This document shows, one piece after another, positions 1-64,000 of a DNA stretch of 64,000 nt. Within the stretch, counting starts at the first letter, position 1; every line of letters begins with the position of its first letter. The DNA comes from Branchiostoma floridae (Eukaryota > Chordata > Leptocardii > Amphioxiformes > Branchiostomatidae). Below the pieces are notes generated by a model that saw nothing but the letters and a program-made list of their open reading frames with translations, was not told the origin of the DNA and made no database searches. The position numbers and the translations under genes are program-made. The stretch is taken from assembly GCF_000003815.2 (NCBI RefSeq), contig NC_049997.1:14110067-14174066 (forward strand). Reading direction: 5' to 3'.

Positions 1-118
1 ATCCCTGACAAATCAGTGGACCTCAAACTCATTGATCGCAACTAATGTTAGGTACATTACATACTGCTAGAATACATTAGGAAGTCTTGAACACATTTAT
101 ATCACTGTTTGTTTGATT

Positions 119-300
119 CAGGCCATGTTTATTCAATTAAATGGATGACATCTGTGTGCACATCAAATTTTGGCCGGTCGCCGGTACCAAAAAAAGTTTT
201 TAATCATAGTGTAAATTGCACAAGGCTGCAAAAAAGTAAATGTATGTATACTATTATAATAATATCATTAGAAATACCAGAAAACATTTTGAAATTCGTA
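119..300 (+). repeat. Dispersed repeat, GGCCATGTTGATTTGATT family, copy 1
   Basis: This stretch begins GGCCATGTTTATTCAATTA and continues with a GGATGACATC motif and an A-rich block. The same order of motifs recurs at 14284-14375, 30222-30425 and, inverted, at 25337-25716. The copies are diverged and no terminal repeats or target duplications are obvious. It is an unclassified interspersed repeat. The first 118 bases of the window show nothing I can support. Confidence 0.45.
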
Positions 301-944
301 ATAAATGATAGAATAAAATGTATTTTTTTCAATGAGGGAAGCATTGCATGAATATTGTATGTCAGGTCTTCAGTCAGTTCCTAATCAACACTTCATTTAT
401 ATATGTACAAAGTTGGTAAACCATACATATACATAGTATATGTATATATATACACAGCACTCTTTTATGATTCTTGAACAATAGGGTTTGTGATCCTGCG
501 GATATCAAAATGATCATCAAATCATATATATACAGTACAATACAGTACTTAAACTTTACCTATTGTTCGACATCTGACATGCTTATCTCTGCATATCCAT
601 GTGGTAGCAGACCAAGAAACTGTAAATTACAAGCCTAAACCAAGGTTTAAGTGAAGACTACCAGATATATGTATTTAGTTACAATCTTATAGTAAACAAT
701 TTGATAGTGCATGATTAAAAAACTGTGAGTGCTGCAAAACCATCAGTGATCGAAGTCGGAAAGTAGACGCATAATTATTTTAAAACATCCCGGGTGAAGA
801 AAGATTTTCATATACAATTGCTATCTTACATGTATGTTAGAAACAAGAGATTAGCAAATCAGTTGGTAGATTATCCTAATGAAGGTGTGTTTTGACAGCC
901 AGATAGTTGGGAATATTGGGCAAGAGTAAACAGATAAGCAGATA

Positions 945-2402
945 TCACAGTGGACACGTTCTACCGTTAAACTGAATCAACCAGGGAGTGTACACCCCCG
1001 CAAGAAGAGCGACTCCGACCGAAACGGAGTACAGGAATATCTCGCAGCTTCCTTGCCTATGACCTGACTTGATACACCGTGGGATCATGTTCAACCCAAA
1101 CAGTAGCCCAAATGTTACACAGATTGCGAGAAGAAGCGTTAAACTGGCAAAATATGTCAAAGCAAATCGTTCATCCTCGATATTCGTATTGGGGGTGTCA
1201 CTAAACTTGTTTAGATTGCCAAGGAGTTGCCACAGAATCACGCCTATCGTCGCTAAAGCCGTCCTATACAGCTCCTTTTCAGTATTCACAATGCTGACCA
1301 CATTTTCCTTCATAGCTTCAATTATCACGTCCCATGTTTCGCTATTATCTTCTATATCTACACGCCTGGCAGTGACACGAATGTCCTCCACTTGTGCTTT
1401 TCTAGATTCGCTAACAAAGATTTCATGCGCTTCATGCAACTTTTTAACTCCTATTGCGACGAAAAAGAATGGAGTCATGATAGTGACGGCAAGCGATAAC
1501 AGCTGAGTCATATGATCGTTCCATTCCATAAGAGTTAGTTTCTGTGAAGAGACATAAATGTTCACAAACGAGAAACCGACCGTTGCTCCTACAAACATTG
1601 TCAATTTTATGAAAAATTGAAGCTCTTTGCCGATGCCTGAATAACGCGACCAACTCTTCTCTTTGATTCTATTAGAGACTTCGTTGAGAATGTGGTCGAG
1701 TTGGTCATTGCTGCTAATGGTGTTAGCTAGCTGCTTGGTGTCAGAGGCTAAGGACACTAAAGCGTTGGTCAAATCCATAACATACGAACAGCAGAAGAAC
1801 GATGGCACGTAGATTATAGCATAGAATGCCAGTGTAACAAATGAGCACACGTAGTGAGGTACCTCGTACTCGTGATGAGAGAAGTACTTTATCGTCCACC
1901 GTAAGGCAAAGAGCTGTTCGCAGGAGGCACATTTCAGACTAGCGTTTAACAAGACGGCGCTGGCCCATAGAATTACATACAGGGCCAATAAATACCGTTT
2001 GTCATAAACAGCAGTTTGCTTGATCTTACTCCTCAGCAGATCATCCCAGTTGATCTGGTAGCGCCATCGGATAATCAGTATGGCTGACATGAATGTAAAT
2101 AGGCCATAGATGAGCGAATAAGAAATAGTTTTCTCCACTTTGTACGGCTGATGACATTGTGACCACCACCACGTGCCGTTAGCAAATGATGAGTTATCTG
2201 TAGTGTGTGTGTAGTGTACATCCACATGGTACCACGTGGTGCCCATAGTCTCATTATGACCACCGTTGTCTGTCTTTGCTCTCCACAGACAGACCAGTTG
2301 CATGATACTACAAAACAAAAACCACCAGAAGCCAAGAAAAGGCCAGATTGCTCTCCACAGCTTCGCACAGAAAGACCCAAACCCCTTGAAGACGGTCTTC
2401 AT
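945..2402 (-). CDS. Gene A: multi-pass membrane protein, unassigned family
   Basis: I do not recognise the family. From the Met at 2402 the protein is 485 residues and ends in NGRTCPL. Nine hydrophobic segments are visible, roughly at residues 14-38, 94-114, 137-156, 182-210, 262-287, 299-320, 378-398, 413-440 and 455-476. The first loop holds N-glycosylation sequons (NETM, NSSF, NGTW) and is probably extracellular. The loop after segment 2 and the long segment 4-5 loop are charged, which suggests a cytosolic N terminus and an outside C terminus. A cysteine pair in CASC follows segment 3. The frame is open upstream to 2507, but that part crosses a probable splice acceptor (exon starting near 2481), so I start at the Met conserved with gene B. 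It is a close paralogue of gene B. A chemosensory receptor role would fit such an expansion but is speculation. Confidence 0.8.
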   Translation of the reverse strand: MKTVFKGFGSFCAKLWRAIWPFLGFWWFLFCSIMQLVCLWRAKTDNGGHNETMGTTWYHVDVHYTHTTDNSSFANGTWWWSQCHQPYKVEKTISYSLIYGLFTFMSAILIIRWRYQINWDDLLRSKIKQTAVYDKRYLLALYVILWASAVLLNASLKCASCEQLFALRWTIKYFSHHEYEVPHYVCSFVTLAFYAIIYVPSFFCCSYVMDLTNALVSLASDTKQLANTISSNDQLDHILNEVSNRIKEKSWSRYSGIGKELQFFIKLTMFVGATVGFSFVNIYVSSQKLTLMEWNDHMTQLLSLAVTIMTPFFFVAIGVKKLHEAHEIFVSESRKAQVEDIRVTARRVDIEDNSETWDVIIEAMKENVVSIVNTEKELYRTALATIGVILWQLLGNLNKFSDTPNTNIEDERFALTYFASLTLLLAICVTFGLLFGLNMIPRCIKSGHRQGSCEIFLYSVSVGVALLAGVYTPWLIQFNGRTCPL

Positions 2403-2476
2403 GACATGTACACGTGTACCACAAGGGTCCCTCCTGGTGCCTTGTTGAGCGCCAATGATTTCTTCATCGGTTCCAT
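2399..2476 (-). other. Upstream ORF of gene A, 26 codons, overlapping the main ATG
   Basis: The exon that begins after the acceptor near 2482 contains an ATG (2476) opening a frame of 25 residues. It runs MEPMKK at the start and YMS at the end. Its TGA shares bases with gene A's ATG in an ATGA overlap. Gene B has an upstream frame of exactly the same length and the same overlap; 14 of 25 residues agree. The alternative is that this exon is read in the main frame from an unseen 5' exon; that frame is conserved about as well. Which is used cannot be decided here. Confidence 0.5.
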
Positions 2477-2805
2477 AGGATCTGGATTTAAAAACACAAA
2501 AACGCAATGTTCAATAATATTTCAGCGAACCCAACCATCCATTAACCATGGAGTCTGAAAAATAAAATTTTCGTGCCGGACAGCAGAATAATTGTCCTTG
2601 CAGTTCTGATGTGATCTTCTAGGGGGTATACTTAGATTGCTTCCTCCTGACTAAAAAAAAGCAAGCGAAGTCCATAGAACGTCCACGTCAATAGTTATGG
2701 AAACCGGAAGTTCAGCTGTAGTAGCAAAGGTCAACTAACAAATTTCATAACTATACATCTAACGTTACTGGTTAATAAGTCAATGATGGCCACGATCTTG
2801 TGGAA

Positions 2806-2961
2806 ACACACACCGAGACAAACACACACCAAGACAAACACACACACACACACATCGAGACAAACAGACACACACACACAGAGACAAACACACACACACA
2901 CCGAGACACACACACACAGACACAAACACACTGAGACAAACACAGGCACACACACACACAA
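2806..2961. repeat. CA/GACA simple-sequence tract
   Basis: About 155 bp of CA dinucleotides is broken by GAGACAAA units. The tract is low complexity. Long open frames on both strands here (for example a Cys/Val-rich one on minus) are artefacts of the repeat. The right arm has a shorter, different GT tract in the equivalent area. Confidence 0.95.
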
Positions 2962-4104
2962 TACCCCTTGGAGGTAATGAGACAAGCTTGTTACAAGAAG
3001 TTCTACATATCTTATGGAGGTATGAGGTCTCTGAACTCTTGTTTCTATGTTGTTGTACATAATATCATCTTAAATTAGCTAGTCATCGTGTTTACGTACG
3101 GTATATGATCTCCAATGCCCAAAAGGGGATACTCCTCAACATCAATTGTGCAGGCCTGCAAAGAAAAAGCACCATGACGTCATGACTCAGTAATTGAGGA
3201 AGTGAAAATGACCATGGTGAAAGCGGACGTTATTAATAATAGGGAAGTTCGATCCAGTGAGGGAGTTGTTTTGAGGTTCCTACAGGCACTTGGAATTATA
3301 CAATAGCGTAACGTAGCTTAAGGTAACATACATCAAAGGTCTACCAGGCGTCATATAACAAATTATCACTTTCTTTTCTGGATATATGTTTTTAATACTT
3401 TAGTCTAATATATGTATATATATAAATTTGCGACCCATGTATGTGAGCACCCCGTATTTGTCGGGATTTCCCCTTCGGTGTCCTTCTTATTGAAAACAAT
3501 GAAAACAAAATCATTGCTTTGTCCTCTCACTTTGTTTATTTTCTTCCATTTGACTATTTTGCATTCGGTAAAACAACAAACACAAAAACATGATAAGAAG
3601 GCCTAAATCCAAATCCGCTTGGACATCAAAGCACGGTTCTGTTGATAACATAAATTTGAATTTTCTTAGAATATACGTTTCTTCATCAAATTGTAGAATG
3701 AAATTCCGTAAAAAGTACGATTTTTTTCAACCAATACCCGAAAATCAGAACTGCAATCATGGGTGACCTTATGGCTATTATAAAATCCGTTCTCTGGCTA
3801 GGATCTACAATGTACTCGTTCTCAAGATAAGACATGTACAGCTTACCATTGCGGTGTACCGAGGAACAGCCGAGAAAGTAATGAATTGTCAGAGCTTGTC
3901 CAGCGACACAGGCCACGTCCAGTGGTTTGGATATTTGCTTCATGTGCAATCAGACCCTTATATTAGGTTCTTGTGGTACGTGAAGCAAATAAAAACTTCC
4001 CTGTTGACGTCAAGTGTTTTGGTCTGTAAATAATTAATAAGGTCTCGTTCATGTATTACTCCGAGTAAAAAAACACGGCTGCATGAACGGGTTTAAAGCT
4101 GTGA

Positions 4105-4440
4105 GGAATTACATTTGTATATCTCGTAAATTTGTGCATTATCAATATTTACCACCATGAAAAATGGAGGTATAGTTTTTGGTGTGTCTGTGTGTATCTG
4201 TGTGTCTGTCTATGTTTCCGCATCATCAGCATAACTTTAGAACCACTGGGTGGCTTGTAATGATATTTGATATGAAGGCAGATGTTGGAAAGACAAAGGT
4301 CAAGGTAGATTTTGGGCCCCCTGGTGTGTGACCTTGGTACTGCAACAAAACTTCGATATTTTGTATCTTTTGACCCGGACATGCTATGGTCTTGAGGTAT
4401 GAGGTTTCCGAACTCGTGTTTAGCAGGCTAAAAGGGCTGC
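4105..4440. other. Spacer at the centre of the palindrome
   Basis: This is the unpaired centre of the inverted duplication. It contains a short TGTGTCTG-rich stretch (about 4180-4215) and no open frame with protein-like composition. I see no gene here. It marks the junction where the two arms meet. Confidence 0.6.
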
Positions 4441-4919
4441 TCACAGCTTAAAACTATTTACAACCCGAAACTGGGATTCCCCCAAAGTTCTTGACGTCAA
4501 CAGGGAAGTTTTTTGCTTCACGTACCACAAGAACCTTATAAAGGTCTGAATGCATATAAAGCAAATATCCAAACCACTGGACGTGGCCTGTGTCGCTGGA
4601 CACGCTCTGACAATTCATTACTTTCTCAGCACGGTTCCTCTGTAGACCGGAATGGTAAGCTGTACATGTCTTATCTTGAGAACTAGTACATTGTAGATCC
4701 TAGCAAGAGAAACGGATTTTATGATAGTGATAAGCTCACCCATGATTACTGTTCTGATTTCCGGTATTGGTTGAAAAATAAAAAGCACTTTTTACGGAAT
4801 TTCATTCTACAATCTGATGAACAATCGTACTAAGTATATTTTAAGAAAACTCGAATTTACGTTATCAACAGAACCGTGCTTTGATGTCCGAACTAATTCG
4901 GTTTCAGGCCTTCTTATTA

Positions 4920-4920
<1 letters not shown>

Positions 4921-4954
<34 letters not shown>
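4921..4954. repeat. (TG)n microsatellite
   Basis: This is a nearly pure TG run of about 34 bp in the right arm. The left arm has no such tract at the equivalent place (about 3570-3590), so it expanded after the duplication. Confidence 0.95.
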
Positions 4955-4957
<3 letters not shown>

Positions 4958-5905
4958 ACCAGATGCAAAATAGTCAAATGCATATTACTTAATTGAAAAA
5001 CAAAGTGAGAGGACAAAGCTTTGTATGATTTTGTTTTCAATAAGAAGGACACCGAAAGTGAAACCCCGACGCATGTTGGTGCTGAAATACATGGGTCGAA
5101 AATTTATATAAAGAGACAAGCATATATCCAGAATAGAAAGCTATAATCTAACGCCTCGTGGACCTTTGCATTCATGATGTTACCTTTAGCTATGTCACGC
5201 TATGGTATATGTACAAGTGCCTATAGGAACCTCAAAAAAACTCACTGGATCAAACCTCCATGTTACTTCCGCTTTCACTAAGGTCACTTTCACTTTACTG
5301 AGTCATGACGTCATGGTGCTTTTTTCGTTCTAGGCCAACACAATTGAGGTTGAGCAAGATCCCCTTTTGGGCAGTGGAGACCATTTGCCGTACGTAAACA
5401 CGACCACTAATTTAAGATGGTATTATTATGTACACAACATAGAAACAAGAGTTCAGTGACTTCATACCTCCATGCCTGTGTATGTTTCGGTGTGTTTGTG
5501 TGTGTTTTCACAAATTCGTGGTCATCCTTACCTTATTCACCAATAGATGGATTGTTACGAAATCTGGTATGTGAGTAGGTGGCCGGCTATATACTCCTTG
5601 GCCAGCTTTGATACTATCTTGTGGCACCGTAGGATCTGCTTGGAGATTACTTTATCCCTAGAGGATTACTTTAGAACTGCAGGGGCAATTCTGCTATAAG
5701 CTTTTAGAGAGGATAACTGAATAAAACAGTACGTGCATTTTCAGGTATCACGTAGACCAGGTGATTCTACCGGCCTGATAGATACAGAGGGAAACGGAGT
5801 GAACTTTTTAAAATTTCTTTGGGCAGTACTTGTCATCAACCACCTACCTGTGCTTGAAAATGTTGCCCGTCTAGTTACCTCCGACAAGGAAGTTCAGTTC
5901 TGACT

Positions 5906-5995
5906 TGGTATTGTTTGTGCGTGCGTGTGTTTGCGTGTGTGTTTGTGCGTTTGTGTGTGCGCGCGCTCGCGTTCGTATGTCTGTGTCTGTGTTTG
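5906..5995. repeat. GTGTTTGCGTGC-type simple-sequence tract
   Basis: This GT/GCGC-rich low-complexity tract lies upstream of gene B. Open frames through it on either strand are not credible genes. Confidence 0.85.
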
Positions 5996-6282
5996 CAAAT
6001 CAAGATCCTTTTGATGGCTTGTGTTGCTTTCGGGGCACAGGTTTGATTTTGATTGATGTCCTGAAGCTAGAAACCTGGCCTTCGGGTGCCACAGCTGCAC
6101 GGGAGAACTAGTAATAAATAGAGTTGTGTAGTCCATCTGGGACAGCTGGCTGTTGACACGTGCTGCCCGGGGTCAATGAACTTTGTTTGGAACACCAGGT
6201 TTGACACAAAACTGTTTAACTGAGGTTTGGGCCCTTCGAACTCTTGTTGATCACTGTGTTGTTGTTTTTTAATCCAGGTCCT

Positions 6283-6360
6283 ATGGAACTGACGAAGGAG
6301 TCAGTGGACATCAACAAAGCACCAGGAAAGAACCTTGTGACACACTTGTACGTGTCATGA
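6283..6360 (+). other. Upstream ORF of gene B, 26 codons, ATGA overlap with main start
   Basis: It lies in the exon that begins at about 6278, just after a TTTTTTTAATCCAG acceptor. The frame starts MELTKES, ends LYVS, and its TGA (6358-6360) overlaps gene B's ATG (6357-6359). Length and overlap match gene A's upstream frame exactly. This layout could allow termination-reinitiation. The competing reading is that the main frame enters from an upstream exon through the conserved S-Y-G-T-D-E segment. Confidence 0.5.
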
Positions 6361-7826
6361 AGACCGGCATCAACGGGTTCGAGTCTTTCTGTGCAAAGCT
6401 GTGGATAGCAATCTGGCCTTTTCTTGGCTTCTGGTGGTTCTTGTTCTGCAGTATTATGCAACTGGTCTGCCTGTGGAGAGCAAGGACGGACAACGGTGGC
6501 CATAATGATACAATGGTTAATGACACATGGTACACTGGGGATGTACACTACATCCACCACACAGAAAACGCAGAACTTTCTAACGGCACTTGGTGTTGGA
6601 TACATTGTCATCAGCCGTACAAAGTGGAGAAAAACATTTCTTATTCGCTCATTTATTGCCTGTTTACATTCATGTCAGGTATACTGATTATCCGATGGCG
6701 CTACCAGATCAATTGGAAGGATCTGCTGAGGAATAAGATTAAGCAGACTGCGGTTTATGACAAACGGTATTTACTGGCTTTGTACGTAATTCTATGGGCC
6801 AGCGCCCTCACGCTAAACCATAGTCTAAAATGTGCCTCCTGCGATCATCTCTTTGCCTTACGGTGGACGATAAGGTATTTTTCTCATCACAAGTATGAGG
6901 TACCACACTACGTGTGCTCATTTGTTACACTGTCATTCTATGCTATAATCTACGTGCCATCTTTCTTCTGCTGTTCGTACGTTCTAGACTTGACCAATGC
7001 TTTAGTGTCCTTAGCCTCTGACACCAAGCAGCTTGCTGAAAGCATCAGCGACAATGTTAACCCTGACAGCATTCTTGATAAAGTCTCCAATAGAATCAAA
7101 GAGAAGAGCTGGTCGCGTTATTCAGGCATTGGCAAAGAACTTGAATTTTTCACCAAACTGACGATGTTTGTTGGAGCAACAGTCGGTTTCTCGTTTGCGA
7201 ACATTTACGTCTCTTCACGAAGTATAACACTTATGGAATGGAACGATCATATGACTCAGCTGTTGGGTCTTGCTGTCACAATTATGACTCCATTCTTCTT
7301 TCTCGCAATAGGAGTCAAAAAGTTGCATGAAGCGCATGAAATCTTTGTTAGCGAAGCTAGAAAAGCACAAGTGGAGAACAGGCGGCTCTTGCGTGCCACT
7401 GTCAGACGTGGAGATATAGAAGACCATAGCGAAACGTGGGACATAATAATTGACGCTATGAAGGAAAATGTGGTCAGCATTGTGAATACCGAAAAGGAGC
7501 TGTATTGGACGGCTTTAGCAACGATAGGTGTGATTCTGTGGCAACTCCTTGGACACCTGAACAAGTTTAATGACACCCCCAATACGAATATCGAGGATGA
7601 ACGATTTGCTTTGACATATTTCGCCAGTTTAACGCTTCTTCTCGCAATCTGTGCAACATTTGGGCTACTGTTTGGGTTGAACATGATCCCACGGTGTATC
7701 AAGTCAAGTAATAGGCAAGGTAACTGTAAGGTATTCCTGTGCTCCGTTTCGGTCGGAGTCGCTCTTCTTGCAGCAGTCTATACTCCCTGGTTGATTCAGT
7801 TTAACGGTAGAACGTGCCCACTGTGA
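6357..7826 (+). CDS. Gene B: multi-pass membrane protein, paralogue of gene A
   Basis: The protein is 489 residues from the Met at 6357 to the stop at 7826. It has the same nine hydrophobic segments as gene A, the same sequon-bearing first loop (NDTWY, NGTWC), the CASC motif, the SWSRYSGIGKEL cytosolic stretch, the KKLHEAHEIFVSEARKAQ segment and the NGRTCPL tail. Compared with gene A it has a small insertion after RKAQ (about five residues). The whole listed coding region is one exon; a splice acceptor at 6276-6277 shows at least one more exon or a leader upstream. The start is chosen because the main frame has a stop inside the presumed intron and the Met is conserved in A. The function is unknown to me and no established receptor or channel signature is evident. 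Confidence 0.85.
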   Translation: MKTGINGFESFCAKLWIAIWPFLGFWWFLFCSIMQLVCLWRARTDNGGHNDTMVNDTWYTGDVHYIHHTENAELSNGTWCWIHCHQPYKVEKNISYSLIYCLFTFMSGILIIRWRYQINWKDLLRNKIKQTAVYDKRYLLALYVILWASALTLNHSLKCASCDHLFALRWTIRYFSHHKYEVPHYVCSFVTLSFYAIIYVPSFFCCSYVLDLTNALVSLASDTKQLAESISDNVNPDSILDKVSNRIKEKSWSRYSGIGKELEFFTKLTMFVGATVGFSFANIYVSSRSITLMEWNDHMTQLLGLAVTIMTPFFFLAIGVKKLHEAHEIFVSEARKAQVENRRLLRATVRRGDIEDHSETWDIIIDAMKENVVSIVNTEKELYWTALATIGVILWQLLGHLNKFNDTPNTNIEDERFALTYFASLTLLLAICATFGLLFGLNMIPRCIKSSNRQGNCKVFLCSVSVGVALLAAVYTPWLIQFNGRTCPL

Positions 7827-7936
7827 TATATGCCTATCTGTTTACTCTTGCTCAATTTTCACAACTACGTGGCTGTCAACACACTCTTTCAGTAGGACAA
7901 TCTTAAATCTGATGTGCTAATCTCTTGTTTCAAACA

Positions 7937-7942
7937 AATAAA
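7937..7942 (+). terminator. AATAAA polyadenylation signal candidate for gene B
   Basis: An AATAAA sits about 110 bp past the gene B stop. The equivalent place downstream of gene A is diverged (ACATACATG) and has no AATAAA, so the two copies may end their transcripts differently. Confidence 0.5.
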
Positions 7943-8739
7943 AACATTACCACTTGTGTATGTAAATATTTTTTGGCACCGATGTATTGAAATAATCAAG
8001 TGTCTGCTTGCCGACTTAGATCACTGATGTTTTTGCAGCACCCACAGTTTTTTTAATCGATAATGCACTATCATAATGGTTTACTATAAGATTGTAACTA
8101 AATACATTTATCTGGTGGTCTTCACTTAGAACTTGGTTTAGGCTTGTATATACAGTTTCCTGGTCTGCTACCACATGGATACACAGAGAACGCAAAGATA
8201 AGCATTTCTGGCAGATGTCGGACAATAGGTTAATCTTAAGTATTTTATATATATATATAATTTGATTATCATTTTGATATCAAGAGATTCACAAACTGTA
8301 TTGTTCAAGAATCATGATATATACTGTATAGTTTACCATCTTTGTATATATATAAATCGAGTGTTAATTGTTACACTTAGGAACTGACATACAATGTACA
8401 TGCAATGCTACCCTCGTTGAAAAAAAATGACATTTATTTTGTGTTGTTTGTACTTCTTCTTCTTAGATTATATAGATGGTCAGTTCCCTGTAGTTGATTC
8501 GCTACATGGCAAAAGTCGTTTCACCATATTTCTGTAGATAGTGTAATAGCATTAATTAGAGATAGTTTTCCTTTCCAACAATCACTTAATTAATAATATG
8601 TATCTGCAGACGTCATTGAATAGAATCATGACGTCTGTATGTTTTAGCTAACTGTCGCAACATCTAAATGTTACAAGAGATGTAGAAAACGTTACTGAAA
8701 ATCAAAGCCTGAGTACTGGAACATTAAGAAACATCATCC

Positions 8740-9140
8740 ACCTCGCAAAGATCAGTCATACAGTAGACACATACTGAGACACTTTTCTATTGTGATTCAA
8801 ATACATGACAGAAGGATAAATATGCAAAACCCAATGGAAAGCATAGCTGATGTCCATGAACAATTGCTCCACCCACAGAAACACAAGGACCTACCAGCCT
8901 CATGTTTGCTATTCTCTCCTCTTAGGAGTGATTGATTACCATGAAACTCATGCAAAAGACATTAGAATGACAGTCTCTAATTGGCGATAAGGAAACCGTT
9001 CGGATATGTATCTTCCAAAGCAAACGTAAAGAAGCCTCTGACCAGGGAGAAAAGGGAGGATACACAAAGCAGATATCTCCTCTTCTGTTGGGTGTGTTTC
9101 TCCTGTGTTTCCCCTGAGTTTTGACTATTGAACTGAGCTT
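8740..9140 (+). repeat. Dispersed repeat ending TTTTGACTATTGAACTGAG, copy 1
   Basis: About 400 bp align in order with 59040-59410. Shared landmarks are AGGAGTGATTGATTACCATG, ACAGTCTCTAATTGG and TTTCTCCTGTGTTTCCC. The copies are diverged but collinear. No coding capacity is visible. It is an unclassified interspersed element, possibly the non-autonomous remnant of a larger transposon. Confidence 0.65.
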
Positions 9141-9238
9141 TGTGAGAAGAGTATGGCGCATTGAAACCTCATTGGCTGGATACTAATTGTAGTCTTTGGA
9201 AGCTTGGTCGAAGAAAGACCCCCCCCACACACACACAG

Positions 9239-9302
9239 GGTCAGAGTGACCTTTCAAGGTCACCTTATGACCCCACCAGTGACCTTTCAAGGTCAGAGTG
9301 AC
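9239..9302. promoter_or_regulatory. Cluster of nuclear-receptor-type half sites
   Basis: 9239-9251 reads GGTCAGAGTGACC, a perfect inverted repeat with 3-bp spacing that matches the classical estrogen-response-element consensus. It is followed by TCAAGGTCA (an extended half site of the SF-1/ERR type), then TGACCTTTCAAGGTCA and AGGTCAGAGTGACA. Four to six half sites lie within 64 bp. The match is seen in sequence; function is inference. The lipid-transfer gene starts 8.6 kb downstream, so a link to it is only a possibility. Confidence 0.4.
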
Positions 9303-9584
9303 ATGTCATTTCCCCCTGTTAGACACGTTCACACGCCCACATAACCGTGCGGTATGACCAACCCTTCTCAGCACGGTCAGCTGAAGACTTCTAAAGGGAG
9401 ACAGATCTCCCATGAAAGGACGTTAAATAACCGTTTCTTAAATAGGGCCACCTGTCAATCACTATCTTCATCACCAATCACAAACTAGCCGCGGTTGGAC
9501 TGTTGTAAAAAGAATTTGTAAAGAGTGAGCCTTGGTTTGGGTTTGAAGTATTAGTATATAAGGTCTCAACATGTTGGAAGATTT

Positions 9585-9655
9585 TAATATTTTCGACTAT
9601 TGCTGTACATATTGCCATGCGATTGTGGAGCAATAAAGTTATTATTGTTATCCCA
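9585..9655 (+). repeat. Possible retroelement 3' tail (GCAATAAAGTTATT)
   Basis: The stretch ends GATTGTGGAGCAATAAAGTT followed by an ATTATTGTTATCC tail. Similar tails occur at 50618-50722 (plus) and, inverted, at 11846-12010, 42052-42200 and perhaps 45306-45360. Recurrence of a polyadenylation-like end suggests 3' ends of one non-LTR retroelement family. No reverse transcriptase is present in the window. Confidence 0.4.
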
Positions 9656-9849
9656 TACATGACGACTTGAAGGGTATACCCGTAGTGTGGCCTGTGATGT
9701 GAGGCTAAGACCTTCGTACCTGACACAGGGTCCAACCGCCTCGGATAAATCAAAGGAAAGTATGTCTGACTCTAAATGAGCTGAATCGCCCAATCTTTCA
9801 ACAACTGGAAACACGGTGGCACGGTAATGTAACGTTGCGCAAGTGTTCA

Positions 9850-10060
9850 CAGCAGGCCGCAGTGTTGTGTGTCCCTGGGAAAGGCACTATACACCCATTT
9901 CCTTATTCTATCCAGGTAAAAGTGAGTAGGTAAAAGTGAGTGGATAGTTGGTAAAAGTGAGGGGATCCTATTGGATGGGACGCAAAGCTGGACGTCCGGT
10001 GTTTGAGGAGCCCTACCTCCAGCACGTTAAAGAACCCACCACACTTATCGAAAGATTCGT
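9850..10060 (+). repeat. Dispersed element with CACGTTAAAGAACCCACCAC tail
   Basis: It contains three tandem GTAAAAGTGAG units (about 9915-9962) and then the motif CACGTTAAAGAACCC at about 10024. Diverged versions of that motif occur at 25987-26024 and inverted at 38119-38145. The conserved tail shared by different copies is typical of SINE-like families. The 3' part overlaps the sequence shared with the gene A/B upstream regions. Confidence 0.4.
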
Positions 10061-10403
10061 GGTCATCATTAACTTATTAACCAAAAGATGGATTGTTACG
10101 AAATTTGGTATGTGGAAAGGTGTCGGAAAGGCAATGGTTAAGGTCCTTTATGGGCCTCCTGGCGATCGACCCTGCTACTTCAGCTGAATTGACGTGGACG
10201 TGCTATGGTCTTGGCTTGTGTGTTTTGAGTCAGGAGGAAGCTATCTAAGTATGCCCCCTAGAAGATTACTTTGGAACTGCAAGGGCAATTCTGCTGTCTG
10301 TTTGACACAAAAGTTTTATTTTTCAGACACCTTGAACTATTATCGGAGGTTTGGGTTCTCCGAACTATTATTGAACATTGCGTTTTTGTGTTTTTAAATC
10401 CAG

Positions 10404-11095
10404 ATCCTATGGAGCCAACAAAGAAACCATTGGCCACCAACGTATACATGAATGTGTCATGCAGACCGTCTTCAACGGGTTCGGGGTTTCCTGTGAGAAA
10501 CTGTGGATAGCAATCTGGCCTTTTCTTGGCTTCTGGTGGTTCTTGTTCTGTAGTATTATGCAACTGGTTTGTCTGTGGAGAGCAAGAGAGGACAGCGGTG
10601 GTCATAATGAGACAATGGTTAATGCCACATGGTACGGTGGGGATGTATACTACATCCACCACATACAAAACGCATCACTTGCTAACGGCACTTGGTGGTG
10701 GATACATTGTCATCAGCCGTACAAAGTGGAGAAAACTATTTCTTATTCGCTTATCATCGGCCTCTTTAAATTCATGTCAGGTATACTGATTATCCGATTG
10801 CGCTACCAGATTAACTGGGATGAAATACTAAAGGATAAGATTAAGCAGAATGCAGTTTATGACAAACGGTATTTATTGGCCCTGTACGTAATTCTATGGG
10901 CCAGCGCCCTCACGCTAAACCATAGTCTGAAATGTGCCTCCTGCGATCATCTCTTTGCCTTACGGTAGAAGATTAGGTATTTTTCTCATCACAAGTACGA
11001 GGTACCACACTACGTTTGCTCATTTGTTTCACTGTCGTTCTATTCTATAACCTACGTGCCATGCATCGTTCTTCCGCTGCTCGTACGCAGCCGTA
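10404..11095 (+). pseudogene. Truncated third copy of the gene A/B membrane protein
   Basis: After an acceptor identical in context to those of A and B (TTTTTAAATCCAG), the exon matches gene B closely. It starts MQTVFNGFGVSCEKLW and runs through the third hydrophobic segment. A TGG-to-TAG change then stops it at 10966-10968. Homology continues to about 11095, covering part of segment 4, before ending abruptly. The region coding for segments 5-9 is missing. The upstream-frame TGA found in A and B is TGC here, so the ATGA overlap is lost. An in-frame deletion also shortens the leader. Upstream homology reaches back to about 10025, so a 1-kb block was copied. It is almost certainly non-functional as a full receptor; a short truncated product of about 175 residues is conceivable. 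Confidence 0.8.
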
Positions 11096-11845
11096 TTTAT
11101 TCAGTATCAAAAGCTCGATTGTAACGTCTTCGGTTGATGCGTCTGAATGAACGTAGTTTTATTATGTAACGGAGAGAACAAACATAGATTCACAAAGACA
11201 AACACGTACAAAAACACGTGCTGCGCGGTTAGTAGCTTTGGTTCAGGACCAACAGACACAGCTTAAGTTGTCTCTTCGTCAGCTGAAGTTGGTCTGAATA
11301 GACCTTGTAGTCGGAGGGGTGTTTTCACAATCCCCTGGCTAGCTAAAAGTGTTAACAATAATAATTAGGCTCGCCCATCAGGCGTCGCCAATAAAGTTTA
11401 TTGCAAATTCTTGCTCGTGGGCTAATTGCAGGAAACATGAGAGATTCAGACAAAGTAAAAAACAATATCAAAGGTGTCTACTTTAGTCTAAAACTAGTAA
11501 AAGCTAACTCTAGGTCCTGGGTTATTGGGTTCGACTCCTTTTTCGAAGACAGTGGAAGACGAAAGATCCCACCTTTTCTATTATGTGCGGGTTTTGTGAA
11601 GTTAGAAGGAGAATTGTTTTCTTTTAACTTACTAACTTAAAAGTCAACACTGAGTGCACAAAGACGCGTCTGCACAAAAATACTGGCTGCGCAGTTACAA
11701 TGTTTGGTTCAGAAGCGCCATACACAAGTTCCATGAGACAGAACTTTGACAAGTCTTACCATCTTAGAAAGGCGGAACTCACAGCTCTGCTGGAACTCCT
11801 TCGTCTCCTGTAGAAAACGACTACTTGGTAAGTTTCTTATATAAA

Positions 11846-12010
11846 AGAAGAAAAACTTTATTGCGCAACGATCGTACACGGTACAATGTATGGGAAAAAA
11901 AGAAGAAACAAACTTATCATCCTAATTACTAAAACAAGTATCAAACATAGTACATATACAGATTATGAATATAGAATGAAATTTGACATCCTAATTTCTA
12001 GAGCAATAAG
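11846..12010 (-). repeat. Possible retroelement 3' tail, inverted
   Basis: An ACTTTATTGCGCAACGAT start and a GTACACGGTACAATGTATGG segment match 42063-42125 in the same orientation. Read on minus it ends in a polyadenylation-like AATAAAGTTTTTC. No coding sequence is visible. The region 11096-11845 between the pseudogene and this element shows no supported gene. Confidence 0.4.
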
Positions 12011-12206
12011 AGCTAGCCTAAATCATTGATATTGTACTACAATCGAGTGGGGCTAATTACGTGAAACTTTGTACCTACTGCACATCATGACAAAGTGAAA
12101 TTCATCTTCAATTTGCTTTGGACAGAATGGGCAAAACCTTTGGTCAGGGGCTACATTATGATATCTACCTGTTTGTATATTCAATTTATGACTGCTGATT
12201 CTTAAC

Positions 12207-12550
12207 TTAAGCTAGGGGCACAACCCGCCGTACTTGCAACTGCGTGGTGTCTACGTGCCAAAACGTGGGCAATCGAACAGAGATTGTACGTTGTAAGCAC
12301 GCACAACTCACTTACCACTTGCGCAACGAACGATGCACGCAACCGGCTTACGGCCAGGTGTGGCGTGCAGACCACTGTGCACATACTTACACCTTAGTTT
12401 GCGCAACCGTGCGAGAGACGTGCGTTGAGACGTACTCCCTCCGTGCTCTTGCCAGTCCTTCCCAACGTTTTCGAAAAACGTGGCTGACGTGACCTCCCCA
12501 AAAAACGTACGGACAAAAAGAACGTACGGCGGGTTGTGCCCCTAGCTTAA
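12207..12550. mobile_element. TTAA-flanked MITE (piggyBac-like ends)
   Basis: A 336-bp element (12211-12546) is bounded on both sides by TTAA. Its ends are inverted: GCTAGGGGCACAACCCGCC on the left pairs with GGCGGGTTGTGCCCCTAGC on the right. TTAA target duplication is the hallmark of piggyBac-type insertion. There is no transposase, so it is non-autonomous. The right half recurs at 14023-14175. Confidence 0.8.
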
Positions 12551-12707
12551 TATATGTTCACATTGTGTTGAAAGCAACACTTGGGTTTATGTTTTAACTG
12601 TGCCATGTAGCCAGGTGCCTTTCCACCTTGCTGGATACTTGGTGTTAGCCTGATCTCCAAACATTTGGCATGGCGATTAGCTCCGGGTGGCAAACAAGTC
12701 TTGGAAC

Positions 12708-13103
12708 TAGGGGTGGGTACCGGTACAGAAAATTCAGGTCCAGGTTCGGTTCAGGTCCAGAGGATCAGGTCCAGGTCCGAACCTGAACCTGGACCTGATT
12801 CAGTATGTGAAAACTTGTGAATGGACTCAAAACAATGATCCATTTCGCTACAAAGAAATCTGCTTTGTGGAGTATTCGACTCCCACTGGCTTTTTAAAAT
12901 CCTACAAGGCCGTAGGCTACAATCCAACTGCCTCTGTACGATTGACTGGAAAACTTGGTAGAAATGCCTGATCATATAATCTGTTCATTTTCCAAGAGGT
13001 TCAACATCCGGTCCACTGAATTTTTTTAGGTCCGGTTTTTCTGGACCGGTCCAGTAAGAAAAACCGGTTTTGTACCGGTACACCGTACCGGTACCCACCC
13101 CTA
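12708..13103. mobile_element. Non-autonomous hAT-type transposon with intact target duplication
   Basis: The 396-bp element has perfect 19-bp inverted ends (TAGGGGTGGGTACCGGTAC and its complement). It is flanked by an exact 8-bp direct repeat, CTTGGAAC, at 12700-12707 and 13104-13111. Eight-base duplications and G-rich TAGGGGTGGG ends are typical of hAT elements. The interior has AGGTCCAGGTTC-type repeats and no transposase. Intact ends point to a fairly recent insertion. Confidence 0.9.
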
Positions 13104-13393
13104 CTTGGAACCCGTAGCCTATTTGTTTATATGAAAGAGACAAAACATTTGAAAACATATCAAACGCTGACAACTTTGACTGGTTACACCTGCACACTTG
13201 TTAGCTGTATGTCATCACATAGGCATCAGAGAATAAACGCTCTTAATTTACCGTAACCCTAAAGAGATCTTACATGAAAAGTTTGTATTCCATACCCGGT
13301 AAACCGCCTCATGGCCTAACGCACCAGGTTTGTATTGAGGAGTGCAAGCTGTATATATTGACAGATTGAAGGACCGCTACTCTTTTCGATAAA

Positions 13394-13637
13394 GGTGCCC
13401 TCCCACCGCACTTGTGTCAAGCTTGCGTCACTGCGGGGTTCGTTCACTGCGTCACGGTTTTGCTATTTTCTCCGATTTTTTATAATCTAGATATTGCGTA
13501 ATACGTCAAAGTGTGACTTAGAAGACGACAAAATACACAAAAAGAAAGAAAATTCGTTCTTTATCTCTGAAATTCGTTGAGTATCTTTCGAACCCCGCAG
13601 CGACGCAAGCTTGACACAAGTGCGGTGGGAGCACACC
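13394..13637. mobile_element. MITE family 1, copy 1
   Basis: Its long inverted ends, about 45 bp, include CTTGTGTCAAGCTTGCG and CTGCGGGGTTCG. The interior shares TAGAAGACGACAAAAT and AAAATTCGTTCTTTATCT with copies at 15437-15672 and 27549-27785. It is about 244 bp with no coding capacity. Confidence 0.8.
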
Positions 13638-13794
13638 TTAAGTGTGGTGGGATGTTTTACGTGCTCCATGTGGGGTTGTTGTTAGACACAAGACCAAAAA
13701 ATTCCAAATATTGGGCGTTCGACCGCGTATTGACAAAATTTCATGCGGAACTCACACGCACTTGAAAATATACGGAGGTGTAAACCCACCTTAA

Positions 13795-14022
13795 AGGTGG
13801 GTTTACACCTGCGATAGTTTTGTGCATGTCCAAAACTATCAGGCGAACTGGGCGTATATTTTCGTTTGCCTGCGTTCGTGAAACTTTCTAAAAACGATTC
13901 AGATGCGTTTGAGGTGCGACTTGTGCGTGCGGCCGCGTATTGAAGAAATCAGTCAAAATGTCGAAAAATGTCAAAACGGAACTCATGCGGCATGAAAATA
14001 TACGCAGGTGTAAACCCACCTT
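13795..14022. mobile_element. MITE family 2 (AGGTGGGTTTACACCTGCG ends)
   Basis: The left end AGGTGGGTTTACACCTGCG is the reverse complement of the right end CGCAGGTGTAAACCCACCT. A further, diverged right end of the same family lies immediately left (about 13715-13794), so two copies abut head to tail or are nested. The right edge touches the partial TTAA-type element, which suggests successive insertions. Confidence 0.75.
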
Positions 14023-14175
14023 TAGTTTGCGCAACCGTGCGAGAGACGTGCGTTGAGACGTACTCCCTCCCTGCTCTTGCCAGTCCTTCCCCACGTTTTC
14101 GAAAAAACGTGGTGGACGTGAACTCCCAAAAAACGTACGGACAAAAAGCACGTACGGCGGGCTGTGCCCCTAGCT
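14023..14175. mobile_element. Partial copy of the TTAA-type MITE
   Basis: It matches 12395-12546 closely, including the CGTGCGAGAGACGTGCG segment and the GTGCCCCTAGCTT end. Only the right half is present. The left half was lost or interrupted by the MITE family 2 insertion that ends at 14022. Confidence 0.75.
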
Positions 14176-14283
14176 TTAGTCAAACACCCCACCGTCACGC
14201 TATACGCGACGCCACAAATGACATGAAACAAAAATGGACAGGTACCCATTCTATCTTACTTCGGTAGTGGGCATTTCTTTTAA

Positions 14284-14375
14284 GGCCATGTTGATTTGAT
14301 TATATGGATGACATCCGATTTTCGGCCGTTACCACAAAAAAAGTTTTCGATCACACAATAAATGGCGTAAACTGA
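14284..14375 (+). repeat. Dispersed repeat, GGCCATGTTGATTTGATT family, copy 2
   Basis: It begins GGCCATGTTGATTTGATTA, then GGATGACATCC, as in the copies at 119, 30222 and (inverted) 25337. An A-rich run follows at about 14409-14435. No coding content is visible. Confidence 0.5.
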
Positions 14376-14744
14376 GTAAGTCTCCAATGTTTTCCTCCCC
14401 TGGATATTAAAAAAAAAACAAACAAAAAAAAAAAAACACACTGAGTCTTGTATCTCTGCCTCTCCCCCACTTATACATTCGTCAAATGAAGTAACTTGTG
14501 TTAGGATATAAATGTGCTTTCTTTAACTTCATAAAGGGATCCGAACATTGCACCATGTTTTCATTTATCTAATGGATATTTGAAACTTGTTCTCTACAAT
14601 CACAAAGTTTTAGGAAAGTACGGTGGAATGTAACACTGCAAACATAAACTGCGAATAAATGACGTCAAGTAACCGCCTTTCTTATCGAATCAACACCACT
14701 CAAAAGCGCCACCTAGGAGTATCAAGTCAAACTACACCTGGTAT

Positions 14745-14960
14745 GCTTATTGTGACACGATGCCTTTGCCGACAAAGGTTACACGTCCAGGCGATAAGAT
14801 ATGCCAAAAAGGTATTCAAATAACTGGATATGATTTCGAAAACGGCCAGACGTTTCCGACAGCATCCGCCGTGTCACTTAGGAAAGATAGTGGATGCTAC
14901 CTGGAACTTTGGCGTTTGACCGTTTCCAAAATCATACCTAGTTGCTTGAGGAACCGCTTT
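14745..14960 (+). repeat. Dispersed repeat (GGATATGATTTCGAAAACG type)
   Basis: Segments of this stretch recur at 27255-27330, 28050-28125, 51220-51360 and 58887-59000. Shared motifs are a CCAGGCGATAAGATATGCCA-like start, AACTGGATATGATTT and GTCACT...GTGGATGCT. It is an interspersed repeat found mostly in introns here. The class is unknown. Confidence 0.5.
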
Positions 14961-15030
14961 TTGGCGCACCATACTTATGGTTTTAAGACATGAAGTATTT
15001 TACAGCATTTAGAAGACTTAAGGAGAATTT

Positions 15031-15128
15031 GTTAATTGCATCATTGACAAATGATGCAATTAACAAATGAGAGTCTGAAATCTGACTTTCCTCTGTTAAT
15101 TGCATCATTGACAAATGATGCAATTAAC
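15031..15128. repeat. Two tandem copies of a perfect 34-bp palindrome
   Basis: Each palindrome (15031-15064 and 15095-15128) has 15-bp arms, GTTAATTGCATCATT and its complement, around a GACA loop. The two lie in a 64-bp tandem duplication. The arms contain TGATGCAAT, which resembles C/EBP-ATF composite sites, and GTTAAT/ATTAAC, which resembles HNF1 half sites. They are 2.8 kb upstream of the lipid-transfer gene. Structure is seen; regulatory function is inference. Confidence 0.7.
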
Positions 15129-15436
15129 AGGTAAGAGTCTGAAATCTGACTTTCCTACGGCACGTTGTCTGCGTCGCTGCGTCCTAAATTGGGTTTGTGT
15201 TTCCCTTGACGTCATAATGGAAATATCATGTAAAACATACAAGTATGACTAAAAAGACAACAAAACCAACAAAACGTAAAAAGATTCGTTTCTTATTGAT
15301 AAAATGCGTTGGGCGCTCTGTCAAATGGCTCGACCGTAGCGAGGTCGCCAACTTGCCGCAGCTTCAGTGAGATACCGCCGTACGTAAATTAAATCCGCTC
15401 CAGTCAACTTTTTGTGTGTATCTATCTAGATCTAAA

Positions 15437-15672
15437 GGTATCTCACTGCACTTGGGGCACCGGTGTGGCACTGTGGGGTTCGTTCACTGCGGTACTGTTA
15501 TTTTCGCCGATTTTTTTTTTTAAATTTACATATTGCTTAATACGTAAAAGTATGAATTAGAAGACGACAAAATGCACAAAACGCAAGAAAATTCGTTCTT
15601 TATCTGTGAAATTCGTTGAGTCATCTACGAACCCCGCAGTGCCGCACCGGTGCCCCAAGTGCAGTGAGATAC
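15437..15672. mobile_element. MITE family 1, copy 2
   Basis: Inverted ends GGTATCTCACTGCACTTGGG and complement enclose about 236 bp. The interior matches the copies at 13394 and 27549. A more diverged relative (about 15150-15415) precedes it, sharing the TATGACTAAAAAGACAACAAA-like interior. Confidence 0.8.
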
Positions 15673-17870
15673 GAGCTCGTACCACCTTAAGTTTAAGCTG
15701 CAGAACGTTGGCGATCTCACTGCGAGTACGTCATATATAGCCACTTATAGCCTGTGTGAACTGCTTCTAGGCTAGCATCATTTGAGACAAAAACTGTTAC
15801 ATGAGACGCTATGTTTGAACCCTTGCCAGAGTTTTGCTGAGTGTGCATTTCATGCTCCCTTTTGTCTAAGTAATAACAACATTTGGATAGTCTCATTGAC
15901 CCACATTCGATACGTTTCTTTGTCGTCATTGTGCTGATTACGTCACACATAATGGTGCATACATGATTAATTGCGTTGTGAGGGTCTAAAGGGGATTAAG
16001 CGTATCTTTGTGAAAAACTCAAGCTGGATGATTTCAAAGAAATCATCGTCAAAATCGCTATCACCTCGCTATAAGACGCTAGCTTATTTTTCTCTTTGTA
16101 ATTAGACGCTACATTTTACATTAAAAACGACGAATTGTTTTGCTAGACCTTTTGCATTCGCTTTTACGACTTGATGAATAGATATTGGTAAAACTAAACA
16201 TATTTACCATTCTTTAGATATGTCATAGGTAGAACGTTGGTATATGTACTTAATATAATGTTGCTGTACAGATTTTTTGCAGTGTATACTAATGAAAAAT
16301 GATTTAAGATAATCTACAAGATAAACCCTTTCAGCGCCTCTGTATTATGTAAGACAAAGGGGACGGCCAGCCCCCTTGGCACCCTTTGGTTATGTCCCTT
16401 GTTTGAAGAGTGCTCTAAGCAGAGGGCAAAGTTTTCACGGACACCCTAGGGCTTTTCTGGCATTTCTTCGTCAGGTATGTAAAAATCTACTTCTTTCTGA
16501 CAGAAAAAGATCGAATATAACATTATGTAGATGTAGAATGATACAAAGGAAGATACATGGAGCTACATAAAGCATTGCTAACGCATACAACTCGTCAAGG
16601 AAACTGTAGCCCTCACTACGTACATGTCGTAACCAATGGCGTAGCAGAGTTAGTTTTCATAAACGTTAATACTAGAACGGTACATGTACGATTACTCAAC
16701 AATTTATGACCAAAAAAAGTCTGAAATACTATGTGCGAAAGAAGGGAGACACAAGTACAAGGATACCAGCTAAATCAGATGTGTTAAGGAAAGGTATAAG
16801 AAAACAACATCGTTTATTTTTACATCAACAACTACATATCCAAACTAAACAACCTGCGACTCTAACAAAAGTATTTCAGGTTGTGGTTTATTTGGTGGCC
16901 CAGATTGTGCCAATCTCAGCCAAGCTTCTATTTCTTACTTTACTGCCCAATATATATAGTAATCATAGTCTTTTCCTCCTTAAAGGATCGTTGCAATCTT
17001 GTTGGCATGCATTCTCTTTCTGAAGGTGCTAAAAACACCTCCTATTTTGTAGAACCTTTGTTCTTCTGCTTCAAAATTAAAAGAAAATGTGGACTTCATT
17101 ATTCAATCTGGATATTTTTTGCAGCTTCATGAATCGTATGAATTTCTTTACGTTTTCTACAAGAACTAAACGAGAGATAGGAAGCTAGGATTCATGCTGT
17201 CAAAAATAAAATTTAGGAGAAATAAATTAATAGTTCTTGAAATCGCATGCATTTATATTTCAGCATATTTGTCAATGTACATGTATCTCTCTTATTATTA
17301 TTTGATGGTAACTGTTTATAGGTTAAACATGACTTCAGAGCTTCGTCACTTTGCCTTCATTCAATGCCAATGGTGAAAATAAAACGTTTCTCCAACTCTC
17401 CAAAATTTCTAACGAAACTCTCGATCATCTTCAGCTACCTTGCTCGAGTGCTGTGGACACTGTGATCTATATTTATGTACTCCTGTTTCATTTCTTAAAA
17501 CAAACTAGCCATAAACCAAACTACATACATACATATACATATTCATTCTTTCAGAACTGTCTATTTATCACATTTATTTAGTTCAGGCAATGTTTTAAAC
17601 GAGTTAAGACCCCTTTAACTAATTTTAACACTAGCAAGGAAACATATGTTGATACTATACAGTATACTGTTGCCTACTAGTAAAAAAATGAGTTAGTAAG
17701 GGCAAACATACTAGTGAATTGATGAGTTACTACCCCTTTAAATCATTTTTTCACTAGTAAGAAATAAATTAAGAAGCACAACAAGTTATCACAACTTTTC
17801 GAAATATAAGGTTTTTGTATTGAACTACTTTTCAGTGTTAAATGTGACAAATAATCAAGTCTTTTCTTTC
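15673..17870. other. AT-rich intergenic region upstream of the lipid-transfer gene
   Basis: There is no gene I can support. Short open frames have no domain-like composition. A weak imperfect palindrome with CTAGTAAAAAAATGA and its partner lies at about 17678-17760. A non-coding first exon of the downstream gene could be hidden here, but nothing shows it. Confidence 0.5.
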
Positions 17871-17874
17871 TCTC

Positions 17875-17883
17875 TATAAAAGG
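17875..17883 (+). promoter_or_regulatory. Candidate TATA box (TATAAAAGG)
   Basis: It is a strong TATA match in a pyrimidine-rich context, 35 bp before the ATG at 17910. If it is used, transcription would start near 17905 and the leader would be only a few bases. That is unusually short, so a non-coding upstream exon or another promoter is an alternative. Confidence 0.45.
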
Positions 17884-17907
17884 ATGGCACCAGACGAAGT
17901 AGGCTAG
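17884..17907 (+). other. Seven-codon upstream ORF before the lipid-transfer gene ATG
   Basis: An ATG at 17884 opens a seven-residue frame that stops with TAG two bases before the ATG of the main frame. It matters only if transcription begins upstream of the TATA-like motif. It also rules out 17884 as the protein start. Confidence 0.4.
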
Positions 17908-17909
17908 GT

Positions 17910-20900
17910 ATGGGGAGTTTTGGAGAGCAGATGTTGGTGGTTTTGCTCCTGCTGTTTCTACCTCAAGACTCGTCGTCAGTGTTCTTGAACTTCAAGAAAG
18001 GAGTGGACTACAAGTACCGGATCGACACAGAGTCTACGTTAGCGAAGGTAGACACTCCGTTCAACGTAGGGGCCCAGGTAAGTCTGGAATTGTGAATACG
18101 TCAGAAGATATTAGATATATCTCAGAATGAATCATATGTTGCACCTAAAGGTAGTGTTAACATCTGTGATGTAAAACATACTGCTAGTTTGAGTCCAAAA
18201 GTACACTTTTTGGGGGACGGCCCGCTCGCAAAATCAGTCATTGCACCCACTCCACGAGTGTGATCATATCAAATCCGTTACCAGTTTTAAGGAAAATACA
18301 AAAGCAATGTGCTACTATTATTATTTTACTAATACATTTTCCGAAAACTATGGGTGTATTTCAAGGTCAGAAAATATGACCTAATGATATAACACACACT
18401 ACTAACATTTCTAAAACAACGGATACTAGTATATGATCAAGGGACATTTCGGCAATTTTCTTTCGAGACCTACTGACGTAATCAATCATGGTGCTCAACC
18501 CATGAATGTACGGTCATGACAAACGGTATATCATAATGAATAAGTCATTAAAAAAGCTTTCCAGTGAGTTGAATTGATTGATAGAGATGATCGATCGAAA
18601 TTATGTTTCCGATTTTGTTGGGTCTGAGTTCATATCGCAACTTATCATATGCACTCTGTCTTCTGGAATAGTCTACCAGTTAGTACTTACTTGCAGATAT
18701 GATGCTTATGGGTTGCTTGTGATCATTATGAATAAAGGAAATACAGAAATAAGCCCTATCAACCCACACGTTAAAAAGATAAAGAAGGATGACTGTTAAA
18801 TTTTACACTATATGTATGAACGGATTCTCCGATAAAAAATATTTTGATTTTTTTCGATGAGCATTTTCAAAATCATAAAATCATATTTTCTGACCTTGAA
18901 ATACACCCATAGTTTTCGGAAAATGTATTAGTAAAATAATAATAGTAGCACATGGCTGTAATAAGATTTAGACACTGGATACATTCCTGTTCCTCCAGGT
19001 GAGTTTCCAGCATGTGGAAGACACGGAGACGGGGCAGGTGTGTCTGCTCACGGTCCACAGTATGATCTGGCACCATGGGACGGAGTCAGGTAGGGGTAAA
19101 ACATTTACTACTATGACTGAAACACTAGAAACGTACATTAGATTTGGGTCTTTCCTTTAGCATGACGTCCATTTTGCTAACTACCAGTATCTCGCTAACT
19201 ACCGGTACCAGAGGATATAGCAACAAAGTAAAACGAAGTAAAGAAAGAAACTCTGTTGCAAACTCTTGGATAGCTTTTGTGAATATACAATATTTACAAA
19301 CATGTTTCGACTGTAAGACCCTTTCTGTGTACCTAACGCTTAAAGTGACCACGAACTGATTTTAAGACAACTCATTGTGTGCCTATGAAGACCTATCAAG
19401 AACATTGACATATTAAGGTTCCCGATCAACAACAAAAACTCAGGCCATATATCGTTTAAATACACATTGGGGTTCAAAAATTGTTTTACCCTACATGCCA
19501 GTAGTACAGCAGTCTTAAATATGATACTAATTAACAGCTACAAATCAAGCAGAAGTCCAGTACGATACATTCTGACATTTCTATTCTGACATTTTTTTGC
19601 TCTGCAGCTATTGCCACCCAGCACTATGACTTCTCCCAATGGTAAGCCATCATATTTGAAGATAAGATATCTTTAAGTCTTCTTTAATCGTTCTTTCCGG
19701 CGACTTCTCTAGGAATAGGATAATTAAATACACGTATATGACCTCCGTCGGTCAATATCGGCCATGGTTTATACAGATACATAAAGACAATTGCTAAATA
19801 GGACGAAAACTTTGATCCCAGACTTGTCTAGAACCTTGACTTACTTGACTTAATCCTCTTTGCCCCTTCTGGAGCACAGGGCCTCGGTGAGATGCCTCCT
19901 AGAACCTAATGTCTAAAATAATAATTGCGAGTAAAGATATAACATTAATTTGAACGTATATTACTTTTTATAACGTTGCTGTCTACTACAGATATCATTG
20001 TGATGGTGTCAATATAAGCTATACAACTAGATTATGCTGCCAGAGTGTATTCTGTTATATCATTTGGTGTCTTATTGAGTTGATAATAAAGAAATAAATA
20101 TTTATTCCAGGTTCTCGTTTGAGATCTCTGGTCGAGGTGAGATCACCCGGGTGTGGTACCCGCCACAGGAAGTGATAGAAGTCATTAACATCAAGAAGGG
20201 AATCGTCAGCTTCTTAGCTGCCAAACTGCATCACAACCACGAGGTAGGTATAAGTCCTGTATGTGTGTCAGGTTAGAGACTGCCGTGATAGAATCGCCAA
20301 TACTACCGGTAGAAACCCCGATCGGGGTCAGTGATTTCAAAGATATACCCTTTAAAAGACAACTTTTGGACTTCGAGAATGGCATTATTCCATGTATGAT
20401 CTTGGCCTATTGAATACGGATTTTAGTATATACATACGTTTCGGTGACAAATAAATTAAACGTTGAAACTTTGCTTTAGAAGTTAAGAGTTTAGTTTTAA
20501 CGTTTAGTTGTGATTATTAGTGTTCGTTCAGATTCTGTAGGAAAATATATATCTCAATGCGAAACGTGTTATAGTCTTTTACTGTAAACATGTGAGCGAC
20601 AAACGATAGAGTATGTGGAGAAGGACAACCTGAAGCCAACCGTTCATACTTACGCCACATCTTCAGAAAAGTCGCTGGATGGAGCCAACACACAACAAAC
20701 ATGTTTCGCCGTGTGGCTTTCTCAGTGTTATGGGCTCGAAATGTGAGGGACAAACGATAGTTAAGGAATTTCCATTGCTGTTTCTACTTCTATGTATGCT
20801 TCCAACAACTATGAAAATACACCCCCATTTCTATATCGTCTCAATTATGCATTCTCAAGTTCCATCTTTTTCTATCGTTGACTAAAATGTCTCGTATAAC

Positions 20901-23900
20901 CGTGACGTCTTAAATTGTTCTTAGTTGTTTGACTCTTCTCTTGCCGTCTTACCCCGTCCCAGGTGGGCCGGCCAAACGACGACAAGTGGAACTACGTCAC
21001 CAACGAAACGGGACACGAAGGTGAGTAACATTTCTACATACCGCATGTTGGCCTTGTGGTTACATGGCGTTTGAAACAGGAATATATGCTTTCAAAAAGC
21101 ATGCAAACATATGAATGAATGAAGACCTTTATTGTACATAAATACCCACTGGGTTCAGTAAAAATACACATACAACGTGCATTGAGTGTCGGTTTCGTTC
21201 AAATTTTTCACGGGAGGCCTGTGTAAATTATTCGTGACCGTGTGTGTCAACTGAAGAATGCTACTTTTGTTAACGTTACATATACTCTGACATTTTGGTG
21301 TTCATGTGTCATCAGATGTTTACGTTTGTTGACTCAAAATCAGGTTATAAAGCATAACAAATAAAAACACATTCCTATCCTATCCTAATGGAAAAAGGTA
21401 ATACATTAGATGATAAGTACGTAATCGGAGGATTTCCATTAAGCATCTTTTTGATGTGATATCAGTGAAGAAAATGCGGGCTTTTAGAATTTTTTTTCAA
21501 TTATACACAAAAGGTTTTTAGAAAACCGTTCTTTTTCTCTACATCTCAACGGAGTTCGTCGAACGACCTGTCAAATCTTCGGTCGCTCAGAGGTCACAAA
21601 CTCTCGTAGAAGGGGATATAAATGTTATGCTGTCCATGTTTTTGGTATGAACTTGTTACTAATTATGCTGCATAAACTAATTGTATTAGGACACGCTTGA
21701 TAACTGCATTGGCATAGGTTGCAGTATCGGGGATGTCTTGGAACTGTCTTATAACAAGTCTTAGATTCCATGTACTCGTTTAAAGAAAACCACATATACT
21801 TCGTTGATTCTACATATTGCACCCTATGCGACGCAATGGCTTATGGTTAAAATTTCATTGACGTCATCACATTACCATGGCACCAGAATAGACCACCCCA
21901 TATATGGTTTCAGAGTCTGGGATTATTGTATGTCTTACAACATGTTATGAACATTATGAATAGGATATTATTACCATTCCATTATGTGAAGAAATCGCTG
22001 ACGCTTACACTGACTGGTTTTACGTTACGCTATGCTGTAAGTGGCCGCCATAGAAATGCATAGCATGAAGGACTAGTCGTATTTCCTATTGTACTAACTT
22101 CTACTAGTTTAAAGACAACCCATGTGATGAACTGAACCGCTCATACATGGTTCGCCATGCCTCTTACTCTTCCATCTAGGTGACAGATGTACACCTTTTA
22201 TCTGTAAACAATTGGGGATGTATCTTTCCATGCAAAGTATGTGAGCACACTTTGCAATGGTACTTGTCAGATGCAAGTCTTTCGTCAGTTGAAACGGTCA
22301 TGTTTAAAGTTTGGGGATACAAGAGCTTTATTTAGGCTTCTATGTGTTGCCTAACCACATAAACGAGATATCAAAGACGGAAGTTCCGCTGCAGTACCAT
22401 AGAGGGCGTAAATACTTTTTAAAGCCTTATCAAGACCTATCAAATATCATAACAATCCATCCAGGCGTTCTCTAGTTATCTTGCGGACAGACATTGCCCG
22501 TACAAACAAACGGAAGTCACTACAAAACCTCGGTTATACGGAGGTAACAACACGAATCTTGTTCCAATGAGGCTTAGCATTAAGAAGTTTAAACATAGGG
22601 ATGTATCGGTTCGAGAAATGCAAAGAATTAGAGTCTGGGTTCAGCAGAATAGGAGAAGGGATCTTGTAGCTCCGATTAGATTCTTCAAGCAGAGGTTAAG
22701 ACTAGGACATAGCACTGGCCGGGGTTTCTTAGTAACTTCTTATTTAGACCTATGTCACATTTCCAAACAGGGGCCCGACCGGGCAGCTTTCGGGAACGAA
22801 AATTATGATATAAAGACACTAAACTACATGAGACGTAACGAGAATAGTGGTGGGCATTATTTGTGTATATTTTTACATTTCTATTCTTCGTTTCCACAAA
22901 CAGCCCGCCCGGAGCTCGGTTTGGATATGTTACGTTAGCCTTAAGGGAGACAGTCATAAGAAATCCCGGCCTAATTTACCCCTCACCGTAACCTCTGCTT
23001 GGAGTTAGATAGTTTGTCCCACGTTTTGGGCCACGTGAAAGCCAACCCCACGCCTGAGACACGTGAGTTATAGCTGCCCCTCCCCGCGTTAGGAAATGTA
23101 AACAGATCAGTTCACTCGGTTTGTCACCTGCACACACAAGAAAAATATATCGGGTTCTCCCCAGGGACTTGTTTTCCTCATGCGCTGACACTCGCATCCG
23201 GCTGGCAATGATAGAAGGGCATCAACATAAATTTTCAGGTCACAGAACTGTTGAAAGAAGCCAGACAGTACCTAGTACCACACTACAGTCTTTTCTCCCT
23301 ACATTCGTATTATATTGCAGTCACAATTGTTGTAGTCGTCCTGCGATTTCGATGACGTAAAAATTCCAAGCATGCTGTTACAAAACCAACCGCTCACACG
23401 GACAGCACTTTCCAAAACAAGATAGGACTGGATTTTGTACGACAAATGTACGACCATCCCCAGAGTAGTTTCTGTTTTCCATCGTACGACGGTCGTATGA
23501 CGACTTTGAACGAGTTCTAACCGCATCATTAGCAATGGTATTGGTAAAACATTTAAGACCCTATTAAGATTAGTACTGGATATATTTACTTGGCCCTAGT
23601 TCTGGGTGTCTGTGATGGTGTCAGCTATATGAGCTATATGGTTTTAGACGAGCGAAGCCTAGAACTGGCTTTTTTAAAGTTAGCAGGTTAAAACCAAATT
23701 TATTGACGTCCTCATTTTCCTTAACTCATCCGCTTTGCCAATCAGGCTCCAGGTAGATGCAAGTACCCGGCCCAGTCTAGATTTAGCAGGTTAAAACATT
23801 GATGACGTCCTCAATAATTCGCTTTGGTAATCGGGCTCCAGGTAGATGCAAGCTTCGTACCCAGTCTCGGCGTTTTATGGGTGATTTTGCAATATTTAGT

Positions 23901-26900
23901 ACCGTGACGTCTTTGTGACAGAGATCTAAGCGCTCCGCATAGACGTAGAACTTGGGTTCTCAATGATCGTTGACAAGGATCCAGCGCTGGTCTCGAAAGT
24001 GGTCGCGTCATCGTTACTTTTATGAATTTGACGCGTTTTCTCTCGATGACGCAGCTTTAAAACCTGGAGTGGGTCGATCAGAGTGGTCAACAAGGCCCTT
24101 GGCTACTTTCACCCTTATTGTGACCTATATAATGGGCCAATTGAGATCGGGGTGGGCGGTGGCTGATATCGATGACATTGGGGCACAACTGCTTTCAATA
24201 GGGAGCAATAGAATCTGTTTATACAACATTATCTATTGAGTAGTCCGACAGTGATCAACGAGCATTACGACAATGGAGTTCGTGTCAGAACTCGGACATC
24301 GGTGTTAATCCGACAAAATGATGGATATAAACATGTCTGCGTACCAACACACACACATACGCACACCCGGACACACACATAATCAAACAAACAAACAAAC
24401 ACATATATATACCCATCTACAATCGCTGAAAAATTTAACGGGTACTATGAATGTAACGTAAGGTACAGTACATGATAAACCTATTCTTAGGCATTTTCGT
24501 TGGGTATGTAAAGAACGATAGAATGTACCTTCCTTTGAAATATTTGCAGATATTCCTGAAGAACGCGTTTCGAGTGAACTCAACGTCTGTTTGTAAACTA
24601 ACTTTAAAGGCTCACTATGTGATTTTAGGACAACATAGCAAAGTAGAGTTTCGTACGATTTTTTTACATAGTAAGTTGGATCAACCATTTAGAATTGCTT
24701 ATTTAGCTAGCCTGGAGTGTGTCTAAATAGTCCACCCAGAAAATCTCCCAGTGTATAGTTTGTTGTTGTTGTTTACACCAGTCTATTTTGGGATGGTTCA
24801 AGAAACTTAGCCAGCCTTGATTTTGCACAATTCACAAGCATAAGAAATTCCAAATAATGATTTATTATGCTGAAAAGTGGTTGCACATGTTATTCACATG
24901 ACGGCTCTTTTCCCGAGAAGATGTTTCAATTTTGGGGTAAAATTGTACGCAAAGTCCCTTTAACAACACAGCTTGATGTCATAGAGCACCATTGATATGG
25001 AGTGCTTCACACTTTCCGTCCCATAGGTGAACATGAAGCGTTGTACAGTGCAGAGCCACACGAGGACGGACTCAAGTTCACCAAAATCCGCCAGGGACAC
25101 CCGGTCATGGGACTGGACCCGGATGACTCCAGAATGCACAAGGTAAATCAATTCGTGTGTCTGGTACAATAGACATTGTCATGTTTAAATACCACATGTA
25201 TATCTTTTAAGGTATACGTAAATGGATGTTCAATCCAATTGTGAAAGAAGGTAAAACAGTTAAGGTGAAGCATGATGCTTTCTAGTAGTACAATGAAGGT
25301 TTGTATGAACTGAGTTTTCATCCAAGTACAATAACGTTATAGATGACACCCGCGCACGCATCACTTTTCGGCCGTCTTACCAAAAGAATTCTATCATACT
25401 TTAAATTGTACAAAGCAGCTGTGTATATATAAAATGAGCAAACACAGGTATATGTAGTAGATTACAAAAAATATCACAAAACGTGTACTAATGTCATGAA
25501 ATGCAATGGTCAATTCCAAGGCCAAAGAACATAATGTGAAAGAACAAAAATAAAGTTCGGTACACCATACTCTGTGTGTTAAACCATTTGACCAACAATT
25601 CTTGACCACTTAGATTTCATAATAAATGCGGCATTTTTTTGGCAAAAGTTACTTTCCAATCCCAAGCTCGCATCGGGTTCCCATGAGATGTCATCCATAT
25701 GAATAAATCAACATGGCCAGGCATTCAACGACTTGTATACCCAAAACCATATCCATTTTCTCTTGAAATTGTAATCATAATTTCTTTTCGACAGGAAATC
25801 TACTTCAAACATGACGGAGACGTTCCCCATCGTGTGCTCATCAAGGAGAAGGTGACGTCAGCACGGAAGAGTCGGCCGGGGTTCGACGTACACGAGGGCA
25901 CCAGGGGGACGCACTTCGTAAATGAGCAGGAGAAAGTCGGTACGCATCTTTACGTTTTTATGCCCTGAAAGACACATACTGATGCTTGTAGCACGTTTAA
26001 GAACCAACCACACCTTTCGAAAAAGAGTAGTGTGCGATGGTACAAATCCTTCTGTCTGGAGTTGGTGATTCACTTCGAATCACCCGGATGGAGGCCTGGC
26101 GAACCTCCGACTGTATCAGTCACACGATGATTTACATCATTCACCCGGACGGGAGACCTGGCGGATCCCTGTCTTGTAATTAGCCAGCGAAAGGGTATGT
26201 CACCCTTTAAGAGGCGGTATAACCCCGCCGTGTGTAAGCACGTCGACCGATGATGATGATGATGATGAATACTAGCTGTTCCAAAAGTTCATCATATTTC
26301 TTATTTTTCAACGAAAAAAAGGATTGGAAGTATCACATTTGTACTGTGCAAAACAATCATTGGTAATGGAATATACCACTTATGTAGCATTAATCTATGC
26401 AAATTGCAACTCGTGACCCATAGAAGAATTGCACAAAACGCAGCAGATAGCTTATGGCGTCCTCCGTCCTCAGTCCAGTGATGATAACGTCAGTACTGTT
26501 GCCAACGACAATACTCATGATGCACACGTCATTCCGATATTATATGCTGTACAGGGCGGTGACCATCTCCGTTTATATAGCTCTTAGGCCACCCACTTGT
26601 GCAAGCACTAAAGCAGGGTGCTCGTCCACTGATAGTGGAGTGTGTTCAACAGCTACCCTTTCTCTTTAGCGCCGAGTGCTAAACAGAGAAAGCAATACCT
26701 ACTTTGCGGCGTATAAGTGTGAGGAACATGATTTCAAAGGTATTTGAAGCATTATTTTCAAGCCTGTATTGTTTTATCCATTTCCAGACCTCCCTGAGAT
26801 GTCGACTAACGCCGAGTCGGAGTTCACCCTGATCGGACTGAGGCACACCGAGCCAGTCACACCTCCACCGGAACTGTTAGAAGACACGATTCACGCAACA

Positions 26901-29900
26901 CAGGTACGTGCGAAGACATAGGAAGAAACTCTATAGTCCATCCCATAAGAAGAAGTGGACCCTTAAGTCCATTCACTGTTTCCCGCACTTTGGTACGTTC
27001 ATGTCTGTATGAAGGATTCTTCCTCTGGACATTTTCCTTCGAGTGAGAATTGTCGTAGTATTTGCAATCTTAAGACTCGTGATAACTTGACTATCGTTAA
27101 ACAATTGACAACCGTGCAGAGCTCAAGAATGGGGCCTTGCACATGCGGCAACATAAGTAAGAAACACTTAGTACTAAGTACGTCAACCACATGGCTATAT
27201 GATAAGTCATAAATTCTTCAGTCTATAACCAAATTCACTAGGTCAAGAAACTCTTTTAGTGTCACTGACGAAAGGTAGTGGATTCTGCCTGAAACGTCTG
27301 ACCGTTTGCAAAATTATATCCAGTTGCTTGAGCATTGCCATTTGTGGTATCCTACTAACTACCCTTTCTAATGAAAACCTTTTAAGTTATACCTTATTTT
27401 ACACGTCATTTCAGCACCGCACATGGACTCCGCAAGGCCCACAGTTGAACTTGACTTACGCACAAGATCTCATCCGCCAAGACGTGGTGTGTCTGAGGAA
27501 ACTGGTCATTAAGAGAGGTGAGCGACTTAAAGTCATTAAAGCTACAGTGGTATCTCACTGCACTTGGGGCACCGGTGCGGCACTGCAGGATTCGTTCATT
27601 GCGACACTGTTGTGTTATTTTCGCCAATTTTCATAAATTAGATGATTCGCAATACGTAAAAGCATGACTTAGAAGACAGCAAAACACAAGAGATGGAAGA
27701 AATTCGTTCTCTATCTCTGAAATTCGTTGAGTAATCTTTTGAACCCCGCAGTGCCGCAACGGTGACCCAAGTGCAGTGAGATACCACCTTTACCTGTTGG
27801 CGATAGAACTTGTAAATACTATACGTCAAACATCGTGGAAGACGAAATACATTTTATTTTAAACAGTCCGTTTTAAGATCACGAAAGAAAAAGGAACCTT
27901 TTACGAGGCCACTAAATTCCACTCTAGAATCTCTGCGTTTACATACAATAAGAATAAGCCTTTACATTTCTATAGAAAGTATTTGATAGTTGTTATATTG
28001 ATATGTTTGTGAAACTAGCTGCTTTGTAATACTGAAGTACCGTTTGGGAAAGTGTCACTGACATTGGATGGTGTCTGAAACGTTTGACAGTTTCCAAAAT
28101 CATATCCAGTTGCTTTTGGCGTACCGAATTTTTGACTTTTCTGAATATACCACAGCGCTATTAGGGAAGCAAGTAATCTTATGTATTTTTTTTAAAATCT
28201 CCACCTAGCTCACCCCAAGAAAGACGTCCTGCCTTGCTACACAAGCCTGAAGAACACACTCAGCAAACTGAGCAACGAGGACCTGCTCACTGTCGTGGAC
28301 TCTTACTTCAACCAGCCAAACTTAGCGTAAGTACTGTCTTTATCATCTAAAAATAATGTTTTAAATGTTATTCAGAGATGATATAGAAATGGGGGCGTTA
28401 AAGGCACGAAATGTAAGATTTGGACGATATTTATATGTGTTTTCTGGTTATCTCTTTGCGTTTAAAGTTGAATAAAATCCATCACCTTGCTCATTCAGGT
28501 AGTCATCTTCCAATGTGCGGTACAGTTGTCAGTTAATTCATTTGTTTACAAAGCTATTTATTGGTACCATCAAAAAAATAAAGGTACTCTTTGTCGGTCA
28601 CTTTTGCGCTGTTTGTAGTTGCAAGTAACATGAAATGGTGGAAACGTTTTAAAAAGTATTTATGATAACATGGAGATTTTTCTATCAATAAGATTTTCAT
28701 TTTTCCTTAAAAAGCTTACATTGATTGCGTGTTTTTGAGTTGTGTTTTTTTCGTACTACGAAAAGTACTTAAACAAAGTGCTAACTTGAGCACTCCCTGT
28801 CGCAACATTCTCATCCTTATTTTCCCTGTGTCTTCTTTCAAACATTCTATATTCAGAAAACACAAAGCAGTATTCGACAACACATATATCCAGGTCGTAC
28901 TAACCAAAAATCTAAATACAAACAAAGGTGTTTACTAAGAAGGCAAAGCTAGTCCTATGTATACAACATGCTTCTGTGTTGTCCTTGTCAGCACATTTTT
29001 AGATCAGAGGTATCACGTATGCTTATTTTCTTTGTCATGGCTTGCAGCACTAGCAAGACGACCTCTTGCCAAGGGGCTATGTAAACAGTGTAATTATACC
29101 CAGAAGAACAATGCTGTATTCATAACCTGACGACTTTGTGACCAAAACTCTCTATAGCAAAGACAACTTGACATATAACACGCCTTAGGCTGAATGGTGT
29201 GTAAGGATACGATATGCCTGTATACACATTCATTACAACCTACAGTGTTTTACTTGACATGTTAGGTTCAGTGGAAGTTCACGAACGGTACCTGGTAGTG
29301 TAAGGTAGATGTAACAGTGCGCGTGCATGTGGGATATAGGTTAATTATACACCTTTCGGCATCATATATCAATGTTAACGTTTACAACAACAGCGATGAA
29401 AAAGAGACAATTAAATGACCTGCAGGCCGAGTTGAGGATGTCGAAAGTTCAAAGAAGCAACAGGCACACAAGAACTACAGCTAGAATATATCACTTAATC
29501 GCGACTTATAAGCTTTATCGAGACTCTTTCTTTTCAAATAGATCTTTGCCTACTACAAAGTAGAGATTTCCAGCCTTAAACTAATGTTTAACACTATCTC
29601 CGACTGTAACAGTACTATTAAACTAATACATTGTTTAACACCATCTCCGACTTTAACAGTACTAGTATGTAGCTCCCATTACGAAAATGCTGCATGTAGA
29701 TTTAGTATAATGTCCACACTGTCTAACACAGAACAAAGGAATGAAGTAATCTTCCTCTTTTATGCACACCATTAATAACATAGTCCTCCGCAGTATAATA
29801 CACGTGTGTCGTAGTGACCACTTCTATCCTCACTCGTATTTACATGTATTTACTTCATTCTTAATATTGTACATTGTATTTTGATCATTGCAGTACGAAG

Positions 29901-32284
29901 CGCATAGACCGGGCCCATCTGATGGACGCAGTGTCAGATCTTCACACGGACTTCACAGAAGACCTGATCATGGACTATGTGTTCCTGTCGGACAGACCCG
30001 ACAAGATGATAATAGAGCGTATCCTGGTTCACTATGTCGGCACAGACGTTCTGCCACCAAAGGTGATTATAAGCTTAAGCTATCTTCCACAACAATTTGG
30101 ACTCAATATTTCATCCTAAAACACATTGTCTTTCACAAAAAAAGGTAATCTTATCACTGAAAATATAAATTCTAAAAGCAGATTTTCATTCGTTTATAGA
30201 CAACCTGCCACCAAAGGTGATTAGGCCATGTTGATTTGATTATATGGATGATATCCGCGCGCGTATTAATTTTAGGCCATTCCCAAAAATAGAATAACGT
30301 TTTTGACAATGCAAAGCAACTGCAAAAAGAGCAAATATATGTTATAGATGAAAGATGTATATATATCTGAAAGCATATACTGATGTCAGCGTGCAATTCC
30401 AAGGTCAAAGAAGATTTTGCTTGCAATTTGTAAAGTCTAATGGAGATCGCAAGGCACTAACAAAACAACTTCGACGTAATATTTCATTCCAAAACGTATT
30501 GTCCTTCATAAAAAAGGTAATATCATCACTACAAATACAAAAGTAAATTGTTTCTTTGCTTTATATGATACGATTTCTGATGTTGCATTCCATAGAGATA
30601 GATATCATTTTGTAGTTGGCTGGTTAACTCATTATGAAAACGAACGCTAAACGAACACTTTTTCTTTTATTTTCAGAGGCTTGTGGACTTCTTGGAGAGT
30701 GTGTCCTTCTATCCTGAGATCTACGACGGTGTGTGGGTTTTATATTTCTAGCAAGTTGCGACAACGTCGAGTGGCGTTGACCAATACGGAGGCTCATGAA
30801 CCGCTTCGCTCACACGGTGGTTTATTTGGTGCTTGAATTGAACATGTCCCATAACACTGTAAAACTATGAATCAATTGCTCATCGTTCTGTTCAAGCGAC
30901 GTGTTTTACTGAAAGCTAGATGTGTCGTTCTGTTCAATTGAACAGTTTAATGAAAAGCTAACCTTGTTGTGCTCTTTTTTGCAGAGGTGTACTCGATCAA
31001 GACAGTCCAACAGCGATGTCTGCTAGTCCTCGGGGCCGTTGCGGAGAATCTAGCCAAAAACGGCGACAAAGAGGCTGCGAGCAGAATTGTGGCACGTTTG
31101 GAGGACAACCTTGGTCTTCACGGTTGGTGATATACACACTAAAAATGATTTATCAAGATACATACACACATTCTTCCTGTATAAACCCAATTATTTTCAA
31201 ATTACAACATTAAAGCTCAGTATTTCCATTGTAGATCATCTGTACCCCAGCAGTCAGCTCTCTCTTTAGCTGTGGAGTCTACAGACGGTGTGATCCATAA
31301 GATTTAATCGCTGTGGCCCTAGCTCCAAACCAAAAGAGACATATGACGTTCCCGTTTACATGTTTTTTCTTGTATACAAATGTATCATGTTTTGTCCAGT
31401 TTTCTTGAGTATGGCACCAGTGTACTGTATTACTTTTGTGTTGCAATAAAAAACTATTTTGATATCGCTGTAAGTACGAACCAATGTACAAATACATGTC
31501 TTTAATCCTTGATACTTGCTAATAAGACAAAATTTTGAAAATAAGACAACTTCTTGAATAGATCCTTAGAATGAACGGCATGCTTACTTAATACTTAATG
31601 TGCATTTTGAAAATATGACGACGTTTTAATAGATCCTTGGAAGGAGCGTCAGAAGCGCTCCGCCCTAACAGAACTGGAGCTGGAGACGCTGGACCACAGC
31701 CGGGTCACCCTGCTGGAGGCGCTCGGTAACGCCGCCCAGCGGAGCTCGTATGAATACCTGCTGTCGTACGTCAACCAGTCCTCCTCACCGGCCATACTCA
31801 GGAGGGCGGGGCTACATGCTCTCAGGAGCTTCCATCATAAAGAGGTAATTAAATTATTCACAGAAAGCAATCTGCCTAATCTGCCTCGTATAATCATATA
31901 CTTATGATGATAATCATGGAAGCTTACATGTGTTGGTAGTAATCAAAAGACAATGTTAACTTCTTCCAACATATATTGGACAAGTCAGAGTGAAAACCTA
32001 AATTTACAAAGTAGACAAAAATACTGTACGTGCCGTGCGGACGATGATAGGTACATGTACGTTACACGCTTAAGATCAATTTGGTGGCCAGCTAAATGCT
32101 GTATCAAATTTGTAGTTTTGTAAAAGGACTTAATGCAATCTTTCTTTATCCAGGCAGCGGAACGGTTGCTACTGTCCGCCCTGACAGACGAGGATGAACA
32201 TGTACGGTACGAGGCGAACCTGTACTACCAGGCACATCCGCACGGGCAGCGTATCCAGCACTGGACGGGACCCATTGGACCTGG
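17910..32284 (+). CDS. Exons 1-15: signal peptide and vitellogenin-type lipid-transfer N domain
   Basis: Exons are 17910-18077, 18999-19089, 19608-19641, 20111-20243, 20963-21020, 25027-25142, 25795-25939, 26788-26903, 27415-27517, 28209-28326, 29894-30062, 30677-30728, 30985-31122, 31633-31844 and 32154-32284. The protein opens with a hydrophobic leader (LVVLLLLFLP) and then F-x-x-G-x-x-Y-x-Y, the usual start of the N-sheet. Exons 9-15 are helical. They include a TLLEALGNA stretch (exon 14, near residue 510) and ILRRAGLHALRSF, both characteristic of the HEAT-like helical domain of vitellogenin and apolipophorin. The total of about 570 residues fits the family. RQKR at 486-489 looks dibasic but sits inside the helical domain and is probably not cut. 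Confidence 0.88.
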
Positions 32285-35200
32285 GTAAACATTCAACATA
32301 CATTTCCGTTGTCAGACACATCATTGATCCGTAATTCCATTGGACGCAGACCGTGCAGCAACCAAAATTTGATTTGTAAGACCTATGACTTTACAAACTG
32401 AATACGATCCATGATAAAAAAGTGATTTGAACGTAAAAAATTGAGTTTATTTCAATGTTATGCCTTATTTCGAATGCACTTTTCAGCCAAAGTTTCCAAG
32501 TGACTATTATCTCCGCGATCATAAAAACGGAGGCATTGCAGTCAGTTGGTGTGTCTACTTATTAACTTACCTTAATATATAAGGTGAAAATGTTATAACA
32601 TGATACTTGGAGCATTTCAAGTTAGTGGCTTAACTTGGGTCCAATTTTGTATACACGCAGTGTGACTCATATATGTTGTTATGGTACTCATTGTACCCAT
32701 TTAGAGTTTGTTTAATAGCTTGTATGTCATTTGTGTAATTGCTAAAACTGACTTTTTGCCCTCAGGTTGAAGAATGTGACAGACCTGGGACATTCGCGGG
32801 GCAAGAGAGGCCTCGCTGACCTCTTTGACCCGATCCTGTTCAAACTCCAGTCCCCTGCTTGCGACTGGAAGAAAATCATCGGTTCGGAAGACATAGGAGC
32901 GTCATTTGGTCTCATCATAAAGAACGGTCTGGACTTGAACATTGGTAAGTATCGTCATACCAAATGTCAATGGTTACTATGTCATTATCAATTACGGGAA
33001 AAGCCTAAACTTTTCCAACACAAGATTAAAATACTTGAACACGTGACCTTCTGAATGTGTCACCTGACCAATTGGTCAATGGTAATTGGTAGTTTGTAGT
33101 GACCCCCGTCCCGGTTACTAGGAACGAAAGGCAAAATTAATGCTATTGTAACTATGAGCTTGTAGAAGGCTGGAATGACAGCAACAGGAGTAACAACTTG
33201 ACAATCCACGCTTTAGTCCTCATTACTCAATACACTGTTTGCAAGATTAGGCCTTATCATGATAATGATTTGCATTTGATTAAACCATAATTTCAATCAT
33301 TCAGGGGATCCGGGAATCATACATAAGCATAAATGGTCATTCGGTCTTTTTTCTCAATACCTCTACGTACTTCAGCGCCCCTGAGTGGTCACCTGATAGT
33401 GGACGTTCACGACGAGGTTTTCGCACGCGTGCATCTCGGCATCCTGAACATCAACCTGGACATTGTTGTCATTCGGATGTGTTTCAAGGGCCACACTGAA
33501 TACAGTTTCAACCTGCTTCAGGTATGGCTTTATGTTATGTTTTTGGCAACGCCTTAGGGGCAAGACAAACGGTACATTATTTCCACTGGTTTGTACATCA
33601 TGCTATCTATCTGCAATTCATAAAGGAATTGAATAAGAATAGGCCTTAAGGAAAATATTTACCTTATCTCCAACCAAAATTCAGACTCACCAAATTTTTA
33701 GCTGACGACCTGGTTGCTCACTACAAGTCATTTCCTGAAACAGTGACGTGAGCACTGGCTCAAAGGTGGTTGAAAGCCTGTATCGACCCTCGTTTCGTTT
33801 GGCATAATATTTGTATCATAAGAAATCACAGACGTGTATAGAATGATGCAAATTTACACTTATGTGTTCAGAGAAGAAGCTTACAGAATCTTAAGAATTG
33901 AAGTCCCTGTGTCTTCAATTTTTAAGTTGAACTTGGTTAATTACTTAAGTTCTTTACAGTGCCATTCCTTGTCGTTCAGCTGGTCTTGTTTGTGATTGTA
34001 ACAGTCTCTCACTCATGAACCCTTTCCCATCTATGCCCTACAGGAATTTGACATCAACAGTATCACAGATCTCACCACGAAGTTTGACAATATCATCACC
34101 AAAATCTTCGACAACATCAACCGAGGTGTGTCCACCTTGCAACAGATCATAGCGGGCGATATAGACTTCATACAGATGTTTGAGGACCTAAAGGACGCGG
34201 TCGAAGATCTCCCCAACAAGGTACGGAAAGACTTTGCAATAGCTGAGATATTCAATTGCCAATTGGCGTAGACTCAGTGTTATACACGTACAAAAAGACT
34301 TTTTTGTTACATTTTTACCTTCGTTTATTCTTTTCAAAATGTCAGTCGTCCGAAAGACGCGCGTGTTAGTTTATATGTAATACGAAAGTTTGAGTGTTAA
34401 ACCTAGAAAACACAATAGGGCCTTTAATATACAAAGCACACATATCTAACATACCAAGTACATGTTTTAACTTTTAAACCTAGAAAACATATTGTGAGTT
34501 TGTAGCAACCGTATCGCGAGACTTAGACCTGACAAACACATACTTGTTATGAAAGTTATTATATCAATTATGCGAATTGCGTCAGTAAATGCATAAATAT
34601 ATTGACATAATGAGCGATTGTCAGTTTAGGAAAAAAAAATGTAACCTACAACTTTCTTTCTTTTCAGGTTTGGGATATTGGCGAAGCCGTCAAATTTGCC
34701 ATGAGAATCATGGGAAAATATGCGGTGGAGGACTGGCCGGTGCACCTGCAGCCATTGGTCAGGGCAGTATACGGGGTTGTCAACAAGATCAACAAAATCA
34801 GGACTGATGTCTTAACATTCTATGACGTAAGTTTTGTTTGGTACTATGACTTTGAGGGTGACAATTTTACATATATTTTCTTACACAATGTATTTTCTTG
34901 CCAACAAGCTTTCGATGAGTCATCTGATGAATTGACCCGACGCCTATGTCACATAACTTGAACGGAGTGTGACGCCAGCAATGGGTCAAAGGCGCCTGGT
35001 CGTTTGCAATTGCTATATTTTGGATACAATTTTAGCATTTAGCGCTACATGTTCTTACACGTGCAATCTAACATGTACCTATGTGGTTTGTAGCTCCTGA
35101 CACAAACAGTGACCGTTGATCTACCCTGGGCAGCCGATCAGATATGGGAATCCATCGTAGTGATAGTGGAGAACCTTGATGACGTCTTCACCAACCCTAA

Positions 35201-38200
35201 AGGCGCATTGGCAGACATCTTCAAAGCCGTCTTCAGGTAACCTTTGTCAGTTTTCCTTCATTTGACAAATACTAACTTTTGGCGCGGACACATTTGTCGT
35301 ATGTCATCGTACTATTTTGATGCGGTAGAATTTTCTAGCAGGCTGTGGCAGAAACAACCGCTGACAAGATGTATGATAGCCTTTTTGGTAAGAAGTCAGC
35401 TGGATTTTGTATGACACATTTAACACCATTCCCCAAATACCCTTGGTTGTCGATTGTATGACCAGACCCATATCTACCAATGGACAAACAAAGCGGTACA
35501 AAACAGACTTACTTTTTTCATATATGATCCATTCATTTTATATTTTTACCAGGTTGCAGCAGGCAGTTGCCAAGATACTGGAAAACAAGAGAAAGATGGA
35601 AAACATTGTTTACCCTGGTGGTAAGTGGGCATTTCTTTACTGCATAGAATAGCAATATGCTGAGAGAGTAAGACCAAAATCTAACTACTACTGTTGTCCT
35701 ACATCTTCTGAAACGGAACCTACGATCTGGTACAAACTTAAGAATAGTTAGAAAGGAATTTATGATGGAAAAATACTTAAAATGAAAGCCGTATGGGTCC
35801 GAATAATATCTAAAGTTTTAAAACATTATCCGATGCAAAGATTTACCTAATTTTCAATCATTACTGACACATACACTGATCAAAGGTCAAAGGTGGCCGG
35901 AAGTTGGTACCTGCTGCCGTCCCGGTCAAACGTGATGCTTTCTTTATGCAGGTCATTTTCCGGACTGGTTCTACCCGCGGGCGATGGTGGAGGAAGCACG
36001 GGATAACCTGACCAATGGATATGCGGCCACTAAGACTGCTACAAGTGCCTGGCTAGTGCAGTCAAAGAAGGACCCCATCCGAGCATACACAGGCATCAAA
36101 GAAGTAAATACAATACCAAATGGTTATAGGATATGATTTGTAAATGACAGCATTGGTGATAACTCATTTCTAACATTTCAATGTTGTTGCTAACATTGCT
36201 TATTTCATTGTTATATATCGTAATAGAAGTACTTTATTTGCTAGTTGCAAAAACTCAAAGTAAAGGTAAGGAATACATTTTGGGGGCAATGTAAAGAGAA
36301 AACTATAGACAAAAACAAAACATTGACCGTCCATCCAAATACTGAAACAATGCATGAAACAATGTGAAAAATCTAATTAAAGATACTACATGAAGGTAAA
36401 ACATTTACTTGTTTCGGCCACAAGTGTATAATAAAGTTATAACAAGACAAACTCACCTTTATACTTCTGTGATTACTCCAGTCAAAACTGAGAAAGATCA
36501 TGGAGACTGAGCTGGAAAGTGTCATCACCAAGCTGAAGGAGCCGCTTGAACCACTGTTGACTCTCGCTGACCAGTTTCTCACCGTCTACAACAGTGGCAT
36601 GAATATCATCAATGCTGTCAAGGAAGGATACACCCTGCTGAATGAACAGTAAATTCATTTTTTACAAATTATGACTTTTTGACTTGCTAGTATTGTTTCA
36701 AAACATTGTTATTCGACAACAACGAGTACCCACCTGTACCACATTGTTAAAAACAATGTTATTCAACATGAGAGTACCGATGTGTACCACATTGCTTTTA
36801 ATCTATTCTATCTATTTCAATTTTATTACTTGCAATCATTTTTTGAGCAAGAATAAATTTGTTATTATGTAAATGTTGTGTCGTTAGAGAGAAGAGAGAG
36901 GAGAAAGAAAGAGTAAGAAAAAGAAGAAAGAATAACACACGAAGAGAAAGAAGATACGCTAAGAGTGTTTATTTGAGTTTATTGACAAATACAAGTACTA
37001 CACATTTCACTTTTTTGTTGTTGTGCTACATTCGTTCGTTTTGTATTATCTAGCATACTTGTTTTTCAATGAAAACGTTTTGTCCTTCAACAGATACCTG
37101 AAGGTGATGGGCATGTACCAGAGTCTGTTTGGTGCCAGGGCTCACGTGAAGTTCAAGAGGAAGATGAACCTAGAGAGGGGTGGTGGTTGCCCTGGTGGTT
37201 TCTTTCCAACCACTCATAACGGAAAGTACGGTGACCGGAAGGGCGTTGACCTCGAAGCCGCTGTGGGCGATAAGGTAATAGTCTTCAACTGCTTAATGAT
37301 TTTTATGTATTGGGTATTAAAAGTGGTGTCTTTTAACCTCCCTGCTGCTTACTCTGGTAACCAATACAAACTCGTTGTAAAATGGCTGCCTTAGTTGGCT
37401 GAAGGGAAAAAGACATGCTTGCTCTTTGATGACGTATAAATTTCTTTTCATAAGCAATTGTGACTGTTTGATGAACAGTTTAATCTACCATTAATGTAAT
37501 GTCTTATAAAGAAATATTATACTGTATCAAGAAAAGAAACATTGATCAATCAATAAGTTGACCAGTCATACAATCTACCAAAAAGAACACAGAACATATC
37601 AACGCATTGCCAACTAATCAGTAGCTGACTCGTCGAACAAGTTAGACCCTCTATATATTGTCAGGTGATTGCAGAGTTTTGTGACAAGGATATTGACACC
37701 ACAATGCTAATTAAAAGCTTTAACACTTTTTTTGCCCTTATTTGCATTCACTGGGACATTTGTCCTTAAAATCAAACCACACATCGCCATGGTACAGTTT
37801 TTAAACCCTACTCTTGTTTGGGTTTTCTGTAGGTGTATTCCCCATTTACAGGAACTTTGGAAAGGATAAGCAGCACAGCAGTGCGCATCAACTGCACAGG
37901 AGCTTCCGTAGCTGGGCTGACGGCCTATGTGGAGAACATTCAGCTGAAGTCTGATGTCTTTGCAGACATCACTGCCAAAACAGCAGAGGTAGAGAAACCT
38001 TTGTTTTATTGCATTTCATTCCTATGGTTGAGTGCCTCATAGGGTAACACCAGATTTGTAAGGATACAAGGTTTATTTGATTCACTTACTCAGGGATGGA
38101 ACCTGTTTCTATATGTGTGGTGGGTTCTTTAAGTTGCTCAAGGTGTACCTCTTGTTAAGCAGGGAAAGTGATGGAAAGTGTGTTTCCCAAGAAACCATAA

Positions 38201-41200
38201 GAATCTGTTAGGGATTCAAACCCAGTACCTCCGGGTTAAGGTAAAAAAAAACCTATCCGTAAGGCAGATATGCCAAGTATATCTTTGTTGCAATGGTACA
38301 TTATGTGTAATGTAGTACCCGTTTTAAGTACTGCTTTTAACTGAATGGTTTAGACAATGGATAAAAGGACTTTTTTTGCACTGTTCTGTATAAAATAAGT
38401 TTTTGCCACTAGAAAACTATTCTACTGGCAGTTAATGTTATATATAAATCATTGCCCCCCTCCTCCTATAGTGACTGTAAAAGTGTGGCCTAAAGACTAT
38501 AGAAACGGAAACGGGCACTACCATATATGCCCTGAACAAAAATTAGAATTGATACCCCATACAGTGTTTCAGTTACAATTTGATATTTACTGTTCCAGGT
38601 GACTGGAGGTCAAGACATAGGAACAGTGGTGACTTCAGGATGTAACAACCACATCCACTTTGCCATCAAGAAAGGCACAGGCTACCTGGACCCTACCAAG
38701 TTCCTGGAGCCAAGGGGGATCCAGATACCAACCTGGGTACAAGACTGTGATGACTACAAGCTGGTCTGGAAGGTGGGATAGAATATCTTGACGTAATTTT
38801 TTTGGGTAGTGTTTGTATGTGTGTAACGTTACTACAGTCAAACCTGTCTATAGTGGCCACTCCTGGTCTCTATGCAAAGGTGGCCGCTAATACAGGTTTG
38901 ACTGTATTTTTATTTATATAACTCATGAAGCTATGGAACCTGATGTATCGTCATGAAGTTTGATATGTGGTTAGGTCCTGGCCAATCAAAAGATATGATA
39001 TGATAAGGGCCCCTGGTGGCTTTTCTTGGTACTACAGTAGAATGTCCATTGTAACAGTTTTGTATCTTATTTCTAGACAAGCCTTTTTATACTGCATTTT
39101 TCTATCAACTAAAGACCACTGCAACATGCATGCTAAAAACACATTCTGTTCATACACCATAAAGTCATCCATATACTACCAAAAGGGTTATCATGTTCTG
39201 GAAGTCGACCATGTTCCATGATTGTGACTTTGAGACTTTATTGTTTCTCCAGCTGAAGACCATTGCAGCAGGATCAGTGGTGGGCCTGGCAGGAAAACAG
39301 CAGAAGGACACGACTCCGGGGAGAACCGCCACCAAACCAGACACCTCCAACCTGAAGGGGAAGATGTCCTCACGGAGGGGCAGGAGGAAACGGTCTGCCA
39401 TCAACACCAACGCAGGTTGGTGCCATCAACCCTGTCACTTAACTCAGAAAGGCTGCAGCTACACTTGTAATGTGAGCTTGTACGAGTTTGCTCAGTGCAA
39501 GGCCATTGACCACTTCTAGGCACTAAACTATGCTCACTGTAGCAGCATCTCTTCTTCCTAAGTCAGAAACAATGAGCAGTAAGTTTGACTAACTGACTCA
39601 ATAGGCAAAGCAGGGCTGCACAGGAAATGCCCGAGCCCATTTAGGTAGGTCATGTGTAAATTGTGTTTAAAGTAGTCGTGTGTCAATTATCATTTTCTGG
39701 TTACTTGTGCATTTCTCTCCGTCTTTAAATGGTTGCCTCTCCAAAATCAGTGTAACGTATCCTAACACTTCCCAACAGATGAATAAAAAATGTTAAATTT
39801 GAGCATGATGCAAGGTATAAGTGGAAGGGAGCTGGTTTCAATATTGTCATGTCCAATTAAGTTTTGTCTGCCGAGTAAATGCCATCATAACATTAGGAAG
39901 GAGTTGCTGTCCCTGGTGCTGAAAAATGTATTGTTGTCAAAACACCATTTCCTTGGTACCACATCACTTTTGTATTTGGACATAAACATATCTTTGAAAA
40001 AAAAACAGCTGTTACACTATATTCAGTTACATATATGCAACACCTGTGATGTGTGGCATGGCGAAGTCTTAAAATTTTGTGGTATCCTCGACTTTATGGT
40101 AGAAACAATAGCAGCATGTGTTTCCAGCTGTGATGAGTTTGAAGCTGTGAACTGAAAAATACTACAAATATTTCTGGACTTACGGTGTTTGATTACAGTG
40201 TTTGATTTGGTTTCTACAGCAACGGCCAGCAAGTACGGTTTCCCAGCAGTCAATGCTTCAGGTCCCTCCAGCCTCTTTAATATCAACAACCTGAAGGTCG
40301 GACACGTGTTGGACTTCCTGGATGAGCTGGGCATGACTGAGAGCAAGGCCAGCCTGCAGCAAGTGGCTGATGACCTGAAGGTAAGGATGTCGTAAAACCT
40401 CCTTAATGAATATTCTGTAACAGTGGGGGGTTTAGGTAGCGTCAAACTTCAGCCGGACTCGGCTGATCAGCCTTTTCTAGCGCAGTGGTTTCTCTGCTGG
40501 GTTGTAATCTGCCGACCCGGGTTCGATCCCTGGTGTCGGCATGTTTGTTTCTTCCTGTTCTTACTTGCCCCCGTATTTCTACAATTCTAAGATGATGGCA
40601 TTGAATAAAGTATTCCTTTCAACAAAGTTGAGAGGAAACAAAGGAAATTTGTATGAGATAACAAACATGTTTGAGATAACAGATAAGAGTTCTATCGTCC
40701 ATTACTTCATTTTTGTTTACATAACCAGTAAAGTGCTTCAAGATGTAACACTAGTTTTGTGCAGTGAGTACAGGATGTGTAAGTACCGGTATCATACCAA
40801 CTATAAATTTTGAAACCTTTAGATTATAAGTCAACACCCTTAACTACATGACCAGTATTTTGTGCCAACCAAGAGGCATAAGAGTTAATTTAAAAGCAAT
40901 ATCAGTACAAACTGTCTCAGTTTGATCCACCACAGATGTAACTTCTTACATGTACATTCAGTGCTTCTTCATACATGTATGTCATAAACATAGCAAGATG
41001 TTTTACCTGTTTTGATAGGGAACTCTTTCACTAAATGACTAATAGATTTGAAAACTGACAGTTAACTGTTCCCTACTGAACTTTAGGCACTTCTGGATTC
41101 GAAACCCTGCGAGCGCCCGGAGTCGATGACCGAGGCACAGCTGAGGATGGAGCTGCAGCTCCGAGGACAGAACAGCACGGGCAGCCGACCGATACTCGTA

Positions 41201-44200
41201 GAGAAGATGAGGAAGTCTGATGTGGATAGTAAGTCTTACAATACGATGATTTTGTCTTTAAATTCAATTTTTCTTGAAGAGTATAGAATCTAAGGACTCA
41301 GAAAACTTGGGCAGGACTCCAGACCTTCTTCAGAATTAACACCAATTCACCTTTATCTGTAGGGTAACATATATTCCCTGTTCTTAGTATAGGGTTTAGT
41401 TAGGGATATCAAGTCGAAAAACGGTGGTTTCAAATTGCAACATTTTCAACATATTTCAGTTTGAAACCACCGCCCATCATCTGGCTATCCCTTAATACCC
41501 GGGTCTTTAAAAACAAATATAGGAAACCCCATGGATAAAGGTGAACTAGCGTTATATTCGTTTAGAGAAAAGTTTAAGTTTTTTTGAGCTGTTATTCTTT
41601 TGTGTTGAAGGAAAGTTTGACTCTGTTAGAGTGGATTATGTTGCATGGATATTGACCACCATTTTTTTTTCTGTTTCAAATTACAGCAATTTATGACATG
41701 AAATTTATGATTTTTTTAAAAAGATAGTCTAGGCATAATGTCTGTTAACTGTGTTAAATGTATTGTGTTATTCTCATAATTGTTGTGAATATGTCTTTTA
41801 CAGTGTGTCCTTTCCTGACATTGTCAGTGCCCAGTAATGTCTATTGTAAGTTCTCGGACCTGTGTCTGGGACTGACATGCTGTGTGGATATGAAGGTACG
41901 TTAATATTCTGATTTCATAGACAAAGAGATAATGAAATAATTTTGTTGCAAAACTATTCTCTAATGCTTATAACAAACAAAGCAAAGTAGTTGTATACCT
42001 GATGTGTATACTTAACAGAGAAGGAAAATGATATAAAAAAATAATCTATTATTAAGGAAGAAGAACTTTATTAGAAGAACTTTATTGCACGACAAATAAT
42101 ATTGTACATGGTACAATGTATGGCAACGACTATTACACAAAGTACAAAATATATGATTGTATAGAATAGAACTTGACATTATAATTAACGTAACGGTTAA
42201 ATGAAATGATGAACAGATGGCACACAAGGAGTTTTTGCTAACTCTAAAGAATCTTAAAGATTTTGTATTTCTTATACTGTTCATCAACTATTTGTATCAT
42301 CTTGTAAAACTTATTTTAGAAGGAAAGTTCTTCTGCGATACCAAGAAAACTGCAATTAAAATTTTTGAAATACATGATTCATTTCTTTGAGATGTCAAAA
42401 CTAAATATAAAAAAAAAAACAATATAGCAATTCATCCAGGCACAGCTTCTATAGTTACAGTACATGTATGCTGTTGAACCATAAACAAAATCACACAAAA
42501 AAAGTTGCCTGTGACACTACTTTCAAACTGATAACACATCGAGATGACATGCGTAAGACATTCTTTATTTTTCTTTATCTTCAGATGTGGAAGTTCCGTA
42601 AGTCCATCAAAGCCTACGCTGTCTTCAACATCACTGACTTCACGTTCTACATGGGGATAGAGACAGCAGGGGTCGAACCCTTCAGATATCAGTACAAGGT
42701 GGCTGACGCATTCTGGGGTAAGACATTACAGCAATATGTACTATAGTTGAACCAACTCTTTTCTATGTAACATCCTGCAGGGAACACTAGTCACAAATGA
42801 AGATGATTACTATGATAGGCTATCTGAGTGAAGATTGACATTATTAAATCTCAAAACATGGGATGTTCTAAGACATAACTAGACAGCTTCTCTCGAACTC
42901 TATGAAGAGTGTATTTGGGGATGATTAGAGCTTTATCATAATCAAATGAAGGCACAAACTAACAGACAAAAACCAGGTATATGTTTCGTGTATGAGTTAA
43001 TTACAACAGTACTGTAAATGTCATACAGTAACTTAATTTTCTGATATTTAAGGTAATGATGCTTGAGCAAGCAAATGGGCTAAGTTGCAATACTTGTAAA
43101 TAATCAGGTCTACACTATTATGCTCGGCATGTAACGCTAGTTCACCTTTATCTGCCGGGTAACCTATATCCGTTGCTGTCAGAAATGGGTATATAGGGGT
43201 ATTAAGTCGACGGACGAGAGTTTCAAACTACAATATTTTGAATATATTAACGGGAGGTGCCCCAACACGGTACGCTTTTTCTTGCGCTCAAACTCATGGC
43301 GCTCCATCGCTAGTTGCCTGAGAGTGGTCAAATTTTGATGACTGAATTTTTTACACATAGATTTGAACCACATACTTGAATAAGAAATGCATTCATGTGG
43401 TTCATGAACCTTTCGCGCTGCGTGTTACAAGCGGCAAACACTGTGAGACAATTTCGTGTATGTAACCTTCCAATTTTGTGCTACGATGGACAGTGTGCCT
43501 ACCTTGGTACGCTTTTTTACATTTTGCTCTCTTCAGAAGTATACTTGGAATGCAAATTAAAGCTGTGTGCATGGACTTGGTTTATTTACCTTTGTAATCA
43601 GCATAGTCAGTGGCAACAAACACGGTGTACTTATGGATAATAAGATCAGCAAAAAATTCGTACCGTCTTACGACGGGAACCATCTTAGGGCGGCCCCCGT
43701 TACATTTTGAAATCACCGTTCGTCCAGTTGATATCCTTTTATACCGTGTTGATAAACACAACGAATATAAGTTACCCTGCAGATAAAGGTGAACTAATGT
43801 TAACTTTAATAAGATTAAAAGTTGTATTTTGTATAATTTGAAGTCTTGACTGTATATTCTATGTTCTTCAGGTATACAAAAAGAGATAGCCACTCCGTTA
43901 ACAATTGACTTCACTGGTGAGGACCCAATGAACCTGAAAATGAGGTAAGCTGTGCACTCTTTCTTTTTGGGCTTGTTATATGTCTTATTCAAATATCTCT
44001 TAACATCAAATGCAAAAGTTGAAAAATGAACAAAATTGACTGTATGGTTGCATCAGTGCAATCCCAAGTAATAATGTCAACTCAAAAAGGCTGTCATTGG
44101 TAATGTAATGGTTATAATTTGGATCCATCTGCAAGCATGTTGGCAGTTACAGCAGCAGAATGTTGGTATATAGTGACTTGGCTTATTTCTTAACGGGCAC

Positions 44201-44437
44201 ATTCAATACAATACAATGTTAAACTAGAAAGGTAATATTTGCAAGCAAATACAGAATGTTACCTTCACATGGTTTGGTCTAGCATTTCTACCTGGAAGGG
44301 TAAACTGATTAAGTTGCAGATGTTGACACAGGATAAGTCAAGACATGCAAGAAGGTACAAATAAATTTTGATGATTATTTTCACTCCGCGTACCGTAGGT
44401 ACGCTTCGAGTGAAAATATTGTTTTCATACGGTTTCT

Positions 44438-44468
<31 letters not shown>

Positions 44469-47400
44469 CCTGTCGCGACCTTTAAAGTGATTCCTCTCCG
44501 TCGTTCCTGGACCAAATGGCCTGAAATTTGGCACAAGGGTACAGTGGACCAATACCCAGACCCGTTTTTCTCATTTTTTTGATAGATACCTTTACAATGA
44601 TTTTAGGGATGTTTTAAGGTCATTTTCTGGCCCGGCTGTATATTCATGTCTCCCGTGCCCAGGTATTACGTCCAGATGACTTGAAAGTTGGTATGATACT
44701 GCGTGAGATACTTATTAAAAGGACCCCGGTATTATTTTTGGCCAAACATCACTTCAAAATCATTTAAAAGCCAATTTGGCGGGGTATCTTCGCATATTTT
44801 CACCGAGCTCGCGTTTCGCGCGTGTAACCATATATGGTCACGTTTGCACGTGCGTCCGTTGCACCATATATGGTTATGGACGTTTCCGCGCGTGACGTAA
44901 GCTGTTTACCTGCAGCTGTGCATTGTGGCTAATTGAATTTAGAAGGGAACCAATATGCGCCCGACACTTAGCGGAAGCGATGACCTGATTGGTCAGCTCG
45001 GGTACAGCCAATGAGGAAGGGTTTTTCAACTTAGCGGCTGGGAGTACATATATGTCGCCGGGAAGAAGTCCGTTAAAAGTAAGTGAAAAATTGTACTGTT
45101 TATCTTAAAATTGGCAACAATACACAAATGCAGTAACAAGTTTGGGTAACTTGTCGTCGTTATTGTGCAGTTTTTGTTTGATTTACCCACGTTTAGAGTG
45201 TCTGGATAAGCGATACCGTAGCGTCAGAATGCCGCGGTAAGTGGGAGCGCATGCATGGAATATTGTTGCGCTTTGCAGTGACTGATGAGACAGTACTAGT
45301 ATTGTATCATCAAGCTTTATTGACACGACAAAAAGTACAGTCAATTTTGTATGGCCAACTTTAAACTGCAACGAAAAAAGAAAGAATACAGAGTATATCT
45401 TACAATTCTACTAATTAAACATTATGATATGATTCTACTAATTATCGGTGAAAAGTGTACAGTAGTTCTCTTCCATAGTAACGTTATATGATAGTACAGA
45501 TTTTCAAGGGCAAATCTACTAGTACAAACGTTACACTATGTTGTGAATTGTCCATTCAGGTTGGTTGTACAAGAATATATGTAATCAGGTGTGGCTTTTT
45601 TTCTAATCAACAAACAAAAAGGATCTCCTTTTATTCTGGGTGGCAGTACAGGAATTACACAAAGGAAATACTAATTATTGTATTCTATTCTATTTTCTAC
45701 TGGAGGAAGAGGATACACCACCAGGACTGTTGTGCAGACAGGTGGGGTTGTGCCTTGATAGAGGGTGTCAATTTGACAGTGCTAAATTCATTATTGGTCG
45801 GGTGCTGGAACTCAACTAATTCCACAAAGTCTGGCCTGTCAGAGAACACAATAGTCAACTGGCTACAAAGGTGGCATCAACAGACACCAAGGAGAGGATA
45901 GCAAAGTCACGTACAAGAAGTGTTACTGTGACAGAAACACCAGCTTTATGTATGATTAGGCTATTTGGGACAATATTGTAACTATTAAACTAAGTGACAA
46001 TTAGAGATATTATTATACCAACCATGAGTTCAAACATTGTATTTCATGACAGACATGAATACGTTTTTATGACTTTTCAGACACCACGTCATGGTATATG
46101 CTGTGTAATTTAGTAATGCACTGTAGTACAAACAGTTAATCAGAATAATTAGATAATCATGAACTGATTAGTTTATGTGGAAAATAAATGGGACGTTAAG
46201 TTTATAACAGACGTATAATAACTGCAATTGCTGCATCCTTTTTTCAGACAAAAGGCATGCAAAACATTTAGATATGCAAAACAGACTCCGTGCAAACATA
46301 CAGTCGCTAATTAGCTTTGTTCATCAATATAATGTATTAGCTGATTAACTCTTAGTATAAAAACAGAATGCGATCCTTTTTGTCTGAATACAATGTGCAT
46401 ACATTTATATGTATTTGTAATGATAATGTAATTGCAGTGCAGCCATGATATCCAATTGGATTTTTTTTTAAATTGCACTTCGCTAAAAACGGCTAATAAG
46501 CATATCTTGGTAAAGAGTTAAAAGTGTAGTGCAGTTTGGTGATGTCTGCTTGTATGAAGATTAGTTATGCTTGTGACAACCTTGAATAAGTGCAGTAATT
46601 GCCCTTGCCTTGTGTAAATGAGCAGGAAAACTTTAATCATAACCACGCTATTGTCTGCTGTGGGTACGTAATACAAGGAGAGGATAGCAAAGTCACGTAC
46701 AAGAAGTGTTACTGTGACAGAAACACCAGCTTTATGTATGATTAGGCTATTTGGGACAATATTGTAACTATTAAACTAAGTGACAATTAGAGATATTTAG
46801 GGTCGCATAACGTGTTGCATCAGTAGAAAATTTCCGTTTGTGACATTATTTTTTTTTCTTGAAGTAAAACGGTGCTTGCTTTGTTAATGTGTGAAACATT
46901 AGCATGCTGTGTGCGTGTTGTAATAAAGAAATAAAAGTTTGATTACCGTACAGTACTCACATTGGATTTTTCAAGTTCAATTTTGGATCAAGTCCATTTT
47001 TGCATAAAGGGGAGAGCGGAGTGAAAATAGCTGAATTTGCTCCTAAGCAAATACCGGCCTTTCTAGTTTTTATCTGTAACGTTATACATCTTGAATAATG
47101 AACACAACGTCCAATAGTGTTCCAAACAGGGTTTCTCATCATCATCTCATCACATCCCCATAGCTACAAGCCACAGGGGCAGTCTGTCTGTCCAAAAAGG
47201 TTATCCATTTCTGACGGTCGTCAACAGGGTTTACTCGACGACATTTAGCGTGTCGTCTGCGGGAGCGTCAAGGCCTATGAATTTTTTCGGCTTGGGAGGT
47301 CCAGGGAGAAATTTCTTGGCTTGCGGAGAGAGGGCCATGGAAAAAAAACTGGCTTCCTTCAACAATATGTATTCAAATGTTTAAAAAAACAAAGCTTTGA

Positions 47401-50400
47401 ATCACTTGGGAAATTCATATTCTCTGTCTCTGACTTGGTGCAGAACGCGAGCCGCGAAGTTCAGTTGATAACATAAGAATAAGTTTAATTTTGCGCTTTC
47501 CGTCATTGTTGACGAACAAACTCGGCGCGTAAGTATAGACAAATTTTGCAAAAATCTCTAAAAAATCAGCGGATGTTTGCGGACGGTGCTGACTTTGATG
47601 ATAATTCCTAACGCGCGCCGGCGGCGAGAGAGAAGCGAGAAGCGACTGGTCGAACCCAGTCGGTGCCGCGCCCCTCCCCCTAATGTTCTGGTCAGTCGCA
47701 TCGTGCTAGCGCCGATGTTTTTGTCGTCATTTTCCCGGCCCCGATTAACTCAGTTGTTGCTACCATAGAAGTAAAAAAAAATCGAACAATATGTGAAATT
47801 AGATAAGGTACTTTCAAAATAGTCTCCTGTAAGCCGATCGGACCTCATATGCTTGCGCTCTATACGGGGGCGGGACCCTACATGAAACGTGACAAATTGG
47901 TGTGCTTTTGATTCTTTAATTGACTGCTTATAAAATATGGACCGAATCTACCGGTGTCATCATGTTGCACCACATTTGGGCTGACCATCTATGAAAATTA
48001 AGATGTCGAAGATATTTCCCAAAAGGTAGGCAGAGATTTGTTGATATTGGCGGTGTTGTTTTTTTCGTAATGATTTTCTTAGTCGGACCATCGCAAACAG
48101 TGCATTCAGTCCCTTTCCCCGTGAAAACATCAGCTAGATTGTGCTAGATACAGCCTCACATGAGGCAAGAAGTACATACAGTCACAATTTTATTGTCAAA
48201 TATTATAGAATTGAATTCTCGTTTCTATCTACTTGAATTAGACTAACTTCTGAAGAGAGCGAAATTAAAACAAGCGTACCAAGTTACGGCACACTGCGTA
48301 GCACAAAATCGGAAGGTACATTCACAAAAACGTCTCACAGAGTTTGCCGCTTGTACAACGCAGCGCGAAGGGTTCTCCTCAGCATGCTCAGTCACACTTT
48401 TACGTTTTCTATGAACCATATACCCAGTGTGAAATCGAATGTTACACATATCCTGTTTATGTCGCAGTAAGAGCGCAGCGCGATCGCCGTCTTGTGGAAA
48501 TTTCGAAAGGGGGCCTTACCAACTACTGTAAATCGCACAAATTCACAGAAACAGCTGATTAGCGTAATCGCTAAAATTGCCACAAATCTATTATATTCGT
48601 TCACGTCCCGCAGTTGCCGGACACTCTCAGAGCAGAAATTGATATGGCTACCCCTGCACACTGCAAGTGATCTTCACAGTACGCAGCACATCTCCGCTAT
48701 GCTTCCTGTCACAGTCAATCTGTGTAAATTCATTCATATTTTGAACGACCCAATCATTTTTTCAGAGCCCGCAATTCATATTTCATAAATTTCTTTTATT
48801 TTTAGCAAACAATTTTGATTTACGTTTGATGTACGTAGTTTGTTTATGCCCTCATTATCAATACGTGCCGCAGTCGGTACACTTCAAACCCGTCCGCCTG
48901 TCAATCATGCAAACTTCAAGGGGTTAGGTTTCTGCTACACTTAACTTTCGCGTTGGCTTATGCTGATTTGTGCCTGGGGATTTGTGCTGTGCCGGCCACT
49001 CCCACCGTGTATAAAGCTGTAAGTAGATTTATTGTAATTCACCCAGACTTCGTTTCCGTGCTCCACTTGCTTGCTGGGGACCAACGCAGCGCTGTGGTAA
49101 CTTACATGATAAACAACAAGGTGAAAGGAATGACCGTGACCTAACATGGGGAGGGCGTTCCACGCTGCAGTTAATCGTGTTTGTTCAGGTCAGTTTAATA
49201 GCGAAATAAACTCATCAAGTCCATCGTTTGTGTTGCACATACCTTTATGTCTCAGGCGTAAAACTTTGAGTTTGCATGACGATCGTTATGCATGTTTTTT
49301 TTATGTAACAGCCGGCAACACGCAGTGACCTTGCGTCTAACGTAGTCATGTGTTGTTGTTTTTTTGCTCAAATGTTCTTGTTGACTCAAAAATCGGTTAA
49401 CTACAACCGTGACACCAATCCGTGTTTCATTTAGACGACAGCTCTATGTATGAACTTGAAAAACGAACAGGTCTCGCTACATTTTTATGATTAACGTTAT
49501 ATGCCAGTTACTTATCATGTCAGGAGACATCCAAAGAAATCACCACATACACGTAACGTTAACGTTACCACAGTTGTCGGCCTGTCTGAGAAAATTGCAG
49601 TAGTGCTCTGAATGCGTTTGTTCACCAAATTATCGCGTGTGTAACGTTACGCACGAGTGCTGGCGTACTACATATCGTGTGTGTTCTCGATTCTACGTAA
49701 CTCAAACACAACATCAACATAGAATCCGAACAATGTTTGGATGGCTCAGAGTTAAACTGACTTGTGCAGGTAGCAAAACCTTTAGCTTAAACAAAATCAA
49801 GAAAAGTATCGAAACAAATGCTTAGATTTGACTCGATATAGACCTTAGCCGAGACACATTATACTTTGGGGGCATTAAATTTCATTCTGCCTGCCCTCAA
49901 TTTCCTTGAAGTTGATATACTAGTATGCAAAAGGTGCCGATATTCGGCAAAATAAAGTCAAAGCTCTGTGAATTTCTTGATCCGATTTATTACTTCTTGG
50001 TAAAATGAATTCCACAAATCATTCAGAGGACGGCTTCTGCCTCAATTCAGGCCGTCCAAAGCAAGATGAAGTCATCATTTGACGGGCGGACACTTCCGTG
50101 TTGCGTAGTGGCGGTCGTTGACCTCGTTCGAACACCATGTTCCATAACTCCCGGGCGGGTTCCATAGCTACCGGTCGTTGACCTCGGGTCTTTGGAACGT
50201 GGTTCTGATGTTCTATGGGGGCTCGAAAGTTCGATTTTGTGTTAAAATTGCTAGTTTTTTCACCCTTTTTTGCCCCATAAAATCATTTTTTGGTGTCTTT
50301 GGGGGACCAAATGACCAAGGTGCAGTGTCTTATGTGCAGACCTACCAGCTTGCTGAATTACGAGATATTCCAAGGTCTAGTTTTGGAGATATTCATGTTT

Positions 50401-53400
50401 TTTATTTGTGCGGAAAAGAAGAAGAAGAAGAAGAAACGATGCAAAAACAGTATGTACCTTCTGTGAAGGTAACATAAATATAGTGTGTGTGACAACTTGC
50501 AGACATTGGCCAAATTGCGTGTAGCCAATGTGTGTTAAACATGTGAAATCCAACATGGCACAAATAACGTCGTCTGAAAAGCCTGACGGTGTGCAAGAAA
50601 AATAGGGCAGCTTAGATATGATTAGTATTAGTTAGATATGCCTTAAGTTAAGCTATAAGAACTGTAGTTATGTAGATGCCATACTTTGTACTTCATACAA
50701 TTGTTGTGCAATAAAGTTATTCTATGATTAGTAGAAAGGATTTACCCCACTTCCCTTTCCCCAGGTTTATGCTTGAGTACAAGGAACCATCACACTTCTT
50801 CCTGACGTTCAGCGTGGGTCTGTGTGGTGAGAAGTGCTTGGACTTTATCCATCTGTTAAAACGTGCGCCCATCCCGGTACCGAAGAGAGGACCAAACGGG
50901 GAGTTGGTCATGCCGGAACTGGACATAACGGCCATAGCTCAGACCGTGGTCAAGACGGCGATGTCAGATATCACCCATATGGCTCTAGTGGCCCTGGGGC
51001 TTCCAAGTGTAAGAGATATTTTTGATTTGGATATCTTTATGTTGTATCAAAACATTTTTTATGCAGCTCATACATAGTGTGTCCAGTTGCCATGGTGATT
51101 ATTTGCCTGTGCATTACCAATGAGAGTTCTCCATTTTAGTAGCATACCAAAGTATTCATTATATGGCCTACATGTATGGTCAAAGTTCTTGAGTAATGAT
51201 AGTATGACATTGCTATATGAAAGTTAGACATCCAGGTAAACAATATTCAAATACAATTCAATCTCTACCGAATAAAAAAACCCCAGAGATTTACTTCCAG
51301 ACGTTCCGTCACTAGTCACACTGAAAAAGAGTGATGGATGTCACTCGAAACAGTTCTGAGCTTGAAATACTGTAAATGCATTTACATTCGCGGGGATCTA
51401 ATTTCGCGGTAGCGGGAAAATGATTTTACACGGTGGTTCTAATTTCGCGGTAACACCATAGACTGTAGTCTAATAACATAATAGAAAAATGTTTGCGGTG
51501 GTTTTAAGTTCGCGGTGAAGAGGTCGCCTTGAAAACCGCGAACATTAATCCACCGCAAACATTTCTGCATTTACAGTAAGATGAGCACATCTTTATGGCT
51601 TTTAGAAGTAATCCACGAATGTTGTTTCCTGATTCAGGACCTGTTGGACGGATCCAAGACCTGCATGTTTCCCCATCGGCTCACAGTGGGCCAGCTGACC
51701 GCTGAACTGAAGAACAGGTCACTACCAACCACAGGGAACCAAAACGCACTTGTACAGAGGTTAAAGGATTCAGACTCAAGTAAGGATCTAACTTTAGACT
51801 GTCATCTGTCATACATGTCACATACAATTATGTAGCAATACGAATAACAAACGTCTTTACTCACAACCAAGAATTGACATCACAGCCAATTTTTTGGTAA
51901 CTGCCCTTCATCTTCCTCAGGACAATACTGACTGGTTCACTTTGAATATGCATTGCAACCAGGTGTCGCTGTTGCAGACTGTTAAAAATATGGTCTTGAA
52001 CCTAAAATTGTTGCATCATCCAAGAACTTTATGAAATCATTCAGGGATGTGTAGTATATTGTCATTGTGGTTTGATTCATAAGCTTTCATCTGCAGGGGT
52101 AATAAAAAAGACAGGTCACAATCTACACCTGAAGATCGTTTGCTTCACTTGTTTCTATTTTCCAGCCTGTGACTATGGTGCCACTCTCCCAGCATTACCG
52201 ACAAGGCTGAACAACAGTGTGCACTGCAAAATGGACCACACATGCCTTGGTAGGTAGAAGCTCTACTCAAGTATGATGTAACTGGGCTTATTGAAAGACC
52301 AACATGTAAAACATGGTAACAATGTTCATGGCGAACCTTTAAGTGGCAAGTGATACTGCAGCTTTGCCATATGGATTAAATTCTGTGAATTTATTGGTGG
52401 AGGTTCGCTCCCAAGGTTGGCCCTTAGCTCAGACATCATATATATAAAAGAGATTATGTCCTTCTCCCAAGCCTGTTCTAAAATTGCCAGCATAAAGTAG
52501 ATTGATCAAGCAATGCTGATTGCAGAGGATCTGAAAGAGCAGCAGCAAGTAGAATTCTACAGATTGGTTGAAGAGCAGATCAACAGCCTTGGCCAAAGAG
52601 CCGATCAATAGCCAGTAGAATTCTGGTAAAATTCCAATCCACAGTAGGGGACTTTGGAATTCCAATCTCTCCTAGGAGAGTTCTGAATTCCACTGGATTG
52701 CAATCTCCCCTGTGACATATACATATATATATATATATAAGGAATGTGATTGTATTCATCATTTGGATCATAATGTAAAGTTCTATCTATCTATAAAGCT
52801 GGCACTGCTGCCCCATGTACGATGGAGCTTCAGATGGTAGCCTTCAGCATCAAACCTCTACATGCATGTATGCTAAGTTTTCATGATGTTTTCAGGTATC
52901 AGTTGCTGCATGATGCTCAACATCAAGAGACTGAACTTCACCAGAGCCTTCAATGCATGGCTGCGACTCGATGCCTGCAACTTTCAGTTCATCGTAGGTT
53001 TCGAGACACTTGAGCACAGAAAGCTACTCTTCACTTACCCATGGGGTAGGTTCTTGTACGTGTTGTTTTGCAAAAAGTGATGTCAATGAAAAGGGGCTTG
53101 CATCTCTTTTATACCATATGAACACCAGCTTGTTATAGCTAGTTCATCAAAGAGGAGGTTTTTAGATGAAATTCAACCTGTTTCTGCAATAATATGTATT
53201 TTCTATACATGTGCTAGTCACATTTACCACAGAGTGACATAGTACAGAAAGTGAAGTTCAGTGTTGTCAGAATATGTCACTTATCATTTTGCTGGTTAAT
53301 CTGAATGTACTTGTGACATGTCTTGATAAACAACACAAAATATGTTAGACAATCAATGAACACCTATTATAATATAATTATTATTATAGCTACATTTCTG

Positions 53401-56400
53401 TCCTACATTTGCATATTATAGGAATACCGCAAGACATCAAACTCACAGAAGGCGTCTACATGATTCTCACAATCAACAAAACGGCAACAGATTTCATCGT
53501 GGACTTTGGCGTGAGAATTTGTGAGCCGCATGAGTGCATCATTGAGGGCAACTTCATCCGACACCTGGTGGTGCCCATCCCCATCTGCAACAAGATAAGA
53601 TTTGATGCTGCATGTAAGGAGAAGCCTCTAATAGATACTGTAAAATGCATTTAATATTGCAGGGATTTAATTTCGCGGTAGCGGGAAAAAGGACTGTTTG
53701 CGGTGGGTTTAAGTTCGCAGTAGCATCATGCACTGTAGTCTCTTACTGCCATGGGAAAATGTTCGCGGTGGTTTTAATTCGCAGTCAATTGGCAACATGG
53801 ACATTTCTGCATTTACAGTAGTTCAGTCACATTTTTACTAAATCAGACAGTTTTATATGATTGTTCATTATGTTTTGGAAATGACGAAAAAAATACTGAA
53901 TGTACGATGTGTGCCTGGAGGAAGAACCTATTAATGGATACAGTTCTTGATGATTGTTTTAGCAGCTGATAATACCAGTAACACTACATTGTTGCTAAAG
54001 ACACAATTCCTTGGGCACTTTATCATAAATAACCACACAAAATTCACGATGACAGCATGTCCAGAACATGAGATATCATAACCAGAAGTTTTGCTGCAGC
54101 ACTTTAGAAAGCCGCTAGGAGGCCTATCATCTAACTTGACCTTTGTTTTTCTGCCTCCTTCTCACCAAACAAATATTATCAACCTCTTGTTAAAGGTAAA
54201 AAAATTAATAAGAGACCATGATAACGAAAAAGCCTGAAAACTTACAACAAAGACTATAAAGTGCTTTAAGATATATATGTTATATGTGCATAGTTTGGCA
54301 ACGAAATTAAGAAGTTGTTGTATTTTCTTTTCGTTTCAAGCAATTGACCGGTTCATCCAACAAGCAGGATCAAACATGGCTTCAGGACTTGTGGATCTCA
54401 TCGTTGAAAATGCAGGACTTCAAGACATCTTCTACCCAGCTGGGTACGTCGTTGCTCTTCCCAAAAGGACTCTGCCAGGTAAAGTAACAGATTCTTTTAA
54501 ATGCAACTCCCCTATTATATAATATTCTCAGGCCAGAAAATTATGTTCATTCCATCAACTCTTTACAGATATCAACTTGTTGTAAGACATTGCATGATTT
54601 TGTCAAAAAGCTCCGCAAATTTCCTAGTACATGTGCAACAAAATTTTTAAGCATACATCAAACACTATCTTTTAGATAAACTTGTTTTCTACTTCATGAA
54701 GCCTAAACACATGAGCTACAGTACTGTGACACTTTATGAAACAAGCTCTAAAACTACATGTACATCTCAAAACCCAAGACATACAATGTGTGTAGTCATG
54801 TCATCACTTCCTGCTTGTCTACAACATTGGAACACAGCCAAACCAAACATCCAATTCTCCAAGTCCGATAATCCTATTACACCATTTCTGCCTTACATCC
54901 TGGTACTGGTAGGCAGTGCCCAACAGCAGACACAAGCAAGGACGAACTAACAAACATTGCACACCAGCTGATTGCCTTTAATCTGATTTTCATGGGGGTA
55001 ATCCAATTCAGAACCTGTATATCCTCATTCAGTAGTTTTCTATTATATCAGGAACAAGATTATAATTAGCTCTTCAAAGTGAGGTACAGTGTAAACTGTT
55101 TATGAAACCTTTTCCATCATGTACCATTCCACAGGTAACTGTTCCCTGGCCCCCAGCTTCGACTGGCTGCCTAAGGGTTTCAGCTGCCAGGTCAACGCCT
55201 TCTGCCTGGGGATAGACTGTATCATGAACATGAACCTGATGAACTACACCAATGTCGCATCCTTGGCCTATGTCAATCTGGATTTCTGTAACTACACCTT
55301 CAACATTGGACTTGGGAACTGGAGCTATCATCTGGCCCTGTTCACCTATCCCTGGGGAAAAGTGCAGGTGCGATGACAATCTTTACATTGAACTTCTGTA
55401 CCTTCTGGAAAATAGAGATATTGTTTCTGGTTTGTTTCTTTGTTTGTCTTGGTGTGATGGAAATAAAGTTTGTTACCACTCTGCAGGGTGGAAAATTAGT
55501 CAAAAAACAAATCTTAGAATAAAAAAATAAAAAAATTTATAATAGCTACTGACAATTGGTCGATATCAAGATAGACAAATGTGCGTTTGTAGCACATGGA
55601 AAAAATAGTTTTGTTGCAGTTGTGCCTACGAAAGTTCTGTACTTTCTTTAAACGAAATTGCACTATGAAAAGTGAAGTTCAACATAAAACCACCATGAAA
55701 GTTTCTACATTTACAGTACGTCATCCATATGGAATAAAAAGTCACATTTAAAATTCTTTCATACCCATCTATTAATAACTAGCACAACTACAGTTTTTTC
55801 TGAATCTTTTTAATCAAATGAGAAAATAATTAAATGAATAAATGAAAAGTTAAAATTCCTGTTAAGCCCATGACGAAACCTTCAAAGAAACCATGACTGC
55901 TAATGTACATGTCCCTTAATTTTTCTGACAGAAACAAAATCTTTTTATCTATCTGTAGGAAAAGATCCTGGGAGAGGATGCCTTCCACTTGCACTATTCC
56001 ATTGCCAAGAATGATGTGAAGAAAGTGTTTGTGGTGAACTTCAATGTGACACTCTGTATCGAAGGGAGGTGCTCCGACAGCAACCCTCTGATGAGGAACA
56101 TGGAGATCCCACAGCCTTTCTGTAACACCAATCTGTCCGCAACCATATCAAGTAAGGTTTAGTCTAAGTATTGTCACTGTCATATTAGTGGCAAGGCATT
56201 GTTGTAGTCTAGGTTTAAATTAAATCTGCTGGCATAGATATAGCGGGGACAGTGGTTGTGGCTATTTTGGTGCACTTTGATATAAACATCAGAATGATAC
56301 ATTAACTGTTTCAGTAGAAGCCGCTTAATTGCACGGCCAATTTGTCAGTGAATTTCATGCAATTATCCGGCTGGTACAATAATGCAAAGTTATCTACCTG

Positions 56401-59400
56401 GACCGCACCTGTTTGGGATTTTGGTATTCTGTGCAGTTAACAGAAGTGTGCGTTAATCCGTTGTGCAATGAACTGGCTTATACTGTATAAGAGAATCATT
56501 CTGATTCTTACCATTTAAATTTAAAGGTGATTATAAACTAGAATCCATACAGGAAAAAATACAGAAGTTGAAAACGTAGGCTGTCTGCTGTAAGGTTGAT
56601 TGTGCTTGTATCTTATATCAATCATGACATCAAGTCATCATTATACAATGTACAATTAATATGTGTTAATCCTGAATACTTCCTTTGACAGATGTGTCTG
56701 TAAGTGGACTACAGCATTACGTCGAGCAGCAGGGATATGTGGTGGGCCAAGTTCTGGCTGAGACCAGTAAAAACGCCCTTCTACAGATCCTGGGGATAGA
56801 CGACCTTGTGGAGGATCGCACCTGTCCCCGACCAGTGGTACTGCAGAGTGGGTGGTCAGGACTCGACAGTAAGTTGGTCAGGACTCGACAGTAAGTTGGT
56901 CAGGACTCGACAGTAAGTTGGTCAGGACTCGACAGTAAGTTGGTCAGGACTCGACAGTAAGTTGGTCAGGACTCGACAGTAAGTTGGTCAGGACTCGACA
57001 GTAAGTTGGTCAGGACTCGACAGTAAGTTGGTCAGGACTCGACAGTAAGTTGGTCAGGACTCGACAGTAAGTTGGTCAGGACTCGACAGTAAGTTGGTCA
57101 GGACTCGACAGTAAGTTGGTCAGGACTCGACAGTAAGTTGGTCAGGACTCGACAGTAAGTTGGTCAGGACTCGACAGTAAGTTGGTCAGGACTCGACAGT
57201 AAGTTCAAAATGGTCAGGACTTCACAGTATTAGTTGGTCAGGACTTGACAGTAAGTTGGTCAGGACTCGACAGTAAGTTGGTCAGGACTCGACAGTAAGT
57301 TGGTCAGGACTCGACAGTAAGTTGGTCAGGACTCGACAGTAAGTTCAAAATGGTCAGGACTTCACAGTATTAGTTGGTCAGGACTTGACAGTAAATTCAA
57401 AATGGCCAGGACTTCACAGTATTAGTTGGTCAGGACTTGACAGTAAGTTGGTCAGGACTTCACAGTATTAGTTGGTCAGGACTTGACAGTAAGTTGGCCA
57501 GGACTCGACAGAAAGACAGAAGAGAATGAACATTTAAGAAGAAAATGATAAACGTCTTCAGAATGACTGGAATTAGAAACACAGTTACTGTTCCAAGAAC
57601 TTAAACTGGAGTCACTGTGGCAGTTTGACACTAGGAACATTGGCAGAGTTCATTTGTAGAAGTAGTACAGTAAAGATTATGTAACACCCCAAACATTTGC
57701 TTGGAGGTCACTTTCAGTACCTGAGCACCAAGATCAAGCACCACTCTGTTTAATTTTCTTACTTTAAATCATTTAATGTAGTTAAAATTTCAATTGCGAT
57801 GAGAGTTTTATACTGAGGGTAATAGTAGTTGACAGCCTCAAGCAAACCGTACACACAACATCTTCAGAAAAGACATTGCAGCCACATAGTTCCCATGCAG
57901 AACTACTTTATTCAAGCTCACTTCCAGAGGGATTTATTCTGATTTATCATTTTCTATGATTACAGGATGTACGGACATGAATGCCCCAACGTTGCCCAAC
58001 AACATGACCTGCACCGTCCAGTCCAACTGTCTGGGCCTGACCTGCTGTATGGACGTCAACCTGAAACTGGTCAACATCACCCTGAAGGCTTCCGCTGTGC
58101 TGGACATGTGTAACTACACTCTGTCTCTAACACTGGGGAAGAGGGTCATCAACAAGGTGTTATTTGTCTACAACTGGGGTAAGACATTTTAGTCGTTTGA
58201 TTTAAAATGATTAGTACTATCAATGATGTTTCCTATCAATGATGATATTTTAGATCATTTTCCATAGACTAGTTTAAAATTACTGTACAAGTTTAGTGTG
58301 ATGTTTTTCCTTTTCATCCATTAGACCGCTTGCAGTCATTTGTGCATTTAGCCTCCAGGGATTAACATGCAATAAAGATTATTATTGTTTAAAATTAAAT
58401 CATTGCTTTTTTAAATTAGGTACAAAATAAGATTCAAAATATTCAAAGTTCATAATTTTAAAAGTTCATCTGTGTTTGCCAGTGACATCAGGTCAGCAAA
58501 CATAACTCTTGTCACAGGCATTGCTGACATGTCCCAAGTTTAGATTATTATAAACAAACATTCCGTTTTCTAGTATGATTTTTTAAAAGAACAGCTATTC
58601 AATTTGTACTATCTCTTGTTAACAGGAACTAGAGAAGAAATTCCCATTGGTGATGCATTCAAGATCTATTACTACATCAAGAAAAATGATGCAGAGAAGA
58701 AGTTCCTTGTAACCGTGGAGATAGCGCTGATCATTGACGGTGATGTGGAGGCTGTGTACACACTTCTGAAGGACAGCAAGATCCCACAGCTCCTCTGTGA
58801 TCCTCAGGCTACTCTGGCCTTCATCGGTAAGTGCCCATTTCCCCTCAAAAACTAAGACTTAAATACAAGTTACATTTTTGATAAAAGTTAGACATCCAGG
58901 TAATAAGATAGGCCAAAAAGCAGTTTCTCAAGCAACTGGATATGATTTTGGTCGGATGTTTCAAACAACCATCTGGTGTCTTTCATCAGTGACACTGATG
59001 TTTTTTGTTTATTTTCGCATTATTGCATTATCATGCGAAGCTCTGTCATATAGCAGACACATACAGGAACACTTTTATATTGTGATTCTAATGTATGACT
59101 GAAGGATACACAATGCCCATAGCTAATATCTTTGACACCAACCAACAAAACACAAGGACCTGCTAGCCTGCTGTCTGCTTAAAATATAGTATGCTCTCCT
59201 TTTAGGAGTGATTGATTACCATGAAACACATTCAAGACAAACACAATGAAATCACAGTCTCTAATTGGTGAGCTAAGGTATCCTCTAAAGCAAACATTAG
59301 AAACCCCTGACTTGAGGGAAAAAAGGGAGGACACACATACACTTTGTAGGAGACTTTTCCTGGTTGTGTTTCTCCTGTGTTTCCCTTGAGTTTTGACTAT

Positions 59401-62400
59401 TGAACTGAGGTTTGGAACTGTAAGTTAATGTATCCAGCACATTACATAAGGAACTGGCGCATCCCTGTCTTGTATTCAGCAGTAAGGGGCAGCATGACCC
59501 CAACTGTGCTGTCATACACCATGATATCACTCTACTACAGTGACAAAGCTTGTGGTGCTTTTCTCTTGACAGATGGTGCGAGGTCAGTTGCTGGCTATCT
59601 AGAAGCCCTGAACATCTCTGAGGCCACCCAGGTGACCAGTACAGCCATCTCTGGACTCCTGAGTTACAATGGGATCAGTGATGTGTTCGACCTGGCCACA
59701 AGCTACCTGCCTCCCATCAGCTCTGTCGTGTTCATGGGTTGGATAGATGTCCCACTAGATGGTAAGAGGGAAAGGTTACATGTAGTAAAACCTTCTCAGT
59801 GCTACCATCCCCATAATGACGATAGATCTGATTCCTAAAAACTACAAGTTGACAGTTATCTTTTTTTAAGCTTAAAAGCAACTGTCCACTGTGTAATGTT
59901 GTTGATTAATCCATGGAAAGGCAAAAGATCATTCTTTTAGTAACTCGATTATCAAGACAGGTGCTGTTCTGCCCACAATTTTGTTGTTGTTGGGACTTAA
60001 GGTTTAAAATCCTACTTTTATTAGAAATACTGTCTTAAAGACAGTTGATAACAATTCCTCTTAAAGACAGTTGGTAATATCTATATATAAATAAGGAGAA
60101 TTTGGACATCTATACCTATCAAAACTTTACAAGTGACAACCTGTACAAGAACCCCCTCAATGGTCAATGCCATCACTGTTTGACAGTCTTTTAGATAATT
60201 TTCCCCATTTACACACCGTCAGGCATTAAGAATCCTGTCTACCTCAACCACCTGTTCACATAGATCAGATTGTATTGCTCCCCTGAGTGGTCTTCTTAGG
60301 CAGATTGGACTGTACTACTAGTATCTTCTAGCATTCCACAACTGTTAATTAATATGACTGTATATTTCATTCCAGCCTGTCCTGATGTGACCTGGCCAGA
60401 GCTGGCTACAGGTGTGGTATGTGAGGTGACCAGCAGCACCTGCACAGGTGTCACCTGTTACAGGGAGTTTGACCTGAGCCTGGAGTCCTTCGAATCAAAG
60501 ACGTGGATGGACTTCGACCCATGCGACTACCAACTGACCATTGGGCTGGGTTTAAAAACTGTCAGATACTCCGTGCTACCTTCAAACACCTGGAATTATA
60601 CCTGGGGTAAGTCAGGACAAGATAGTGATGCTGCAGTGTTTTTTATGCATAGTATTAGCAAATCAAAATTGTCCCTATGATGATGAAATACACTTAAGTT
60701 GAAATGTGAAAGTGGGTTCTAGATAGTGAAATATTTGCAGTGGTTTTGTGGTTTGTTTGAAATTTTTGCAGTGAAAGGTTCAAAATTATCTTTTTTTTGG
60801 CATTGGTATGGCTGTCTCAACCTTGAACTTATAATACTGTGAATGCCTCTTTTCCCTGTTCACTGTGATAATAAATTCCCATAAAATGAAAGCAATCTTG
60901 TGGTATTTTCTCTTATAAATTTTAACTAGGCTGTATGCCTAGTTTGTAACAAACGGATATCATTGTGTAGTGTATCACTTTGCAAAGCTGAAAAATCAGC
61001 TTCTATATTCTTGATGGATAATGCAATATATTTGACAATGTATAATGTGCAATTTTACCTTTTCTGTCATTCAGGTGAAGTTAAGACCGTCAAGTTTGGG
61101 ACTGTCTTCAACATGACCTTTGCAATTGGCAAGGAAGGAGACGACTTTGTCTTCGACTTCTCCTTGAGATACTGCCAGGATGTCGGACACTGCACCAACA
61201 CCACCTTCTTGAAGAAAACAAAAGTTCCTCAACCCGCCTGTTACAAACAAGATGTGTGGACGCCAACTTCAGGTGGGTAAAACTTGAATTGTAGCCAGGG
61301 TTTAGTTTTGTCAGTAACCAACTGGTGCAAGGGCCAAGTGGGGTAAGTGTTCACCTTGCAATTGGTCTTAAGTCGTCTGATTCCCGACCTAGACTTTGAA
61401 AATGGCATATATGCTGCTTTCCCTACTTAGCACTCAGCATTTGGTAAAGAGTATAATGGTAGTTAAATACACACAGCAGAGCCACTTGCTGTAGTGATTG
61501 CACAAAAGTTGTGTGGCCCAGGGCTACAGAAATGGAGATGGGCACTGCCATATGTACCATCTCAGGTGATGAGGGAAGGAATTTGTTAACCTGCTATAAA
61601 CAGCCAACTTTTGAGCATACAATATTAATTTCTAGTATATCTGTTACAGACTTGGCTTCTTTTTGTGTATCATACCATATGTTGTACAGAAATATCCATT
61701 TATTATAAGTGCATGCATTGTACATCATGTTGATATACTTATAGACTCTATATATCTTGGCGAATTTTATGATTCAGTTTTTCAGTTAAAAATCTCTAAA
61801 AAGAAACGATCGCTTTACCTCCAGGATCTGTGAGCACGGCCATCACCCAGATGAAGCAGGCTGCTGTGATGTCCCCTGTGCTGCCAGGTGTGTTTGTGGA
61901 GGCAGCAGACAGAGCCATGGGAGTGGTGCAGGTGTTCACTGGAGCTACAGACTGTACGGGCAGCACCAGTGGGTGGACTGGGGCAAACAGTAAGTTTTAT
62001 GTCATCTTTACCTTTTAATTGGTAAACTCTGCAACAGACCTGAGTCTCAGATGTGCTCTGTGATGTGGCAGAGATCACTGTCATTCTCGTATAGGACTGT
62101 TAAGCCACAGTCGACGCTTTAGGACTGATATCAATTAGGATTTTACCATGGTCAATATTGACACAAGGAGGCCATTAATATGTATGGTGATAATAGGTAA
62201 TGATCTTTTAGTATTTCCAAGTTTAACCAAATCAGTGGCCATCGCCTTTGAATTCAAATTATAGAATTTATCAGAAGAAATATCATAAACTAATCATAAT
62301 ACATGTATTTTTACCGTAAGCAATGTCATTGCATCTTGTACATGATTGTACAATTCCGAATAATTAACTAATAGTATGAATAATTTTCTTGTTGAATTAA

Positions 62401-62753
62401 ATTGCAAGATTGAAGAACATAATTCATGTGCATGCAAAAAGTTTCAAAACTCAAATCATCATCATCTATGAATAAACACCAATATCATAAATTACAGACT
62501 CACTTTGAATGGCAACACTTTTAAACTGTCTTTCCAGATTGCCCAGCTGCCCTGTTGCCCACCCTCCCAACTGGAGTGGGCTGTACTGCCAGTGATGGCT
62601 GCTACCATGTGACCTGCTGTATGACCCTTGACCTCTGCTCCATCAGACAGGTCAAGCCAAATTTCCATGTGAACTTTGACCCCTGTACCTACATCCTGTC
62701 TGTGGGGATGGGAACATGGACCTCTGAGTTCAACTTGTACCAGTACACTTGGG
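17910..62753 (+). CDS. Large secreted lipid-transfer protein with LECT2-like, SAP and Cys-rich modules (48 exons, partial)
   Basis: Forty-eight exons join in one open frame (7,216 nt, about 2,405 residues), all with GT-AG junctions; the frame is still open at the last exon. Order by residue: signal peptide about 1-23; vitellogenin-type lipid-transfer N domain about 24-595; beta-rich then helical region about 596-990; LECT2/M23-like domain about 1020-1145; basic cleavage site RGRRKR 1204-1209; SAP-like motif about 1284-1316; Cys-rich module 1 about 1318-1498; second SAP motif about 1510-1545; Cys-rich modules 2-6 to the end. The first part places it in the large lipid-transfer protein superfamily (vitellogenin, apolipophorin/apoB, MTP), whose members bind lipid in a helical and beta-sheet cavity and are secreted or ER-resident. 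No von Willebrand D domain or polyserine stretch is seen, so it is not a typical yolk vitellogenin. The 3' end lies beyond the window. Confidence 0.9.
18307..18953. repeat. Perfect 73-bp inverted repeat in intron 1
   Basis: Bases 18307-18379 are the exact reverse complement of 18881-18953, separated by about 500 bp. The arms start ATGTGCTACTATTATTATTT. The right arm ends 45 bp before exon 2. The unit could be a foldback element with 73-bp ends or a local inverted duplication. Perfect identity means it is young or under gene conversion. The interior has no supported gene. Confidence 0.9.
22742..22940. mobile_element. Imperfect inverted-repeat element (probable MITE)
   Basis: The left end has CTATGTCACATTTCCAAAC followed by GGGGCCCGACCGGGC. 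The right end has GCCCGCCCGGAGCTCGG then TTTGGATATGTTACG. These pair imperfectly. The open frames across it are by-products of the palindromic ends. Confidence 0.5.
23684..23872 (+). repeat. Two-copy tandem duplication of about 105 bp
   Basis: Both copies share AGCAGGTTAAAAC, GACGTCCTCA, CGCTTTG and GGCTCCAGGTAGATGCAAG in order. The second copy is slightly shorter. It lies inside intron 5. Confidence 0.75.
25337..25716 (-). repeat. Dispersed repeat, GGCCATGTTGATTTGATT family, inverted copy
   Basis: The right end, read on minus, gives GGCCATGTTGATTTATTCAT then GGATGACATC. Within the same stretch the other orientation carries TTTCGGCCGTCTTACCAAAAG and AATTGTACAAAGCAGCTG, as in the other copies. 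The unit may be a foldback pair. Confidence 0.4.
27549..27785. mobile_element. MITE family 1, copy 3 (intron 9)
   Basis: Inverted ends GGTATCTCACTGCACTTGGG and complement enclose 237 bp; the interior is shared with the copies at 13394 and 15437. It begins only 31 bp after the exon 9 donor (27518). The ends match copy 2 better than copy 1. Confidence 0.85.
30222..30425 (+). repeat. Dispersed repeat, GGCCATGTTGATTTGATT family, copy 3
   Basis: It begins GGCCATGTTGATTTGATTAT, then GGATGATATCC and AATGCAAAGCAACTGCAAAA as in the other copies. It lies in intron 11. Confidence 0.5.
32766..36648 (+). CDS. Exons 16-23: beta-rich then helical middle region
   Basis: Exons are 32766-32944, 33376-33521, 34044-34220, 34668-34826, 35094-35236, 35553-35620, 35952-36103 and 36482-36648 (residues about 595-992). 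Exon 16 carries HSRGKRGLADLFD; RGKR (606-609) is a possible furin-type site just after the lipid-transfer domain. Exons 16-17 are strand-like (SGHLIVDVHDEVFARVHLG). Exons 18-23 are amphipathic helix throughout, with repeated I/V/L-x-x-I spacing and few cysteines (for example ITDLTTKFDNIITKIFDNI). That looks lipid-associating or coiled-coil-like. I cannot match it to a named domain; it does not read like the beta-sheet domains normally found here in vitellogenin. Confidence 0.85.
37094..38772 (+). CDS. Exons 24-26: LECT2/M23-peptidase-like domain
   Basis: Exons are 37094-37274, 37833-37988 and 38599-38772 (residues 992-1162). The core runs GGGCPGGFF, RKGVDLEAAVGDKVYSPFTG, a strand region, DIGTVVTSGCNNHIHFAIKK and GYLDPTKFL. 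This is the lysostaphin-fold pattern as in LECT2: H-x-x-x-D, then V-Y-x-P-F-x-G, then H-x-H, then a D-P-x-x-[YF]-L end. The Asp (1044) and both His of H-x-H (1122, 1124) are kept, but the first metal-binding His is Arg (1040). LECT2 itself is a secreted zinc-binding signalling protein without known peptidase activity, so a binding role is more likely than hydrolysis. Exon borders enclose the domain in phase (2 in, 0 out), so it was not gained as a simple symmetric exon. Confidence 0.8.
38119..38260 (-). repeat. Possible tRNA-derived SINE fragment
   Basis: On minus it reads a box-B-like GGGTTTGAATCCCT followed, about 100 bp later, by AACTTAAAGAACCCACCAC, the conserved tail also seen near 10025 and 25990. 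A box-B plus conserved tail order fits a tRNA-derived SINE. Box A is not clear. Confidence 0.4.
38833..38906. mobile_element. 74-bp TA-flanked palindromic MITE
   Basis: TA-CAGTCAAACCTGTCTATAG at the left and ACAGGTTTGACTG-TA at the right form inverted ends with a TA duplication, as in Tc1/mariner-type insertion. The centre also pairs (GTGGCCACT with GGTGGCCGC). It lies 60 bp after exon 26. Confidence 0.75.
39253..40380 (+). CDS. Exons 27-28: linker with basic furin-type cleavage site
   Basis: Exons are 39253-39415 and 40220-40380 (residues 1163-1270). Exon 27 is rich in K, T, P and G and ends in SSRRGRRKRSA. RRKR then S at 1206-1210 fits the R-x-[KR]-R proprotein-convertase consensus and sits in a flexible, hydrophilic stretch. 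Insect apolipophorin precursors are known to be cut by furin into two chains, so processing here would be consistent with the superfamily. Exon 28 (FPAVNASGPSSLFN...) is a short helical stretch with the look of a small alpha domain, leading into the first SAP motif. Confidence 0.8.
40470..40541 (+). repeat. tRNA-Thr(UGU)-like sequence, probably a SINE head or pseudogene
   Basis: Box A-like TAGCGCAGTGGTT and a perfect box B GGTTCGATCCC are correctly spaced. The anticodon position reads TGT in a TTGTAAT loop. The T stem pairs (CCGGG with CCTGG) and the 3' acceptor strand TGTCGGC is present. The 5' acceptor strand (GCCTTTT) pairs only in its first three bases and the anticodon stem is poor, so a working tRNA is unlikely. 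It lies in intron 28. Confidence 0.45.
41087..41228 (+). CDS. Exon 29: first SAP-like motif
   Basis: Residues about 1271-1318. The core SMTEAQLRMELQLRGQNSTG then RPILVEKMRKSD follows the SAP pattern: a hydrophobic residue before T-x-x-x-L, then L-x-x-R-G-x-x-x-x-G, then L-x-x-R/K-h. SAP motifs are helix-turn-helix DNA-binding elements in nuclear proteins. In a secreted protein the fold more likely serves packing or protein binding. The same exon type precedes Cys-rich module 2 (exon 34). Confidence 0.7.
41336..41554. mobile_element. MITE family 3, copy 1 (intron 29)
   Basis: The left end TTAACACCAATTCACCTTTA and right end GATAAAGGTGAACTAGCGTTA are inverted. GTTTCAAATTGCAACATTTT also pairs within the interior. 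The same ends bound 43132-43804. Confidence 0.75.
41804..51008 (+). CDS. Exons 30-33: Cys-rich module 1
   Basis: Exons are 41804-41895, 42585-42717, 43872-43944 and 50765-51008 (residues 1318-1498). Submodule a is split over exons 30-31: CPFLTLSVP, then C-x5-C-x4-C-C (YCKFSDLCLGLTCCVD), an F-rich strand region and a final FWG. Submodule b covers exons 32 and the start of 33, ending GLCGEKC...APIPVPK. Submodule c (ITAIAQTVVKTAMSDITHMALVALGLPS) is helical. The usual conserved Cys after the DP/D position in a is missing here. In modules 3-6 submodule a is a single exon, so modules 1 and 2 keep an extra intron. The 6.8-kb intron 32 splits this module. Confidence 0.85.
42052..42200 (-). repeat. 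Possible retroelement 3' tail, inverted
   Basis: A duplicated AGAAGAACTTTATT is followed by GCACGACAAATAATATTGTA and GTACAATGTATGGC, matching 11846-11890. Read on minus it has a polyadenylation-like end. It lies in intron 30. Confidence 0.4.
43132..43804. mobile_element. MITE family 3, longer copy (intron 31)
   Basis: It has ends TAACGCTAGTTCACCTTTATC and GATAAAGGTGAACTAATGTTA, with GGGTAAC next to each. The 673-bp length leaves room for an interior that also occurs, inverted, at 48240-48380 (shared GCGCTGCGT, CAAGCGGCAAAC, GATTTTGTGCTACG). The right end is 68 bp before exon 32. Confidence 0.75.
44828..45080 (+). promoter_or_regulatory. Promoter-like block: two CArG boxes, CRE-like and CCAAT boxes
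   Basis: Two perfect CArG boxes, CCATATATGG, lie at 44828-44837 and 44864-44873, each within ACCATATATGGT. They are followed by TGACGTAA (44893-44900), CCAAT (44950-44954), ATTGG (44988-44992), CCAAT (45008-45012), a TA-rich element near 45045-45053, and a donor-like GTAAGTG at 45079. The block is more CpG-rich than its surroundings. It resembles an RNA polymerase II promoter on plus. No clear downstream gene was found, so it may belong to a transposable element. Confidence 0.45.
45888..46797 (+). repeat. Exact 124-bp direct repeat (45888-46011 and 46674-46797)
   Basis: The two copies are identical over 124 bp, from CAAGGAGAGGATAGC to AGAGATATT, and start 786 bp apart. It could reflect a recent local duplication, terminal repeats of a small element, or an assembly artefact. 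It lies within intron 32. Confidence 0.9.
47250..47900 (+). mobile_element. Diverged transposon remnant related to the element near 63 kb
   Basis: It shares with 63220-63545, in order: AAAATCAGCG, a CGACTGGTCGA-like segment, TCTGGTCAGTCGC, TTTTTGTCGTCATTTTCC, CACTTTCAAAATAGTCTCCT and a GAAGTAAAAA block. The ends are not clear and there is no transposase. Two related copies in one gene show a dispersed family. Confidence 0.6.
48240..48400. repeat. Fragment related to the interior of the MITE family 3 long copy
   Basis: Read on minus, it matches 43410-43545: TTCGCGCTGCG, CAAGCGGCAAAC, GTGAGAC, ATTTTGTGCTACG, TTGGTACGCTT, CTCTCTTCAGAAGT. Between it and 50270 (48400-50270) I see no supported gene or repeat. 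Confidence 0.55.
50618..50722 (+). repeat. Possible retroelement 3' tail
   Basis: It ends CAATTGTTGTGCAATAAAGTT, the plus-strand version of the tails at 11846 and 42052. The end lies about 40 bp before exon 33, so part of the exon 33 polypyrimidine region follows the element directly. Confidence 0.45.
51368..51578. mobile_element. MITE family 4, copy 1 (TA-flanked, intron 33)
   Basis: TA-CTGTAAATGCATTTACATT at the left and TTCTGCATTTACAG-TA at the right are inverted ends with a TA target. The interior repeats TTCGCGGT/ACCGCGAA several times. It is 211 bp and ends 59 bp before exon 34. Confidence 0.8.
51638..51779 (+). CDS. Exon 34: second SAP motif
   Basis: Residues about 1498-1546. RLTVGQLTAELKNRSLPTTG then NALVQRLKDSD is a close match to the canonical SAP pattern (L-T-V-x-x-L-x-x-E-L-x-x-R-x-L-x-x-x-G-x-K/N-x-x-L-V-x-R-L). 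It is phase 0 in and phase 1 out, like exon 29, so the two SAP exons are probably duplicates. It separates Cys-rich modules 1 and 2. Confidence 0.8.
52166..54478 (+). CDS. Exons 35-38: Cys-rich module 2
   Basis: Exons are 52166-52249, 52896-53045, 53422-53613 and 54341-54478 (residues about 1546-1734). Submodule a (exons 35-36) has C-x5-C-x4-C-C spanning the intron, DACNFQF and a final YPWG. Submodule b (exon 37) has ICEPHEC and VPIPIC. Submodule c (exon 38) is helical and hydrophobic (FIQQAGSNMASGLVDLIVENAGLQDIF, as shorter pieces). All internal junctions are phase 1, the same as in modules 4 and 5. Confidence 0.85.
53636..53820. mobile_element. MITE family 4, copy 2 (intron 37)
   Basis: Ends TACTGTAAAATGCATTTAAT and TTTCTGCATTTACAGTA match the copy at 51368; the TTCGCGGTAGCGGGAAAA interior is also shared. 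It starts 22 bp after the exon 37 donor. Weaker fragments lie near 55640-55720 and 60690-60860. Confidence 0.8.
55135..56868 (+). CDS. Exons 39-41: Cys-rich module 3
   Basis: Exons are 55135-55367, 55959-56151 and 56692-56868 (residues about 1734-1935). Submodule a, now one exon, has CQVNAFCLGIDC (second Cys of the pair is Ile), DFCNYTF and YPWG. Submodule b has LCIEGRC and IPQPFC. Submodule c has QVLAETSKNALLQILGIDDL and ends QSGWSGLD. Unlike the other modules, the a/b intron is phase 0: the usual donor after TGG-G is mutated and a donor several bases downstream is used. The exon 41 donor is the first unit of a 22-bp minisatellite. Confidence 0.85.
56854..57515 (+). repeat. 22-bp minisatellite built from the exon 41 donor splice site
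   Basis: The unit GGTCAGGACTCGACAGTAAG plus TT contains the last 15 coding bases of exon 41 and its GTAAGT donor. Sixteen uninterrupted units span 56854-57205. About thirteen more, including variants with TTCACAGTATTAG or a CAAAAT insert, extend to 57515. About 23 of the roughly 29 units keep GTAAGT. The first unit is the real exon end, judged by homology with exon 47. Confidence 0.95.
57966..59761 (+). CDS. Exons 42-44: Cys-rich module 4
   Basis: Exons are 57966-58178, 58626-58826 and 59573-59761 (residues about 1935-2136). Submodule a has CTVQSNCLGLTCCMD, LDMCNYTLSLTLG and YNWG. Submodule b has IPIGDAFKIYYYIKK and IPQLLC, but the LC-x-x-x-x-C pair is lost (IIDGDVEAVY). Submodule c has VTSTAISGLLSYNGISDVFDL. 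All three exons are phase 1 at both ends, so each can be duplicated or skipped without changing the frame. Confidence 0.87.
58887..59410 (+). repeat. Two dispersed repeats side by side in intron 43
   Basis: 58887-59000 (CATCCAGGTAATAAGATAGG, AACTGGATATGATTTTGG) belongs to the family at 14745, 27255, 28050 and 51220. 59040-59410 is copy 2 of the repeat at 8740-9140. Their adjacency suggests they may be parts of one larger element whose pieces are seen separately elsewhere. Confidence 0.6.
60376..61989 (+). CDS. Exons 45-47: Cys-rich module 5
   Basis: Exons are 60376-60606, 61075-61272 and 61825-61989 (residues about 2136-2334). Submodule a has CEVTSSTCTGVTCYR (Tyr replaces the second Cys of the pair), FDPCDYQLTIGLG and YTWG. 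Submodule b has YCQDVGHC and VPQPAC. Submodule c has ITQMKQAAVMSPVLPGVFVE and ends TSGWTGAN, matching the QSGWSGLD end of exon 41. All junctions are phase 1. Confidence 0.87.
62538..62753 (+). CDS. Exon 48: submodule a of Cys-rich module 6 (gene continues)
   Basis: It carries CPAALLPTLPTGVGC, then CTASDGCYHVTCCM, FDPCTYILSVGMG and YTWG, with a phase-1 donor (GTGAGT) at 62754. Submodules b and c of this module, and the gene's end, must lie to the right of the window. Confidence 0.87.
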
Positions 62754-62889
62754 GTGAGTTTTAGATGATGCTAAAAACTTGATGGTAAAGACTATCTCAT
62801 GGGTAAGAAATTGCTAACTGTAGGTAAATTACCAAAAGGCAATTCATGGAGAAAAAGGGCCCTCAATGTAAAAGTTTTAGTAGTTTCAC

Positions 62890-63985
62890 GCGCGGATCTA
62901 GGGGGGTGCGCGCCAGGCGCGCGCCTCCCCCTTCAGCTGGCAAAAAAAAAATTGGTAAGATAAACCCAGGCTACTAGAGGTCTTCTGAGGGAAGCCAAGA
63001 ATATTGACAACGTTATAAAACTTATTCGCTTATTTGAAAGGAGATTTCTGGTGATTATTTAGAGAAACTTGCGGTTTGCAATGACTAGTGGGTCCTCCGA
63101 GTCACGTTAACTTATGGTAAAGGCCCGGGGAATTTCTCCCCATGAAACTCGTGGGCCGCTGTAAGCCAAAACCGGCGCTTAAGAATATAAAAAGAGCGTG
63201 GAAATTTTGTAAGATCTCCAGAAAATCAGCGAGAGTTATTTATTTTTAATAAACTGATGATTTCTATCGTCCGTTATCGGCTAGAGAGACTCGACCGGTC
63301 GACCCCGCCTTGGGAAAATCGGCGTCGTGCGCCGACACCCCCCTCCCCACTCCAGTTCTGATCAGTCGCCGCAATGATTGATCGTCCTGACGTTTTTGTT
63401 GTCATTTTCCCCGATTAACCGTCATCAATTGCCACCACAGAAGCAAAAAGAGTCCGTAATATATGTAATTTCAAATGCGTAAGACACTTTCAAAATAGTC
63501 TCCTGCAAGCCGCTCAGACCCCACGAGATTTCTATGCGAGTTTACAGGAGCGCGAGCCGCTTCGAGGAGCAAGTCACATCGGCAGCCAGGTACAAATAAT
63601 TTTGCGATATTGTTTCTGTAACGTGGCGTCATTTATGAATATTAAGAAGGAGGAACTAGCCTTCGTTAGGTTTGTCCTTAGTGATAGTTGCTAAAAAAAT
63701 GTCCCTAACGTGAACTAGACAGCCACAGACATGACAAAATATCAGTGTTAATTTGTTTCTCAAATTTGCTCAGAGATGGCTCTAAAATGCACTAGAGAGC
63801 CTCTATTTCTTTAAAATTTTCTGGGGGAGGCCCCCCATACCCCCCCAACGAGAGGGGGTACCCCCCTCTCGTGCTCTCCCCCGGCGCAGCTTGCGCTGCG
63901 TGGCCGCCGCCTTCGGCCGCGTCATAGTGCGCGCACCCCCCTTAGCAAATTTCTGGATCCGCCAGTGAGTTTTTCCATGCCAGTT
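62890..63985. mobile_element. Transposon-like insertion in intron 48 with GC-rich inverted ends
   Basis: The left edge GGATCTAGGGGGGTGCGCGC pairs with the right edge GCGCGCACCCCCCTTAG...GGATCC, with about ten extra bases in the right end. The interior (63220-63545) is related to 47250-47900. The right end holds GC-rich hairpins (GCGCAGCTTGCGCTGCG, GGCCGCCGCCTTCGGCCGC). No transposase is visible and target duplications are not clear. Confidence 0.6.
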
Positions 63986-64000
63986 TTTTGGCAATGCCTT

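Follow-up and report, generated by a model that had tools for sequence, protein, structure and literature searches.

A single gene spanning about 110 kb, with some 133 coding exons, appears to lie in a stretch of chromosome C19 of Branchiostoma floridae. We consider it rather likely that its product is a giant membrane protein of the single-pass (type I) kind, about 8,030 residues long, which carries a large-lipid-transfer (LLT) head at its far N-terminal end and binds lipid-bearing or glycan-bearing particles, or matrix, at the cell surface. The analysis shows the coding frame, the domain matches and the order of the parts at ten loci, while lipid binding, cutting of the chain, surface display and the kind of ligand are inferred. 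From the N terminus, a signal peptide and the lipid-transfer head are followed by amphipathic helices, an M23/LECT2-like domain, a pair of SAP motifs and 14 Cys-rich modules. Next come LamG, a second amphipathic beta segment, PAN, a fibronectin-III-like region, an EGF-like region, a transmembrane segment and a tail. The window, i.e. the whole stretch of 64,000 nucleotides that was analysed, contains the first part of this gene. Positions given below are those of the window, or of its scale continued downstream, and features are on the plus strand unless stated otherwise.

Gene model

The exons were chained by a program with general splice matrices. Its codon usage was trained on the open reading frames of the window and on vitellogenin exons of the B. 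floridae genome, followed by retraining on the program's own exons. The result was a single plus-strand gene with its ATG at 17910 and its last convincing in-window exon at 62538-62753. The first model had 47 exons up to 62753, coding for 2,400 aa with no stops; a forced terminal exon at 63796-63968 was discarded. With 120 kb of downstream DNA (12 stretches of 10 kb) in the model, exon 52166-52249 was added, which completes Cys-rich module 2, and exon 14 was shortened, giving a total of 48 exons in the window. An earlier, sequence-only reading of this DNA had described one unbroken frame over 48 exons at 17910-62753, and the independent model arrives at the same start, the same last in-window exon and the same number of exons.

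The extended model comprises 133 exons coding for 8,030 residues, with a stop at 127527 (genome position C19:14237593), about 63.5 kb past the end of the window. Its last exon is uncertain, as an alternative donor at 127492 is possible. Up to 127527 most exons have net scores of 3-25 and about ten score less; beyond that position the scores drop to about 2. In the longest model, exons 135-168 (130144-183913) scored at noise level and were dropped, as was a 12-nt exon at 66923-66934 with a net score of 0.1.

Over 17.8-127.7 kb the chaining score was 1723 on the gene strand. The reverse strand gave 162.5, and three Markov surrogates gave 2.9, 2.0 and 4.9, all with a codon model that had by then been trained partly on the giant gene and favours its score. 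The 56 kb behind the gene scored 42.2. The strand, surrogate and flank scores exclude chance as the source of the open frame. The exons look shuffled, given the equal lengths and phases of the two SAP exons (142 nt, phase 0) and the run of phase-1 starts in exons 35-39 and 41-51. It is noted that two open frames of about 160 aa lie inside or overlapping introns (22453-22935, plus; 43585-44052, minus); neither gave a Pfam match at 0.1, and they are probably not genes.

Lipid-transfer head and amphipathic regions

Exon 1 (17910-18077) contains the start codon, a signal-peptide-like hydrophobic stretch at aa 8-26, identified by hydropathy only, and the beginning of the lipid-transfer N region. 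Exons 1-9 (17910-27517, aa 1-322) form the N-terminal part of the large-lipid-transfer (Vitellogenin_N) region. The in-window protein was scanned against Pfam in three pieces, and Vitellogenin_N (PF01347) matched with E 1.1e-11 and 44.5 bits against a cut-off of 24, the best stretch being aa 96-182 aligned to profile positions 81-163. The vitellogenin-type lipid-transfer N domain claimed earlier is thus recovered above the family cut-off. Exons 10-16 (28209-32944, aa 322-642) form the helical, HEAT-like part of the region. This part has a HEAT_2 match with E 2.5e-5 and 24.9 bits, under the cut-off of 27.7, and includes a furin-type RGKR at aa 593. The helical segment of the paralogue on chromosome C17 matched positions 474-574 of the Vitellogenin_N profile, also under cut-off (E 0.0029). 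When the lipid-transfer region was compared with PDB sequences, the matches were mostly HEAT-type repeat designs, plus an OTU protein, and lipovitellin and MTP were not among them. Three further Pfam families in the in-window protein, with E values of 0.015 to 0.32, look chance-like. When the genome was searched with the Vitellogenin_N Pfam profile, the window gene was absent among the 50 candidates scored, as each exon contributes too little to the match; a search with the protein listed it.

A short segment with high beta amphipathicity follows the helical domain in exons 16-17 (32766-33521, about aa 600-690). The beta moment is 0.39 in aa 600-700 and 0.38 in aa 4290-4480, while the five other stretches compared have 0.24-0.31 (with no shuffled control). 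These two amphipathic beta segments have no recognisable likeness to each other, and neither matches a family. The hydrophobic stretch at aa 656-674 (1.69) lies inside the first of them and is probably not membrane-spanning. Behind it, exons 18-23 (34044-36648, aa 691-979) encode an amphipathic helical region, with an alpha moment of 0.37 in aa 700-990 against 0.18-0.26 in six other stretches, again with no shuffled control. The corresponding helices of the C17 paralogue gave a weak match to ApoLp-III (E 0.026, under cut-off). The amphipathic regions behind the head suggest contact with lipid. The Pfam scans listed neither von Willebrand D nor the vitellogenin open-beta-sheet families, aa about 2,400-3,390 having been scanned as modules only, which agrees with the earlier remark that no beta-sheet domains and no von Willebrand D domain follow the head. 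Since the Pfam families of the lipid-pocket beta sheets were not found, it seems doubtful that the head would carry lipid.

M23-like domain and SAP motifs

Exons 24-26 (37094-38772, aa 979-1149) encode a Peptidase_M23 / LECT2-like domain. The window gene matches Peptidase_M23 with E 2.7e-6 and 27.9 bits, 0.8 under the cut-off of 28.7, and the C17 paralogue passes that cut-off with 36.0 bits. A profile search of the genome with PF01551 gave only two weak places, none of them in the window; both are paralogues of the giant gene. In the PDB an M23 peptidase, 9gy1, matched with E 0.039, and LECT2 followed at 0.67-0.70 with unrelated proteins ranked between, none of these matches being significant.

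The metal ligands of M23 proteins we take to be the His and Asp of an HxGxD motif (HNGID in PDB 9gy1), with HxH as the second motif. In the window gene the first of these motifs is replaced by RKGVD, so that an arginine lies opposite the His of HNGID in the alignment to 9gy1, while the later HxH is kept, as NHIH. The position of the first metal-binding His is R in the window gene, W at its neighbour on C19 (C19b), S at the C2 locus, where the match is weak (E 0.03), and E or a gap at C17. The residue is thus absent at all four readable loci, the sequence at C14b being unreadable there. The Asp of the motif is kept in three of the four. HxH is whole in three of five loci (window gene, C19b and C17) and reads NTIH at C2 and C14b. 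The absence of the first metal-binding His makes a zinc peptidase unlikely, and the domain is probably a binding module rather than an enzyme. Of the LECT2/M23-like domain described in the sequence-only reading, the M23 part stands with the profile match. The LECT2 label does not, as there is no significant PDB match and the metal site is broken; LECT2 proteins match no better than other M23 proteins, and "LECT2-like" can therefore refer to the fold only.

Two linker exons lead from this domain to the first SAP motif: exon 27 (39253-39415), with a furin-type site RGRRKR at aa 1191-1196, and exon 28 (40220-40380), which is taken from the exon-chaining model. SAP motif 1 is exon 29 (41087-41228) and SAP motif 2 is exon 34 (51638-51779). 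Alone, the first scores E 0.0024 with PF02037, under cut-off, and the second 6.1e-8 with 32.6 bits, above cut-off. Together the two stretches reach E 1.6e-9 and 37.6 bits (cut-off 23.9), in line with the two SAP motifs noticed before. Known SAP members bind nucleic acids in the nucleus. The SAP motifs of the giant protein lie between the signal-peptide-like start and the transmembrane segment, on the predicted secretory side.

Cys-rich modules

A Cys-rich module of about 190 residues occurs in 14 copies between aa 1304 and 4286, as detected with a profile built from the same copies. The copies have a mean column identity of 27% and one invariant Cys. Module 1 (exons 30-33, 41828-51008) scores 142.8 bits with this profile from the same copies and holds a 6.8 kb intron at 43945-50764. 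The module profile also places module 2 in exons 35-38 (52166-54478), module 3 in exons 39-41 (55135-56868), module 4 in exons 42-44 (57966-59761) and module 5 in exons 45-47 (60376-61989). The first part of module 6 is exon 48 (62538-62753), beyond which the gene runs on out of the window to about 127527. The window therefore has five whole modules and the start of a sixth, and the earlier count of at least six is right; the whole model has 14. A single exon of 2,178 nt downstream (79210-81387) encodes about three modules without introns, most other modules spanning several exons; intron loss or retroposition may lie in its past.

All 14 copies were scanned against NCBIfam without a match at 0.1. 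They matched no curated Pfam family for the module, three unrelated families appearing with one copy each (best 0.0073), and the profile search of the PDB found no relative (best 0.67). For five half-module exons from the window, AlphaFold produced an all-beta model with a pLDDT of 63.6, too weak for a fold search; the modules are probably beta-rich. Similar Cys-rich repeats presumably exist in predicted invertebrate proteins. Naming this module, which has no Pfam or NCBIfam entry and is present at nine loci (at two of them weakly), would make unannotated proteins recognisable.

From the LamG domain to the predicted membrane anchor

Downstream of the window, three families are above their Pfam cut-offs: Laminin_G_3 (E 3.7e-16), PAN_1 (1.5e-5) and fn3 (1.7e-9 overall, with no single stretch passing alone). 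Big_9 (E 1.3e-4) and two EGF families (0.024-0.032) are all under their cut-offs. The LamG domain lies inside the eleventh Cys-rich module, the end of which seems to resume at aa 3637-3693 (weak, E 0.0077). It is a single exon of 699 nt at 78269-78967, and a PDB search with it gave nothing useful. Residues about 6,001-7,200 match no Pfam family at 0.1, and "fibronectin-III-like" is in that stretch an assignment by eye, from recurring motifs.

A transmembrane stretch at aa 7808-7826 (hydropathy 2.06, the assignment being by hydropathy only) follows directly behind the EGF-like pair. The tail of about 204 residues contains PxxP motifs and one YxxL beside the membrane, and has no NPxY or dileucine motif. 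Furin-type sites are found at aa 593, 1191-1196, 4028, 7304-7309 and 7466, and the C17 paralogue has REKR at the place of the aa 593 site. These sites suggest that the protein may be cut into chains.

Paralogous loci

B. floridae has 19 chromosomes (PMC12373286). Our search of the genome, 513 Mb in 431 contigs, found ten loci at which the parts of the giant gene lie on one strand and in one order, some loci being without a detectable part. On three chromosomes the genes form pairs of opposite orientation, placed head to head on C19 (the window gene, C19a, from 14127976 to 14237593, plus; C19b from 14094352 down to 13974710, minus) and on C15 (C15a, 17068301 to 17000591, minus; C15b, 17211813 to 17275561, plus), and converging on C14 (C14a, 20969001 to 20988650, plus; C14b, 21095879 to 21062975, minus). 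The other four loci are on C17 (4916775 to 4852251, minus), C18 (8321348 to 8259418, minus), C2 (7864185 to 7891684, plus) and C4 (C4a, 24690279 to 24730370, plus). C4 has in addition, on its plus strand, a place at 23190741-23192051 that matches the C-terminal (membrane-proximal) query only, with 38% identity in the piece through the transmembrane stretch; it is an eleventh gene or a fragment. The DNA between the two giant genes on C19 has two open frames about 520 aa long (window 945-2510, minus; 6273-7826, plus) and a third of 197 aa (10375-10968, plus), all of the same multi-pass-membrane-like family. A Pfam scan of one of them, 6273-7823, gave no match at 0.1.

The LLT region was detected at all ten loci, its match being limited at C14a to the stretch that follows the HEAT region (E 0.0016-0.037) and at C4a to the HEAT part, and the beta/PAN/FN3-like part was likewise detected at all ten. 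The M23-like domain is present at eight of ten (not found at C14a and C4a). The Cys-rich module is present at nine (not found at C4a), with E 0.00102 or better at seven and weak matches at C2 (0.042) and C14a (0.17). The membrane-proximal part was found at seven loci, including the window gene, and not at C2, C14a or C14b. Such absences are weak, since only the best candidates were scored (60 of 566 for the membrane-proximal query, 57 of 113 for beta/PAN/FN3 and 35 of 114 for LLT), and they may reflect short forms, divergence or this scoring.

In the C17 paralogue, which is 48% identical to the window gene, 12 kb were read directly and contain LLT region, helices, M23 domain, linker, SAP motif and module in that order. 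Its SAP exon was found by tblastn only (E 8e-4), the exon-chaining program having skipped it. Exon start phases, compared by eye with those of window exons 15-28, are equal at 13 of 14 positions. The pieces of C19b that were compared have modules 3 to 8, in order, as their best matches, which indicates that the module array is older than the C19 duplication. Differences at the three codon positions are 0.32/0.24/0.51 over 1,033 codons for C19b and 0.42/0.31/0.65 over 286 codons for C17; they show constraint at the protein level.

Alternative explanations

The giant frame could have been merged by exon chaining from two or more neighbouring genes, such as a short lipid-transfer gene, a Cys-module gene and a fibronectin-III/EGF membrane gene. 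Forcing a gene break at any of 11 chosen introns lowered the score by only 10-30 units, which is close to the start/stop penalty, so the gene finder alone cannot exclude a break, and the loci without detectable parts would also fit separate genes. Against such a merger stand the ten loci that have the parts on a single strand and in the same order, the exon start phases kept across the LLT/M23/linker joins in a paralogue as distant as C17, and the head-to-head paralogue C19b, which retains the order from the LLT region to the membrane-proximal part. We regard separate genes as very unlikely. The earlier claim that a lipid-transfer head is fused with M23/LECT2-like, SAP and Cys-rich parts in one gene is upheld by the ten same-strand loci and the phases conserved in C17.

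A single gene would still allow other functions. The sequence-only reading had suggested an extracellular lipid carrier, perhaps with a role in immunity or the matrix, and a strict version of such a carrier would be a secreted carrier like apolipophorin or vitellogenin, in which furin frees a lipid-loaded head and the remainder is a mere precursor. The five furin-type sites, that at aa 593 with its counterpart in C17, and the amphipathic helices speak for it. Nevertheless, the classical lipid-pocket beta-sheet and von Willebrand D families were not found, and the model ends with an EGF-like region, one transmembrane segment and a cytoplasmic tail. This anchor, together with the membrane-proximal part at seven of ten loci, indicates that the product is first of all a membrane protein, of which a soluble form would need proteolytic release; we consider the secreted carrier improbable. 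A better, if still unlikely, candidate is a giant adhesion or matrix/mucus-coat protein whose head has lost lipid transfer and is now another protein-binding domain. It would account for the LamG, PAN, FN3-like and EGF-like domains, the long module array, the lack of lipid-pocket families in the Pfam scans, the modest match of the head to Vitellogenin_N and the inactive-looking M23 domain. It is less easily reconciled with the amphipathic helices and beta segments behind the head, which recur in paralogues.

Proposed mechanism and significance

LLT superfamily members are folded and loaded with lipid in the secretory pathway. For the membrane-anchored giant protein that we prefer, the head would similarly be folded, and perhaps lipid-loaded, in that pathway, and the chain might then be divided by furin-type cuts. 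At the cell surface, a long stalk would display the head along with the LamG, PAN and Cys-rich modules, and these displayed parts could bind lipid-bearing or glycan-bearing particles or the neighbouring matrix. Its function may be the capture of lipoprotein-like particles, the building of a surface coat, or the shedding of a lipid-bearing head. A further step, to which we give somewhat less than an even chance, is that these genes represent a new LLT branch with a permanent cell-surface tether. In this multigene family of ten loci the head would sit at the tip of an ectodomain of about 8,000 residues, largely made of an undescribed Cys-rich domain, so that one molecule would join lipid handling to surface recognition.

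To our knowledge, every large lipid transfer protein described so far is either a soluble carrier or an ER protein. If our proposal is true, a membrane-anchored version at about ten loci in an early chordate widens the roles of the superfamily and offers a test case for a lipoprotein and a cell-surface receptor as one molecule. The locus is presumably covered by automatic gene predictions in public databases. A literature search, of a kind that misses most subscription papers, found no published description of this architecture, and neither vitellogenin nor lipid transfer occurs in the main text of PMC12373286. The lipid-transfer head as such is known; for the tethering, the module array and the gene family, the literature that was searched has no description.

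Comparison with known systems

Like the LECT2/M23 metallopeptidases, the window gene and its C17 paralogue match the M23 profile, and the window gene also has the second motif, as NHIH. The giant protein differs from them in lacking the first metal-binding His at every readable locus, and in having the domain embedded in a giant protein.

Proteins of the LLT superfamily (vitellogenin, apolipoprotein B, apolipophorin II/I and MTP) are about 900-4,600 aa long. The signal-peptide-like start, the Vitellogenin_N match above cut-off, a putative HEAT-like helical part and a furin-type site behind the helical part, in a position that we take to be analogous to that in apolipophorin, are shared with them. 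In contrast, the giant protein has 8,030 aa, many unrelated modules and a transmembrane anchor, and no open-beta-sheet or von Willebrand D family was found in it.

Giant modular cell-surface proteins with FN3/LamG/EGF ectodomains are a known class. The type I layout, the FN3-like stalk, the LamG, PAN and EGF-like domains and the single transmembrane segment of the giant protein are all shared with this class, whereas the lipid-transfer head, the SAP motifs outside the nucleus and the Cys-rich module, for which neither Pfam nor NCBIfam has an entry, set it apart.
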